The notes beneath the pieces are model-generated. The model was not told the origin of the DNA, did no database searches, and was given only the letters and a program-made list of their open reading frames with translations. A program made the position numbers and the translations under genes. From Gari tellinella (Eukaryota > Mollusca > Bivalvia > Cardiida > Psammobiidae), in NCBI GenBank assembly GCA_922989275.2, contig OV277874.1:19084154-19148153 (forward strand): a stretch of 64,000 bases of DNA, read 5' to 3'. Of this stretch, positions 1 through 64,000 are shown in pieces (position 1 is the first letter of the stretch; each line of letters opens with the position of its first letter).

Positions 1-129
1 CAGCTTAAACTTGTCGATTGACGTTTTTGCTGAGAGTTACGTAATTGATATTTTGATAGAAGAAACATAAAGACGAGTGACAAACGTCTTATCGCGGCGT
101 CTGATATAGAGTCAAACTGTTTTCAAATA

Positions 130-532
130 CAGTGAAACCCCTCTAAACCGGAATCCCTAAATACCGGAATTCTCTCTAAACCGGACGAAAACTTTGGTCC
201 CGTTTCCACCTTCTTTATTCTAACACATTACACTATAAATGTGCTTTTTACCGCTTTGATTTATTCCTTCACTGAAGAAAATACATCCATGAATATGTAT
301 CAACAGAAATATTCTCTATATTCTAGCAGATGATAGCTTAAAGCAGGTTGAAAGTAAAGTATAATGCGCCTTAAGGCGCATTCTGCTTTACTTGCAACCT
401 GCTTTAAGTGATCAGCTATCTTCCATATTAGAAACAAGCTATGGGTTAAACCCCTCTAAACCGGAAACCCCTCTAAACTGGACGTTTATTTTGTCCCCTT
501 TCATGTCCGGTTTAGAGGGGTTTGACTGTATA
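130..532. mobile_element. Family E MITE (cagtgaaacccctctaaaccgg ends) with nested family A core
   Basis: The terminal sequence cagtgaaacccctctaaaccgg is inverted at the right end (ccggtttagaggggttt.actgta). The centre is the family A hairpin (334-408) with its own flanks. The family A piece is embedded inside the family E arms. Confidence 0.85.
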
Positions 533-690
533 CTCTAAGGGTATTAATCTTCCCTCTCTATAACAACTCGCTCCAAACAACACACACAGTATATGTCTCC
601 CATTTGGTGTTATTGTAGAGAGGGAACACTGTAATATCCTTATTGTGTTAAACATCGTACATTTACAAACAGCTTTAATCCAGATCAGAC
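525..690. repeat. Dispersed repeat, copy 1
   Basis: ctctaagggtatt.atcttccctctctataacaactc..gttattgtagagaggga; its partner is at 59210-59335. Has weak inverted ends (ccctctctataac / gtagagaggg). Confidence 0.75.
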
Positions 691-985
691 GCCACATTTC
701 TTTAAGTTTTGAAAGTGACCATCTGATGTGAGTATCCCAAAGTTATTCAAGATGTTGCTGGTAGAATAAACAAGATCTGCAAGATGAAATATTCTAACAC
801 ACATCGCGCACGTCCCTATATAAACAAAGACAGAACGTAAATCAATAAAACACGCACGCGAAATAACGTCTTAACCTGACGTCATATGGCTTCGAAATTG
901 CGTACGCCAAGAAATGTAGCACCGTCGCTTCGTTGCAAATTGAGATTAAACTGAGGTGTTATAATCGAAATAATAAATTAATATT

Positions 986-1117
986 AGTGTTTTATCGTGC
1001 AATAAAACACGGGTAGTCGTTGATATGCTGGTAAATAATTCACTCGGCATTCGGCCTCGTGACTTAATTACTACGCATCTCAACTTCTATCCGTGTTTTA
1101 TTGCACGATAAAACACT
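986..1117. mobile_element. Palindromic element
   Basis: agtgttttatcgtgcaataaaacac at the left and its exact complement at the right, with a short unique centre. Confidence 0.8.
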
Positions 1118-1884
1118 GGTATGAATTTATTATATCTTAATGTTTCATACTAGGACAATCTTTGTTGATTTACTACACAGAAAAGACAAAAAAGAGACGT
1201 GAATGTATTTTTATATTTCTTGCAAAAAACACTTAGCCCATGTTTATTGTTGCCAAATGATTTCTTTCCCTATTGTGCATAAATGTCTGACCGGTGGCAT
1301 GATACTTTAATTCTTGATCCACGACACTCCAATCGTGCAAGAGGTAATCCATCATTTAGACTTTGAGTATACGAGGGATGTTCAAATTGAAATGCAACTC
1401 GGGTTATATTATGCAATTAAGCACGCTATTCGCCTACAAAATTACCTTGATGGCTTAGGGGCATCAAGTATCTTTCAGTCGATACCGGTTTTGTTTAAAT
1501 CAGTCCAGTATAGCTTTGACTACACACCGAGACACATTGGGCGTTTTCACCTGAGACTCGCGAGTCTAGTAGAGTTTACCAAATGACGTAAAATGGCGCT
1601 AAAATCTGAATGCGCACGCACTTTTCACCAGAACGACAAACCCTTCAGACGAGTAAGTAATGGGTCAAATTAGGTAGTCTGGTACCCGACTATTGGGATT
1701 TTGCGTTGTCATTTTCTGAAACTCGACTAACTCTGCGCAGAGACTGGGTTAGCATAGAGTTCGGTTCAGAGGTCATATGACGTCATTCGAGTACGAAGAC
1801 GGTTTGTTCACCTGTAACCTGAGGAACTCGGGTCGACTCGAGGATCTCAGGTGAACACGCTCATTGTATACTCGTATATACTAA

Positions 1885-2830
1885 TGATAAAATGGTTTGG
1901 AAAAAGTCTGCGTTTGCTACCGAAATACGGCCTATATCAAGAACCACTGTTTTCTTGGTATAGGTGCAAAGGAGATATTTCATGAAATATGCACCATTTA
2001 TGGACCTTGTGAGCTGTCTTATGCCTCAGTAACTAGGTGGTGCAAGACGTTTGCATGTGGAATTACGTCCTTTCAAGTTGCACCCTGTTACCACAACATA
2101 CGGACAGCAACCAGCCAATAAATGGTAGAAAAAATCCAGGATATTATATCAACCGATGCAAGATTTACTGTTAAGGAAATAGCCCGAAAGGTAGTGATCT
2201 CAATAGGAACTGCTCATACCATTCTGAAGAAGCATCTTAAATTGAACAAATATCTGCACATGGATACCCCATCTGCTCACAGAGGAGCAGAAACACCTCC
2301 GGGTAAAACCTGCCAAATTATTGCTTAAAATTTAACCAACTTACAACTTTTTTCACACTGATGGTACGTTTTGCTATGAATGGCCTTTTCATGTGTTTCG
2401 TAGCCCATATTTTGTTCTGAAACTTGCGCTTGGGCTCGTAGAAATGAACCAAGGTATCATCGCCTGTAACAATATTGGCGAAAGAGCGACTGTTGTATGT
2501 TATTTTCTCACAAATCAGAGACTTGCTTTGCAAATTACTCTACCGGAAGGAAAATCGGTCAATAGAAAGTTTTACAGAAGGGTTGTTCTCAAGAAATTGA
2601 GAAACTACTTCAACAAGCGAAGGTCTGCAACGGGTTTGTCGGGTCTTAGGTTATTGCATGACAACGCGTCTTACCACAAGCCTGCCATTGTACGTGAGTT
2701 TCTGAGGCAGGAAATAGTAGTCGAACTTCCACATCCTCCTTATTCACCTGACCTTGCCCCCGTGACTTCTTCCTGTTTCCGAAACTCAAAAAGTACCTCA
2801 CCTTGTTCATGTGGTCGTTGTAGAGAGGTG
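1885..2830 (+). pseudogene. Mariner-type transposase relic with internal inversion
   Basis: The left part (1897-2335, plus) reads as the mariner helix-turn-helix region (A-Y-I-K-N, Y-G-P-C, T-V-K-E-I-A, V-K-P-A-K-L-L-L-K after a frameshift). The segment about 2340-2510 is homologous only on the minus strand (S-F-A-N-I-V-T-G-D-D, H-F-Y-E-P-K-R-K-F-Q-N-K-I-W). From about 2515 the plus strand resumes (P-E-G-K-S-V, L-L-H-D-N-A, P-H-P-P-Y-S-P-D-L-A-P). A C-run near 2758 shifts frame before D-F-F-L-F-P-K-L-K. It has catalytic-motif remnants but cannot be active. Terminal inverted repeats were not recognised. Confidence 0.88.
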
Positions 2831-2924
2831 CACTGTATTAGCTCAGTGTTTTGTCAAATTCCAGTTTCTTTTTTGCAAGTAACTGAAACACTGTTTGGTC
2901 GTCGTCGTCGTCGTAGGTCAGGTT

Positions 2925-3078
2925 GTAAAATTTCCAATTATTATTTCTTGCTCCATCTAATCATGTCTCGAAAAGACGATTCGAAAGAGATATCACAAGA
3001 CACAGTTATATGGAGAAATAAGAAATTTGATAGATTTTAACGTTTCGACTAACGCCCGTTCTTGTCGTACGACGTTAG
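2925..3078. mobile_element. GGGCCCGTTTCATAAAAC MITE, partial diverged copy
   Basis: attatttcttgctccatctaatcatgtct..agacgattc and tcttgtcgtacgac match the interior of the two other copies. Confidence 0.65.
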
Positions 3079-3130
3079 GTAAGACGGACCCAAGATCATT
3101 CTTCTCAAGTTTGAATGATTTTAATCGACC

Positions 3131-3502
3131 GAACCCCTCTTAACCAGAACCTCTAAATACCGGAATTTTCTCTTAACCGGACAAAAAACTTTGGTCCCGT
3201 TTCCAACCCTTCTTTATTTTGACCCATTACACCATAAATACTCCCTTTTACATATTTGGTTTATTCCTACACTGAAGAAAATAGTTTATACATTCTAGCA
3301 GATGATAGGTTAAAGCAGATTGAAAGTAACGCAGAATGCGCCTTAAGGCTAATTCTGATGCTTGAAGCAATCAGCTATCTTCCATACTAGAAATAAACTA
3401 TTGGCTAAACCCCCTCTAAATCGAAAACTAATCTCTAAATTGGACTTTTAAAATGTTGCCCCCACACATGTCCGGTTTAGTTTAGAGAGGTTTTACGGTA
3501 TT
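3131..3502. mobile_element. Family E MITE, diverged copy
   Basis: The arms cgaacccctcttaaccagaacc and tccggtttagtttagagaggttttacggta flank a degraded family A core (about 3311-3370). Confidence 0.8.
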
Positions 3503-4200
3503 GGTAACTTTAGGGCCTCTAGAAGTGTCACCATACCAAAACTAAACGCTCTGGCCATATTTGTTTCAGAGGAGAAGATGTTTGAAAAATTTACTATATA
3601 ATTCTATGTTAAACGAATGCTGGGCGAATTTTAACCCAGATACATAATTTGACCAATCTTGATAGAGGACTTGTAGAAGATGTTATGTGCCAAATGTCTA
3701 AGCTATGTGAACTAGGGTTTCAGACATGAATAATTTTTTAATTTTCATTGAAAAAGTATATTTTCTGCTCGTGCGACCTAGATATGCAACCGGCCGGAAC
3801 AACTGCAACAATATTGTTTAAAAAACATCTAGAAGTGTCACCATGCCAAAGCTCTTGGGCCCGTTTCATAAAACTTCGTACGACAAAATCGATCGTAAGT
3901 CTAAACTTTAAAATACATTTAACTTCCGATTTCTCTCTCTCTAATCCTGTCTTGTGACATCTCTTTGGAATCGTCTTTTCAGGACGATTCCAAAGAGATG
4001 TCACAAGACAGGATTAGATTGAGAAATCAATAATAATTTTATAATCAGACTTACGACAACATTTTGTCGTACGAAGTTTTATGAAACGGGCCCCTGGCCA
4101 TATTAGTTTTCAGAAGGGAAGATGTTTGAAAAGTTCACCATAATACTCTATGTTAAACTATGACTCCCGGGGCGGGGCCAATTCTGACAATTTATGTGTT
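3500..4200. mobile_element. Fragment of the same long repeat
   Basis: ctggccatat.tgtttcagaggagaagatgtttga..gcgacctagatatgcaac is homologous to 44080-44330; split by the MITE at 3853-4096. Confidence 0.82.
3853..4096. mobile_element. GGGCCCGTTTCATAAAAC palindromic MITE
   Basis: Ends ttgggcccgtttcataaaac and gttttatgaaacgggccc are inverted; the centre ctctttggaatcgtcttttc is palindromic. It interrupts the repeat at 3500-4200 cleanly between caaagctc and ctggccatat. Confidence 0.87.
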
Positions 4201-4397
4201 CGCCTTTGCTTCAATCTGGCCAAACAAATACGTTAGAACGATCTCAAGATCAACTCAAACGAGTTATAACCCTGTACCTTGGTCTGCTCAATAGGGAAAA
4301 AAAAGAAACATTCTTGCAAATCAATTGAAATATTTATTTTCAGGACACGAGCACTTGAATAAACAAAACAAATCATGTCACTGAGCATTCACGATGA

Positions 4398-4638
4398 CAG
4401 GGCTGCCATTTCTCCGGATTGTTCCTAAATCTCCGGATTTTTTCCAGTTCATGGTAGCTTAAAGCAGGCTGAAAGTAAAGCAGAATGCGCCCTAAGGCGC
4501 ATTCTGCTTTACTTACAGCCTGCTATAAGTGGTCGCATGTCAACAAAACAAGAAAAGGGCTATGGGGTAAAGACCGTACTTGAAAAATGCAAATTTTGAA
4601 ATCTTAGGATTTTTCAAGTCAATTTATGGCAGCCCTGC
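4398..4638. mobile_element. Family G MITE (cagggctgccatttctccgg ends) with family A core
   Basis: The outer arms cagggctgccatttctccggat and aatttatggcagccctg are inverted. The inside is the same agcttaaagcaggctgaaag hairpin as family A, so two outer families share one core. Confidence 0.86.
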
Positions 4639-4805
4639 GAAGGTTCTCCGATGATTGTATTTATCATTCAATAATAATGAATTGTCGTCTTCAAAACCTG
4701 TTGTCATCAGCAATTCTCAGGAGTTGAATTATTTGCATTAAGATCATGAGAGGGTCAGTTATGTTCTATCTAATTGCGATGCCGAGTTCCTCGCTGTTTT
4801 CATCA

Positions 4806-4944
4806 GGCCCAGCGCTTATAAAGCGTTTGAGTTAAGTCTGACTTGATTCTCAAGCATTTGATTGGCCTAGACTCAAATCTGACCAATCAAATGCTTGAGA
4901 ACGATTTGAGACTCAACTCAAACGCTTTATAAGCATGGACCCTG
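4806..4944. mobile_element. Palindromic element, 'gcttgagaa / ccaatcaaa' type
   Basis: Arms gcgcttataaagcgtttgagtt and aactcaaacgctttataagc; centre agcatttgattggcc. Related pieces at 57478-57590 and 58262-58335. Confidence 0.8.
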
Positions 4945-5190
4945 GATTCAAGTGTTTTCAAGTGTTAAAAGGAAAAAAATGGACATTTCTTTCGACAATT
5001 CTGAGTAGATCTAGATCTTTTCAAATTAATCTGAATCGCAAACAGTTTGGAGATTGATCAGACGTCTGGTTACCCGGCGTCTGATCTGGCTTCAAACTGA
5101 TTACAATGGAAATAACTGTTTCAGCGTAAACGTGTTTATTGGGAAATAATAGCGTACTCTCCAAGGTATCCTAAATACGCCCATAGCGTG

Positions 5191-5448
5191 CAGGGCTGCC
5201 ATTAGTTGTTAATAAAAATCCTAAGATTTCAAATTTTCAATTTCGCAGACGTAATTTTACTAATCGTGCTTTTACCCCACATTCTGTTTCTTGTTTTGGG
5301 GACACATGCCTGCTTAAAATAGGTTGAAAGTAAACCAGAATGCGCCATAAGGCGCATTCTGCTTTACTTTCAGCCTGTTTTAAGCTACGATCTGCTAGGA
5401 TAAAAATCCGAAGACTTAGGAAATATCCGGAGAAATGGCAGCACTGAG
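5191..5448. mobile_element. Family G MITE in apextrin 3' UTR
   Basis: Ends cagggctgccattagttg and ctccggagaaatggcagcactg; begins about 20 bp after the apextrin stop in transcript sense. Confidence 0.86.
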
Positions 5449-5469
5449 CGTGCAGAATGTACAGTGCCA

Positions 5470-5758
5470 TTATCCAATGATTGACGAAGTTATATCATCC
5501 CTGCCTTTATAATAACAGTAGTATATCTTCGTACCAGTTCCACATCCGAGGTATTTCGGAGGATTACAAAATTTCAAGCCCGGATGTACGGCACCAATCG
5601 CTGCATCATCCGGTGTTTTGCCATCATCATTATCCCAAAGCAAATATTCCACCGATGACGTCATATCCTTCACTTCCTGGCAGCCATGTTTATGCTGTAA
5701 TAAGTAGAACGGAACATCCGTTGGCAGAACTATGGGGTTGTAGACACTTCCATCGGAT
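5470..5758 (-). CDS. Apextrin-like exon 9 (ApeC C-terminus and stop)
   Basis: This is the terminal exon, with acceptor TTTCTTTAACAG|A completing the Arg codon. It encodes S-D-G-S-V-Y-N-P-I-V-L-P, P-F-Y-L-L, G-C-Q-E-V, a second tryptophan-acidic motif (L-L-W-D-N-D-D), G-A-V-H-P-G and Y-Y-C-Y-Y, as in the second half of ApeC domains. The stop is TAA at 5472-5470. A family G MITE begins about 20 bp after the stop, so the 3' UTR is largely transposon-derived. Confidence 0.93.
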
Positions 5759-8700
5759 CTGTTAAAGAAATGTATTTAATCATCACTACATATGTTATAC
5801 CTCGGATGATAACAACAATTGGAGTACATGTGCGTTTATTGTGAAAGATCGCTTTGTCCTCGTTATCTGGGATTCGCGGTTTCATACAAAAGTGTGGCCA
5901 GGTTTTTTTTCATACCTCCATGAATACAATAAATGTTCCGAATTGTTCCTTATAATTTAATATCTCTACTGAATTTAAGAAGGAAGTTAATTAGAGAATC
6001 TGACACGATTGATCATTATTCCTTAATTAAACTACCTGGAAATCAAAGTACACTGGTTCATGTTTTGGTAACTAAAGATATCCACAAGGAAACATAATAA
6101 CCCACAAGAGTTACTAAGTGTTGACAGAGTTAAAGGACATTACCTGCAGCAGTATCGCAGTAACGTATCTGCTCCATACTCTCCACTGGGCAGTGTTCCT
6201 CCGTGACTGTTTGCATTGTTTATATTCTTACCTGCAGCAGTATCGTAGTAACGTATAGGTTCCATACTCTCCACTGGGCAGTGTTCCTCCGTGACTGTTT
6301 GTATTGTTTATATTCTTACCTGCATTAGTATCGCAGTAACGTATCTGCTCCATACTCTCCACTGGGCAGTGTTCCCCCGTGACTGTTTGTATTGTTTATA
6401 TTCTTACCTACAGCAGTACCACAGTAACGTATCTGCTCCATACTCTCCACTAGGCAGTGTTCCTCCGTGACTGTTTGCATTGTTTATATTCTTACCTGCA
6501 GCAGTATCGCAGTAACGTATCTGATCCATACTCTCCACTGGCCAGTGTTCCCCCGTGACTGTTTGCATTGTTTATATTCTTACCTGTAGCAGTATCGAAG
6601 TAATGTATCTGTTCCATACTTTCGCTGGGCAGTGTTCCTCCGTGACTGTTTGCATTGTTTATAATCTTACCTGCAGCAGTATCGTAGTTATGTATAGGTT
6701 CCATACTCTCCACTTGGCAGTGTTCCTCCGTGACTGTTTTCATTGTTTATATTCTTACCTGCAGTAGTATCGCAGTAACGATTCTGCTCCATACTCTCCA
6801 CTGGGCAATGTTCCTCCGTGACTGTTTGCATTGTTTATATTCTTACCTGCATCAGTACCACAGTAACGTATCGGTTCCATACTCTCCAATGGGCAGTGTT
6901 CCTCTGGACTGTTTGTATTGTTTGTATTCTCACCTGCATCAGTACCACAGTAACGTATCGGTTCCATACTCTCCACTGGGCAGTGTTCCTCTGGACTGTT
7001 TGCATTGTTTATATTCTTACCTGCAGTAGTATCGCAGTAACGATTCTGCTCCATACTCTCCACTGGGCAATGTTCCTCCGTGACTGTTTGCATTGTTTAT
7101 ATTCTTACCTGCATCAGTACCACAGTAACGTATCGGTTCCATACTCTCCACTGGGCAGTGTTCCTCTGGACTGTTTGCATTGTTTATATTCTTACCTGCA
7201 TTAGTATCGCAGTAGCGTATCTGCTCCATACTCTCCACTGGGCAGTGTTCCTCTGGACTGTTTGTATTGTTTGTATTCTTACCTGCAGCAGTATCGCAGT
7301 AACGTATCTGCTCCATACTCTCCACTGGGCAGTGTTCCTCTGGACTGTTTGTATTGTTTGTATTCTTACCTGCAGCAGTATCGCAGTAACGTATCGGTTC
7401 CATACTCTCCACTGGGCAGTGTTCCTCTGGACTGTTTGTATTGTTTGTATTCTTACCTGCAGCAGTATCGCAGTAACGTATCTGCTCCATACTCTCCACT
7501 GGGCAGTGTTCCTCTGGACTGTTTGTATTGTTTGTATTCTTACCTGCAGCAGTATTGCAGTAACGTATCGGTTCCATACCCTCCAATGGGCAGTGTTCCT
7601 CCGTGATTGTTTGTATTGTTTATATTCTTATTTGCAGCAGTTTCGCAGTAACGTATCTGCTTCATACTCTCCACTGGGCAGTGTATCTCCATGACTGTTT
7701 GTATTGTTTATATTCTTACCTGCAGCAGTATCGCAGTGACGTATCTGCTCCATACTCTCCACTGGGCAGTGTTCCTCCGTGACTGTTTGTATTGTTTATA
7801 TTCTTACCTGCAGCAGTACCCAGTAACGTATCGGTTCCATACTCTCCACTGGGCAGTGTTCCTCCGTGACTGTTTGCATTGTTTATATTCTTACCTGCAT
7901 TAGTATCGCAGTAACGTATCTGCTCCATACTCTCCACTGGGCAGTGTTCCTCCGTGACTGTTTGCATTGTTTATATTCTTACCTGCAGCAGTACCGCAGT
8001 AACGTATCTGCTCCATACTCTCCACTGGGCAGTGTTCCTCCGTGACTGTTTGTATTGTTAATATTCTTACCTATAGCAGTATCGCAGTAACGTATTTGTT
8101 CCATACTCTCCACTGGGCAGTGTTCCTCCATGACTGTTTATATTGTTTATAGTCTTACCTGCAGCAGTATCGCAGTAACGTATCGGTTCCATACTCTCCA
8201 CTGGGCAGTGGTTCTCCGTGACTGTATTGTTTATATTCTCACATGCAGCAGTATCGCAGTAACGTGTCGGTTCCATACACTTTACTGGGCAGTGTTCCTA
8301 CGTGACTGTTTGCATTGTTTATATTCTTACCTGCAGCAGTATCGCAGTAACGTGTCGGTTCCATACTCTTCACTGGGCAGTGTTCCTACGTGACTGTTTG
8401 TATTGTTTTTATTCTTACCTGCAGCAGTACCGCAGTAACGTATCTGTTCCATACTCTCCACTGGGCAGTGTTCCTCCGTGAATGTTTGTATTGTTTATAT
8501 TCTTACCTGCAGCAGTACCACAGTAACGTATCTGCTCCATACACTTTACTGGGCAGTGTTCCTCCGTGCCTGTTTGTATTGTTTATATTCTTACCTGCAG
8601 CAGTACCGCAGTAACGTATCTGCTCCAAACACTTTACTGGGCAGTGGTCCTCCGTGACTGTTTGTATTGTTTATATTCTTACCTACAGCAGTACAGCAGT

Positions 8701-11700
8701 AACGTATCTGCTCCATACTCTTCACTGGGCAGTGTTCCTCCGTGACTGTTTGCATTGTTTATATTCTTACCTGCAGCAGTATCACAGTAACGTGTCGGTT
8801 CCATACCCTTCACTGGGCAGTGTTCCTCTGGACTGTTTGTATTGTTTATATTCTTACCTGCAGCAGTACAGCAGTAACGTATCTGCTCCATACTCTCCAC
8901 TGGGCAGTGTTCCTCCGTGCCTGTTTGTATTGTTTATATTCTTACCTGCAGCAGTACCGCAGTAACGTATCTGCTCCATACACTTTACTGGGCAGTGTTC
9001 CTCCGTGACTGTTTGTATTGTTTATATTCTTACCTGCAGCAGTACCGCAGTAACGTATCTGCTCCATACACTTTACTGGGCAATGTTCCTCCGTGACTGT
9101 TTGTATTGTTTATATTCTTACCTACAGCAGTACAGCAGTAACGTATCTGCTCCATACTCTCCGCTGGGCAGTGTTCCTCCGTGACTGTTTGCATTGTTTA
9201 TATTCTTACCTGCAGCAATATCGCAGTAACGTATCGGTCCCGTACTCTTCACTGGGCAATGTTCCTCCTTGACTGTTTGTATTCTTACCTGCAGCAATAT
9301 CGCAGTAACGTATCTGCTCCATACTCTCCGCTGGGCAGTGTTCCTCCGTGGCTGTTTGTATTGTTTATATTCTTACCTGCAGCAGTATCGCAGTAACGTA
9401 TCTGCTCCATACTCTCCGCTTGGCAGTGTTCCTCCGTGACTGTTTGCATTGTTTTTATTCTTACCTGCAGCAGTATCGCAGTAACGTTTCTGCTCTATAC
9501 TCTTCGCTGGGCAGTGTTCCTCCGTGGCTATTTGTATTGTTTATATTCTTACCTGCAGCAGTATCGCAGTAACGTATCTGCTCCATACTCTCCGCTTGGC
9601 AGTGTTCCTCCGTGACTGTTTGTATTGTTTTTATTCTCATCATCCCACCGTACAAACCCTTCAACAAATCCTGAAATAAACAGTCGAAACTCGATAGTTC
9701 GAGCTTTTTAGTTCGAACAAACTCATAAACTGTGAGTCAAAACTCGACAGTTCGAGGTCGCGTAAGTTCGAACAGGCCCATATATATGCGAAAATAGATA
9801 GTCCTAACTCGCGTTAGTTTGAACAAACTCATATACAGAATAAACTCGATAGCTCGAACTCGCTTTAGCTCAAACAAACTCATATTCAGTCGAAACTCAA
9901 TAGTTCGAACTCGCTTTGGCTCAAACAAACTCATATACAGTAGAAATTCGATAGTTCAAACTCGCGTTAGATCGAACATACACATATACAGTCGAAACTC
10001 GAATGGTCGAACTCGCATTAGTTCGAACATATCCATATTTCAAAGTTAAAACGTTGCTTAGTCACGGTTTAACTTTGAAATACGGGTATGATCGACTTAA
10101 AGACATTACCCCAGTCCTAACATTGACCCCATTGTTCTCATTAGGCGTAAATGGAAATGGAAAGCATGAGAAAGGTGTGCTCAGCCGACGTCAGCAATCT
10201 CAAGTTTTCTATAGAGGCCCTGATGTACTCACACTCAAGGTGTTTTCCAATTGGTTTTACTTACCAAACTATCAAATTAAAGGTACGGACTTCACATTAG
10301 ACGCTTCAATGGTTTTCTTGCCTAGACATTTATACAGGTAAAAGATGCTGCCTGCTTTACCTTAAACTTTCTATGAGATTATATATCGGTAGGTGTTACT
10401 ACCAAATAAAGGTCAAGTAATGCCTTTAAGTGCGATAGACCTTAACGAAATTCAACTTATGAAATAATGGTACGATCCATTTAAACGAGATCGAAGTATT
10501 GAGTTTCGACTTTTTCTGTTAACCCGTTCATCCATGAACTTCAAATGAACAATATGTATTGTCCATTTTTTATCATAAAGGAGTGTTTTTACAACAAATT
10601 GCTAATTGACAAACTGTTTACATCCTTATCAGGGCATACACTGTTTGCATAGGACAATAGTGTTATTCACGGGTTCATTGCTTGTAATTGACGAGTATAC
10701 TCGTCACTAGGATTTAATGTGTAAATATAATGCATTATGTCTACGCCCTCGCTGTAGAGGCACGCTTTTGCAGGGCTGCCATTTCTCCGGATTTTACCTA
10801 AGTCTTCGGATTTTTATCCTAGCAGTTTACAGTTTATTTGTTGCTCTCAGTACATGTAAAATATGTAACATGAGGTACAAAAACACAATAAACAAAACAT
10901 AATTACCAGGCTGTGTGGGAATGAAATGAAGGCTATCTATTAACATTTAGCATGCTAATCAGACCTTATCGCAGGAACTACTAGCAACTTGTCAAACAGT
11001 TTTGAATCTGATGAGACACCGAGTTACTCGGCGTCTTTTCTGGGTCTAAACTATTTGCTAAGGTTACTACAAAGTCTTTCATAGCATGCCAAAGGTCAAA
11101 AGTGCGCATCAAAAACTAAAATATCACAAAACTACGAATGTAAAAAGACAATCAATATATTCGTATATTGCAATAAACTAAATTGTGTTTTCTACGCCAG
11201 GCGGGCACCGGCAGTGTTTAAGAATTATTGAAATAAATTTAGATATATTTATCAGCTTTGTTTCATCATTCTCTGACATAATTTTACCAAAGGTTCAAGT
11301 ATTCTTATTTCTGGAATTCAGACATGGAATATATTTCCTTCTTTCATTCTGAAAAAAGTACAATTGAAAAGATAATGAAATTCGTCACCAAGTTCATTTA
11401 AATTACACAAATTGCACTTTCGATTTTGACGTTCTACATTTATCCAACGACCTTGGATCTCAAGACAATGCTATAACAGATGTACTCGGGGTTAGTTATG
11501 ATAAATTCCTGAAAGCAGGACTAATACAAAAAGTCATGTAAGTAAATTGTGGTCTAGTTTCATTCACTAGTGTTATGTATGAAGCTATGCTCACATTTTG
11601 CAACCCCAGCGACGTGTATACTCGTCATTTAAATCAGTGCGCACAAAAAGAGTACACTTGTCTTAGGTAGACAGTGCAGACCCAGGTCAAAGGGCTCCTA

Positions 11701-14700
11701 AGAGAACCCCCAGATCAGGATCTACACCGTTAATACTGTACAAAAACCGCATAACTTATTATAAATTGACCATGTGGAATCTGCATTATCCAATCAAAAG
11801 TTTCACTGGTGAATGAGATAATCACGGTCTTCACTGTCGTCAATTCCGGAACATAATTGAAATTGTATATGGTCGACATGTAAAGATGCGGTTATTATCT
11901 CATTACACTATTTATTGCCATTAATATTTTGCATCTATATTTTTATTTCTAATTGATATGTACATATGTTGTTTGTTTGTATTATTGAACTCTTCAGTAT
12001 TGGAGGAAATAAAGAAACTAAACTAATATATCAAAATAGTTTTCCAGTTTATGTTCAGTTTTATATGTTCTATAATTTAAACATTTAGGTAACTCGTTAA
12101 CATCGCTATTCCAATTTTGAATAAATTGATTCTTTAAGGACTGTTCGATATTGTGAAGTAACATTTTTCTTGATCCATGATACTGTTGGTTTAACCATAT
12201 ATAACTTAAACCACACTCGTCTAAAATGGAATTTACATTATTCAACCAATGATATTGGTTGTCATTATTATTTAAATCGGAAAGTATAACTTTGTATAAG
12301 GAGGATGATAATTTATTGTCATTGTAAATTAAATTGTGCCAAAATCCGATTACTCTTTTTTAATGGCAACTGAGACAGGGTAACGGCCTAGATCACCGTA
12401 AAGCATAACATGAGGAGTCCCTTTTTTAACATGAAGAATATGTTTAAGAAAATCTGTATGTACTTTTTCTATTATTGCCAAATTACCGAAACACCAAACT
12501 TCGCACCCGTATGTTAATGTAGGTAAAATTGTGTTATCAAAAAGTATAAGCTGACAGTCAATTGGTAGATCTAGGTTTCGCAGTTTCCTATGTAAACTAA
12601 ACATCGACTTCCTTGCCTGTTCAACAACATGTTTTTTTGACACTGCAAATTGTCTATTTTTTTTAAAAGAGTACCCCTAGGTATTTGAAGCTATCGACAA
12701 CTTCGATTACATTATTATTTACTGTTATATTTCTATTTCTACCCTTTTTGTCTCCAAACACACGTATTTTCGTTTTATCAAAGTTAATATCCAGCTTCCA
12801 TGTAATAGAGTATTCATAAAAAGTATTCAAAAGTGATTACAACTCATCTTCTGTATTAGCAAAAATAACAGTATCATCAGCATAGAGTAAGACAACAAGT
12901 TTAAGATATATATCTAGGTTATTTTCTGAAATATCTATACCCCCGGTATTGTTATTGAACATAAATTGTACTAGATCATTTAAGAATAATGAAAACAGTA
13001 TAGGGGAAAGATTTTCACCCTGTCTTAATCCTCTGCTACATTGGAAGAAGCCTGACTTCTGACCATTTATGACAACACAAGACTTAATATCAAGATACAT
13101 GTTTCTAATTATGTTAAAAAGTTTACCATTGACATTATACTTCAGTAATTTTGACCATAAGTCTGCACGCCATACAGAGTCAAATTTTAAAGTTAAAAAA
13201 AGCGCAAAACAATTTCTTCTTTTTATGTTTACAATATTCACACAGCATATGGAGAATGAAGACATTATCAATTGTTGAATGACATTTTCGAAATCCTGCT
13301 TGATTTTGATTCAAAAGTTCATTTGTTTCTAAATATGATGTAAGTCTATTGTTTAAAATTGCCGTAAATAGTTTACCCATGCAGCTCAGTAAAGTTATTG
13401 GTCTATAATTTTCAGGCTGAGTGTTATCACCATTATTCTTATATATTGTACAATACTTCAACTAACCATGAATCTGGCAAATTTCCAGTATCGAATATTC
13501 TATTAAATAATTTGTGATAAAATGGCATTAATACATCAATCGAATGTTTTATGTATTCATTAGAAACCTGGTCCAAACCCGTTGCTTTACCTATTCTTAA
13601 ATTATCAATTGCTTTCTTGATTTCGTCAAAAGTAATTTCATTATTCAAATTGTTATCAACATCAACATTGGGCCAAAAAGGATCAACGGGGTCATCTTCA
13701 TCGACATTAGCAGTATTCAAATTCTTGCAAAACTCATAAAATGAGTCTATGTTAACATCGGGGTTCTTTGTTTTTGCATTAAGGCTATTAATGTAGTTCC
13801 AGTATTCGCGGGGTGACTCAGTTCTCATATTTTTTATTTTCTTTTTAAAGCTGCGTTTATATTTAACAACTGCATCTCGTATAGTTCGTTTATATTTTTT
13901 ACTAGCCTTCAACATATCATTTCTGTTAATATCATTTTTAACATGGTTATATTTTCGTCTACTTTTATGAAATTCGGATCTAGCGGTCAGTATTTCAGTA
14001 TTTCAGTATTGCTCATGAACAGACTCAATTAAACCGAGTCTGCAATTTTCAGTATTTGCTTTGATTTCTGTGCTTTCAAAGGATCTCCCCTTATTCAGAT
14101 TTACAACTATTGTCATACCACTTTTGGTTCTGGCTACTGCAGTTACCTGTCTTAACGTTACTTTTACTACTGCTACTGTATATTCCAAACGTATTTTAGC
14201 AGAAGTGGTTAGAACATTTTCAATATTTGTAACAATATCATTTATACAGCTTTTATCCATATCTTCACGTTCTAGCGTTTGCATGATGCATTCAAGTTTG
14301 GACATATCTATATTATGTATAAACTGTTGACTATAATTGTCAGACCATCTCTTGATTCGTTCACGACTGGACGTTTCATGTACATCAGGAGATTTACTAA
14401 CTGTTAGCTCAAAAGTACCTGGACAGTGTAAATCAGAAAGCAACGGACAGAAATCTATAGCATTGAACCCATTACGTAAGGGTATGGTATTTGCAGACAC
14501 TACAACATAATCGATAACAGATGTATTATTGCAAGTACATTTTCCAACATTTTGATCGCTAAAGGCTCTACCATTCATAATGACAAGATCATTGGTTTTA
14601 CAAAAGTCTACTAGATTTCTACCAAAACGGTTTATACTTTTATCTTCGGAGGACCTAGCATATAACATACCTTTTCGTTTCATTTCATTTACAACTTTAG

Positions 14701-17700
14701 CATCATATATTAAGTTACTGTCAATATCTATAGCATCATATATAGCGTCATCAATTTCAAATATATCTTGTAGTGTTGCTATTCTAGCGTTAAAATCACC
14801 CATTAGTATTACATATTTATAGGTGGTGCTAAAATCCTCTATTTCAGAGTAAAACATATCATAAAGATTCTGAGACTGATATTTAGAATTTTCCGGTGGA
14901 ACGTAGACAGAACCGAATACAATGTCTTCGTCAGTATCAAATAAAACCTTTGATAGTTTGAACCACTGTATATATTCACACTCGGTATCGATAACTGAGA
15001 AATATTTAGATAAACTAGATTTAATAAAAGTGGCTATACCTCTTAACTTTTTTTATTTTTTCTGTTTTCTGTTTTTCATAAAACATTCAAAATTTTCAAT
15101 ATTCACACAATCAAGATCATCAAGATGTGTTTCAGAACACGAAAAAAGGTCATAATTAGAAACAAAACTTCTAAATTCCGGGATATTCAGTTTAGAAGTA
15201 ATACCGCACACATTTAAGCAAGAGAATGACAAATTGTTTTTTAAAGTTTCAGTATTATTGCCACCATGGCAATCCTATAGCCCTGTACCCTGACGCTGGT
15301 TACTGTGTCTTCTCGCTTCTACTGGAATCTGAACGTCATCAGCTCTGACTTCCTGACCGTCGACAAACAGCCTATCTCTCACCAACACTGTCTTCTTCTT
15401 CCTGCTTCTGTAGTATCGCATAACCGGGTAAAGTTCTCTCCTCTTCTGTTCTATTTCCTCTGGAAATTGCTCGTTTATGCCGTAATTTGTTCCTCTCAAT
15501 AGGTGACCAGAACGACGGACTTCTTCTCTCTCCTTGAAAAATGTAAATTTAGCTACAATGGGGCGAGTGTTGTCAGACCTTCTTCGTCTATCAGCTCTAG
15601 CCGTGATGCGATGAACGCGCTCAAACCTTATGTCACATTTATCAAGTTTGGTTCTCAGAAACCTCTGGAGGACGGCTTCGGTATCTTCAAAGTAACGACC
15701 ATCGTGCTCTTGGAAATCTTCAGCAATGTTCGTAAACACTAAATTGTCTCGCACATTTCGGCATTTCACATCTACTAGGTCAGCTTTAACTTCGGCATTT
15801 ATATCACGTAACTCGCTTAAAGATTGACGCAGTTCATCGTTTTCACGCTTCATGTTTTCTATGGCATCCTCGTGGGTATCCAGTGTAACTTTATTGTCAC
15901 TCTGCTGCTTTTCTACAATGTAATATTGGTCACTTATATAGGGAACAGACTGTTGGAGTTCGCGCGTAGCTGATTCTGATTGGGTAAGTCTTTCTCCAAA
16001 ATCGTGCATTTTCACATTCTGTACTGCCCTAGCATGCGGCTGCTTTGCAGCTACGACAGCCAGTTAACCGTTACGTTGGGGTGAAGGGAAAATTTCTAAA
16101 AATTCATTTTCTGCTGATTATATTCTTTATTTTCCTTCAGCCAGTGATGACGTAGTGATGGTAAAAGACTGAAAAGATACATAAGGCATCATAAGTATTT
16201 GGTCTAATTAAATGATAAATGGCAGTTCCGGAGAGAATATAGAACCAGATCTACACTTAAAGTTCCAAGTTTCCAAATAAAGCAAGGTGCAAATAACTAG
16301 AGATTTCATACACGTCCTTTTAAGTGCACAAAAACGTAAAACATATGATCTTCAATGGTTTGTTCTTATTCTAACTGAATTCTGCCATATCAAGCTTAAA
16401 ATACATTTTGGTATGAAAATCACCGATCAGCATTTCAATCTCATATTCACAAGTTGACTAGAACTAATAAGATGACTAGAAACACTAAAACGCGAGGCAA
16501 ATTGGCCTGAACATACAAAATAATAGGCCGAGCGAGTCAAAGGTACGTAACCGAGGAGGTGCGAATTGAATACGGCCGAACGTAAGATCGACTAAAACAT
16601 GACCAATACAGAACCGAATCCGGTAATTTAGGTATAAACAGAACCAGCGTACATTATAAAATTGAGTTATAGAGCTGTCATTATAGAACTTACACCATGA
16701 GGGGGCAAATCTGCCTTTTGAAAGGGCTTGGCAACTGATCCGCGGCGACAAAATACCGGAATGCGCATGTGAGAAAATACATGTGCTTAAATTCTGCGAA
16801 TGATCGTAAATGACCGGAAAGGTTTACTTCTGTCAGAAAGGTCCTAAATAATAACACACATTCATTACCTTAAAAAAAGTCCTTAATGCTATTTTCAATT
16901 TCATCAAGTTTATCAAGCTTTCCAAACCCTTTTTCTAGCACTACCAACTTCGACATCAACGCATCATACTCAGTGGTTGACATAGAAACTTTATCTGAAT
17001 GCTTCAGTTCCGGGTGGACTCGGCCAGTGTCTAAGTCCAAGTAAGAGAGCTCTCCGTCAATAGAGGAGTCAGAGCTTAGTTCTGATCGAAGTCTTTTGGT
17101 TTTGGTAGGGCGTGGAGTTCCGGGGGTTCTAGGTGTCTACGTATTCGTAGCCATATTTACAACTTTCTTGGACACACTGTGGTCAGTCTTATATCAGTCT
17201 TATATGAACACTATCAAAGGGAGACAATCACAGTGTGTCACCACAGATAAAGTACATGTAATACATAATTGTGTTGTAAAGCTGTTAATAACTAATTGGT
17301 GTATCTTTCTTGGCTCAATTTTGCACACTGTCAGTTAGAAGACACTGTATGAACACATGCTTATAAACACAACTCGTAACCAATACGTGTGCATGTACAA
17401 GACACCGAGCTCACAGAACGTCCGCTATATATTATTCACTATTCACTATATAAAAGAGTAACACAATAAAATGAAACAACCCTTAGCCTGAAGTGACCAG
17501 TATCAAAGGAAGATAATCACAATATTCTACCGCTATAATAAATACATGTGCATATACATATATATATATTTTATGAACACATAAAATAATTTATGCCACC
17601 GTACACACCTCTTTAGGTTTATGGAAAAACAAAAAGGTATTGATTGGGAAATACGAGTGTCGTGGAGGACGACGGAGTAGTGGGACGCTAGTTGTAAAAT

Positions 17701-20700
17701 ATCACGTGACCTCACGGACCAATCAGACTCCTTCCTTGTCAGTTCGCCATTTATCGATAAGCGAGGAAGGAGACTGTTAAACTCTACAAAACAAACCACC
17801 ACCTCCCTTCCTCCTCCTCATTTTAGGTCAACTTATTAGTTTTAACATAAGCTTTATGTTTACTATGTAAGCTTTATATTTACTATGTTTTATGTTCCGG
17901 GCGGTTCTTCTTGCCCGGATAAAGGAAAGACTATGCATAATTTAATAGATAAAATGATTTATGGCATTTTTATGCCCTAATACAAACATAACATTGGTGT
18001 TATTATATATATACATGCCTTTCCTTTACAAGTGAGTCCATGCCCATCATGGCGATCATACATTATATGCGAACAGAGTGGCATAAATTGTGTATATCTA
18101 TTTTAAAGTAATTGATGTATCCTTTTTGGCTCAATTATGTGCACTGTTAGTCAGAAAGCATTGTATGAACTCAGGCTTATAAATCAATCGTAACTAATAT
18201 ATGTGCATGTACATGTGCTATTGCCGATAATTTGTAAATAATCTAAAATTCGGAAAGGATATCAAATTTGTTTGCGTACTACAAATGTATATAAATGTGC
18301 GACAACAGTGTACTTTACACTATAAGGGTAGTATAGGTATATTACATGATAAAGTGGTCAGTATGCGTGACCAGTCACCAGTGCTAGCAGATGGTAGCTT
18401 AAAACAGGCTGAAAGTAAAGCAGAACGCGCCTTAATGCGCATTCTGCTTTACGTTCAACCTGTTTTATGCAGTCATGTGTCTTCAAAACAAGAAACAGAC
18501 TATGAGGTAAAGGTACGATGAGAAAAATTCCGTCTGAAAAATTGAAAATTTGAAATCTTAGGATTTCTATGATCAACTTATAACAGCCCTGCTTTTGCAG
18601 CGACATGACTATATCAGGGAGTTTATTATTGAAGTATAGCAACGACCTTTGTGGTCAGAGATTCATTTGTTGACTTCGTCAAAAGCAACATATCAGTTTG
18701 CTCACGAACTTTCCTTTTATTAACAGCGAGTGCATTGGTTGTACTTTAAGATGTATAACCTATCTGTAGGTTAAGATGTATTTACGTACTGGTAGGGCAC
18801 CGGTTGTATTTAAAGATGTATTACGTACCTGTAGGGAATTGGTTGTACTTTTAGATGTTTTACGTACCTGTAGGTTAAGATGTATTACGTACCTGTAAAG
18901 CGTTGGTTGTACTTTAAGATGTATTACGTACCTGTAGGTTCAGATGTATTTACAAACCTGTAGGTTCAGATGTATTTACGTACCTGTAAAGCACTGGTTG
19001 TACTTTAAGATGTATACCGTACCTGTAGGTTCAGATGTATTTACGTACCTGTAAAGCACTGGTTGTACTTTAAGATGTATAACGTACCTGTAGGTTCAGA
19101 TGTATTTACGTACCTGTAAAGCACTGTTTGTACTTTAAGATGTATAACGTACCTGTAGGTAAAGATGTATTTACGTACATGTAGGGCATTGGTTGTACTT
19201 TAATATGTATTACGTACCTGTAGGTAAAAATGTATCTACGTACCTGTAGGGCATTGGTTGTATTTTAAGATGTATTACGTACTTGTAGGTAAAGATGTAT
19301 CTACGTACCTGTAGGGCATCGGATGTATTTTAAGATGTATTACGTACCTGTAGGTAAAGATGTATTTACGTACCTGTAGGTCATTGGTTGTATTTTAAGA
19401 TGTTTTACGTACCTGTAGGCCATTGATTGTATCTTAAGATGTATAACGTACCTGTAGGTTAAGATGTACTTACGTGCCTGTAGGGCATCGGTTGTATTTT
19501 AAGATGTTTTTACGTACCTGTATGTTAAGATGTATTTACGTACCTGTAGGTTAAGATGTATTTACATACCTGTAGGACATTGGTTGTATTTGAAGATGTA
19601 TTACGTACCTGTTGTTAATTGGTTGTATTTGAAGATGTATTTACATACCTGTAGGGCATTGGTTGTATTTAAGGACACAGTAGTCTCCACGTGGCCATTC
19701 CATCGACACACCAACATTGTGTACAGTTTTAACACAAAACCAACGGTTAAAATGGCTCTTCGTGAATTGACCTGAATATACATGTATATCGATTATCGAA
19801 GAGCTTGGTTTCAAACTATGCTCTATTGCAAATTAATTGCTTTTTCCATAGGCACACATACGAATATATAGACATACACTTATACAGTCGAAACTCGATA
19901 CTTCTATCTTGTTTAAATAGATCCTGCCATTATGTCATAAGTTGAATTTCGATACCTCGATCTCTCTTACGTCGACCATACCCGTATTTCGATGTTAAAC
20001 CGTGGCTTACAAACATACCCGTATTTCAAAGTTAAAACGTGGCTAAGCCACTTTATAAATTTGAAATATGCGTACAGTTGAATTTCGATATCTCGAACTC
20101 GGTTAGGTTGAACATACCCGTATTTCAAAGTTAAAACTAGGCTAAGCCACGTTTTACGTTTTAACTTTGAAATACTGGTATGTTCGACTTTACCGAGCAT
20201 GAAAAAATGCAATTCCTGTGTCGACAAATAGGATAGTTCGAATTAAGCGAGTTCGACTGTATATTCGAACTATCGAGTTTCGACCTAACGTCGAACACTC
20301 GAGGTACCTCTAGTCGGCATTACTCTAAAGTCTTCAGTTGAAAGTCGATAACTGATCTGGGTCTACATTGTTTGCACATGTTATGAGTATATTTTGAATA
20401 AGCCCATGGTGTTGCAAGAGTTAATCCTTTACCTTAAAGGCTGTTTCTGGTATTGAAGATAGGTGGCCACTTAAAACAGGTTGAAAGAAAAGCAGAATGC
20501 GTCTTAAGGTGCATTTTGCTTTACTTTCAGCCTGCTTTAAGCTACTATCTGCTAGAAAATAAGAAAATTGTCTGACAATACATATTCATGACTGTATAAA
20601 TTGATACTCTTTTCTTTAGTGGAGGGATAAATTAAATGTGCTAAAAGGCGCTTCTATTAGATAAAGGGTTAAAACAGATACGAAACTTGACAACTCGTAA

Positions 20701-23700
20701 ATGGAGTATAATATCTGATCATGTTTTTTGGCAGTAATACTGGAGTATTTATGTAACTCATGGCATGCTGGGTAATATTTCGTTTGCAACAATTGTCTGC
20801 TATTATTCTTAAAAAATGGAAAATGCAACTAACTGCTTCAGTGCGAAGAATGAATTAAAGTTGTGAAAAGGTGTACCTGTGGAGTAATAAGTTAACAATT
20901 ACACTTAAAAATTCAGTTGTTAATAAAAAGCAAAAATACAATCGAAACTCAATACTTCGCTTAACCCATTTTATGCGGGATACACTTTTAGGTGTATCTC
21001 TAGGCAAACAGTTTTGATCTCAGGCCTGATCTAAGATCAAGACTGTTTGCTGCTAAGTCAATATTCTATCAGAAACTGCTTAACTCTTTTGGAAATATTT
21101 TAGTTATACCTGCTGCAGACGACATTTTAAAATGGCCGCCAAATATTACCCAGCATGCAATGGGTTAATCGGTCGCAACAGTAGCAACGTTTTAACTTTA
21201 AAATATTGGTATGTTCGAACTAACGCGAATTCGTATATCGAGTTTCTACTGTAAATATGAGCTTGCTTTACCTTCCAGGTGATTTGGAGACCAAGAACTG
21301 TCAGGGGTTCGTGTCTCTGTATTTTGGTTAAGCCAGCCCTCTTGCCACGCGATCATACTATCCTTTGGACACCCGGTCTTAGGTTTCGGGAGTCCGTACA
21401 TTCCGCTGGGCCAGGATTTCGGAACTGCAAGCTGACTGGCTTTAAAATGTAATGAAAACGTACGGAAAACGTACTTTTAACTCTAACTTAACCTTTTTCT
21501 CATAGCTTCTTTTAGCAAATTGTAAAATAAAAGCGTCCTGAAAATAAAACAGAATGCACCTTAAGGCGCGTTCTACTTTACTTTTAGCCTGCTTTCACAT
21601 ACCATCTGCTAGGATGTAGGCGTTAGGCAGAATAGTGGACACCGATAGATTATCGATAAACTGTCCTACGCTAGCTTGCGTGCCCGTCAATGTTCGGCTC
21701 TTACCGCTCGGTATTTACGGAAACTCCCGACGACTCTTTGAACATATTAATTTTATTTTCAATTTGAAAAAGGACCAAATTAACATTAACTTACAATTCT
21801 TAAATTTATATCAAAAGAAAGAAAAAATAGTCAAGTATACGAGCCCGTTTGCACAGAATTGATATCGATTTGTATAAATGCACAAGGTCGTGTTATATTA
21901 TCCGTGTCGAGGCTTATTTTCAGCATTTTACTCTTTGTTTAATGTGATTTAGAGGTGTCTTTTTAAACTTAAAAAAGGACCAAAATCTTATTCAAATATT
22001 TTTTCAAAACAAATTTCATCATAAAGGAAAATGTTTAAGCTAACACAGGCCGTTTGCACAGGAACGATATCTGTCCAGAAAAAAAAGTTATTACAAGTTA
22101 TGTAAAAATGCCCTTCTTATTTTAATGCTCGAAAATGAGAGCAAGTGGGCCACCTGCGTGTCCACTATTCTGCGTAACGGCACATTGTTAACTTCTTATG
22201 GCGCACATGCGTGCCTGTAAACAGTGGAACTATTTTCTACAATGGAGGATTAAATCAAAGGCATATATGTGGAGCAAGTGGTTAAGTGCCCTATTTAATA
22301 CATGCATATAGTTTTACACAGGGCTCCAGATAAAAGTGAGTAAACTGACCAAATCCAACATTTTTTCACTCATTGTAGAACAAAATTCTACGGTGTTACT
22401 ACTCATTAGAATCGTCTCGAAGAGACGAATCAAATGAGTAGTGACACCATAGGGTTTAATCCAGAAATAAAGATTTTAGGTTTTGAAAAACTTCCCTTAT
22501 TTGGGGCCCTGTTTACAGACTGGAATTATATTTGTTTTAGTCATACTGTATGCATGTACATTTACACTTTGTCTGAGAACTAGCTCAAACTAAACCCAGT
22601 CTCTTTATAACCTTTGGAACTTGGTATATAGAATACCGCATTGTTTGAAATGGAAATATGTTTGCTTTAAGCTTTTAAAGTCTTATCGTGCTAAGCGTGG
22701 ATTGGCTATCATTCATAATCAGTTTGGATCCAGATCAGACGCCGCGTAAGGCGGTATATGATCTGGAACTAAACTGTTTTCAACTCCTATTTAACCTTTC
22801 GTCAGTTTGAAATTCTTACAGTGGATAAGACGTTATTCTTTCCAGTTTAAACGCAAATAAAACATAAACGCAATGCACTAATAATGTAGAAATATAAAAT
22901 TGTTCGAAAGTTATATCTTGTAATTTTAATCTGAGTGGCAAATAGTTTTGGCGCCTGTCAGCCTGATCAGACGCCTGGTTATGAGGAAATCAGTTTAAAA
23001 ATTGAATAAAACTATTCAAACCTTGTGGGGTATTTCCGCCTTTTATAGTTTGGTACATAGATAGTGTGTGTTGAAGAAATTGTCTCTTCGTAGCGATTGT
23101 AGATGTGATATTGTCGGGACAGAACTGGTAAAAATCCCCTTCTCCTGTCCAAAACTGAGGCGACAGTGCAACGTCAATAGACGTAAGAACAAGTCCGAGA
23201 GGTTCCGGAGAAGCAGCACTTCCTGTTTTCAATGTATCATAAAACTGGCCAATGGAATCAGAAAACCCCAGCCTCGTTTTGAATGAATCCAAGTTTACCA
23301 CGTACGAAGAGGATGCTCCGAGTATTGGACCTCCGTCAGTTGCGACGTCCATTGGTGCCTAATATAAATAAAGAGTAAATACATATCAAACCCTTCACTA
23401 CCATGACGTCATTAATTTTTTACAATTATTGTCGCCAGCTTTTGATTCTAAAATTCAACCCATTACCCCAGTTCTATTCCATACTAGAAACAAGCTATTG
23501 GTTAAACCCCTTCTAGCCGGAAACCCCTGTAAACCGGACATTTATGATGCCCCCACACATGTCCGGTTTACAGGGGTTTCACTGTACAGTGAAACCCCTC
23601 TGAACCGGACATGTGTGGGGAGAACATAAATTTCCGGTTTACAGGGGTTTCCGGTTTAGAGGGGTTTTATCCCATACCTTGTTTCTAGCATGGACTATAG

Positions 23701-26700
23701 CTGATCACTTAAAGCAGGTTGAAAGTAAAGTAGAATGCGCATTAATGCGCATTCTGCTTTACTTTCAACCTGCTTTTAAGCTATTATCTGCTAGAATATA
23801 GAAAACATTTCTGATGATACATATTCATGAATGTATTTTCTTGAGTAAATGAATACATCAAAGGCGTAAAAAGGCACATATATAGTGTAATGGGTTCAAA
23901 TAAAGAAGGGTTGGAAACGGGATCAAAGTTTTTGTCCGGTTTAGAGAGAATTCCGGTATTTAGAGGTTCCGGTTTAAAGGGGTTTCACTGTATTTCTTCA
24001 TTCAAAATGGCAAACTCTAAACGAAATGTACAGAAACAGATACATGTAACAATGAGGCGATGAGAGTTTAACCCTTTCATGATCAATTTTATCGTGAGCT
24101 TTTTACCCCTTCACCGCCATATTGTCGTCTGCTTATATATTGTTGTCTGCAAAAGCGTTTCAAAATCAAATTTAAGGCAGTATCACTGAAGAAATTTCAA
24201 AACACGTGTCAACAGTTTGGATCCTGATCAGACGCCCTGTTACGTAGGAGCTAAGCTGTTTTCAAACGCGCCTTTTGGCGTCATCAGGGCTGCCATTTCT
24301 CCGGATTTTTCCGAAATCTTCGGATTTTTATTCCAACAGATGGGAGCTTAAAACAGGCTGAGAGTAAAGCAGAATGCGCCTTAAGGCGCATTCTGCTTTA
24401 CTTTCAACCTCCTTTAATCATTACGTGTCTTAAAAACTAGAAACAGACTATGGGTTAAAGGTATAATCAGGAAAATCTGGCTTGAAAAATTGAAAAATTT
24501 GAAATCTTAGGATTTTTTTATCAACTTATGGCAGGCCTGCGTCATTGATAGTGAAAGGGTGAAACAAGGCTATGGATTTGATAGGTGGGAGCATTAACCC
24601 CTTCACTGCCATGACGTCATCAAAATTAAACAATTGTCGTCTGCTTCTATTTCTAAAAAACATTTTTTTTAGGTATTTTGACTTAAGAAATATTGAAACG
24701 AATGTCAAACAGTTTGGATCATGATTGCGTCTGATCAGGATCTAAACTGTTTGCAATAACTATTGCACTCGGGGTAAGGCAGTGAATGGGTTAAATAGAA
24801 ACGTGTCTTACCTTTTTCATAGCATAAGAGACGAAATCGCTAATGTTCAGCCTTGACCTCGCTGTTTCCCGGTAACCAAGGTCTACTTCCGTGATCACGT
24901 GCTGTTTCATAGACAATGATGATCATCAGACATAAATATCGTTTTTTAAGCCACTAAAACATACGTTTGCTAGCAATATTTATCTCCGGAATGTCGCCAA
25001 AATATGAAACAAATAATTACCTACGGCAGCGACTGTGTTAGACGGGTATTTAACAAACGGGTATTTTGCAAACAGTTTGGATCCTGATCAGACGCCGCGT
25101 AACGCAACGTTTGATCAGGACCAAAACTATTTGACACTCGTTCTAAAACTTCTTCAGTCATACTGCCTTATTTTGTAACTTTAAAACGACATTGCAGACA
25201 ACAAAATTGAAGCAGACGACAATGAAATATTTAGTAGTATCTGTTTGTTTTCTCAAAACCCTATTTCAATTTGTGACCATCGTCAATTGAGTCATCTCTT
25301 TTTACGATGGGGAAATTAGAAAATCGTTAATGCATGCATGAACCGTAAGAAATAATTTTCTTAAGTCTTGTAGACGGTAGCTTAAAGGAGTCTGAAAGTA
25401 AAACAGAATGCACATTCTGTTTTTCTGTCTTCAAAACTAGACACAGGGTATTGGTTAACACAAATTTTACTGTAATTTAACTCTTTCACTGCCATTGGCG
25501 CCAAAAGGCGAATTTGCAAACAGTTTGGATCCTGATCAGACGCCGCGTTACGCGGCGTCTGATCAGGATCCAAACTGTTTTATACTCGTATCGACCTTTC
25601 TTCAGTCAAAACAGCCCTAAAGCTGACTTTAAAATATTGCAGACGACACAATCAATACCGACGATATTTATGCGATAAGAGAGTTTAAGCAGACGATAAA
25701 ACTTGGCAACGAAAGAGTTAACCCATTACCCCATAAATACGCCTTCTTGTGCCATTAATTTATTCCTCTACTGAAGAAAGTAGTTCCAATTTATACTGTT
25801 AAAAATAAAAATCATAAGAATTTTTTTCTATATTAAGGCGCATTCTGCTTTACTTTTTACCAGCTTTAAGGTACTTCGCAGGTGCGCTTAGTTTCCATAC
25901 AATGTGTTATGAAACTTTTCATGAAGAATGATAATAGCCTAAGAAACAATGTGTGAAAATATAGGCAAAATTTATCGATTGTTTTGTCTTTAAGGTATCT
26001 TTTTCTGACAAAAACCTGGAATTTTGATGATTTTATTTTTCTCAAAAATAAATAAAGCTAATAACTATAAATCTCGCCCAATAAGTAGTCCAAAACATTC
26101 ATTACAAGAAAAGCTAAAACCATTTTGAATAAAGGTGTTCGAAAGATGTTATCAGCTATTTAAATTTTGCAAAATGCCAAAAAAATTGAATTACTAAAAA
26201 CTGACTCATTCAATGTATATTTGTTTTCGTTTATTCAAATATATGGTTGATGAAAAAGTGAGTCTGAAAAAAATAGAAAATATTACAGTCAGGATTTGTT
26301 GTAGTAACAGATTTTCTTATTAAAATGTGGGATATTTGAAGTTGAGATACAGGTACCTACCTTAAAATTAAAATTCTGTCATTAAAATGCATTATTATTT
26401 ATTCATGGACTTGCATACAAGGTTAATTATATTTTTTGAACAATAATAATGGGCAATATCGATCTTGAAAAGGTTGACGTATAGATAAGCTTCAATGTGT
26501 GGCTTTATATAGTTCGATCAAATCGTATACATGTATACCGATTTAATTGACTTGTAAGTCACTAAACTAAAACGTACATGTAAGTAGACATATAATTGGA
26601 CCGTATATAACATCACTAATTCTAATCAACGAAAACTAGAAAAAAAAACATGTCCCTTGATCACTGCGTTATAGATTGACAAGTCAATAAATCGGACACT

Positions 26701-29700
26701 TAAAAAAATACTTTGGATCGGATGGGTCTCGAACCTATGACCTTTGCATTGCTAGTCAACCACTATACTGACTGCGCTATGAAGGATTATACTAAATCGT
26801 ATCAACATTTCCTTTATTTAAATTTTCTAGTATAAGCACGTATGGAAAAAGATCAAGTCGTCAAGACGCATATCCGCTCGCCCGCAAGACCGACTTCCGT
26901 ATGCGAAAGGCCTTAAGTCATCATATGTCTTCAAAACTAGTAAGGTTAAGCAATAGACCAATAATTACCGTGCCCCACTTTTCTATAAACTTCAAGTAAG
27001 GTTGGTTGTCATTGGACACCGCAGAGACACTAGTATAGTTATCCCCGGTCTCCGGTAGTGCGCAAATGTCAGCTACGATTTCATTGGTCAGTTTATATCC
27101 ATTTCCCTGCGCCAGCGACAACTTGTAGCGAGCACTTCCGGTCACACAGGAAGTCTTCTTGTCGTATATAACATGGTGGTGTTGTTCTGTTTCCAATTCA
27201 ACGTCTCTGTAACCTGATACATAAGAAAGGACGTCAGGGCTGCCATAAGTTGATAATAAAAATTCTAAAATTTCAAATGTTTAAATTTTCAGACGAAATT
27301 TTACTAACTTTCAAGGCCAACTTTTACAGCCTAGCCAGGTACAACTCTATATTTTCCCCAAAGATACATTCATATACAACTGGAAAATGAAGAAAACAAC
27401 AAGGTTCATGTGTTACAGTGGAGAAAACGTTATTCTTTCCCAATAAACGCGTTTACGCTAAAACTATTATTTGCAGTGCAGTGCAAACAGTTTGGAGCCA
27501 GATCAGACGCCGGGTAACCCGGCGTCTGATCAGGCTCCAAACTGTTTGCCACCACGATAAACATGAATTATCAGAATTGTCCAAAAGTTGTACTTTTCTA
27601 CGTTTTAGTGCTTTGCGTTTGCGTACGTTTGCGTTTAAACGGGAAAGAATAACAGATTCTCCACTGTATGTAAGAACTTATCATGACTTTGACTTAGACC
27701 AATGACATGACTAGTCTTCTGCTACCGTTTGAAAGAGGCAGCAGCTAAAACAGGGACATGTTACTTCTGCCAACATAATTTCTACGTAAACCCCTTCTAG
27801 GATAACAGAAATGCCTTGTATCAATTCTCTAGCACATATGTTTTACATCAAAGGAACGAAACAGTGAATGTCTAATGACAAAATGCCAATTTGAGGCAAA
27901 ACATGCTGGCACTTTATCGCAGGGGAACTACTTTCGACTGGACCATGCAGCACTTCCGGTCTATTTAATGTTCCGTAACCTACTGGAACATGCAGCACTT
28001 CCGGACTATTTGATGTTCCGTAACCTACTGGACCATGCAACACTTCTGGTCTATTTGGTGTTCCGCAACCTACTGGACCATGCAGCACTTCCGGTCTATT
28101 TGGTGTTCCGCAACCTACTGGACCATGCAACACTTCCGGTCTATTTGGTGTTCCGCAACCTACTGGACCATGCAGCACTTCCGGTCTATTTGGTGTTCCG
28201 TAACCTACTGGACCATGCAGCACTTCCGGTATATTTGGTGTTCCGTAACCTACTGGACCATGCAACACTTCCGGTCTATTTGGTGTTCCGTAACCTACTG
28301 TACCATGCAGCACTTCCGGTCTATTTGGTGTTCCGTAGCCTACTGGACCATGCAACACTTCTGGTCTATTTGGTGTTCCGTAACCTACTGGACCATGCAA
28401 CACTTCCGGTCTATTTGGTGTTCCGTTACCTACTGGACCATGCAGCACTTCCGGTCTATTTGGTGTTCCGTAACCTAGAACCGTCAGGAGCTGAATACCT
28501 CTCCCTGTATTACACCGCCAATAGTACTGGTGATGTGTTTATCATATGCATTTAAAAGTCACAAAACAACAACTACATATAAAGACTAAGATACAGACTC
28601 ATGCATCTTATTGTACAGCTACACGCGGAAAGTTCGATATCACAGGAAGGCATATAATTAAAACAAATACGTACCCTTTAAGGTAGCGTGGGTGTTTAGA
28701 TACTTCAAGCTTATTTTTCTACTTTATCATCATGATTTATAATTTGTTCCCCCATTTTATAGCTGAGTGGTTAAAGTGGAACACATCCCACCATAATATG
28801 TCATTTTTTAAAAAATATATATTTTAATTTTTTACGATTTTATAAGACCAATTTAAAAAAAAATTCAAACAGCGATTTCAAACCCGTCTTAATTTGTAAC
28901 GCTTTTAAAATTGCCCAAAATCGCTATGTAAGGTTTTGACTAGTGTATATAATTCGTTGAAAACTCACCCGAACTAAGGGAGAATGCGGTTGCTTGCATA
29001 GCAGGGTACTGTTTTCCTTAAAGAAAAAGAAAAGAACCAATAGAGCTGAAGGTAGACCATAAATGCCAAATAATGCACGCCCGGTTCATTGCAAGTATAA
29101 CCAATGTTGTATTTAACTAATATGTAATCCTTTGATGCGATGATGTCATCACCCTTTAACCCTTTAACCCATAGCCTGTTTCTAGTATTTAAGATATGTG
29201 ACCTATGAAAGCAGGCTAAAAGTAAAGCAGAATGCGCCCTAGGGCGCATTCTGCTTTACTTTTAGCCTGCTTTTAGTTACTATCTGCTAGGATATAGAAA
29301 ATATTTCTTATGGTACATTTTTATGACAGTATAAAATGGAACTATTTTCTTTGGCGGATGAATAAAATGAATGCGCTAAAAGTCGCTTCTATAAGGGAAA
29401 GGGTTAAGCAAGTGTCGTCTGCTTTTGTTTCTCAGTTTTTAATTTTAGGTGAGTTGGCTGAAGTCATATCGTAATAATCACTAAATGAGTGTCAAACAGT
29501 TGGTATCCTGATCAGATGCCGCGTTACGCGGCGTCTGATCAGGTTCCAAACTGTTCGCAAATAACTTAAATTTGTACTCGAGTTAAGGCAGTGAAATTGT
29601 TAATATTAGTGTAAATAGACGTGCATACATATATAACTGATATACTGGTAGTCCTCCAATGCAAATCGTGAATTGTAAAGAATTTGCAAACAGCTTGGAT

Positions 29701-32700
29701 CCAGACCAGACGTCAGAAAAGTCGGCGTATGATCTTGATCCGAATGGTTTGACATACATACCCAAGACGCGACGGCTGCCCTTGATCATACTATTTGCAA
29801 TGCAATAAGACAGGTTTTGCCATATATAATAAATGTTTACAAACCATCAAAGGTGGTTCTCTGGAGTAGCTTGTCTTGGTACGATTTATCGTTGTAAACT
29901 ACCTCTATTATATATACATGCATGGGGGGTAGGCAAACATCTAGTTAAAATGTTTACAAACCATCAAAGGTGATTCTCTGGAGTAGCTTGTCTTGGTACG
30001 ATTTAGCGTTGTAAACCACCTCTATTCCATGGGAAGACTGGCACGTGTCGTGTTTCACATACGAAACTTCGGCTGCAAACTCGCTGTCTGTCTCTAGAAA
30101 ATGATGTATATACGCGTACATGTATATAAACATATTAAATAAACTAAAAATATAATATATTTTTATGATATAATTAACATGTAACCCTTTGCCAACCGAT
30201 TGCGTTTTAACCTATTCCCCTGAATCCCCCATATATGCGCCTTTTAGAGCATTTAATTAATTCTTCCACTAAAGAAAATACAGTAGTTTCAATTTATATA
30301 GTCATGAACATGTGCCAAAAAAATATTTTCTATATCCTAGCAGATGGCTTAACCCATTACCCCTTAAATACGCCTTTTAACTATTTTAATTTATTCCTCC
30401 ACTGAAGTAAATAGTTCCAATTTATACAGTCAGGAATATGTAGCAAAATAAATATTTTCTTTATTCTATCAGATGGTAGCTTAAAGCAGGCTGAAATTAA
30501 AGCAGAATGCGCCCTAATGCGCATTCTGCTTTACTTTCAACCTGCTTTAAGTAGTCACCTGTTTTCAAAACTCATACCCAACTTTCAGTCCATTTTGACT
30601 GGCTTAATCAAGTAGGTTGTCCCCCTTGCAAAATGCCGATAAAATCGATATGGATAAATTTCTGGCCTGACTGCCCTATATAGAATATATAGGGGAATAA
30701 TTTTCAAAGTCATATTTTAAGGTGTTGCCTATATTTGTCAATATTTTGTTGCGTTGCTTCAGTAACGCCGGCCACGGCCGTTATGGTTATTCCTTTCAGG
30801 GTACACATTATTCGTGTTAACAACCTCTAATATGGATTAAACTTACATGAATACCAATAAAATGTTCATTTAAATTACAGCAAATATATTATAAGAAATG
30901 AACTGAGGTTTTTTTGGGGTGATTAAGCTAAATAATCGACAGAAAATTACCAGCAAACTCCATGAATTGCTAACAACAACAGAAAATGCTCGGCAAATTC
31001 CATGAATCGTATTGGCGATTAATGGAATTTGCCGATCATTTCTGTCGTTTATTTCGCTTAAACGCCGACAAAAATCAGTTAATTTCTTAACTAACCACGT
31101 CAGCTAAACAACACACACCTTAGGGAAGCTGCTTCCAAAACGCCAGAAGAAGACGCCAGTCTTTTACAAACAGAACAAAAGAACAAAAAGGTTCCACGGA
31201 ACATGTAATTAATACAAGCTATAGTGAAGACACGTACGTTAACTTAAGTGATGTAGTTAGCAACAACAATCCTGTTTAAAATACAGTGCTCCATCTCTAA
31301 ACCAGCCATACGAAGCTCCTGTTCTTTGGTATCTAGACTTATACTCATTTGAAAGATTATTAGGATTATTGGAACAATGGTAACATCTTAGACGAGTCGT
31401 TTGTTAACCAGCTCTGTTATAGTAGTGTCATAAGGTTTGAGGTACCAGCACGGAGTGTTGCAGAGTGTGCCAGTTTGTGCACAATTACTGAGGACTGCAA
31501 TAGCGTGATTGCAGTACGGAACATAACCAATGCACGATTTGGTCTTACGATCTACAGTGCATGTCTAGGACATGCTTCTCCCCTTCAAGGTGCACAATTC
31601 TACGGACAAGAGTAACCAGGTGATACATGTACACCCAACAGGAGACACAAATTGTGGGCGTTGTTTGGAGGGAGTCGTTATCGGAGGGAACTTTGCAAAT
31701 AGATTGATTCCAGATCAGACGCCGCATAACGCGGCGTCTGATTTTCAATCAAGCTGTTTGTCACTCATCATTAAGTTTTTTATGTCAAAATGTCCATTAC
31801 GTAACTCTGAGAAAAACAGCAGATGACAATTTTAAGCAGACGACAATTTTAAGCAGACGACATTGCATCCAGACAATGGTGTGTGTCAGTCATGAACCGA
31901 AACGTAATTCGACAAGCTATATAGCGAACAATGATTCTAACCAACAAAGACTAAACATGTCCTTTATCTGCGTTATTTACCCACAAGTCAATACAATTGG
32001 AGTTTTTAAAAAATAAAAATAAAGGAAAAAGGAAAAAAAAGTTTTGATTCGAATGAGACTCGAACCTATGACCTTTTGATTGTTAGTCAACCACACTACC
32101 GACTGAGCTATCAGAACTTAAGTAGAATAGTGGTACATGTATGAGCTGGGTGCTGGGATCCTAACACCTTTTATTCATATGCTAATCTAGGGCCAGTAGC
32201 GATACGGAGTACAAAACGACTGATGTACGTTTTATAATTTTCATTAAAATTAATTCAGATAGCACAGCTAGTATAAGATTGAATGAAGAATTAATTATTA
32301 TGATATATTTCCACGTAACCATGTGAATCTAAAAGCTTTTTGTATTACTTTCAAAATTTATATTAACTTGCTGAATGTTAGAAATGTTTTATTTAAGATG
32401 TCATAAATTTCACTTCTGCCAATTTCATTGAAACGTGCAATACTTGCGTTCTTTGAATAGATTCCCGTAAAGGTAATCACTGACGCCTTTGGTGTCATTT
32501 GTATTTGTATGCACCGGTCTTGCACCGACGGGGTGAATTAGACTGTGCGTTTGCTGCTCTTTTACAAGAGCAGCAGTTTGCTGCTCTTTTACAAGAGCAG
32601 CAATCGAGTGCCTGGCTATGTCTGTAAGTCACTCGGCTTCTTTGAGTGCTTGGTTATACCTGTAAGTCACTCAGTTTTTTTCCTTTGCACCATTCCTTTA

Positions 32701-35700
32701 AGGGGATAGTGCATCAATGGCTAGAAGTCGGACATATGGTCGTCGGATTCTTCCAGTTCCAATAACTCATTCCCAAAATGGTCTGCTTTATTTCTGCGTT
32801 CGATTCTCAAAGCTTGCTTAAATCAAATATACATACTTCTTTTAAAGCTTTAGTTTTGAAATACATGTATGTTTGTTCTGAGGTATAATAAAACATCTCT
32901 AATACGACCAGTTAATTATTAGGGTTTTACAATAGTTTGATTGCTTAAAGCAAGGTGACAGTAAAACAAGGAGCTTTCTGTTTCACTGTCAACTTTCTTA
33001 GGCTGTCACCTGTCTTTTAAACACTCAATTAGCCTGCTTTTAGTGGTCGTAACAGAGAGGTTTTACTATTTATAGCAATAGAGTTGTGTTCGACTGATTG
33101 AGAGATTCCACTGATTACAGTGGAACCTTTAAATCCCGAGCACCTATATTATACTTCAAATAAACATTAAATGGCTTTCCGTTGGCGCAGAAATTGAATG
33201 TAACCTGTCACGAATTCGTCTATAACATCCAGATGCCGCCCGTTGCGTGTTATTATCCCCCACCACCTTTCACGAAACACAAACACATAGTACTAACTCA
33301 CATTCCGTCTAAAAGATGTTCGAAGAAAACAAAATGTTGGGGGAGGGGGGATTTAATTTTAATCAGAAAAATGTCGTTTTACGGTTTATACTTTTTATAT
33401 TTATAGATAACAGTGGTGTAGATATTTGTGTGCTGTTGAAACCTGTGCTTTGTCTATATAAGTGTTTTCTTCTGACCTGTCCAAGTTATGTTTAGATTGG
33501 AACATTCTAAAACTTTAAAAGGGATGAGTTTTCTCTACATCCAGTTAGAGATACGAATAGCTGTATCTTTTGTGCGTAATGTCACGGAGTAATTAGAGCT
33601 CGCTCGCTCTAATTACTCCGTGGTAATATACAGCAGAGGATACATTATTCTTTTCCATTTAAACGCAATGCACTAAACTGTGGAAATTTACTTTTAGGAG
33701 GGATAACCGTGGTTTTAATCTGAGTAGCAAACAGGGGTGCCTGGTTTAAAATTTCATTTTCGTTTTGCTTGATATTGAAATTCCTATAATGCGGCGTCTG
33801 ATCAGAGTCTACACTGTTTGCCTGTTTCCCTTTTGTAGGATGCATTAAATACAAGAATGAGGAGAAGGAGTTATTATTTCCAAATAAACGCGTTAAAGCT
33901 ATTATTTCCATAGGAAACAATTCATATCTTGCAGTCAACAATGAGTGGTCGTTAAGTACTTTGTTGTTGATTAAAACAAAATTAAGGCTAATGGATCATT
34001 CAAATGTCTTTATTACATGAGAAAGAAACCGAGAGGGGGATGATGATATACTCAATTGGACGGATTTCATGGAATCGACACGGCCAGCCCAATCGACTAC
34101 GAGTAGAGATGGAACAGTCACCTGCAATTGCGGAAAGGTGTGTAAGAACCAACGCGGTCTACGCATCCACCAAGGGAAGTCTGGTTGCCAACGTGTGAGG
34201 TCACAACGAAAGCGCTTAGCCGGTTTGGCTAGTGAGACGCAGGAGTACCCCAGTCTGGATTCAAACCACAGTACTGAGGAACTCTCCTATTAATGAGACA
34301 GCACATGATGTCTTCCGGGAACCGGAAATGGAAGACGATCCCCTCCTTGAGCTACTGCAGACCCAGGGCACCCCAGATGCAGACCAGGCGACTGTTCCGG
34401 ATAAACCACTGCAAGACACTGCCACTAGAACCAGGAAAGAAAGGATCAAGTGGCACAATGCATCCGACAAGAAGTCATGGAAACAACTAGACGAGGATCT
34501 CGACATCATCCTCAAAACATCCTTGCAAGGACCAGTGGACCGGAAGCTCACCACCCTCACCACCCTTATCTACTCGGTAGGGAAGGAGAGATTTGGACTT
34601 GAAGAGGAAAGAGCACGAAAAGAACCTCCAAAACCAAACAGACGGCAGACCCGTATACAGAATCTGAGACGTGAACTCAGACAGTTAGCCTCAAGATACC
34701 GTACCAGTTCACCTACAGAAATGATTGGACTAACTCAACTCAGACAAACACTACGGTCAGAGCTGATGCCACTACGGAAAGCCGAAAACACAAGAATGAA
34801 CGCCAGGGAAAGGGCAAAGAAGAGAGCAATATCACAGCCAACCCATACAAGTTTGCACGATCCTTACTCGACAAAGAACAGTCAGGAAAGTTGGAAGCAC
34901 GACTTGAAGAGGTTGAAAGATATCTCCATGCTACACACTCTGACCCCAATCGAGAGGAACCGCTAGGGGACTGTGACCGAATAGACCCAGCAAAGGAACC
35001 AGAGAAGCAGCTAGATGTTTCGTAACCAACGCTGGGGGAAATAAAGGGTACCATCAGGAAAGCGAAGAGCTCTTCGGCGCCGGGACCCAACGCCATCCCG
35101 TACAAAGTATATAATATGTGCCCACTACTTCTTAAGCGGTTATGGAGGCTTCTTAGGGTTGTATGGAGGAAGGGGGAGATTCCAAACGCATGGAAGGAAG
35201 CAGAGGGAATATTTACACCAGAGGAGAGGAACTCCAAGACTGTCAACCAGTTCCAAACGATCTCGTTGCTCAACGTCGAGGGGAAACTATTCTTCGCTAT
35301 CCTTGCAAAGCGTCTGACATCTTTCTTGACTGCGAACAAGTACATCGACACTTCAGTCCAGAAAGGGGGAGTTCCTGGTTTCTCCGGCTGTGTGGATCAC
35401 ACCAGCGCCATAACACAGCTAATCCGTGAGGCGAAGGAAGGCAGGATGGATCTTACCGTTGTTTGGCTTGACCTAGCCAACGCATACGGATCTATTCCAC
35501 ACCAGCTGATATACACAGCCCATCAGCACTACCATGTAGATGGCCATGTACAGAAAATCATCACCAGCTACCTTGATCCAGCTGCGGTTTGCTGTAGGTG
35601 ACCAGCTAACAGGATGGCAGAAGTTGGAAAAGGGAATCGTTACAGGATGCACTGTTTCCGTGGTGTTTTTCATTATGGGAATGAACCTTCTGATTAACGC

Positions 35701-38700
35701 TGCTCAACGCGAGACGAGGGGTCCAAAGACAGAATCGGGAATCTATCTCCCATCTAGCAGGGGTTTCATGGACGACCTCACATTGTCAACTACAACGCAT
35801 GTACAAGCTAGGTGGATGTTGACAGCCCTGACAGACGTCGCTTCATGGGGAAGAATGAAGTTCAAGGCAGTCAAATCCAGAGCCCTCGTGATCAAGAAGG
35901 GACAGACAACAGAAAGGTTCAAGCTCTACGTACAGAATGAGGAGACCCCATCCATAGTGAAAAGCCCAATAAAGTGCCTTGGGAAATGGTTTGATGCAAG
36001 CCTAAAAGATCGAGACAACGTCAAGAAGCTCAAGCAACAGGTAGAAGATGGCCTCAAGAAAATTGATCGCTGTGGACTACCTGGGAAAATCAAAGCCTGG
36101 TTGTACCAGCATGCATTGCTCCCAAGACGACTCTGGCCATTGATGCTGTACGAGGTCGCTAGTACGACAGTGGAAGCCCTCGAGAGGACTACCAGCAGAC
36201 ACCTCAGAAAGTGGCTCGGAGTACCGCCAAGTTTCACAAGGATTGAACTCTACGGGAAGAGTAACACGCTACAACTCCCACTATCTTCACTAGTAGAAGA
36301 GTTCAAGACTGCAAAGACAAGACTTGTGCTGACTCTGAGGGATTCTTCGGATGAGTGTATTCGGAGGGCAGGGATCGAAACCCGTACTAGCAGAAAGTTG
36401 TCAGCGACAGAGTCTGTGAGCCAGGCGGAGAGCAACATCAAGCACAAAGACATTGTCGGAGTGACTGCCGTTGGACGTCAGGGGATCGGCGCAACCAAGA
36501 CCGTATTGTGGAGCAGATCAGACCAGAAGGAGAGAAGAGCAATGATCCAGTCGGAGGTCAGAAGAGAGGAGGAGAGCGCAAGACAGGCTAGGGCGGTTGA
36601 GATGGGAGCGCAGGGAGCATGGACCACGTGGAACACCACAGACAGGAAGATGACCTGTGGAGAAATATGGAAATATGAGCCACTGAGATTTTTGTTCCTC
36701 CTCAGGTCTGTCTATGACCTCCTACCATCTCCAGCTAATCTATGCCGTTGTGGACTCACAACGGACCCAAAATGCAGTCTGTGTGACAGAACAGGCACAC
36801 TAGAGCATGTTCTGTCATCCTGCTCTACAGCACTGACACAGGGGAGATTCCGATGGAGACACGACTCAGTACTCAGAGAGCTGGCTGACTGGCTGGAAAA
36901 AGAGCGCAAGAAGGAACGAGGGAACCACCCTTCTCATCAACACATATCCTTTGTGAAGATGGGTGAGGCCAGCAGAAAGCACTCAGGTCGTCGATCTTAG
37001 ATGGCACAACTGGCTGGAACATGGAGGTGGACTTAGGGAAGAGACTTGTATTCCCAGACGTGGTCCAGACGACCCTACGACCAGACGTCGTACTGTGGTC
37101 CAAGACAGGGAAGAAGCTCATCGCCAAAGAGCTGACAGTACCATGGGAGACAAGGTGTGAAGAGGCTTACGAAAGGAAGAAAGCGAAGTACACAGAGCTC
37201 CTAGATCTCTGTAAGCAACGAGGCTGGCGTACTTGGCTGTTCCCGGTAGAGGTCGGCGCAAGAGGTTTCTGTGCCCAGTCAGTGTGCAGACTGATGACAG
37301 CAGTTGGGGCTACTGGCAGAGATATAAGAGTGGCTATCCAGAGACTGAGCCAAGCAGCTGAACGGGCGTCAAGTTGGCTGTGGCTTAGACGAGAGGAGAA
37401 GAGCTGGAATCATTAACCGACACACAGTGACTGATCACCACTGTAGGCCCACCGCCACCAGAGTGTTCATGGAAATAATGGGCCGAAACATTCTATGACG
37501 GCGGCATTCATGCTGATGATGTCGGTAAAGAGCATTCCATTATCAACCAATGATAATGGTATGTATACTTCACACATAGTATCCCTTTCCCACATAGAAG
37601 CGACTTTTAGCGTATTTAATTTATTCCTCCGCTGAACAAAATAGTTCCTACTTAAACAGTTTTAAACATGCACCATAAGATATAATGTCTACATATTAGC
37701 AGATGGTAGCTTAAACCAGGCTGAAAGTAAAGCAGAAATCACCTTAAGGCGCCTTCTGCATTACTTTCAACCTGCTTTAAGTGGTCCCTTATTTTTCAAT
37801 ACTAGAAATAGGCAATTGGGTAAAGGGGACCCCCCGGGTATAGATGCTTAAAGTTGAACCTATACCTACCTAGACATTTTATGAACACTTTGTTGTATTT
37901 GCATATTAAAGGGATACATTGCCAGTAAGTAGTTCTGTAATAGCGGAAACACTTAATATGCCAGTGTATTTGGGACAACTATATGCATGTATCATAGCCA
38001 ATAATGCAGACGCAGGTGAAACACACAAAATCTACAGGGCTGCCATTTCTCCGGATATTTCCTAAATATTCGGATTTTTTGTTCTAGAACATGATAGCTT
38101 AAAGCAGGCTGAAAGTAAAGCAGAATGCGCCATAAGGCGCATTCTGCTTTACTTCCAGTCTGCTTTAAGAAGTCACGTGTCAACAAAACTAGAAACAGGA
38201 TATGGGGTAAAGGTACGATCCGTAAATTCGCACTTGCAAAATGCAAATTTTGAAATCTTAGGATTTTTCATGTCAACTTATGGCAGCCCCGCATCTATAA
38301 GTGAAATTGGAAGATGCAAAAAGACATTTGCCCTCGTCTCTTTTAGACTTTTTCTTCCATACCCAACTTTCAGTCCATTTTGACTGGCTTAATCAAGTGG
38401 ATTGTCCCCTTTGCAAAAAGCCGATAAAATTGAGATCGATCAATTTCCCGGCTGATTTCCCTATATAGAATATATAATGGGGAATAATTCTAAAACTCAT
38501 ATTTTTAAGTTGTTGAATATATCCGACAATATTTTAGCAGTTATAGCTATAAACTTCATTTTCTTCTGTTTCACATGGTGTAAATTTTAATTTTCTATTT
38601 TAATGACATTTTGCTTCCATTTTGATTTGAAAAAGGTACCGTGTCGGACACATTAAACATAAAGTAAACAAGGGTGAAAGCGTGTACTTTGCTGATTTTG

Positions 38701-41334
38701 AACGCGAATAAAGCATCCTTTTAAACATCTGCGAATATTTTAGCAGTTATGAGGAGAAAGACTGTTTTCTTAACAATTCAAAAAACAAAATTGAGTTAAA
38801 TATTGGTAAATGTCGTGTTGATGAAATCGGACTTAGCCTTTTATCCTTCATACACGATCGGCTATTTCCGTGAAATCACGTCGTAATTTTTCGTAACACT
38901 CGTTTTTGTTTCTAGGGCTGTGATCCGGTTCCCGCTGTGTGTTTAATGGGGCTTATGGCCATGTGTGATGAACACAAATTGCCGCAAGGCATAAGTTAGT
39001 CTTTTATACAAGTTTCCTGGGTAATTTGATTTGACGAATTTGATTTAATACTACTAGCCGACATACAACAGTACACAATCCAGACTCATAGAGATATCAC
39101 AGTTCTATTGTGAATGAGTCTAGATCCAGATCAGATCCTTAAGTAATACTGAGAGAGAGAGAGAGAGAGAGATAAATTTGAGACATGGAGTGAGAGTTCT
39201 ATTTGCAAACAGTATGGATTTAGATCAGATCCAAGAGAGACATAGAAAGGGGATATATATATATACATACATACACATACAGAGGGAGAGAGAATCAGTG
39301 ATATTTTTTCAAACAGTTTGGATCCAGATTAGACTCAAAATCGACTCCTCTTCTTTACTGCTGACCATTGGTTTACTGAATGCCACTTAATTTACAGAAG
39401 CAAACAATGTATATCCAGATCAAATAGCAAGTAACTGATCTGATCAGAATTTAGCCGGCAATCAGAAATCAGAAAACAATGACAAAATATTAACCCATTG
39501 TCACTAACAAACAGCGTTTGAATATTAATTTCTAAATGTACACTTGTCGTATGCTAGCATAAGTCATCTGAACAGGGCATACACTGTTTGCCATTTTGCA
39601 ATATATTGTTAACATCAACCCTAAAAAGTAAAGAATGGACTAGACTTAATTGGAAATTAACATGTCAGTTAACAATTTTATGGTTGAATGAGTTAACGAA
39701 ACAAAGTGTCATAACTTAACCCTTATCCTGCTGATTTGTCGTCTGCTTCAAATATAATGTCTGCGAAATATAATAACTAATTTTGATCTTTTTAAATCTG
39801 AAGAAAAAGTACTTTTCGAGTGACAAACAGCTTAGATCCAGATCAGACGCTATGTAACGCGGCATCTGATCTGAATCCAGATTGTTTGCAAACATATGCC
39901 AAGTCCCGCTTAGCACGATAATTCAGGGTTAAGGAGCAGTGACTTTAGTTTTGCCGGGGGCCTTCTTACTATACCGGAGCAGAAACTTGAACTTTGACAC
40001 GAGTTACCCAGATCAATCCGTGTCAAATAGTTTGGATCATGATCCGACATAGATAGTATAAAATGAATACGACAATTGCATTCAGTTTCAAAGTTTTTCA
40101 CACAAAACACTCAAATCAAGATTGTTTTCAGAGTAATTTCCGACACATAATTGATGGGGGTCTGATCTTGATCCAAACTGTTTGCAATAGAACAGAAAAT
40201 GTCATTTTTCTGTGTTTTTCATACAAATAGATCTTATTCGAAACATATTTACGCATTTCCAGCATATTAATCTTTTATGTGTAAATCACTCCTTAAAAAG
40301 AAATTCGAAAAATGTATGTTTTAATTTAATTTTAATTTTGTTTTTTACCATTTTAGCTATCAATTAGTTTTGATCCGATTGGTTAACAGTTTGCAACTTG
40401 ACGTATAGACAAATTACTTAGTCTGATCATAATTCATACTATCGTTTGTTTAGTGTGGATGTACTAGTAATATACTAGTGAAAGATTCGATCGATAATGC
40501 TGGTCAGGGTATAATTGATGTAGAACGCGAATGTTTAGTAACAATTTAATCAGCAGATAAAAATGGCTTTTCAGAGGTCCCGCTGAGAATAAGATCGAGT
40601 CAGGAACCAGTGTTCCGGAGGCAGCCGAATGATAACGAAGCATTCGTGATTTCTTATCAAGGCTAAGATGATCAAGCGAATCCCGATAGTCTGCCTAACA
40701 AATCGATAATTGATCTCATGGACCAAGGGAGATAATGGTTTACGTCTGATATACTAAAGTGAGCAAGAACGACAATCCTGTAAATATGGCCTGCATTCCT
40801 GGACATGTAGAAACATGCTAATGGATTAAAGCAGGCGGGGGGCAGAATACGCCTAATCCTCTTGTTTCTGTAACCAAATAAAAACGTTTAACCCATTTTA
40901 TGCGGAATACACTTTTAGGTGTACCTTTAAGCAAACAGTTTTGATCTCAGTGTGGGGCCTGATCTGAGATCAAAACTGTTTGTAGCTAAGTCAATACTCT
41001 ATTGAAAAATGCTAAAATATTTTGCAAATATTTGAGTTATACCCGCTGCAGCCGACATTTTAAAATGGCCGCCAAATAATACCCAGCATACAATGGGTTA
41101 ACCAAAGGCTGAAGACTACCTACCAACTTGGAAGACCTTATGGGCGACTCTTATTCCTGGGTCTTGACCTCCGGACTGCCAACTTACGCCATCAGTGTTG
41201 CCTAGCAACAAGTTATACCCTTCGCCAATCACGCTGGCCTGTGCTGGTAGGGAGGAAGTGGTAACCGCCGCGGAGAGACTTGAGCACAGTAACCATGTCA
41301 GTAATGGAGCGAAACCATACATCCGAATGATCAT
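5470..41334 (-). CDS. Apextrin-like protein gene (signal peptide + MACPF + ApeC), nine exons
   Basis: Joined coding exons, in transcript order: 41334-41124, 30093-29962, 27213-26969, 24901-24812, 23358-23022, 21424-21272, 19771-19649, 9670-9553, 5758-5470. They total 1698 nt (565 codons plus TAA), every intron is GT..AG, and every phase matches. Residues about 1-22 form a hydrophobic signal peptide. Residues about 37-338 are a MACPF domain, with GEGYNLLLGN near the start, the W-G-T-H signature at 194-197 (split exactly by intron 3) and the D-G-G-P turn at 234-237. Residues about 340-560 are an ApeC domain: W-P-S-G-M-Y-G-L-P, F-C-V-K, W-P-R-G-D-Y-C, W-D-D-E-N, R-Y-C-C-R, P-F-Y-L-L, G-C-Q-E-V. 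Apextrin-type proteins are secreted, and amphioxus relatives bind bacterial peptidoglycan; MACPF domains oligomerise into membrane pores. A secreted antibacterial or developmental effector is the inferred role. No frameshift or stop was seen, so the gene looks intact. Confidence 0.93.
6140..9640 (-). repeat. Exon-8 splice-donor minisatellite (87-88 bp x about 40)
   Basis: On the minus strand each unit holds the last part of apextrin exon 8 (G-T-L-P-S-G-E-Y-G..R-Y-C-C), the donor CAG|GTAAGAAT and then AATATAAACAATGCAAACAGTCACGG, which resembles exon 8 upstream of the repeated block. The junction fits a duplication between an AGAATA motif in the exon and the same motif just after the donor. Units about 6880-7590 have lost one base (87 bp) and so stay open for 189 codons in a non-native frame. 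Variants (loss of a few bases, CTCTGGACTG versus CTCCGTGACTG) cluster in blocks, as expected from local amplification. Confidence 0.95.
9553..9670 (-). CDS. Apextrin-like exon 8 (ApeC, WDDEN / RYCCR block)
   Basis: This is a 118-nt exon with acceptor TTTATTTCAG|GA and donor TGCTGCAG|GTAAGA. It encodes G-F-V-R-W-D-D-E-N, G-T-L-P-S-G-E-Y-G, R-Y-C-C, with the last Arg codon split AG|A with exon 9. It is the only unit of the adjoining 3.5-kb array that keeps the 5' part of the exon and an acceptor, so it is the functional copy. Using any later donor would read through AGG-TAA, an immediate stop. Confidence 0.93.
9683..10035. repeat. Tandem block of 'gtcgaaactcgatagttcgaactcgc' repeat
   Basis: Five to six units of roughly 60-66 bp carry cagtcgaaactcgatagttcgaactcgc and gttcgaacaaactcatata. 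The same motif forms the ends of the elements at 19885-20290 and 54485-54600. Confidence 0.85.
10036..10112. repeat. Palindromic arm of the 'gaactcg' element
   Basis: tccatatttcaaagttaaaacg..ttagtcacg.tttaactttgaaatacgggtatg is an inverted repeat and is the centre of family I copies elsewhere. Confidence 0.75.
10341..11879. other. Apextrin intron 7 (3' side), no gene seen
   Basis: AT-rich DNA with a family B-like core at 10985-11055 and a family G arm; no open frame with coding character. Confidence 0.6.
10770..10824. mobile_element. Family G arm, fragment
   Basis: gcagggctgccatttctccggatttta..tcggatttttatcctagcag only. Confidence 0.75.
11880..12017 (-). other. Probable 3' UTR of the APE-type LINE
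   Basis: AT-rich sequence follows the last ORF2 block in the element's sense, with AATAAA-type motifs and no further coding. The exact 3' end and target-site duplication were not found. Confidence 0.45.
12018..15265 (-). pseudogene. APE-type LINE ORF2 (endonuclease + reverse transcriptase), broken
   Basis: Read on the minus strand from 15265 down: an endonuclease with S-E-T-H, G-S-V-Y-V-P-P-E and M-G-D-F-N-A-R (14857-14003), then reverse transcriptase blocks N-Y-R-P-I-T-L-L, N-Q-A-G-F-R, G-L-R-Q-G-E-N-L-S-P and Y-A-D-D-T (13915-12837), then C-terminal pieces (12643-12350, 12245-12018). At least five frame breaks separate these blocks, several in A/T homopolymers near 15050 and 12660. The apurinic endonuclease separates it from R2-like elements; its exact clade is not resolvable here. 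It is a dead copy within apextrin intron 7. Confidence 0.92.
15275..16020 (-). pseudogene. LINE ORF1, C-terminal part (coiled coil + RNA-binding region)
   Basis: This is a 246-codon open frame. The first roughly 100 residues are rich in E, K, L and Q with heptad spacing (coiled coil). The rest resembles L1-type ORF1 RNA-binding regions (V-H-R-I, R-P-I-V-A-K-F, L-R-G-T-N-Y-G-I-N-E-Q-F-P, R-R-E-L-Y-P). It directly precedes ORF2 of the same element. Confidence 0.8.
16021..16869. other. Unexplained insert between the two halves of LINE ORF1
   Basis: This 849-bp stretch has no recognisable coding sequence or terminal repeats. On the minus strand it starts AAG|GTAATG and ends GCAGTACAG|AATGTG, i.e. 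with splice-site-like borders. It could be an intron-like piece or an unrelated insertion. Confidence 0.5.
16870..17154 (-). pseudogene. LINE ORF1, N-terminal part
   Basis: On the minus strand the ATG at 17154 is followed by a TAG after five codons. Otherwise the frame is open through a serine/proline-rich start and T-E-Y-D-A-L-M-S-K-L to L-D-E-I-E-N-S-I-K-D-F-F, ending in a T7 tract. It continues logically into the part at 16020, but about 850 bp intervene. Confidence 0.65.
17290..17400. repeat. Direct repeat, copy 1
   Basis: aattggtgtatctttcttggctcaattttg..tgcatgtacaag; about 110 bp, matched 815 bp downstream. Confidence 0.75.
18105..18215. repeat. Direct repeat, copy 2
   Basis: aattgatgtatcctttttggctcaattatg..tgcatgtacatg; the pair could be a diverged element's ends or a segmental duplication. 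Confidence 0.75.
18370..18597. mobile_element. Family G MITE, left end missing
   Basis: Starts at gctagcagatggtagctt and ends aacttataacagccctgc. Confidence 0.8.
18738..19671 (-). repeat. Exon-7 splice-donor minisatellite (dimeric unit about 62-66 bp)
   Basis: On the minus strand a long half-unit, AAATACAACCAATGCCC then TACAG|GTACGTAAATAC, matches the end of exon 7 plus its donor. It alternates with a short half-unit, TACCTACAG|GTACGTAATACATCTT. Almost every half-unit carries a consensus-like CAG|GTACGT donor, giving roughly 25-30 candidate donors downstream of the real one at 19649. Confidence 0.93.
19649..19771 (-). CDS. Apextrin-like exon 7 (ApeC, FCVK / WPRGDYC block)
   Basis: This is a 123-nt exon with acceptor TATATTCAG|GT and donor CCCTACAG|GTATGT. 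It encodes R-W-F-C-V-K-T, then W-P-R-G-D-Y-C-V-L-K-Y-N-Q-C-P-T-G, both standard ApeC signatures with the spaced cysteines. The final 22 nt of the exon and its donor are the seed of the minisatellite that follows immediately in intron 7. Reading past the donor gives G-M-stop. Confidence 0.92.
19885..20290. repeat. Family I element(s), palindromic
   Basis: cagtcgaaactcgatac at one end and gttcgaactatcgagtttcgac at the other are inverted. The interior repeats acccgtatttcaaagttaaaacgtggctaagcca in both orientations, probably two nested or rearranged copies. Confidence 0.75.
20420..20672. mobile_element. Family A MITE
   Basis: Complete element in apextrin intron 6; core gcagaatgcgtcttaaggtg + cattttgc. 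Confidence 0.83.
20960..21169. mobile_element. Family D MITE (TTAACCCATTTTATGCG ends)
   Basis: The core aaacagttttgatctcaggc..gcctgatctaagatcaagactg is inverted; the right end gcatgcaatgggttaa follows aaaatggccgccaaatatta. Confidence 0.85.
21272..21424 (-). CDS. Apextrin-like exon 6 (start of ApeC domain)
   Basis: This is a 153-nt exon with acceptor CTTGCAG|TT and donor GGAAG|GTAAAG. It encodes W-P-S-G-M-Y-G-L-P-K-P-K-T-G-C-P and later W-S-P-N-H-L-E-G, the first ApeC block. An alternative acceptor 9 nt upstream (AGTCAG) would break phase with exon 5, so the CTTGCAG site is preferred. Confidence 0.9.
21622..22184. mobile_element. Non-autonomous DNA element with 20-bp inverted ends
   Basis: gttaggcagaatagtggaca at 21625 and tgtccactattctgcgtaac at 22164 are inverted. 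The interior is AT-rich with two related halves (aaaaaggaccaaa.., cccgtttgcacag / gccgtttgcacag). No transposase. Confidence 0.8.
22318..22511. mobile_element. Family F MITE (gggctccagataagaggga ends)
   Basis: About 195 bp. Ends gggctccagata / ttatttggggccctg; hairpin actcattagaatcgtctcga plus complement; inner arms caccatag / ctacggtg. Seven copies occur in the window. Confidence 0.88.
22720..22790. mobile_element. Family B core
   Basis: cagtttggatccagatcagacgccgcg..ctggaactaaactgttt hairpin; arms not clear. Confidence 0.75.
23022..23358 (-). CDS. Apextrin-like exon 5 (MACPF C-terminal half)
   Basis: This is a 337-nt exon with acceptor TATATTAG|GCA. It carries A-T-D-G-G-P, the MACPF glycine pair, then P-E-P-L-G-L-V-L-T-S-I-D as the closing strand. 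The open frame runs 10 codons beyond the donor CACAAG|GTTTGA, but only splicing there (phase 1) keeps frame with exon 6. Read-through would end the protein at a TGA at 22990 without an ApeC domain, so a MACPF-only isoform is formally possible. Confidence 0.9.
23584..23993. mobile_element. Family E MITE with intact family A core
   Basis: Ends acagtgaaacccctctgaaccgg and ggtttaaaggggtttcactgta; hairpin core at 23710-23785. A partial extra arm lies directly to its left (23475-23587). Confidence 0.88.
24284..24539. mobile_element. Family G MITE
   Basis: Complete copy inserted within a family B element (outer TTAACCC at about 24072, GTGAAAGGG at 24549). Confidence 0.86.
24594..24794. mobile_element. 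Family B MITE near apextrin exon 4
   Basis: Ends ttaaccccttcactgccatgacgtcatc and ggcagtgaatgggttaa; lies 18 bp from the exon 4 donor. Confidence 0.87.
24812..24901 (-). CDS. Apextrin-like exon 4 (MACPF signature His and following strand)
   Basis: This is a 90-nt, 30-codon phase 0/0 exon with acceptor GAAACAG|CAC and donor AAAAAG|GTAAGA. It opens H-V-I-T-E-V-D-L-G, completing W-G-T-H from exon 3, and ends S-Y-A-M-K-K before A-P-M-D of exon 5. Recognition rests on phase plus the expected MACPF order. It is not a MITE: the codons are open and the flanks are perfect splice sites. Confidence 0.92.
25060..25250. mobile_element. Family B MITE, left arm lost
   Basis: Core at 25070-25135, then aaaactatttgacactcg..gcagacgacaatg. 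Confidence 0.78.
25477..25731. mobile_element. Family B MITE (TTAACTCTTTCACTGCC ends, GATCAGACGCC hairpin), reference copy
   Basis: The centre aaacagtttggatcctgatcagacgccgcg + its complement is a perfect 66-bp palindrome (25510-25580). The arms contain cagacgaca motifs. The right end gaaagagttaa is inverted to the left end. Confidence 0.9.
25731..25880. mobile_element. Family A MITE, truncated
   Basis: Left arm cccattaccccataaatacg plus right half of the core; joined directly to a family B right end. Confidence 0.75.
25881..26589. other. AT-rich intron sequence, nothing recognised
   Basis: No repeat core, open frame or RNA-like fold was identified. Confidence 0.6.
26590..26795 (-). mobile_element. 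tRNA-derived SINE copy
   Basis: On the minus strand the 5' end (about 26790-26715) has A-box-like ATAGCGCAGTCAGTATAGTGG and B-box-like GGTTCGAGACC. It is followed by a body shared with the copy at 31925-32115 (ttgacttgt.., acatgt, gttgattagaa). The anticodon stem is mismatched, so it is not a working tRNA. Confidence 0.7.
26969..27213 (-). CDS. Apextrin-like exon 3 (MACPF core)
   Basis: This is a 245-nt exon with acceptor GTATCAG|GT and donor CACG|GTAATT. It encodes the central MACPF strands, with C-V-T-G-S-A-R-Y, G-N-G-Y-K-L-T-N-E and the Y-L-K-F-I-E-K-W-G-T half of the MACPF signature. The exon stops in phase 0 just before the signature histidine, which is the first codon of exon 4. Confidence 0.93.
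27414..27671. mobile_element. Family H MITE (acagtggagaa ends) with family B-like core
   Basis: Ends tacagtggagaaaacgttattctttccc and gggaaagaataacagattctccactgta are inverted. Core aaacagtttggagccagatcagacgcc plus complement at 27485-27550. Confidence 0.87.
27930..28478. repeat. 45-bp minisatellite (about 12 units)
   Basis: The unit is ctatttggtgttccgtaacc + tactggaccatgcagcacttccggt. The length is 15 codons, so more than one frame stays open on both strands, but codons are identical between units and there is no start or splice context. It lies in apextrin intron 2. Confidence 0.95.
28490..29150. other. Intron sequence, nothing recognised
   Basis: A single A-box-like tatagctgagtggtt at 28758 has no B box. 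Confidence 0.55.
29157..29406. mobile_element. Family A MITE
   Basis: Complete; core gcagaatgcgccctagggcg + cattctgc; in apextrin intron 2. Confidence 0.87.
29395..29607. mobile_element. Family B MITE
   Basis: Core cctgatcagatgccgcgtta + complement at 29490-29565; shares its left gggttaa with the family A copy. Confidence 0.82.
29834..29925 (-). repeat. Partial duplicate of apextrin exon 2 with donor
   Basis: The segment repeats the last roughly 75 nt of exon 2, its donor GATG|GTTTGTAAACAT and some intron, 117 bp downstream of the original. The duplicate keeps an open frame (I-E-V-V-Y-N-D-K-S-Y-Q) with a few substitutions, but it has no acceptor, so it is probably not spliced in. Confidence 0.85.
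29962..30093 (-). CDS. Apextrin-like exon 2 (MACPF)
   Basis: This is a 132-nt exon with acceptor TTTCTAG|AG and donor GATG|GTTTGT. It begins with two bases that complete the exon 1 codon and ends with one base shared with exon 3. It encodes about 43 residues, including F-A-A-E-V-S-Y-V and Y-Q-D-K-L-L. The first intronic codons in frame would read G-L-stop, so retention or a later donor would truncate the protein. A second copy of its 3' part with donor lies 117 bp downstream. Confidence 0.9.
30349..30575. mobile_element. Family A MITE
   Basis: Inserted at the right side of an older family A half (30205-30348). Confidence 0.83.
30583..30720. repeat. Dispersed repeat, copy 1
   Basis: catacccaactttcagtcca..atatagaatatataggggaa; matches 38358-38490. 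Confidence 0.8.
30915..31085. mobile_element. Palindromic MITE
   Basis: Inverted arms aagctaaataatcgacagaaa / ttctgtcgtttatttcgctt with an inner repeat ggcaaattccatgaatc. Confidence 0.75.
31090..31680. other. Apextrin intron 1, nothing recognised
   Basis: Higher GC than surroundings, but no open frame of note on either strand. Confidence 0.5.
31680..31862. mobile_element. Family B MITE, partial
   Basis: tttgcaaatagattgattccagatcagacgccgc hairpin, then three cagacgaca motifs. Confidence 0.78.
31925..32115 (-). mobile_element. tRNA-derived SINE copy
   Basis: This is the second member. It has TAGCTCAGTCGGTAGTGTGG and GGTTCGAGTCTC boxes and an anticodon loop CTAACAA on a 4-bp stem. It shares its non-tRNA body with the copy at 26590-26795. 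Either a SINE or a tRNA pseudogene with shared flank; two copies with a common body favour a SINE. Confidence 0.7.
32540..32685. repeat. Short local tandem duplications
   Basis: gctgctcttttacaagagcagca occurs twice, then gagtgc.tggctat.tctgtaagtcactcgg occurs twice. Confidence 0.8.
33583..33625. repeat. Short perfect hairpin
   Basis: cacggagtaattagagcgag palindrome with its complement; isolated. Confidence 0.75.
34060..37430 (+). pseudogene. R2-like LINE with restriction-like endonuclease, broken
   Basis: Order on the plus strand: a zinc-finger motif C-N-C-G-K-V-C-K-N-Q-R-G-L-R-I-H (34069-34290); a basic linker (34232-34966); RT blocks W-K-E-A-E-G-I, N-V-E-G-K-L-F and W-L-D-L-A-N-A-Y-G-S-I-P-H (35116-35601) and F-M-D-D-L-T (35540-37000); a cysteine-histidine knuckle (C-R-C-G..C-S-L-C..E-H-V-L-S-S-C, about 36740-36830); then R-P-D-V-V-L-W-S..K-E-L-T-V-P-W-E, a PD-(D/E)XK-type endonuclease (37021-37416). 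This is the architecture of R2-superclade elements. Breaks near 34290, 34970-35110, 35600 and 37000 disable it. It lies in apextrin intron 1 in opposite orientation. Confidence 0.92.
37431..37580 (+). other. Possible 3' UTR of the R2-like LINE
   Basis: Non-repetitive sequence follows the endonuclease stop (cattaacc) and runs up to the MITE at 37585. No poly(A) tail was seen. Confidence 0.35.
37585..37818. mobile_element. Family A MITE
   Basis: Lies just downstream of the R2-like LINE; core diverged. Confidence 0.8.
38034..38291. mobile_element. Family G MITE
   Basis: Complete; core gcagaatgcgccataaggcg + cattctgc. Confidence 0.86.
38358..38490. repeat. Dispersed repeat, copy 2
   Basis: Same sequence as 30583-30720 with scattered changes. 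Confidence 0.8.
38492..39716. other. Apextrin intron 1, degraded repeats
   Basis: Family B-like half cores (39120, 39205, 39310) and a GA tract; no gene. Confidence 0.55.
39148..39172. repeat. (GA)n microsatellite
   Basis: About 12 GA units. Confidence 0.9.
39717..39934. mobile_element. Family B MITE
   Basis: Ends ttaacccttatcctgctgatttgtcgtctgc and cagggttaa. Confidence 0.85.
39935..40887. other. Apextrin intron 1, degraded repeats
   Basis: One split family B core (40020 and 40160) and unique AT-rich DNA. Confidence 0.5.
40888..41102. mobile_element. Family D MITE beside apextrin exon 1
   Basis: Complete copy whose right end stops about 21 bp short of the exon 1 donor at 41124. Confidence 0.86.
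41124..41334 (-). CDS. Apextrin-like exon 1 (start codon, signal peptide, MACPF N-terminus)
   Basis: The first ATG is at 41334-41332, with a second in-frame ATG four codons on. The chosen start gives a short basic n-region (M-I-I-R), a hydrophobic core (F-A-P-L-L-T-W-L-L-C) and a small-residue cleavage zone, which is a classic secretion signal. Then comes G-E-G-Y-N-L-L-L-G-N-T-D-G and D-P-G-I-R-V, the usual opening of MACPF proteins of this group. The exon ends in phase 1 at the donor TTG|GTAGGT. A family D MITE lies only about 21 bp into the intron. Confidence 0.93.
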
Positions 41335-41406
41335 TCTGGAGAATACGTTATTATGTCCAGCTTAATATCTTCACTGCTATCACGTCATCACTTTTAGAAT
41401 AGACTC

Positions 41407-41413
41407 TTTATAA
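41407..41413 (-). promoter_or_regulatory. Candidate TATA box of the apextrin-like gene
   Basis: TATAAAG on the minus strand lies about 75 bp upstream of the ATG, at a distance compatible with a short 5' UTR. A MITE arm of the 'cactgc..acgtcatc' type (41366-41395) sits between this motif and the start codon. Position and motif only; no initiator was identified. Confidence 0.4.
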
Positions 41414-41637
41414 TGCAAGAACTCTAACATGAACCATGAGCATAGCAACAATAAACACAAATTAGGGAAAACGGTATGGCAAGATGGCGATTCGCAGAAT
41501 ACTTTTTGGTCTACATATGTAACTGAATAGGTTACATGTATTAAAAGTTATTCAAGCATGAAGCATTACCTCGAAGTTCAAAATGTAATTTGAACAAATT
41601 TCTCATCGCATCTTTTAAACAATTGTCGTCTGCATTT

Positions 41638-41768
41638 ATTTTTAGGTATTCAAATGAGTATCAAACAGTTTGGATCTTAATCAGACACCGCGTTAAGCGG
41701 CGTCTGATCAGGATTCAAACTGTTTGCATATAATAATTGAACTCGGTGAAGGGCAGTGAAGGGGTTAA
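41638..41768. mobile_element. Family B MITE, right part
   Basis: Core 41665-41735 and right end ggcagtgaaggggttaa. A matching left arm (41366-41395) is separated by about 240 bp and sits in the apextrin promoter region. Confidence 0.75.
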
Positions 41769-41882
41769 CGAGTTTTCCCATATATTTCAAATGGGTTATT
41801 CCAGTTTGCAATTAAATTTAGTTCTTTAATTTTTCACATACATATATTTAAGGCTGATTTTGGTGATACATGAATACTATAT

Positions 41883-42022
41883 AGATATTAGATGGCAGTT
41901 TGTGTGACATTCAAGTTGTCAACCCGAGAAACAGAATGTCACCCCGAGGCGCAGCCGAGGGTGACATTCTTGTTTTCCAGTGTTTACAATTTGAATGTCA
42001 CGCAAACTCCCATCTAATATTT
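41883..42022. mobile_element. Palindromic MITE
   Basis: atattagatggcagtttgtgtgacattcaa and complement at the right; centre aatgtcaccccgaggcgcag. Confidence 0.83.
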
Positions 42023-42589
42023 ATTTTATTACACCGAGCTTATCGATCTTGGCTTTGAAATCGTCTCATACGGGTTTTTTTTTTTATAAAATATGCTGTG
42101 AATACCAGTTTAGCGCCGCCGTGCACGTAACGCGGAAAACCGTGTCGACGTCTACGACGTTACGTTGTTTATATATATCATTACATGAAAGAATGAAGAA
42201 CATTGTGATAAGTAGATCGAAGTCTAGTTGGCAAAAATCCTCTTCGGAATGGTGGCAAATCGTTTAGAGGCCATGTTGTCGTCTGGTGACAGTAATCTGG
42301 ACCAGGAAAAGCATTATCAAATTGTCTAGACGCTTAATTTTTGGTTAGGAGTGGACAAAGGGAAGCAACTCGTACAGAAAATGCTTTTTAAAGCTAATAA
42401 GGAGTTACATGTCGGTACATGTATACGACATTCACATAGCGAAAAGACTGTCACATAGAGACAGTATTGTTTTGTTTGATAGATGTAAAAGACATGCAAA
42501 AATGTTTAATTTTGGTATATGGGAATTTAACATTGTAATTCAAAGCGAGGTGTTTTAATGCAAACTGACAAACAGTGCAGACACCTGAT
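42023..42589. other. Upstream of apextrin gene, nothing recognised
   Basis: Contains a T9 tract and no supported gene. Confidence 0.5.
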
Positions 42590-42935
42590 CAGAGGGCCCC
42601 TGTACCATAAGTTGCTCATAAAAATCCTAAGATTTCCAAATTTTCAAGCGCGACTTTAGCAATCGTACCGTTAAGCCTTTCGCTGGCATGCTGTATATCA
42701 CTAACATATAATTATGCTAACAGTTTGGATCCAGATCAGACGCCGCGTAACGACTGATCTGGATCGTAATTGTTTGACACCCATATTATTGTTTCCTTAG
42801 TAAAAAAAAAAAGAAAAATTCAAAATTTTAAAAGTTAGATTAGACACCCGAAGATTTCGGAAACAAATCCGTTTATCTGGAGAAATTAAGAAAAATCCGA
42901 AGATTTCGGAAAAAACGGTGAAATGGCAGCCCTGG
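42590..42935. mobile_element. Family G arms around a family B core
   Basis: The left arm ccataagttgctcataaaaatcctaag and right arm ccgaagatttcggaaa..ggcagccctgg flank a TTGGATCCAGATCAGACGCCGC palindrome, i.e. a different core from other G copies. Confidence 0.75.
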
Positions 42936-43340
42936 TGTCTCTAAAAATACTGTTCTTGTTGATATTTATTGCTACTTACACCCCTTTCAGGTATTGCTAG
43001 CATGGGACACTCATGATGTGCCACAGGACTGAACCAGACCGGTCACTTTATCCTGACACCGACGAACCAGTCGTAATACTAACCCGAAATCCAGCCCAAC
43101 AAGGAAGAGAGCCATTATTATTATTTTTTAAGCATGAAATAAATAGAATAACTATTTTTCAGTGAAAGATCGAAATTAAATTCATTCTTCAGCCTAGAAT
43201 AATAACCTCTGCTGTCCACACAATGTCAGAGTTAAAATTTCGATCTTGCACTACAAACATACTCTAGATATACAATATTTACAGTTTAAAAAATACGCAA
43301 AAAACGTGGCATTCGTGAGTTAAACAACGAACAATACTTT

Positions 43341-43564
43341 TGACCCGTTACCCCATAAATACGCCTTTTTACGCAGTTAAAGTATTCCTACACTGAAGAC
43401 AATAGTTCCAATTTATACAGTCATAAATATGTATCATTAGAAATATTTCTATATTCTAGAAGAGTGTAACTTAAAGCAGGCTGGAAGTAAAGGCTTTACT
43501 TTCAATCTACTTTAAGCGTTAACCTATTTTCAAAGCTATAAAAGGGTTATGGGGTATTGGTTAA
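43341..43564. mobile_element. Family A MITE, core deleted
   Basis: The arms are present, but the loop is reduced to aagtaaaggctttactttc, i.e. the GCAGAATGCG palindrome was lost. Confidence 0.85.
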
Positions 43565-43982
43565 AGTTTTGAGATCGAGATATAAAATGAATACGCACAT
43601 TTCTTCAGTTTGGAGCGGCATACAGTTACATGCAGATCTAAGATAAGTTCTTATCAGCATTTTGGTCAACCATCAGGGTCGTATCATTGACAAAACTGTG
43701 TTACGTTAGGATTGTCACATATGTAGCAATATAATCTACATGAGAACTCCCGATAACTGATAATTTTTTCGGACCGAGAAAAATGACCAGTTTAGAGAAG
43801 TGACCGGATTAGAGAGGGTTTGCAGACAGCTGAAATAACTTTAATGATCAACACTACTCAATGAAAACACATTTTAACGCTTTCGATTTATTCTTCTATC
43901 GTAGAATTTATTGTTTGCAGTCACAACGTATGCACCATTAAGATATTTCCTTTATCCTTACAGATGGTAGCTTGAAGATGAA

Positions 43983-44805
43983 AACAAGAGGCCCGTGCGG
44001 GCCTAAATATCGCTCACCTGGAAAAACCAACACAAGGGTCACATAACCCCTGGTATGGGATCACTTTTCTATTTTTAGCTCCTGTGACCTAGATATGCAA
44101 CGGACCGGAACCATATTTACAATATTGGTTAAGGGCTTCTACAAGTGTCATCATGCCAAATATCAAAGCTCTGACCATATTAGTTTCAGAGGTAAAGATG
44201 TTTGAAGATTTCACTACATAACTATGTAAAATTACAAACCCCAGGGCGTGGTCAATTTTTACCCCAGGGACATAATTTGAACAATCTTGATAGAGGACCT
44301 GATGACGATGCTTTGTGCCAAATATCTAAGCTCCGGGTACTGTGGTTTTAGACAAGAAGATTTTTTAAGATTTCATTGAAAAATCTATTTTTAGCTCCTG
44401 TGACCTAGATACGCAACGGACCAAAACCATATTTACAATATTGGTTAAGGGCTTCTAGAAGAATCATCATGCCAAATGTCAAAGCTCTGGCCATATTAGT
44501 TTCAGGCCAAATATCTAAGCTCAGGGTACTGTGGTTTCAGACAAGAAGATTTTTAAGATTTCATTGAAAAAATCTATTTTTAGCTCCTGTGACCTAGATA
44601 TGCAACGGACCAGAACCATATTTACAATATATATATATATAAGGATCATTCAGGCCAAGTTTGGTAAAAATCTATCCAGTAGTTTCGGAGATGTCGTTTA
44701 AAGAAATTGTAGACGAAGAACGGACGGACGGACGAACGACGACGGACGACGGAAAGAGGACGATCAAAATAGCTCACCTTGGCACTACGTGCCAGGTGAG
44801 CTAAA
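43983..44805. mobile_element. Long bivalve-type repeat with ggcccg..cgggcc / gctcacctgg ends
   Basis: Starts aaaacaagaggcccgtgcgggcc and ends ccaggtgagctaaaa. The interior has tandemly repeated roughly 170-250 bp segments (tagctcctgtgacctagatatgcaacggacc). It is inserted in a family A element: flanks agatggtagctt / aagtaaggcaaattgcg. Confidence 0.85.
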
Positions 44806-45019
44806 AAGTAAGGCAAATTGCGACTTAAGGTGCATTCTGCGTTACTTTCAACTTGCTTATAATGGGACACCCGTCTTCAAACCTAGAAACAGGCTATGGG
44901 GTAACGGGTTAAAAGGGTGGTTGTTAAATGCATTTTGAGTAAAAAGGAAGCATTTCTGCGCAACTAAATGCGTTGCCCTGCATTAGTTTATCACATTTAA
45001 ACTTCTTCGTTGAAAGATT

Positions 45020-45250
45020 CAGGGCTGCCATTTCTCCGGATTTTCCCCAAGTATTCGGATTTTTATCCTCGCAGATCGTAGCTTAAAAGAGGCTGAAAGT
45101 AAAGGAGAATGCGCCTTCAGGCGCATTCTGCTTTAATTTCAACCTTTTTAAGAAGTCATGTGTCTTCAAAACAAGAAACAGGCTAAAGGTACGATTAGTA
45201 AAATTGCGTCTGAAAAATTGAAATTTTAGGATTTTTATGATCATTTTTTA
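45020..45250. mobile_element. Family G MITE, right end shortened
   Basis: Starts cagggctgccatttctccgg; directly abuts the family E copy at 45268. Confidence 0.82.
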
Positions 45251-45267
45251 TGAAGATTAGTTATCAT

Positions 45268-45671
45268 GTACAGTGAAACCCCTCTAAACCGGACACATGT
45301 GGGGGACAACATAAATTTCCGGTTTAGAGGGGTTTCCAGATCAGAGGGGTTTTAACCCATTACCCTATGGCTTGTTTCTAGTATGGAAGATAGCTGACCA
45401 CTTAAATCAGATTAAAAGTAAAGCAGAAGGCACCTTAAGGCGCATTTTACTTTACTTTCAACCTGCTTTAAGCTATCATCTACTAGAATATAGAAGTTAT
45501 TTCTGATGATACATATTCATGAATGCATTTTCTTCAGTGTAGGAATAAATCAAAGGCGTATTTATGTTGTAATTTGTTAAAATAAAGGGTTGGAAACGGG
45601 ATCAATTTTTTTGTCTGGTTTAATGAGAATTCCGGTAATTAGAGGTTCCAGTTTGGAGGGGTTCCACTGTA
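45268..45671. mobile_element. Family E MITE with family A core
   Basis: Ends acagtgaaacccctctaaaccgg and ggaggggttccactgta; core at 45405-45475. Confidence 0.88.
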
Positions 45672-45986
45672 TAATGTTTTGAACTTAGATAATTGTATGG
45701 TTTTCAGAGAATTCTGATACACTGTACTTGCCATTTTTCTTGAAACAGTGTGCCCTCTGCTGTGGAAGACCATGTTGCCCGCGCCGTTAGGTGAGGGTTA
45801 CATGATTTTACCAGGCGTGAATAAGTACTCACGTACCCTGCGAAAACACAAACTGTATAACGATTTTATTATACTGCAAAGTTTTCACTGTTCAAATTAA
45901 TTATTTGTGACTATTTTTGAATGTGTCGTGTATTGGTTGTTTATGATGCCGTCACCTGTTTTTTATATAATCACTGTCACCTTGCT

Positions 45987-46238
45987 TTAACCCATTACCC
46001 CAAAGCCTGTTTCTAGTTTTGAAAACAGGTGACCAATTAAAGAAGGCTGAAAGTAAAGCAGAATGTGCCTTAAGGCACATTCTGCTTTACTTTTAGCCTG
46101 CTTTAAGCTATCACCTGCTAGAATCTAGTAAATATTTCTTATGGTACATTCTTGGTTGTATAAATCGGAACAATTTTCTTCACCGCAGAAATAAATAAAA
46201 GGCGAAAAAAAGATGTTATTATGGGCTAATGGGTTAAG
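45987..46238. mobile_element. Family A MITE
   Basis: Complete; core with paired change gtgccttaaggcac. Confidence 0.87.
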
Positions 46239-46686
46239 CTGTTACCTGTCTTTCATACAATCAATTATCCTCCGTTTAAATGGTCGTAATAGAGATGTTG
46301 TACTGTAGAAACATGTATGATATAAAAGAAACTTATGTTCATTTTATAGAGTTTTTCTCTGTTATAATATATTAGTACCGTACTGTAGTATGGAATTTTA
46401 AGAGAGAGAAAACAGACTGATACATATATGGTCAGACAAACAAGTGGGTGTGTATATTACAACAACAATATAATGTTATCTGTTGAATTTAATTCATATA
46501 TAGTTTCACTTTCAAGAATATGACATTTTTTAGATTTTTATGTGAAAATATTTCTATATACACAATATTAGGATATAGTACACGTAAAACACAAACTAAA
46601 ACGTTCGTTTTAAAAATCACTAAGTATAAATTTGTTAACAAATGTTGAAATATACATTTTTGTTCATATTCAATCCACATCATTAT

Positions 46687-46921
46687 GTTAACCCTTTTCA
46701 CCCCATAAACAGGCATTTGACACACTTAAAGTTTTCCTAATCACAAGGAAATAATTTATTTTATAGAGTCATAAATATGATTCATAAGTAATATTTCCTG
46801 TACCCTAGCAGATGGTAGCTTAAATCAGGCTAAAAGTAAAGCATTTTGCTTTACTTTCAACCTGCTAAAAGTGGTCACCTGTCTTCAAAACTAAAATCAA
46901 TCTATGGAGTAAAGGGGTTTA
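46687..46921. mobile_element. Family A MITE, core shortened
   Basis: Core reduced to aaagtaaagcattttgcttt. Confidence 0.82.
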
Positions 46922-47061
46922 AAAACACTAAGAACACTTGTTAACAAAGGTGAAATGTACAATTTGTTCATATTCGATAAACATAAACGATGTTAAATGT
47001 AAACATGATTTATGTTAAATGTAAACATAATTGATGTTAAATGTAAACAAACTGTTTGACC

Positions 47062-47290
47062 TTAACCCAGTTTATGCGGAATACACTTTTAGATGTACCT
47101 TTAGGCAAACAGTTTTGATCTCAGATCAGGCCCCACATTGTGGGGCCTGATCTGAGATCAAAACTGTTTGCAGCAAAGTCAATATTCTATCAGAAACTGC
47201 TAAAATCTTTTGCAAATATTTGAGTTATACCCGCTGCAGAAGACATTTTAAAATGGCCACCAAATATTACCTAGCATACAATGGGTTAAG
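47062..47290. mobile_element. Family D MITE with perfect hairpin
   Basis: Core gatctcagatcaggccccac + complement around 47110-47165 is a perfect palindrome. Confidence 0.88.
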
Positions 47291-47374
47291 ACTGTAATCC
47301 TGCAGAAATGGAAGGACATTTTCAGATATAAATATAATATATAGAATACAGCACTTTGCAGTAATACAACTTGT

Positions 47375-47643
47375 TTAACCCTTTACTACATAGTGGATAC
47401 ACCTTTTTACGTAACTAATTTATTCATTCACTGAAGGAAATAGTTCCAATTAGTTGGTCGTTATATGTATCATAAGTAATAGCTTCTATACCTACAAGCA
47501 GATTAAAGCTTAAAGCAGGTTGAAAGTAAAGCAGAATGTGCCTTAATGGGCATTCTGCTTTAATTTCAACCTGCTTTAAGTAGTGAATGGTGACCTTCTT
47601 AAAAATGTACCGAAATTCAAACAGGCTCAAAAGTAATGGGTTA
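47375..47643. mobile_element. Family A MITE
   Basis: Full element sharing its right TTAACC with the next copy. Confidence 0.85.
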
Positions 47644-47876
47644 ACCATTTACTCCATTGGCTATTGAAAGTTTTTGGAAGACAGGTGAACACTTAAAGCA
47701 GACTGAAATGTGCATTTTGCTTTACTTTCAGTTTGCTTTAAGCTACCATTTGCTAGGATAAATAACATATTTCTTATAGTGCATGTTCATAACTGCATCA
47801 AGTGGAACTATTTTTTTCAGCAGATGAATAAATTAAACGCATAATAAAAATGTGTAGCTGTGGAGAAATGGGTTAA
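47641..47876. mobile_element. Family A MITE, inverted neighbour
   Basis: Abuts the previous copy in opposite arm order (tttgg..cagg first); its core is shortened. Confidence 0.82.
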
Positions 47877-48040
47877 ATTGAACAATATTTAGATCTCAAG
47901 GACATGCTCAGTATGAGAAGAAATAAGATAATAATATTATCAACAGCTCAATACTGAAAGTAAAAGTAATGAAACAGCAGAAATTATGGTTATAGCAACA
48001 ATATCTCTATTGATTTTGTATTATTGACCCTGTCGGTTTT

Positions 48041-48290
48041 TAACCCATTACCCCATAAATACCCCTTTTTACGCCTCTAATATATCCCTCTCCTGAAGAA
48101 AACAGTTCAGATTTATACAGTTGTGAATATTTAACATTAGAAATAATTTCTTTATTCTAGCCGATGGTAGCTTAAAGCAGACTGAAAGTAAAGCAGAATG
48201 CGCCTTTAGGCGCATTCTGCTATACTTTCAACCTGCTTTAAGTGGTCAATAGTCTTCAAAACTAAAAACAGACTATGGGGTAATGGGTTA
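48041..48290. mobile_element. Family A MITE (TTAACCCATTACCCC ends, GCAGAATGCGCC hairpin), reference copy
   Basis: This 250-bp element has inverted ends taacccattaccccata / tatggggtaatgggtta, and inner arms tagcttaaagcag.ctgaaagtaaag. The near-perfect hairpin centre is gcagaatgcgcctttaggcg + cattctgc. TTAA at both ends suggests a TTAA target site. More than 30 cores of this family occur in the window. Confidence 0.9.
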
Positions 48291-48354
48291 ATGTCCAGTT
48301 TAAGTGTCTTGTTGTATGCTATGCTTCAACAAACATTTAAAAAAGTACATGTAT

Positions 48355-48425
48355 GACAAACAGTGCAGAACCTTGATCAGAGGGCTTAGAAGGGAGCCCT
48401 ATGATCTGGGTCTTCACTTTTTGCA
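48355..48425. mobile_element. Family C core
   Basis: acaaacagtgcagaaccttgatcagagggc hairpin; arms incomplete. Confidence 0.75.
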
Positions 48426-49014
48426 AAGGATATATCAATTAAATCAAAGCCCTCTGATCTAGATCGTCATAGTTTGCAAAGGATATATTAGTTAAATGGT
48501 AGTCATTTGCAACGCCTGACTGCAATATTGTACCAGTGTTTCAATTTCACGACACTATGTACCACAATATACGTATTATATACAGGTACGTTGCATCTAG
48601 AAATTGGGTACATTGCAACTGGTACATTAGGTACATGATGTCCATAAAGAAATTAAATCTCTCATTATAAAGGTTTATCTTTCACTGTCAACAAAGTTTT
48701 GTTTGAATCAATTGAAATATCTTGCATATTCAGTAAAATATCAAGATGGCACTTGGCAGTAAACATAGTAACATTATGTTTTAGTTGCCATAGAAATAGT
48801 TTATCTAATTGACATTCTAAAAAGAACTTTATTATTAAATGAACACTAACAGTCACCATGGTAACACAGCATTTTCAGTTAGTCACAAAAATAACAAAAC
48901 CATATATTTATGTAACAATATTCAGGCACCATAGTAACAATGTATCCTTAACAACCAAAGATGTAAAATTAAATTAATAGTTCACAACCACTAGGTTTAA
49001 CAATTTAACACATT

Positions 49015-49400
49015 CAACCCTAGCGACAAGTTTACTTGTCATTTACAAACAGTGTACCTGTGGTGATTACACTTGTCCTATGCAAACAGGGTCTAAACTG
49101 TTTGTCATGTTGAAAAATATGGCTAAAATCAACCCTAAAAAGTCAAAAATGGGACTAGACTTATTTTGAAATTGGAATTGTCCATTAAAAGTTTCAGGGG
49201 CGAATGAGTTATACACATTACCAGTTGACAGCGCGATACAGAGTGATGTAATTAGCTCAAGACGTTTTTGGCGGAAATGGCCGATCTGACGAGCGCCTTG
49301 GCGCGAGTCTGATCGGTTGTTTCCGCCAAAAACGTCGAGAGCTAAATGCAACACTCTGTTGCGCACTGCCAACTGGTGATGTGTTTATTATATGCCTTGA
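49015..49400. mobile_element. Two adjacent palindromic elements
   Basis: A family C-type copy (49015-49200) is followed by an inverted repeat ccagttgacagcgcgatacagagtg..cactctgttgcgcactgccaactgg, with centre aagacgtttttggcggaaat and complement. Confidence 0.8.
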
Positions 49401-49675
49401 ATACAAACCAGAAACAACTTAATAGTTGTTTAAATCATTTTATATCCAAAATTTATTAGTTATTTGAAGCAGAACAAGATTTTTTGTATGTCACAAAGAA
49501 TAACGCGGCACTCGTACTTGTACGTAAATGACGTCACGTCAAATCGAAAGCGAGGTCAGAGTAAAATACAAAGTGGCTGATACAAGGTGGCTGATACAGA
49601 CTCTTGTATTTTACTCTGCAAATACACGCGGAAACGCTCAATATCACTCGAAGGCATATAATAAAAGCCATTATT

Positions 49676-49870
49676 AGACCTTTCGCTGCTAGGCTCTAAC
49701 TAGTGACTATAGCACTAACATATGCAAACAGTTTTGATCCAGATCAGATACGGCTTAATGCCGAATCTGATCAGGATCCAAACTGTTTGACACTTATATA
49801 AATGTTGTTTGAAGTCAATCTACCTTAAATTCTAAACTTTTAAGGGCAGACGAAGCTATGGCTTAACCCT
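49676..49870. mobile_element. Family B MITE
   Basis: Core tttgatccagatcagatacg with inverse at 49725-49795; ends tattagacctttcgctgc / gcttaaccc. Confidence 0.8.
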
Positions 49871-50105
49871 TTCCTACCTGAAACCTCAAATGGACAGTTC
49901 TAGTTTTCAATTTAGTCTAGTCCATTTTTGACTTTTTAGGGTTGATTTTTACAATATAATTATGTCAAAATGACAAACAGTGTAGACCCTGATCAGGGGT
50001 CTACACTGTTTTGCATAGGACAAGTATACTCCTCACAGGTACGCTGTCTGCAAATGACACAGGGACTAGGGTTCAAAAAGTGTTAAACAGTTTATGATGT
50101 CATAA
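49864..50105. mobile_element. Family C MITE (GATCAGAGGGCTCC hairpin family)
   Basis: The core acaaacagtgtagaccctga..tcaggggtctacactgtttt is shortened here; arms tttaggttgatttttacaatataa and gcataggacaagtatactc. Confidence 0.8.
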
Positions 50106-50219
50106 TGGCAGTAAATGAGTTAAAGCAAATAAATTGTCACAACCAGTTTCATAACAAATGTCACTAACACTTGAATTTCATTTCCTCAGTTTAATATTTA
50201 GCCACTGACCCCTGAAACT

Positions 50220-50467
50220 TTAACCCTTTTTTTTAAAACTCCTTTTTACACCTTTTATTTATTCCTCCACTGGAGAAAAAAGTTCCAATTTGTACAGCCA
50301 AGAACATGTACCAGAAGACATATTTTCTATTTCCTAGCAGATAGTAGCTTAAAGCAGGCTGAAAGTAAAGCAGAATGTGCCTTAAGGCACATTCTGCTTT
50401 ACTTTCAACATGCTTTAAGTGGTCACCTGTTTTCAAAGCTAGAAATAGGCTAAGAGGTAATGGGTTA
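50220..50467. mobile_element. Family A MITE
   Basis: Complete copy with core variant gcagaatgtgccttaaggca + cattctgc, a compensated change that keeps the hairpin. Confidence 0.87.
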
Positions 50468-50539
50468 AAGGGATAATGTCAATTTCCAAATTTTACTATT
50501 TAGTTCCCCCTCCCAACACACACAAACAATATACATGTA

Positions 50540-50670
50540 TTGCAAAAATGGCAAATAGTGGAAACCCTGATCAGATGGCTTCTGTAGGAGCCCTCTAATC
50601 TGGATCTACACTGTTTGCATAATACAAGTGTACTTTTCACAGATACATTGCTTGTAAAGAGAGCATAATA
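50540..50670. mobile_element. Family C MITE, partial
   Basis: Core gaaaccctgatcagatggct with complement, then gcataatacaagtgtac. Confidence 0.78.
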
Positions 50671-50736
50671 CATACCATTTGGTGATATTTGGTTAATAGT
50701 CTTTTGTCTAGGAAACATATATAGTCCCGTTGAGGG

Positions 50737-50972
50737 TTAACCCATTACTCTCATAACCTGTTTCTAGTTTTTAAGAAAAGTGATTACTAAAATCAAGTTG
50801 AAAGTGGAGCAGAATGTGCTTTAAAGTAATTCTACTTTACTTTCAGCCTGCTAGGAAATAGAAAATATGTAATATGGTGCATTTTTTATGACTGTATAAA
50901 ATGGAACTATTTCCTAGAGTGGAGGAATAAATTAAATGCCTTAAAATGCATCTATATTGGGTACAGGGTTAA
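50737..50972. mobile_element. Family A MITE, degraded core
   Basis: Both TTAACCC / GGGTTAA ends are present; the core arms have diverged. Confidence 0.78.
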
Positions 50973-51055
50973 TAAATTTTGAACGCATAGAGAATTGGTT
51001 CTTTAGTATTGGAATGTGATTCCTGTTTGGTCCTAAACAGTAATTAACTATCTGG

Positions 51056-51297
51056 TGCCCGTTTCATAAAACCTCGTACGACAAATGTTATCGTAAGTCA
51101 GATTTTAAAATCTCAATTATTATTTATTTCTCCATCTAATCATGTCTTGTGACACCTCTTTGGAATGTTCTTGAAAAGACGATTCCAAAGAGATGTCACA
51201 ATACAGGATTAGATACAGATATCAGAAATAACATTTATTTTAAAGTTTTGACTTACAACTGTTTTTGTCGTACACAGTTTTAGAAACGGGCCCCTGG
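51056..51297. mobile_element. GGGCCCGTTTCATAAAAC MITE, second copy
   Basis: Same ends (gtgcccgtttcataaaacc / agaaacgggccc) and the same palindromic centre; diverged. Confidence 0.85.
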
Positions 51298-51388
51298 AAT
51301 GCAATTTTTTGTCTTTATAATGCTGTTTTAGAATCATAATCATAATATGCATTTCATTTTTAACACTTTCAACATTGTAGACCTGTAT

Positions 51389-51657
51389 TTAACCCATTAC
51401 CCTAAAATACGCCTTTTACACCTTCAATTTATTCCTCCCCTAAAGAAAATAGTTCCACTTTATTCAGTCATGAATACATACCATAAGAAATATTTTCTAT
51501 ATTCTAGCAGAGAGTAGCTTTGCTTCCAACCTGCTTGGGTACTGAAACTATTTCTTATGGGTACATATTCATAACTTTACAAACTGGAACTATTTTCTTC
51601 AGAGAAGAAATAAGTTGGAGGCATATAAGTTGGTGTACTCATTGGGTAATGAGTTAA
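51389..51657. mobile_element. Family A MITE, core lost
   Basis: The long arms are kept (cttcagtg..atagttcca inverted); only agagtagctttgcttccaacctgctt remains of the centre. Confidence 0.75.
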
Positions 51658-51751
51658 AACAGTTTAAAAAGTTTCAACTTTTAAATTGTGAAACTGGCAA
51701 ATTCAAAATTCTCACATTAGCTTGTAAACATGCTTTATCTGTGAATAAAAC

Positions 51752-51943
51752 AGGGCTCCAGATAAGAGAGAGTAAACTGAACAAATCCAACATTTTCTCA
51801 CTCATTTTAGCACCAAATTCTACCGTATTACCCCTCATTAGAATCGTCTCGAAGAGACAATTCTAATGAGTAGTGACACCATAGGGCTTAATGCAGAAAT
51901 GAAGATTTTAGTTTTGAGATACTCCCCTTATCTGAAGCCCTGA
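51752..51943. mobile_element. Family F MITE
   Basis: Complete copy; hairpin at 51836-51875. Confidence 0.88.
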
Positions 51944-52171
51944 TAAAATTCCACAACTTTTTCATACATTAACTTGTAAACATGATTTATCTGTGTATAA
52001 AATTCCACAACTATTTCATAAAATATACAAACTGTACACAATGTATATAAGTAACGATTCATATAAAAACACAACACCAATAAATCTGCATGAATGTGGG
52101 TTTCAGCTGCACGTTGTAAGTAACAAGTGACATAATTATAATAACTGTTGCTATTTTTTACAAGGTTTAAA

Positions 52172-52366
52172 GGCCTCCAGATAAAGGGGAGTATTTCAAA
52201 AACTAAAATCTTTATTTCTGTACTAAACTCTATGGTGTCACTACTCATTAGAATCGTCTCGAAGAGACGATTCTAATGAGAAGTGACACTATAGGATTTG
52301 GTGCTACAATGAGTGTGAAAATGTTTGAATTGTTCAATTAACTTTCCTTCTTATCTGGAGCCCTCT
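52172..52366. mobile_element. Family F MITE, opposite orientation
   Basis: Complete; begins ggcctccagataaagggg. Confidence 0.88.
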
Positions 52367-52406
52367 AACATATACTTATGTTGCTACATTTTTACAAGGT
52401 TTGGAG

Positions 52407-52610
52407 AGCTCCAGATAAGAGGGAGTAAATCTAAACAAATTCAACATTTTCTCTCATCTCAGCACCGAATCCTATGGTGTTACTACTCAATAGAATGGTC
52501 TCAAGAGAGAGGATTCGTTCAAGACCATTCAAACGAGTATCAACACCATAGGGTTTAATGCAGAAATAAAGATTTAAGGTTTGGAAATACTCCTCTTAAC
52601 CGAAGCTCTG
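52407..52610. mobile_element. Family F MITE
   Basis: Only about 40 bp after the previous one; both are bordered by acatttttacaaggttt, suggesting insertion into a duplicated flank. Confidence 0.85.
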
Positions 52611-52611
52611 T

Positions 52612-52868
52612 GTTAGGTCCCATCAACTCATTTACCTCTCAGACTTCCAACAGACAATTCCACGTTAAGTCCATTTCTGACTATTCCTAATTGATTTGTA
52701 CAATATATTTCACAATGACAAACAGTGCAGACCCTGGTCAGAGGGCTCTTAAGGAGCCCTCTGATCAGGGTTTATACTGTTTGCATAGGACAAGTGTGAT
52801 CCTCTTAGGTACACTGATTGTGAAATACGAGTGTGCTTATCGCTTAGGTTGAATGGGCTAAACAACAA
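52612..52868. mobile_element. Family C MITE
   Basis: Core gcagaccctggtcagagggc + complement at 52720-52795. Confidence 0.82.
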
Positions 52869-53521
52869 GAGACGCATACTTAATGTTGCTAGTTTATTAA
52901 AGGTTTGAGTTCCTTTAATTAAACAATGCTATGACATATACTCGAACCTGGATATTATTTTGGGCAAATCTAACATTAAATTTAGAGTGTTCGAAATAAA
53001 AAAAGAGAGAGTTACTGATCAGTACAAATGGCAGTGGATAAAACTTCTGTGAAGAGAATACTTAATGGAGAAAAGACAGTTATCTAAATCTTCGGCCTTC
53101 CTGGCCAAAAATATATAAATCTGTATTTGACCCTATTATGTGTTCTACTCATTGCAGATAAAGCACAAACCAAAAGCAGATATCCCAATCGAAATAAGGG
53201 TGATATCCAAACCAAATAGTGAAGAAGACGTTCCCGTTTAAATGCAAATACAATGCAATAAAATGGAGAAAATAATCCATTTTCGACATTCCTCACGACT
53301 TATTTTAATGTAAGTGGCAAACAGTTTGGAGCCTGATCAGATGCTCGGGTAACCGGGCGTCTGAACAGGCTCCAATGTGTTTCAAAGGCTAATAACAGTT
53401 TAAGCGTAACCGTGTTTATTTAGAAAGAATAACATCTTCTCCTCTGTGCATAATCTTGGCAAGTCAATCGTAATGAGTAGCTGTTACATAGAGTCTGATT
53501 GATATATATTGATTGTATTGT

Positions 53522-53734
53522 TTAATCCATTAACCCTATAGCCTATTTCGAGTAATGAATATAGGTGACCACTTAAAGCAGGTTGAAAGTAAAGCAGAAT
53601 GCACCTCAAGGTGCATTCTGCTTTACTTTCAGCCTGCTTTAAGCTACAATTTGCTAGGATATAGAAAATAAATATGTAAGTGGTCATCTGTCTTCAAAAC
53701 TAGGAACAGACTATTATGGGGCAATAGGTTAAAG
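53522..53734. mobile_element. Family A MITE
   Basis: Core gcagaatgcacctcaaggtg + cattctgc; right arm shortened. Confidence 0.82.
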
Positions 53735-53989
53735 GTCTGCCTTTCTTCTCGCGACATGATTATGATTAATATGTAACAATGAATGGAAAAAACAGGGTAC
53801 CAGATAATGATTAATATGTTACCAATGAATGGAAAAAACAGGGTACCAGATAAGAGGGAGTAAACTGTATTATGTTTGTAAATGGATACCTTGTTTGTCG
53901 CAATAGAAGCTCATGAGCCTATGTTGATTGTTTATCATATGAGATGTTAAAGAAAGCTTGCCTTAACGTTTACCTTAACTTAACAAATT

Positions 53990-54236
53990 AACACTTTGAA
54001 CCCTAGTCCCGCATAAATGCGTCCTTTTCAAAAAGTTCACATGTGAATAGTACTCTTGTCCTATGCAAACAGTGAAGACCCAGATCAGAGGGCTCCGAAA
54101 GGAGCCCTCTGATCAGGGTCTTCACTGTTTGTCATAATACCAAACATTGACAAAAACAACCCTTAAAAGTCAGAAATTGACTAGACTAAAATGGAAACTG
54201 GAATTGTCCATTTAAAGTTTCAGGGAGGAAAGAGTT
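53990..54236. mobile_element. Family C MITE
   Basis: Core gaagacccagatcagagggctcc + complement at 54068-54135; reversed orientation relative to 52612. Confidence 0.84.
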
Positions 54237-54239
54237 AAA

Positions 54240-54393
54240 CATTTTCTTTCTCACATCAGCACCAAATCCTTTGGTGTAACTACTCCTTAGAATCGTCTTG
54301 AAGAGACGATTCTAATGAGTAGTCACACTATAGGTTTTAATTCGGAAATAAAGATTTCGGTTTTTGAAATATTCCCCTTATCTGGAGCCCTGA
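54240..54393. mobile_element. Family F MITE, left end missing
   Basis: Begins within the acattttctttctcac arm. Confidence 0.82.
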
Positions 54394-54484
54394 TAAATTT
54401 CAAACTATATGATGTTTCTAAGAATAGGTACTGGCAATAAAATATTTTGAAACACTTTCCAAGACAGCCAAAAATGTGTCATCT

Positions 54485-54605
54485 ACAGTCGAAACTCAAT
54501 AATTCAAAGTTGCTTCAGTCCGAACATACCCATATTTCAAAGTTAAAACGTGGATAAGCCACATTTCAACTTTGAAATAGGGGCATGTTTGACTAAGCGA
54601 GATCG
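54485..54605. repeat. Family I element, short copy
   Basis: cagtcgaaactcaataattc..acatacccatatttcaaagttaaaacgtgg..ccacatttcaactttgaaatagg is an inverted repeat of the same family. Confidence 0.75.
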
Positions 54606-55369
54606 ATCTATCGAAAATAAAGATATGAAATACAGATAAAGTTGATTTAATTGAGATTTTAAGTATCGAGATTTGACCCTTTGTGTTTAAATCCATTTTT
54701 GTGGGTATGTGGGATAATTTGTACTTATACCCGTCTTCTATAAGAGTCATGAATACACACTCAAAAATTTAATATCTGTATAACTGGACTTGGAAAAAAA
54801 AACAATACAACATATTTGTTCATCTCACAGATCTCAATGGCTTTATGCACTGACAGATTGTAATGATTTTATGAACAGAGTAAAAAAAAGATGTTGAAAT
54901 ACAAAAATTAGAATGGTTTTATGCTGAATATAAAAATCAATAAAATGTAATAATCTCCTTTCTTTAACAGTTTGCGGAAGACAAGAACGTTTTAATGGAA
55001 TTTGTTGATAAAATGTAAGATTGACTCAAGATAACAGTGAACAACTCAAACAATTCATACATATCGATTTTTCATGAATCTGAGCAATATTTTTTTACTT
55101 GTGTAATTTTCCAATACCTCCGAAAATTGCACATGTAAAAATAATATTACTCAGTCATGAAAAACTCATCAAAATGTTCAATCATGAGCTTGGAAACAGC
55201 CTATTTAATTGAATTCAATCATTGTCTCATGAACTCTGTATGGAGTAATCGGTTAAACTGGCCCGTGACTTTTATCATAAATGTGTAAAACTCACATAAA
55301 TAAAGAAATAACAGAATAACAAGCACAATTTGTCTCATAATTAGGTAACTCAACTCAACTCAAATCCAA
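54606..55369. other. Intergenic AT-rich DNA
   Basis: Only an inverted pair gaaaattacacaagtaaaaa / ttttacatgtgcaattttc around 55080-55150. Confidence 0.5.
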
Positions 55370-55605
55370 TAAACTCATTCACCCCTGAAATGTTTAAAGG
55401 ATAAACCCAATTTATAATTTAAGTCAAGTCCATTTTTGACTATGACGATTGATTTTAACAATCTAAATTGCAAAATGACAAACAGTGCAGACCCTGATCA
55501 GAGGGCTCCGGCAAGGGCCCTCTGATCAGGGTCTGCACTGTTTGCATGAGACAAGTGTACTCTTCACAGATACACTGACAAGTATACTAATCGCTAAGGT
55601 TACTG
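55370..55605. mobile_element. Family C MITE
   Basis: Core gcagaccctgatcagagggc + complement at 55480-55550. Confidence 0.84.
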
Positions 55606-56344
55606 TTTCAATCATACATAAAAAATGACAATAATGTGTTTTCTGCCTTGAATTAGCAACTTAACTGCTGAGATTCAAACAGGCCACAAATTCAATAAAT
55701 CTGTCTTTCAAAAACGTTTGATACGGTCCCTGTTGCTATGTCCTTCAAAAACATTAGAGGTTCATGTTTCTATATAATCCATCAATCTTATGCATACATT
55801 AAAGCTTAAGATGGTCCATGAAAACATGTCTTTCGGAGACTTTCCCCATTACATGTGTATAAGTTTTATATGGTCCGCTAAGCTCAGTTCCTAATAAAAA
55901 CTTTGAGATGGTCCCTATTGCTTTGTTCCCACCAAAGATTTGAAATCACCCCTGAAGTTGTGCTCCTCTTCATACTTTTGAGGTTGTCCCTGAAGTTCTG
56001 TAAATGGAGTTTCAAAGATGGCCCCTGACACTCTGTCAAAGTTTTAAGACGGGTCCTGTAGCTCTGTCCTTACTTTCAATAACTGTTTTAAGTGTTCAAA
56101 AGTTTTGATGCTGTTCTGTAGTTCTATCGCTCTTTAAGCTTTTGAGACGGTCCCTGATCGGATGTGGAGATTTTCCAGAGTTCTCTCCCCTATTCACCTT
56201 GGCTACCACAAGCAGTAGCCATAACAACTCAACAAACAATAATGGTACTCACAGGTTCTGTAACTTATCAATCAAAACATTTCACTATGCACCGTTTGAT
56301 CACTCATGACAAATGTACTTCTCCATACATCTATTAGACACTTT
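55606..56344. other. Intergenic or distal TJP1 3' UTR
   Basis: Loosely repeated 'ttttgag.tggtccctg..gctctgtcc' phrases (about 50 bp, 55720-56165) look like a very degenerate tandem repeat. Confidence 0.45.
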
Positions 56345-56480
56345 GTATACAAGTTACTTCCCTTGGCATATAACAAACAAAATATCTCCCATGGCATATA
56401 ACAAGTTATCTCACTTGGTGTATAACAAGTTATCTCCCTTGTATCTCCCTTGGCATATAACAAATTATTTCCCTTGGTAT
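56345..56480 (-). repeat. Second block of the 24-bp repeat
   Basis: Four to five units of the same cttggcatataacaa(g)ttatctccc motif are separated from the main block by a family C MITE and about 120 bp. Confidence 0.8.
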
Positions 56481-56554
56481 ATGACTCTTCCATTTCCTTT
56501 AAAATGACCAGATTTCATAGACTCTTGGGCAGTTTGACACCAGATAATAGTTTA

Positions 56555-56635
56555 TGCATAACAAACAGTGAAGACCCTGATCAGAGGGTTCCTGGTGGAG
56601 CCCTCTGATCTGGGTTTACACAGTTTGCAAATAAA
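56555..56635. mobile_element. Family C core in TJP1 3' UTR
   Basis: acaaacagtgaagaccctga..gatctgggtttacacagtttgc; splits the two blocks of the 24-bp repeat. Confidence 0.78.
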
Positions 56636-56749
56636 GTTATACAGTAGGATATACAAATTGTATACTTTGTATCTGCACAGTAAATATTAACACGGTATAC
56701 AAACATCCATATACTGTTTGGTTCTGCAGGAATGTGTAACAAGTTATCT

Positions 56750-57005
56750 CCCTTTGTATATAACAAATTATCTCTCTTCGTTTATAACAAATTATCTCCC
56801 TGTGTATAACTGGTTATTTCCCTTGGTGTATATAACAAATTATCTCCCTTGGTGTATAACTGGTTATCTCCCTTGGTGTATAACAGGTTAGCTCCCTTGG
56901 TGTATAAAAAATATCTCCCTTGGTGTATAACTGGTTATTTCCCTTGGTGTATTACTAATTATTTCTCTTGGTGTATAAACCAGTTACCTCCCTTGATTTA
57001 TACCA
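56750..57005 (-). repeat. 24-bp repeat in TJP1 3' UTR
   Basis: About ten degenerate units of ACCAAGGGAGATAACTTGTTATAC (minus sense) begin about 50 bp after the TJP1 stop, so they are probably transcribed. Confidence 0.85.
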
Positions 57006-57051
57006 AGTAAATGGACATAGAAACACACAGTGAACTGATGGAGAAGTGTTC

Positions 57052-57161
57052 TCAGAAGTGGTCTACCAGCACGGACACGCTGTTCTTGTTCACTCTACTC
57101 TGGGACTGTGTCTGCCCCTCTTGTTCTGCTATATTCATGTTCTGCCACTTTGTGGGGTGAC
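57052..57161 (-). CDS. TJP1: TJP1 last coding exon
   Basis: This is a 110-nt coding part with acceptor ATTTTACAG|GT. It encodes H-P-T-K-W-Q-N-M and ends S-V-S-V-L-V-D-H-F followed by TGA at 57054-57052, the conserved ZO-1 tail. The 3' UTR continues to lower coordinates and enters a 24-bp repeat within about 50 bp. Confidence 0.92.
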
Positions 57162-59996
57162 CTGTAAAATAGAGAAATAGTTTAAGTACTTTAACCCATT
57201 ACCCCATAAATACACCTTTTTACGACCCTAACTTCTTCCTCCACTGAAGAAAATCGATCTAATTTATACACTATACAGTAATAAATCTATTTCATAATAA
57301 ATATTTTCTACGTTTTAGAAGCTTAAAGCAGGCTGCAAGTAAAACAGAATGCGCCTTCTGCTTTACTTTCAACCTGCTTTAAGTTGTCACCCATTTTCAA
57401 TTCTCGAAAATGGCAATGGGGTAACCCATTACCCAAAAGATATACTTATTTACACATTTAATGTATTCATACCCTATTAGCTTTTGATTGGTCAGATTTG
57501 AGCAGAATGCTCAAATCTGACCAATCAAAAGCTTGAGAAAGCTGACCAATCAAAAGCTTGAGAACATCTCAGACTCCTCTCAAACAATATGGAAGGACAT
57601 GTCTACAAGTAATAACAGGGCTCCAGATAAGAGGGAGTAAACTGAACGAATCCTACATTTTGTCACTCATCTAAGAACCAAATCATATGGTGTCATTTCT
57701 AATTAGAATCATCTATTTGAGACGATTCAAAGGAGTAGTGACACCATAGGGTTTAATGCAGAAATATGGATTTTTCTTTTTTTAAATACTCCCCTTATCT
57801 GGAGCCATGTAATAAAGTAACCAGTGAGAAAATAAATAGAGGATAATCAATTCCTTTGGATTAATATGAAAAATATATCACAAGAATGGGTTATTATCTG
57901 GTTGAAAAACTCGTCCGCAGGACGAGTTTTCTAACCAGATAACAACCCATTCTTGTGATATATTTTCATATCCATCCAAAAGGAATTGATTATTCTATTT
58001 ATTATATACATTTTAATGGAAGGTTTTTCAGAAAAAAAAACCACACACAAAACTAAATGTTTACAAGCGACGTCACAAAAGATATTGTGATGTGATGTCA
58101 CAAAAACGATATTGTCACTGCAAAACTGATATCATCACTAGTGATGATATCAACGGTGACGCTATGAAATTTATCTGAGAAATCTCTATAAATCATTGAT
58201 AGGTATATATTAAAGGGAGGTAACTCAGCACTTGTAAACCTTGAGCAAATAAAGGGAGGATACTCAAATCTGACCAATCAAAAGCTTGAGAACAATCTCA
58301 GACTCATCTCAAACACTCTATAAGTATTGACCCTGGAACTATAAGTCTAGAAGTAATTAACCCTTAGCCTGCCACTCACGACTATAGCTCCATATGCAAA
58401 CAGCTTGGATTCGGATGAGACGCCGAGTAACTCGGCGTCTCATCCGGCTCCAAACTGTTTGACACTCGGACAACATTTTCAGCAATTTTGAGCAACTTTG
58501 AAGCACTTTGAAACTTGAAGCAGACGAGAAATATAGCAGACGACAATTTATTTGGCGGGCTAAGGGTTAAGTAACTAATGAGAAAATAAAGGGAGGTAAC
58601 TCACCACTTGGAGAGTCGCTGGACTTGAGTGCAAACGACCAGCTGTCAGGATTGACTGAGGCACAATGAGGAAGACGGAGTTCTACTGGCTGGTTAAACT
58701 TTAATCCATGTGGTCCACACATGACCAACGGTGAGAGCAAGGTCTCGCCTGAAAAACAATGTAGAATAGTTATAGGGAATACAGAGAGCAAGGTCTCGCC
58801 TGAAAAACAATGTAGAATAGTTATAGGGAGTTCAGAGAGCAAGGTCTCGCCTGAAAAACAATGTAGAATAGTTATAGGGAGTACAGAGAGCAAGGTCTCG
58901 CCTGAAAAACAATGTAGAATAGTTATAGGGAGTACAGAGAGCAAGGTCTCGCCTGAAAAACAATGTAGAATAGTTATAGGGAGTACAGAGAGCAAGGTCT
59001 CGCCTGAAAAACAATGTAGAATAGTTATAGGGAGTGCAGAGAGCTAGGTCTCGCCTGAAAACAATTTACATATAGAACTGTTATAGGGAGTGCAAAAAGC
59101 TGTCACTTTTCTGTATATAAATACAGGACTGTTTTATTTTAATAGACATAAGTGCAAAGCCTAAAATTTATGCATTTCATACAGTTTGCAAATGAAAGCA
59201 AAGTCATGCTCTGCACTCTTAGGGTATTTATTTCCCTCCCTATAACAACTCCCTCTGAGCAACACACACAATCCTTGTCTACCAATGGGTGTTGCTGTAG
59301 AGAAGGAGCAAGCTCTGTAATATGTCTGGATTGTTAAGTCAATTACTCCATAAATATGCTTTTTTATGCCTCTTATTATTTCTACACTACGGTAGTAGTC
59401 CCAACCGAGAAAGTCCTGAACAGAAAACATTTTTTGGGTGTTTAAAATAAATTCACTGAGTGATACCTTTTTCCCTATCTCATGGAGGAAGTATGGAGTT
59501 ATCTCTGCATACTTTAAAATAGATCTCTTGTTCCAAGTTGTCATTGAGAGCCCCTCTGGGTATAACAATACGGACACCCAGAGCTCCAGATAAGGGGAGT
59601 ATTTCAAAAACTAAAATCTTTATTTCTGCTTTAAACCCTATGGTGTCACAACTCATTAGAATCGTCTCGAAGAGACAATTCTAATGAGTAGTAACACCAT
59701 AGGATTTGGTACTGAAAAGAGTGAGAAAATGTTGTATTTGTTCAGTTTACTCCCCCTTATCTTGAACCCTGCATTGAGTGTTACCTTTTTCTCTATCTAG
59801 TGGAGGAAGTATGGAGTTATCTCGGCACACTTTAAAATATATCTCTTGTTCCAAGTTATCATTGAGTGCCCCTCTGGGTATAACAATACTGACGCCTGTC
59901 TCGGGAGACTCCAGTACCCCACCATTACTGGTAAACACACCCCTCGCTGTCGCCACTACCGTATGATTGTCGTCTACATCCAAGGTCGGGTCAAAT
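57052..59996 (-). CDS. TJP1: ZO-1 / tight junction protein 1 gene, last three coding exons (ZU5 domain)
   Basis: The exons are 59996-59785, 58748-58605 and 57161-57052 (TGA), all GT..AG with phases 1/1, 1/1 and end. The product is the C-terminal 150-odd residues of a ZO-family MAGUK scaffold, which links junctional membrane proteins to actin. It spans a ZU5 domain with T-V-V-A-T-A-R-G-V-F, the E-Q-E-I-Y-F-K-V-C-R-D-N-S-I-L-P-P-L-D block, P-L-V-M-C-G-P-H-G, and the diagnostic end S-V-L-V-D-H-F. UNC5 and ankyrin also have ZU5 domains, but the extreme C-terminus and block order match ZO-1 (polychaetoid in insects). The PDZ, SH3 and GK exons must lie upstream, beyond 64000. Confidence 0.93.
57191..57425. 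mobile_element. Family A MITE in TJP1 last intron
   Basis: Lies 30 bp upstream of the last TJP1 acceptor in transcript sense; core partly deleted. Confidence 0.82.
57478..57590. repeat. 'aagcttttgattggtcagatttgag' inverted/tandem repeat
   Basis: An inverted copy pair and a tandem third copy of gaccaatcaaaagcttgag; related to 4806-4944. Confidence 0.75.
57615..57812. mobile_element. Family F MITE in TJP1 last intron
   Basis: Complete; bordered by cagggctcc / ggagccatg. Confidence 0.86.
57840..58005. mobile_element. Palindromic MITE
   Basis: aataatcaattccttttgga type arms, centre aaaactcgtccgcaggacga + gtttt; long inverted repeat around 57920. Confidence 0.85.
58262..58340. repeat. Half copy of the same element
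   Basis: tactcaaatctgaccaatcaaaagcttgag..aacactctataagta only. Confidence 0.7.
58358..58570. mobile_element. Family B MITE downstream of TJP1 ZU5 exon
   Basis: Ends ttaacccttagcctgcc / ggcgggctaagggttaa; core gcttggattcggatgagacgc with complement. It lies 35 bp inside the intron after the donor at 58605. Confidence 0.88.
58605..58748 (-). CDS. TJP1: TJP1 penultimate coding exon (ZU5 C-terminal half)
   Basis: This is a 144-nt exon with acceptor TTTTTCAG|GC and donor CAAGTG|GTGAGT. It encodes E-T-L-L-S-P-L-V-M-C-G-P-H-G and E-L-R-L-P-H-C. The choice of 58748 as exon start gives the family's normal ZU5 spacing. Six further acceptor-like repeats lie immediately upstream. Confidence 0.92.
58733..59090 (-). 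repeat. TJP1: TJP1 splice-acceptor minisatellite (51 bp x about 7)
   Basis: Each unit is 35 nt of intron end (TATAACTATTC..TTGTTTTTCAG) plus the first 16 exon bases GCGAGACCTTGCTCTC. Acceptors end at 58749 (true), 58800, 58851, 58902, 58953, 59004 and 59055. Unit length is a multiple of three and units two to six have no stop, so each upstream acceptor would add 17 residues. The seventh reads GAG-ACC-TAG, a stop. Confidence 0.95.
59210..59335. repeat. Dispersed repeat, copy 2
   Basis: Homologous to 525-690; in TJP1 intron. Confidence 0.75.
59455..59573 (-). pseudogene. TJP1: Decayed partial copy of TJP1 ZU5 exon
   Basis: This copy matches the 3' part of the exon at 59785-59890 including the donor. 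It reads I-V-I-P-R-G-A-L-N-D-N-L-E-Q-E-I-Y-F-K-V-C, then hits TGA in place of the leucine codon after P-P. It lies in the following intron, separated from the parent exon by a family F MITE. Confidence 0.88.
59578..59772. mobile_element. Family F MITE between TJP1 exon and its duplicate
   Basis: Sits precisely between the decayed exon copy and the true exon's 3' flank. Confidence 0.86.
59785..59996 (-). CDS. TJP1: TJP1 third-last coding exon (ZU5 N-terminal half)
   Basis: This is a 212-nt exon with acceptor TATTTACAG|A and donor GAAAAAG|GTAACA. It opens F-D-P-T-L-D-V-D-D-N-H and ends P-P-L-D-R-E-K-G. Both of its ends have been duplicated nearby: the acceptor twice more upstream (60057, 60130) and its 3' part once downstream (59455-59573). 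Confidence 0.93.
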
Positions 59997-60145
59997 CTGT
60001 AAATAACAAAATGGTTTTCTGTGAATTAAATTATCTACATCCAAGGTCTGGTCAAATCTGCAACAGCAAAACTGAAAAAGTTTTCAATCAACTAAATTAT
60101 CTATAACGTATATCCAAAGTCGGGTCAAATCTGCAAACAGCAAAA
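59970..60145 (-). repeat. TJP1: Triplicated TJP1 exon acceptor
   Basis: Three copies of CAG|ATTTGACC.GAC.TTGGAT occur, with exon-like starts at 59996, 60057 and 60130 (spacings 61 and 73 bp). They are separated by related intron sequence (aattaaattat..gttttctgtg). The two upstream copies run into in-frame stops, so only 59996 supports the protein. Confidence 0.85.
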
Positions 60146-60682
60146 CAGTTTTCTGTGAATTAATTTATCGAGCTTAAAATCTTTAACCTGTATTGAAGAT
60201 CTTGGCAAACAATATGAAACCCGATCAGGCCCCATTTAATGTTTTAAATTAATGTGTTTAGATTTCTACTTTAAGTATATATACTTATATCCATTTAATA
60301 GGTCAGGGTAGAAGCCTGAAAAAGCATTTCCATTGAAATTAATATGTGAAAAGGCTATTCTATGAGGGGAAAGAATTAAACTAAAAGGTGTCTTGTCGGT
60401 GCAATCAAACTTTTCACACTATGGGTTAACATACTGCAAATCAGAAGATGTTAAAGCATATACAACCATTTTCTGTTTACTATAAAAAAACAAGTGCTTC
60501 GTAATTGTTCATGCAATTGCATAATAGTTTTATTTGAGAGAGCAGTCTGATCAGAGTCTACACTGTTTGCTCAGGCATGTCTGTCTGTCTGTCCTACTTA
60601 GTACTCTGAGGGTCATTGCAGGACTGCCATTTCTCTGAATTGTTTTCGAAATCTTCAGATTTTTATCCTAGAAGATGGTAGC

Positions 60683-60934
60683 TTAACCCTCTACCCCACA
60701 GCCTGTTTCTAGTTTTGAACAGGTGAACACTTCAATCAGGTTGAAAGTAAAGCAGAATGCACCTTAAGGTGCATTCTGCTTTACTTTCAGCCTGATTTAA
60801 GCTTCCAATCTGCTAGGATATGGAAAATCTCTCTTTTGAAACATGATGATGACTGTATAAATTGGAACTATTTTCTTCAGTGGAGGAATTAAATAAATGT
60901 GCTAAAAGGCGCTTCTATGGGGGGAAAGGGTTAA
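60683..60934. mobile_element. Family A MITE
   Basis: Complete copy, attached on the left to a family G arm (60625-60682). Confidence 0.85.
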
Positions 60935-60984
60935 AGCATAAAGCAGGCTGAGAACAAGAAAATTTGGAAATCTTATAGAGAATA

Positions 60985-61128
60985 TTTGGTGACTAGCTTT
61001 GAATGAGAAATGTTATCTGGCAAAGCGGATGAATATATCAGGTGAGCCGCAGGCCTGATATTTTCAGAAGCCGAGCCAGAAAACATTTCTCATTCAAAGT
61101 TAGGAACCAAATATTCTATTTATGCTTG
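60985..61128. mobile_element. Palindromic MITE
   Basis: aatatttggtgactagctttgaatgagaaatg and catttctcattcaaagttaggaaccaaatatt are inverted; centre gaatatatcaggtgagccgc. Confidence 0.83.
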
Positions 61129-61827
61129 TCACAATAGTCAAATAAATAGAGAATGCTTTTTTTAAAGCTAGAATAATTTTTGGTCCAGATAAGATTCTCA
61201 CTAAAGAACTATGTTACTCTAGGAAAATTATATAGATGACGTCAGTGACGTCACATCCTAGTTACGTTGAAAAGAAATAAAAGAACCTTTAAAAATTTAG
61301 TGTATTTCACTCAGGAAATCTAAAAGGTGGACAATAATAGAAGTATGTCAGCAAGTGACTGGTGGCGCATACTCTATAACGCTTTGATTGCATCGAATAG
61401 TTTGAATAAACGTCGTTACACGTCAGATTCTGTTGAAAGAGTTTTAGAATACCTTTCAAAACAGCGGGCAAAATAAGCGTCTCGGTTGAAAAAAATAGTT
61501 CCGGCTACAGGTCAAGTGACCAACTGACATAATAACTAGCATAATAAAGCAAAGTTTATCTGTCACCCCTTTATCAGTCAGGAAAATAGGCACGTGACAG
61601 GATAAATGATTTTTCATGATCAACGGTCATTGTGGTAAACAGTTTGATACATGGAAACAGACACGGAAATTATCAGATATGGGCAGAAGCTAGTTAAAGT
61701 CTGGCGAAGGTTAAAACTAGCATGTCAGTCCTACATGTATTATGCTATGTATTTAATAACTGACGAGTCAATAAAATCGAATTATAGATCCCTGCAAAGA
61801 ATGTATTGGTGAATTCAGTGCTTATTT
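61129..61827. other. TJP1 intron, nothing recognised
   Basis: gacgtcagtgacgtcac at 61238 is a CRE-like motif of unknown relevance. Confidence 0.5.
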
Positions 61828-62078
61828 ATCCCTTTACCCCATAGCTTATTTCTAGTTTTCAAGACAGGTGATCACTTAAAGCAGGCTGACAGTATAGCCG
61901 AATGCGCCTTAAGGTGCTTTCTGCTTTATTTCTAGCCTGCTTTAAATATTAAGCATTCAGTCTGTCAGGATGCAGAAATTTTTTTTTCTATGCATCTTCA
62001 ATGGTAAAAGCATGAAACGATATCTCTATTTGGAAAATATAACTACACTAAAAGGCGCTTCAAAGAGGTAAAGGGATA
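61828..62078. mobile_element. Family A MITE
   Basis: Complete but diverged; ends tccctttacccc / aggtaaaggga. Confidence 0.8.
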
Positions 62079-62167
62079 TCATTGTCGTTCTGGATCAATA
62101 GGAAATAGGGGTGGGGTGGAGTTGGGGTGGGGAGGGCTGAAGGTTGCAGGAATGAATTTGGTTGGGT

Positions 62168-62391
62168 TTAACCCTTTCCCTGATAGAAGTGCCTTTTAGC
62201 GCATTTGATTTATTCCTCCACAAAAGAAAATAGTTCCAATTTATACAGTCATAAACATTTTCCAACAGAAATATTTTCTATATTCTAGCAGATGATAGCT
62301 TAAATCAGGCTGAAAGTAAAGCAGAATGCGCCTTAAGGCGCATTCTGCTTTACTTTCAACCTGCTTTAAGTGGTCACCTGTCTTCAAAACT
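62168..62391. mobile_element. Family A MITE with perfect hairpin
   Basis: Core gcagaatgcgccttaaggcg + cattctgc is a perfect palindrome. The flanking ggatcaataggaa..ggttgatggaatg segment also occurs to its left (62090-62167), so a duplication flanks it. Confidence 0.85.
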
Positions 62392-62912
62392 CTGGATCAA
62401 TAGGAAGTTGGAGGGGTGGGGGAGGATTGAAGGTTGATGGAATGCGTTTGGTTGGGTTTTGACAATTCTTTTGGTTTAGCAAAGAACAATGCTTCAAACT
62501 GTTAGTGCAAACAGACTTTACAGTGCTCAAACAAGCAACATTGCAGCAGTTTCAGTTTAACCCATTACTCCATAGATACTACTTTTTACTTAAATTTATT
62601 ACTCCACTGAAAAAAATGAAATCAGAAACATTAATATGTATGGCATACTGATTGGATCATGAGCAGATACCAAAAACACTTGGCCTGTTGCCTGGATCCA
62701 AACTATCCTGGATCCAAACTATGCTGATGCATTGAAAGTACTTTAACCATCCATTTCCCTATAGCTTGTTTTCTGTATTGAAGACAGATGGTTATTTAAC
62801 CCTTTCATGTTATGCCTTGAATTTATTCCTCCACTGAAGAAAAAGGCTCCAATATATACAGTCAAGAATATGTAGCATTAGAAATATATTCTATATTCTA
62901 GCAGATGGTAGC

Positions 62913-63164
62913 TTAACCCTTTACCCAATAATCCGTTTATAACATTAAATACAGGTGATCACTTAAAGCAGGTTGAAAGTAAAGCAGAATGTGCCTTAAG
63001 GCACATTCTGCTTTACTTTCAGCCTGCTTTAAACTACTATCTGCTAGGCTATATCAAGATATTTGCTATTGTAATTGTTCATGAGGTTATAAACTGGAAC
63101 TATTTTCTTTAGCGGAGGAATAAATCAAACACGCTAAAAGTCGCTTATATGGGGGAAAGGGTTA
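62913..63164. mobile_element. Family A MITE
   Basis: Inserted in the arm of another family A copy whose left half is 62795-62912. Confidence 0.85.
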
Positions 63165-63327
63165 AAACAGGCTTAAATACTAGAACTGGGGTAAGGGGTT
63201 AAGCAGGCAGAAGGTTAGAAGATTACTCCTTAAGAGTTAATTTTGCTTTATTTTCAGACTGCTTTAACTTTAAGCAACCATCAGCAAATATGTGTTATGG
63301 TGCATCTTCATGACTGTGTATAATGGA

Positions 63328-63582
63328 GCTACAGTGGAGAATGTGTTATTCTTTCCCAATAAACGCGTTTACGCTAAAACTATTATTTGCAGTGCAAAGA
63401 GTTTAGAGCCAGATCAGACGCTGGGTAACCCGGCATCTGATCAGGCTCCGAACTGTTTGCCACCCAGATAAAGATGAATTATCAGAATTGTCCAAAAGTT
63501 GTACTTTTCTACGTTGTAGTATTTTGCGTTTGCGTACGTTTGCGTTTAAACGGGAAAGAATAACAGATTCTCCACTGTATTT
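63328..63582. mobile_element. Family H MITE
   Basis: Nearly identical to the copy at 27414-27671. It is inserted inside a family A-like element (flanks tgactgtgtataatgga / ttcttcagtgaagcc). Confidence 0.87.
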
Positions 63583-63849
63583 TCTTCAGTGAAGCCTGAT
63601 GAAGGAATAAATTAAAGGTGTGAAAAGATGTGTTTATGGAGTAATGGGTTTAATAATGAAATTAGAAACATTACTATAGTGTGTGGATCCTAATCAGATG
63701 CAAAAGAAATATGCCTCTGACCTGGATTCCAATTTTTTGCCATTATGCAAGTGAAATAACGTTTGCATATATACATGTACAAGTATAGGCAAAAGGTGAA
63801 AAGTGCAAGACTTAAATTCTGGTAGGCTGGTCGAATGAAAACATTTTAA

Positions 63850-64000
63850 TCCTTTACTCCATAGTAGTTCTGAACACAGGTGGCTGTTTAAAGCAGGTTG
63901 ATAGTAAAGAAGAATGCCCCTTTAGGCACAATCTGCTTTACTTTCAGCCTGCATTAAGCTACCATCTGCTAGAATATAGAAAATATTTCTCATGGAACAT
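63850..64000. mobile_element. Family A MITE cut by window end
   Basis: Left end and core are present; the right arm runs off the window. Confidence 0.8.

Follow-up and report, generated by a model that had tools for sequence, protein, structure and literature searches.

Minisatellite-like arrays that span exon-intron boundaries were previously described in amphioxus under the name 'mirages', in Adh3, the globins BflGb6 and BflGb9, troponin C and PGBD5 (PMC3087553, PMC3902484). Their units are 10-160 bp long and are found at donors and acceptors, AG/GT signals are present in many but not all copies, and regular splicing was reported to be undisturbed; these studies, which were on amphioxus, considered that mirages might give rise to new introns (PMC3087553, PMC3902484). 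Three other systems are related. In the Rogers model, introns are gained through tandem duplication of AGGT segments (PMC3443670, PMC4974935). In UBC, dual-specific splice sites of tandem-repeat genes define introns with both ends in the array and a length that is a multiple of the unit (PMC10809524). Finally, internal tandem repeats at the exon-intron boundaries of human segmental-duplication genes have been investigated for their capacity to create novel introns and variable proteins (PMC2812944).

We analyzed a 64,000-nucleotide stretch of a bivalve-like genome (the window), for which a preliminary description had proposed that minisatellites nucleate on splice junctions. It had offered slippage or repair at transcribed junctions, or neutral retention, as possible causes, and had stated that it knew of no described mechanism by this name. 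Our results showed that the structures are real and of a kind that the amphioxus studies had already named (PMC3087553, PMC3902484); here, they occur in a bivalve-like genome, and no report of mirages in molluscs was found in the literature among titles or the opening parts of abstracts. We conclude that they are probably junction-spanning tandem duplications of the amphioxus mirage kind, explained by a high background of duplication together with neutral retention.

All features below are given in window coordinates and lie on the minus strand. In the apextrin (MACPF-ApeC) gene, repeat calls and the continuity of the exon in homologues placed an array of 40 copies of an 88-bp unit (6140..9637) across the donor of the exon at 9553..9670, which founded the array via that donor; the unit consists of the final 85 nt of this exon plus the start of the donor (CAG/GTAAG). 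Homology implies that the first copy (9552) provides the donor, and the remaining copies would then be intronic. GTRAG was present at the donor position in 37 of the 39 copies scanned, as counted from the copy table, and many copies still translate; a strict peptide pattern across the units (1/38) was dropped as unreliable, because the units had been cut inside the pattern. An apextrin paralogue has an exon 8 with 95% identity over 40 residues and the same exon-8 boundary but lacks the array, which is therefore unnecessary for a gene of this kind. A second array, based on 26/39-bp units (18732..19670), spans the donor of another apextrin exon (19649..19771), again its founder via the donor, and each unit joins roughly 22 nt from the end of that exon to GTACGTAATACATCTT. 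Furthermore, the exon at 30093-29962 has its 3' end, together with its donor (29961), in two copies (29831..30026); the 79-bp copy is 96% identical, and the copies lie 117 bp apart.

The true apextrin exon 2, as determined by comparison with the paralogue and homologues, is a 48-nt exon (28969..29016) with an ordinary GTGAGT donor and no repeats. The array of 12 copies of a 45-bp unit (27937..28477), at which the preliminary description had set the exon-2 donor, is intronic, and an exon 2 at this position was dismissed because the real one lies at 29016-28969; this array was excluded from the count of junction arrays. Some early homology queries for apextrin carried ten residues of the false exon 2. 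The spliced apextrin frame was unbroken when the outermost donors were used.

In TJP1, an array of 6.5 copies of a 51-bp unit (58733..59065) carries the acceptor TTTTTCAG/GCGAGACC of a ZU5 exon (GETLLSPLVMCGPHG...; 58605..58748) that was identified by homology. The unit corresponds to 17 codons, all copies after the first are open in frame, and a TTTCAG acceptor was present in all seven copies found. Here, it is the last copy (58748) that homology implies as the acceptor, and the ZU5 domain built with it aligned to ZO-1 of PDB 2kxs with no insertion at the junction. The TJP1 exon that encodes the first half of ZU5 (59785..59996) has duplications at both of its junctions: its acceptor is present in three tandem copies (59973..60169) with spacings of 61 and 73 bp, and a 125-bp partial copy of its 3' end and donor (59454..59578), located 318 bp downstream, contains an in-frame stop. 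Altogether, five of the six duplicated junctions that had been claimed for the two genes, namely the exon 7 and exon 8 donors of apextrin and three junctions of TJP1, were confirmed, while exon 2 was not; its place as sixth junction is taken by the donor at 29961, which had been absent from the original list but does carry a duplication. The related statement that the three largest exonic arrays all span a splice site held in part, since only two of the three apextrin arrays to which it presumably referred are exonic. Tandem arrays are easily mis-assembled and the claimed exon 2 was indeed wrong, but an assembly or annotation artefact is extremely improbable, as the copies within the window arrays diverge by about 3 to 26% and the exons are fixed by homology.

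The retention of splice motifs in these arrays raises the question of function, i.e., that they are kept as spare splice sites or for regulated isoforms, with the 51-bp TJP1 array offering in-frame 17-residue steps in ZU5. The GTRAG and TTTCAG counts and the open frame of the TJP1 copies would fit such a role. In five arrays, windows were ranked by how well they are conserved across copies; the splice motif was near the top in two (1/42 and 4/28), a result that favors function and counts against a neutral account, intermediate in one, and near the bottom in two (60/67 and 90/104), which argues against function. Nor are the 88-bp unit and the 76-bp unit of a TJP1 PDZ exon divisible by three, the 88-bp array is absent from the paralogue, and an insertion in ZU5 would break a run that is conserved with ZO-1 of PDB 2kxs. 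We consider retention for function very unlikely.

The frequency of duplicated junctions was assessed in a sample of 155 homology-defined junctions from 323 kb of the same genome, 23 in the window and 132 outside it, which were picked by homology and not blind to arrays, roughly two dozen edges without a convincing AG/GT having been omitted beforehand. Local duplications crossed 15 of the 155 junctions (6 in the window and 9 outside), several of them as a single extra copy and not as an array; those outside included further junctions of TJP1 as well as ones in an ApeC cluster and in a paralogue of apextrin. Donors (6/73) and acceptors (9/82) were duplicated at similar rates (P 0.60). An extra myosin acceptor array (L051), which was fetched since the match list hinted at a partial copy, was left out of these counts. 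A myosin exon pair (L052) was rejected as an array, the two being full exons that are 78% alike with both frames open.

A directional permutation null served as the main test. Within the window, duplications affected 6 of 23 junctions versus 1.0-1.4 expected at reaches of 500-3000 bp, and 5 versus 0.7 at 300 bp (P 0.0003-0.0025); the excess reaches significance, but post hoc, as the pattern had been chosen there after it was seen. The outside sample had 9 duplicated junctions among 132 versus 5.6 expected at a reach of 1.5 kb (P 0.11), or 6.9 under a GC-matched null (P 0.26). Thus, the expectation that the pattern exceeds chance was borne out where it had been picked, but the excess elsewhere was not robust, and nucleation, i.e., the attraction of duplications by splice sites, is not established and was not supported by the sample outside the window. 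At shorter reach, the outside counts were 8 versus 2.7 at 300 bp (P 0.005) and 9 versus 3.6 at 500 bp (P 0.01), an excess that was carried by TJP1. This gene had 9 of its 43 junctions affected, whereas the remaining 112 junctions included 6 (post hoc P 0.006), and outside junctions without TJP1 gave 3/94 versus 1.6-3.7 expected. For the pooled 155 junctions, 15 versus 7.0 were observed (P 0.004; GC-matched 8.3, P 0.02), an approximately twofold excess that includes the post hoc window. Outside pairs with at least 90% identity numbered 4 versus 1.8 (P 0.11), or 3 versus 0.76 within 500 bp (P 0.04).

Two other designs were tried and dropped. A coverage comparison, in which 0.033 of junction points outside the window were covered versus 0.12-0.19 of intron points more than 80 bp away, was not kept as the main test because intronic arrays contribute all of their copies to it, whereas a junction array contributes just one. 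Nulls based on founder units depended on how duplications were merged (P 3e-5 to 0.003 in the window and 0.03 to 0.41 outside).

The above results bear on the hypothesis that junctions are mutational hot spots, at which slippage or repair linked to transcription (R-loops, U1 on the nascent RNA) generates duplications in some genes, e.g., TJP1. It would account for the window and pooled excesses, the short-range excess outside, the share of TJP1 and the additional myosin acceptor array. However, the outside excess was non-significant at the 1.5-kb reach and after GC matching, the count without TJP1 was 3/94 versus 1.6-3.7 expected, and the distance of breakpoints to the splice site is not fixed. 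A genome-wide test of a donor motif (CAGGTAAG) against its reversal likewise revealed no clear donor excess, as tandem triples numbered 169 versus 130 in raw counts, and the single motif was itself commoner than the reversed one (12 versus 7 in the sample with two arrays masked). We therefore regard hot spots as distinctly unlikely. A bolder version, by which splice junctions of certain genes, TJP1 foremost, are two- to fourfold hot spots for the birth of duplications in this bivalve lineage, linked to the nascent transcript, with roughly 10% of junctions carrying a mirage and introns growing as they swallow copies of their own borders, is also rather unlikely, if marginally less so.

A different reading of the mild excess is bias of persistence and detection: selection on the exon preserves one copy of each pair, so that junction pairs would stay recognizable for longer, and the DNA next to exons has a higher G+C content, at which duplications are commoner. 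Mismatches were fewer on the exon side (44/625, 7.0%) than on the intron side (88/857, 10.3%), with 2 of the 15 rows lacking an exon-side count. Across the G+C bins, the directional duplication rate was 3.5% in the first, climbed to 5.8% by the fifth and was 4.6% in the sixth, and GC matching shifted the outside null from 5.6 to 6.9. The pairs with at least 90% identity nevertheless tended to remain above the null, and we consider this bias a serious candidate that nonetheless has less than an even chance of being the explanation.

High background duplication with neutral retention remains our preferred explanation for the structures themselves. Local duplications, with a mean footprint of 85-103 bp depending on the group, covered 45,791 of 300,126 noncoding points (15.3%) versus 325 of 17,145 deep exon points (1.9%). 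Surplus copies were located solely on the intron side in 15/15 junctions, a result that is partly built in, the exon edge being defined by homology; the exon part of the units was 16-112 nt long, and its register relative to the splice site varied. We propose that many short local duplications arise throughout the noncoding DNA of this genome, and that those within exons would be eliminated because they alter the protein. A duplication that straddles a junction would leave its outermost copy (first donor or last acceptor) intact; homology implies that this copy is the one used, so that the surplus copies should be intronic, and homologues match the protein predicted from these outermost sites. 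If the spliceosome still uses the outermost site, the mRNA would be the same and the surplus copies would be transcribed and then discarded as intron, so that selection should tolerate such duplications roughly as well as those lying wholly within introns. Retained copies may then expand, diverge and homogenize as neutral minisatellites do, presumably by slippage or unequal exchange. Neutral retention, which the preliminary description had offered as one possible cause, is favored by the intron-side position of the surplus copies and the depletion of duplications from exon interiors. Counting against it are the concentration in TJP1, which would not be expected of a neutral process acting uniformly, the pooled, roughly twofold excess, the short-reach outside excess and the pairs of at least 90% identity within 500 bp.

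Since mirages occur in multiple unrelated genes of this bivalve-like genome (15/155 sampled junctions plus one myosin exon), they may arise generally as a by-product wherever the load of tandem duplication is high. Their presence also offers a simple rule for the growth of introns from copies of exon ends, in which the outermost copy is used and the surplus passes to the intron. Gene annotators should be aware that intronic repeats and exon-like fragments may pass for exons or for alternative splice sites; this happened with the 45-bp array.

With respect to known systems, the clam resembles the Rogers model in that tandem duplication introduces repeated AG/GT signals, the surplus of which may be removed by splicing without a change to the protein, but an existing intron was enlarged, no new intron was seen, and, for the exon-8 junction only, the paralogue has an identical boundary without the array. 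Its units carry AGGT as in UBC, a type in which splicing can buffer repeat expansion; however, each of the window's three junction arrays holds a single intron end, the other being outside the array. As in human segmental-duplication genes, minisatellites overlap exon borders and alter intron structure, whereas the clam protein is predicted to be unchanged. For introners, in which scattered copies of a single element would be expected at numerous junctions, the comparison covered the array units, and those compared were mutually dissimilar in sequence, except for the exon-7 arrays of the two paralogues. The closest match is the amphioxus mirages, with which the clam arrays share units of exon plus intron sequence that include the boundary, at both donors and acceptors; they differ in their bivalve-like genome, in reaching up to 40 copies and in affecting several junctions of one gene.

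The window comes from the nuclear genome of a bivalve-like animal (contig C19:19084154-19148153 of a 1.6 Gb, 80-contig assembly), and with one TJP1 exon as query the best identity among 120 matches listed of 1,835 was 87%, to Mactra antiquata. Both of its genes lie on the minus strand. The first, a MACPF-ApeC (apextrin-like) gene at 41292 to 5470, has ten exons that join into one open frame, which tracks homologues of Haliotis, Magallana, Mytilus and Mya. The other gene is TJP1 (ZO-1), represented by its 3' end with the ZU5 domain. The window also contains a weak DDE_3 transposase match (2336-3040, plus strand; E 2.9e-5, under the family cut-off), two reverse-transcriptase-like retroelement regions judged from ORF translations (34021-37416, plus strand; 12018-15052, minus strand), and a palindromic element, AAAGCAGGCTGAAAGTAAAGCAGAATGCGCC with its complement, that is repeated in the window and in stretch L032 of the same genome and has, by eye, a MITE-like look.

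Two of the apextrin arrays reported in the preliminary description are present at exon donors, namely 88 bp x 40 at 6140-9637 (exon 8) and 26/39-bp units at 18732-19670 (exon 7); in both, the first copy is the homology-implied exon end and the remainder extends into the intron. The reported TJP1 duplications were likewise recovered: acceptor 59996 has three copies at spacings of 61 and 73 bp, a 125-bp copy of donor 59784 lies 318 bp downstream, and acceptor 58748 lies within a 51-bp array (58733-59065, minus strand). Spliced at the last acceptor of this array, the TJP1 ZU5 domain matches ZO-1 in PDB entry 2kxs (E 1.4e-48) with no insertion at the junction. The frame of the array is open from the second copy onward (58567-59043, minus strand), so use of one of these upstream acceptors would add multiples of 17 residues to ZU5. 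Comparison with homologues and with a paralogous apextrin gene ~60 kb away ruled out the array assigned to the exon-2 donor: this 45-bp array (27937-28477) is intronic, and homology places a 48-nt exon at 29016-28969 (minus strand; acceptor TTTAAG and donor GTGAGT, from the window-paralogue comparison), the residues of which agree with homologues at the same place. Donor 29961, a junction absent from that description, is duplicated 117 bp away at 96% identity.

The wider sample comprised 323 kb of unique sequence including the window, 259 kb of it outside, in stretches picked because they showed ApeC homology or adjoined the two genes. Exons were placed by tblastn, yielding 155 junctions (window 23, rest of TJP1 38, the C19 paralogue 17, an ApeC cluster on contig C13 36, scattered ApeC exons 41), and a junction was counted as crossed when a same-strand copy within 1.5 kb spanned it with 8 bp or more to either side. 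By this definition 15 of the 155 were crossed: 6 in the window, 6 in upstream TJP1, 1 in the paralogue, 2 on C13 and 0 among the scattered exons. The upstream TJP1 set occupies C19:19148154-19198700 (stretches L037-L041 and L053). The longest arrays outside the window were a 76-bp acceptor array at a TJP1 PDZ exon (9 copies with the adjoining 700 bp included), one with a 114-bp unit at the acceptor of a C13 exon and one of 40 bp x 38 at the donor of paralogue exon 7. The unit of the last is similar to that of the window exon-7 array, and the two arrays are therefore probably not independent. A third unrelated gene provided a 97-bp array, with five or more copies that are 98.6% identical, over the acceptor of a myosin-head exon (C19:30536150-30536800), found among 80 exon matches listed and left out of the junction counts. 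Two adjacent full myosin exons at C1:84197950-84198380 are 78% identical, both open, and look like mutually exclusive exons. Pairs of ApeC loci with identical or nearly identical exon matches (C16:65872 and 513511, C17:52119243 and 52397065, C3:41838852 and 41965310) are perhaps recent segmental duplications.

Local duplications covered 15.3% of noncoding points in the genome sample versus 1.9% of points >30 bp inside exons. Our most trusted test used, as its null, the frequency with which random noncoding points near each junction lay in a copy with partners solely on the "intron side". At a reach of 1.5 kb between copies, the window gave 6 observed against 1.4 expected (P 0.001), the outside sequence 9 against 5.6 (P 0.11) and the pooled sample 15 against 7.0 (P 0.004). 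Across six settings the outside count was 8 or 9 against 2.7 to 7.1 (P 0.005 to 0.27), the two smallest P values coming from the 300- and 500-bp reaches. A GC-matched null gave 9 versus 6.9 outside (P 0.26) and 15 versus 8.3 pooled (P 0.02); recent pairs (at least 90% identity) outside numbered 4 versus 1.8 (P 0.11), or 3 versus 0.76 within 500 bp (P 0.04). With TJP1 removed, the outside count was 3 of 94 against 1.6-3.7 (P 0.21-0.73), and in a post hoc comparison 9 of 43 TJP1 junctions were duplicated versus 6 of 112 elsewhere (Fisher P 0.006). Thus, a modest junction excess, concentrated in TJP1, is possible, and these counts do not show the nucleation of minisatellites on junctions in general that had been proposed.

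A duplication that includes a junction would leave one complete exon edge in place, and as long as splicing kept to the first donor or the last acceptor, the protein would be unaltered and the surplus copies would become intron. Such use of the outermost site would explain why surplus copies were intron-side in 15 of 15 cases, the exon edge itself being defined by homology; why exon interiors are poor in duplications; why donors (6 of 73) and acceptors (9 of 82) were duplicated alike (P 0.60); and why the exon portions of units vary from 16 to 112 nt without register. From homology, we infer that the spliceosome would choose the outermost copy. Paralogue exon 8, without an array, shows the state preceding expansion or following loss. 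How well the copies conserve the splice motif differed between arrays and gave no clear verdict (ranks 4/28, 8/30, 1/42, 60/67 and 90/104 in five arrays; the 88-bp array, in which the motif spans the unit boundary, was outside the ranking).

Tandem triples of the donor motif CAGGTAAG, with 20-50 bp between copies, were counted across the entire assembly on either strand, and 169 were found versus 130 for the reversed, uncomplemented control, with matches that overlap inside arrays and are non-independent. In the sample, the single motif outnumbered its reversal 44 to 7, or 12 to 7 (~1.7x) with the two window donor arrays masked. Because the single motif is already this much commoner, the 1.3-fold ratio of donor-motif triples across the assembly does not point to a surplus of donors within arrays.

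Altogether, this bivalve-like genome carries a real, well-formed set of the junction-spanning minisatellites called "mirages". A high background level of tandem duplications together with neutral retention explains them best. The kind is already known; a question that can be tested is whether TJP1 and genes like it truly are hot spots. Mirages were described and named in amphioxus, where a paper on globin genes reports them at both 5' and 3' boundaries (PMC3087553). Units measure 10-160 bp in the genes compared there, regular splicing is apparently undisturbed, and the paper puts mirages forward as a source of new introns. Intron gain by tandem duplication is presented as an accepted route (PMC3443670, PMC4974935), expansion of repeats carrying AGGT is described as open to buffering by splicing (PMC10809524), and minisatellites are also known from exon borders in humans (PMC2812944). 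Judged on the tested features, copies that span an exon-intron boundary and occurrence at both donors and acceptors, the clam arrays are of the same kind as those of amphioxus and belong with mirages.
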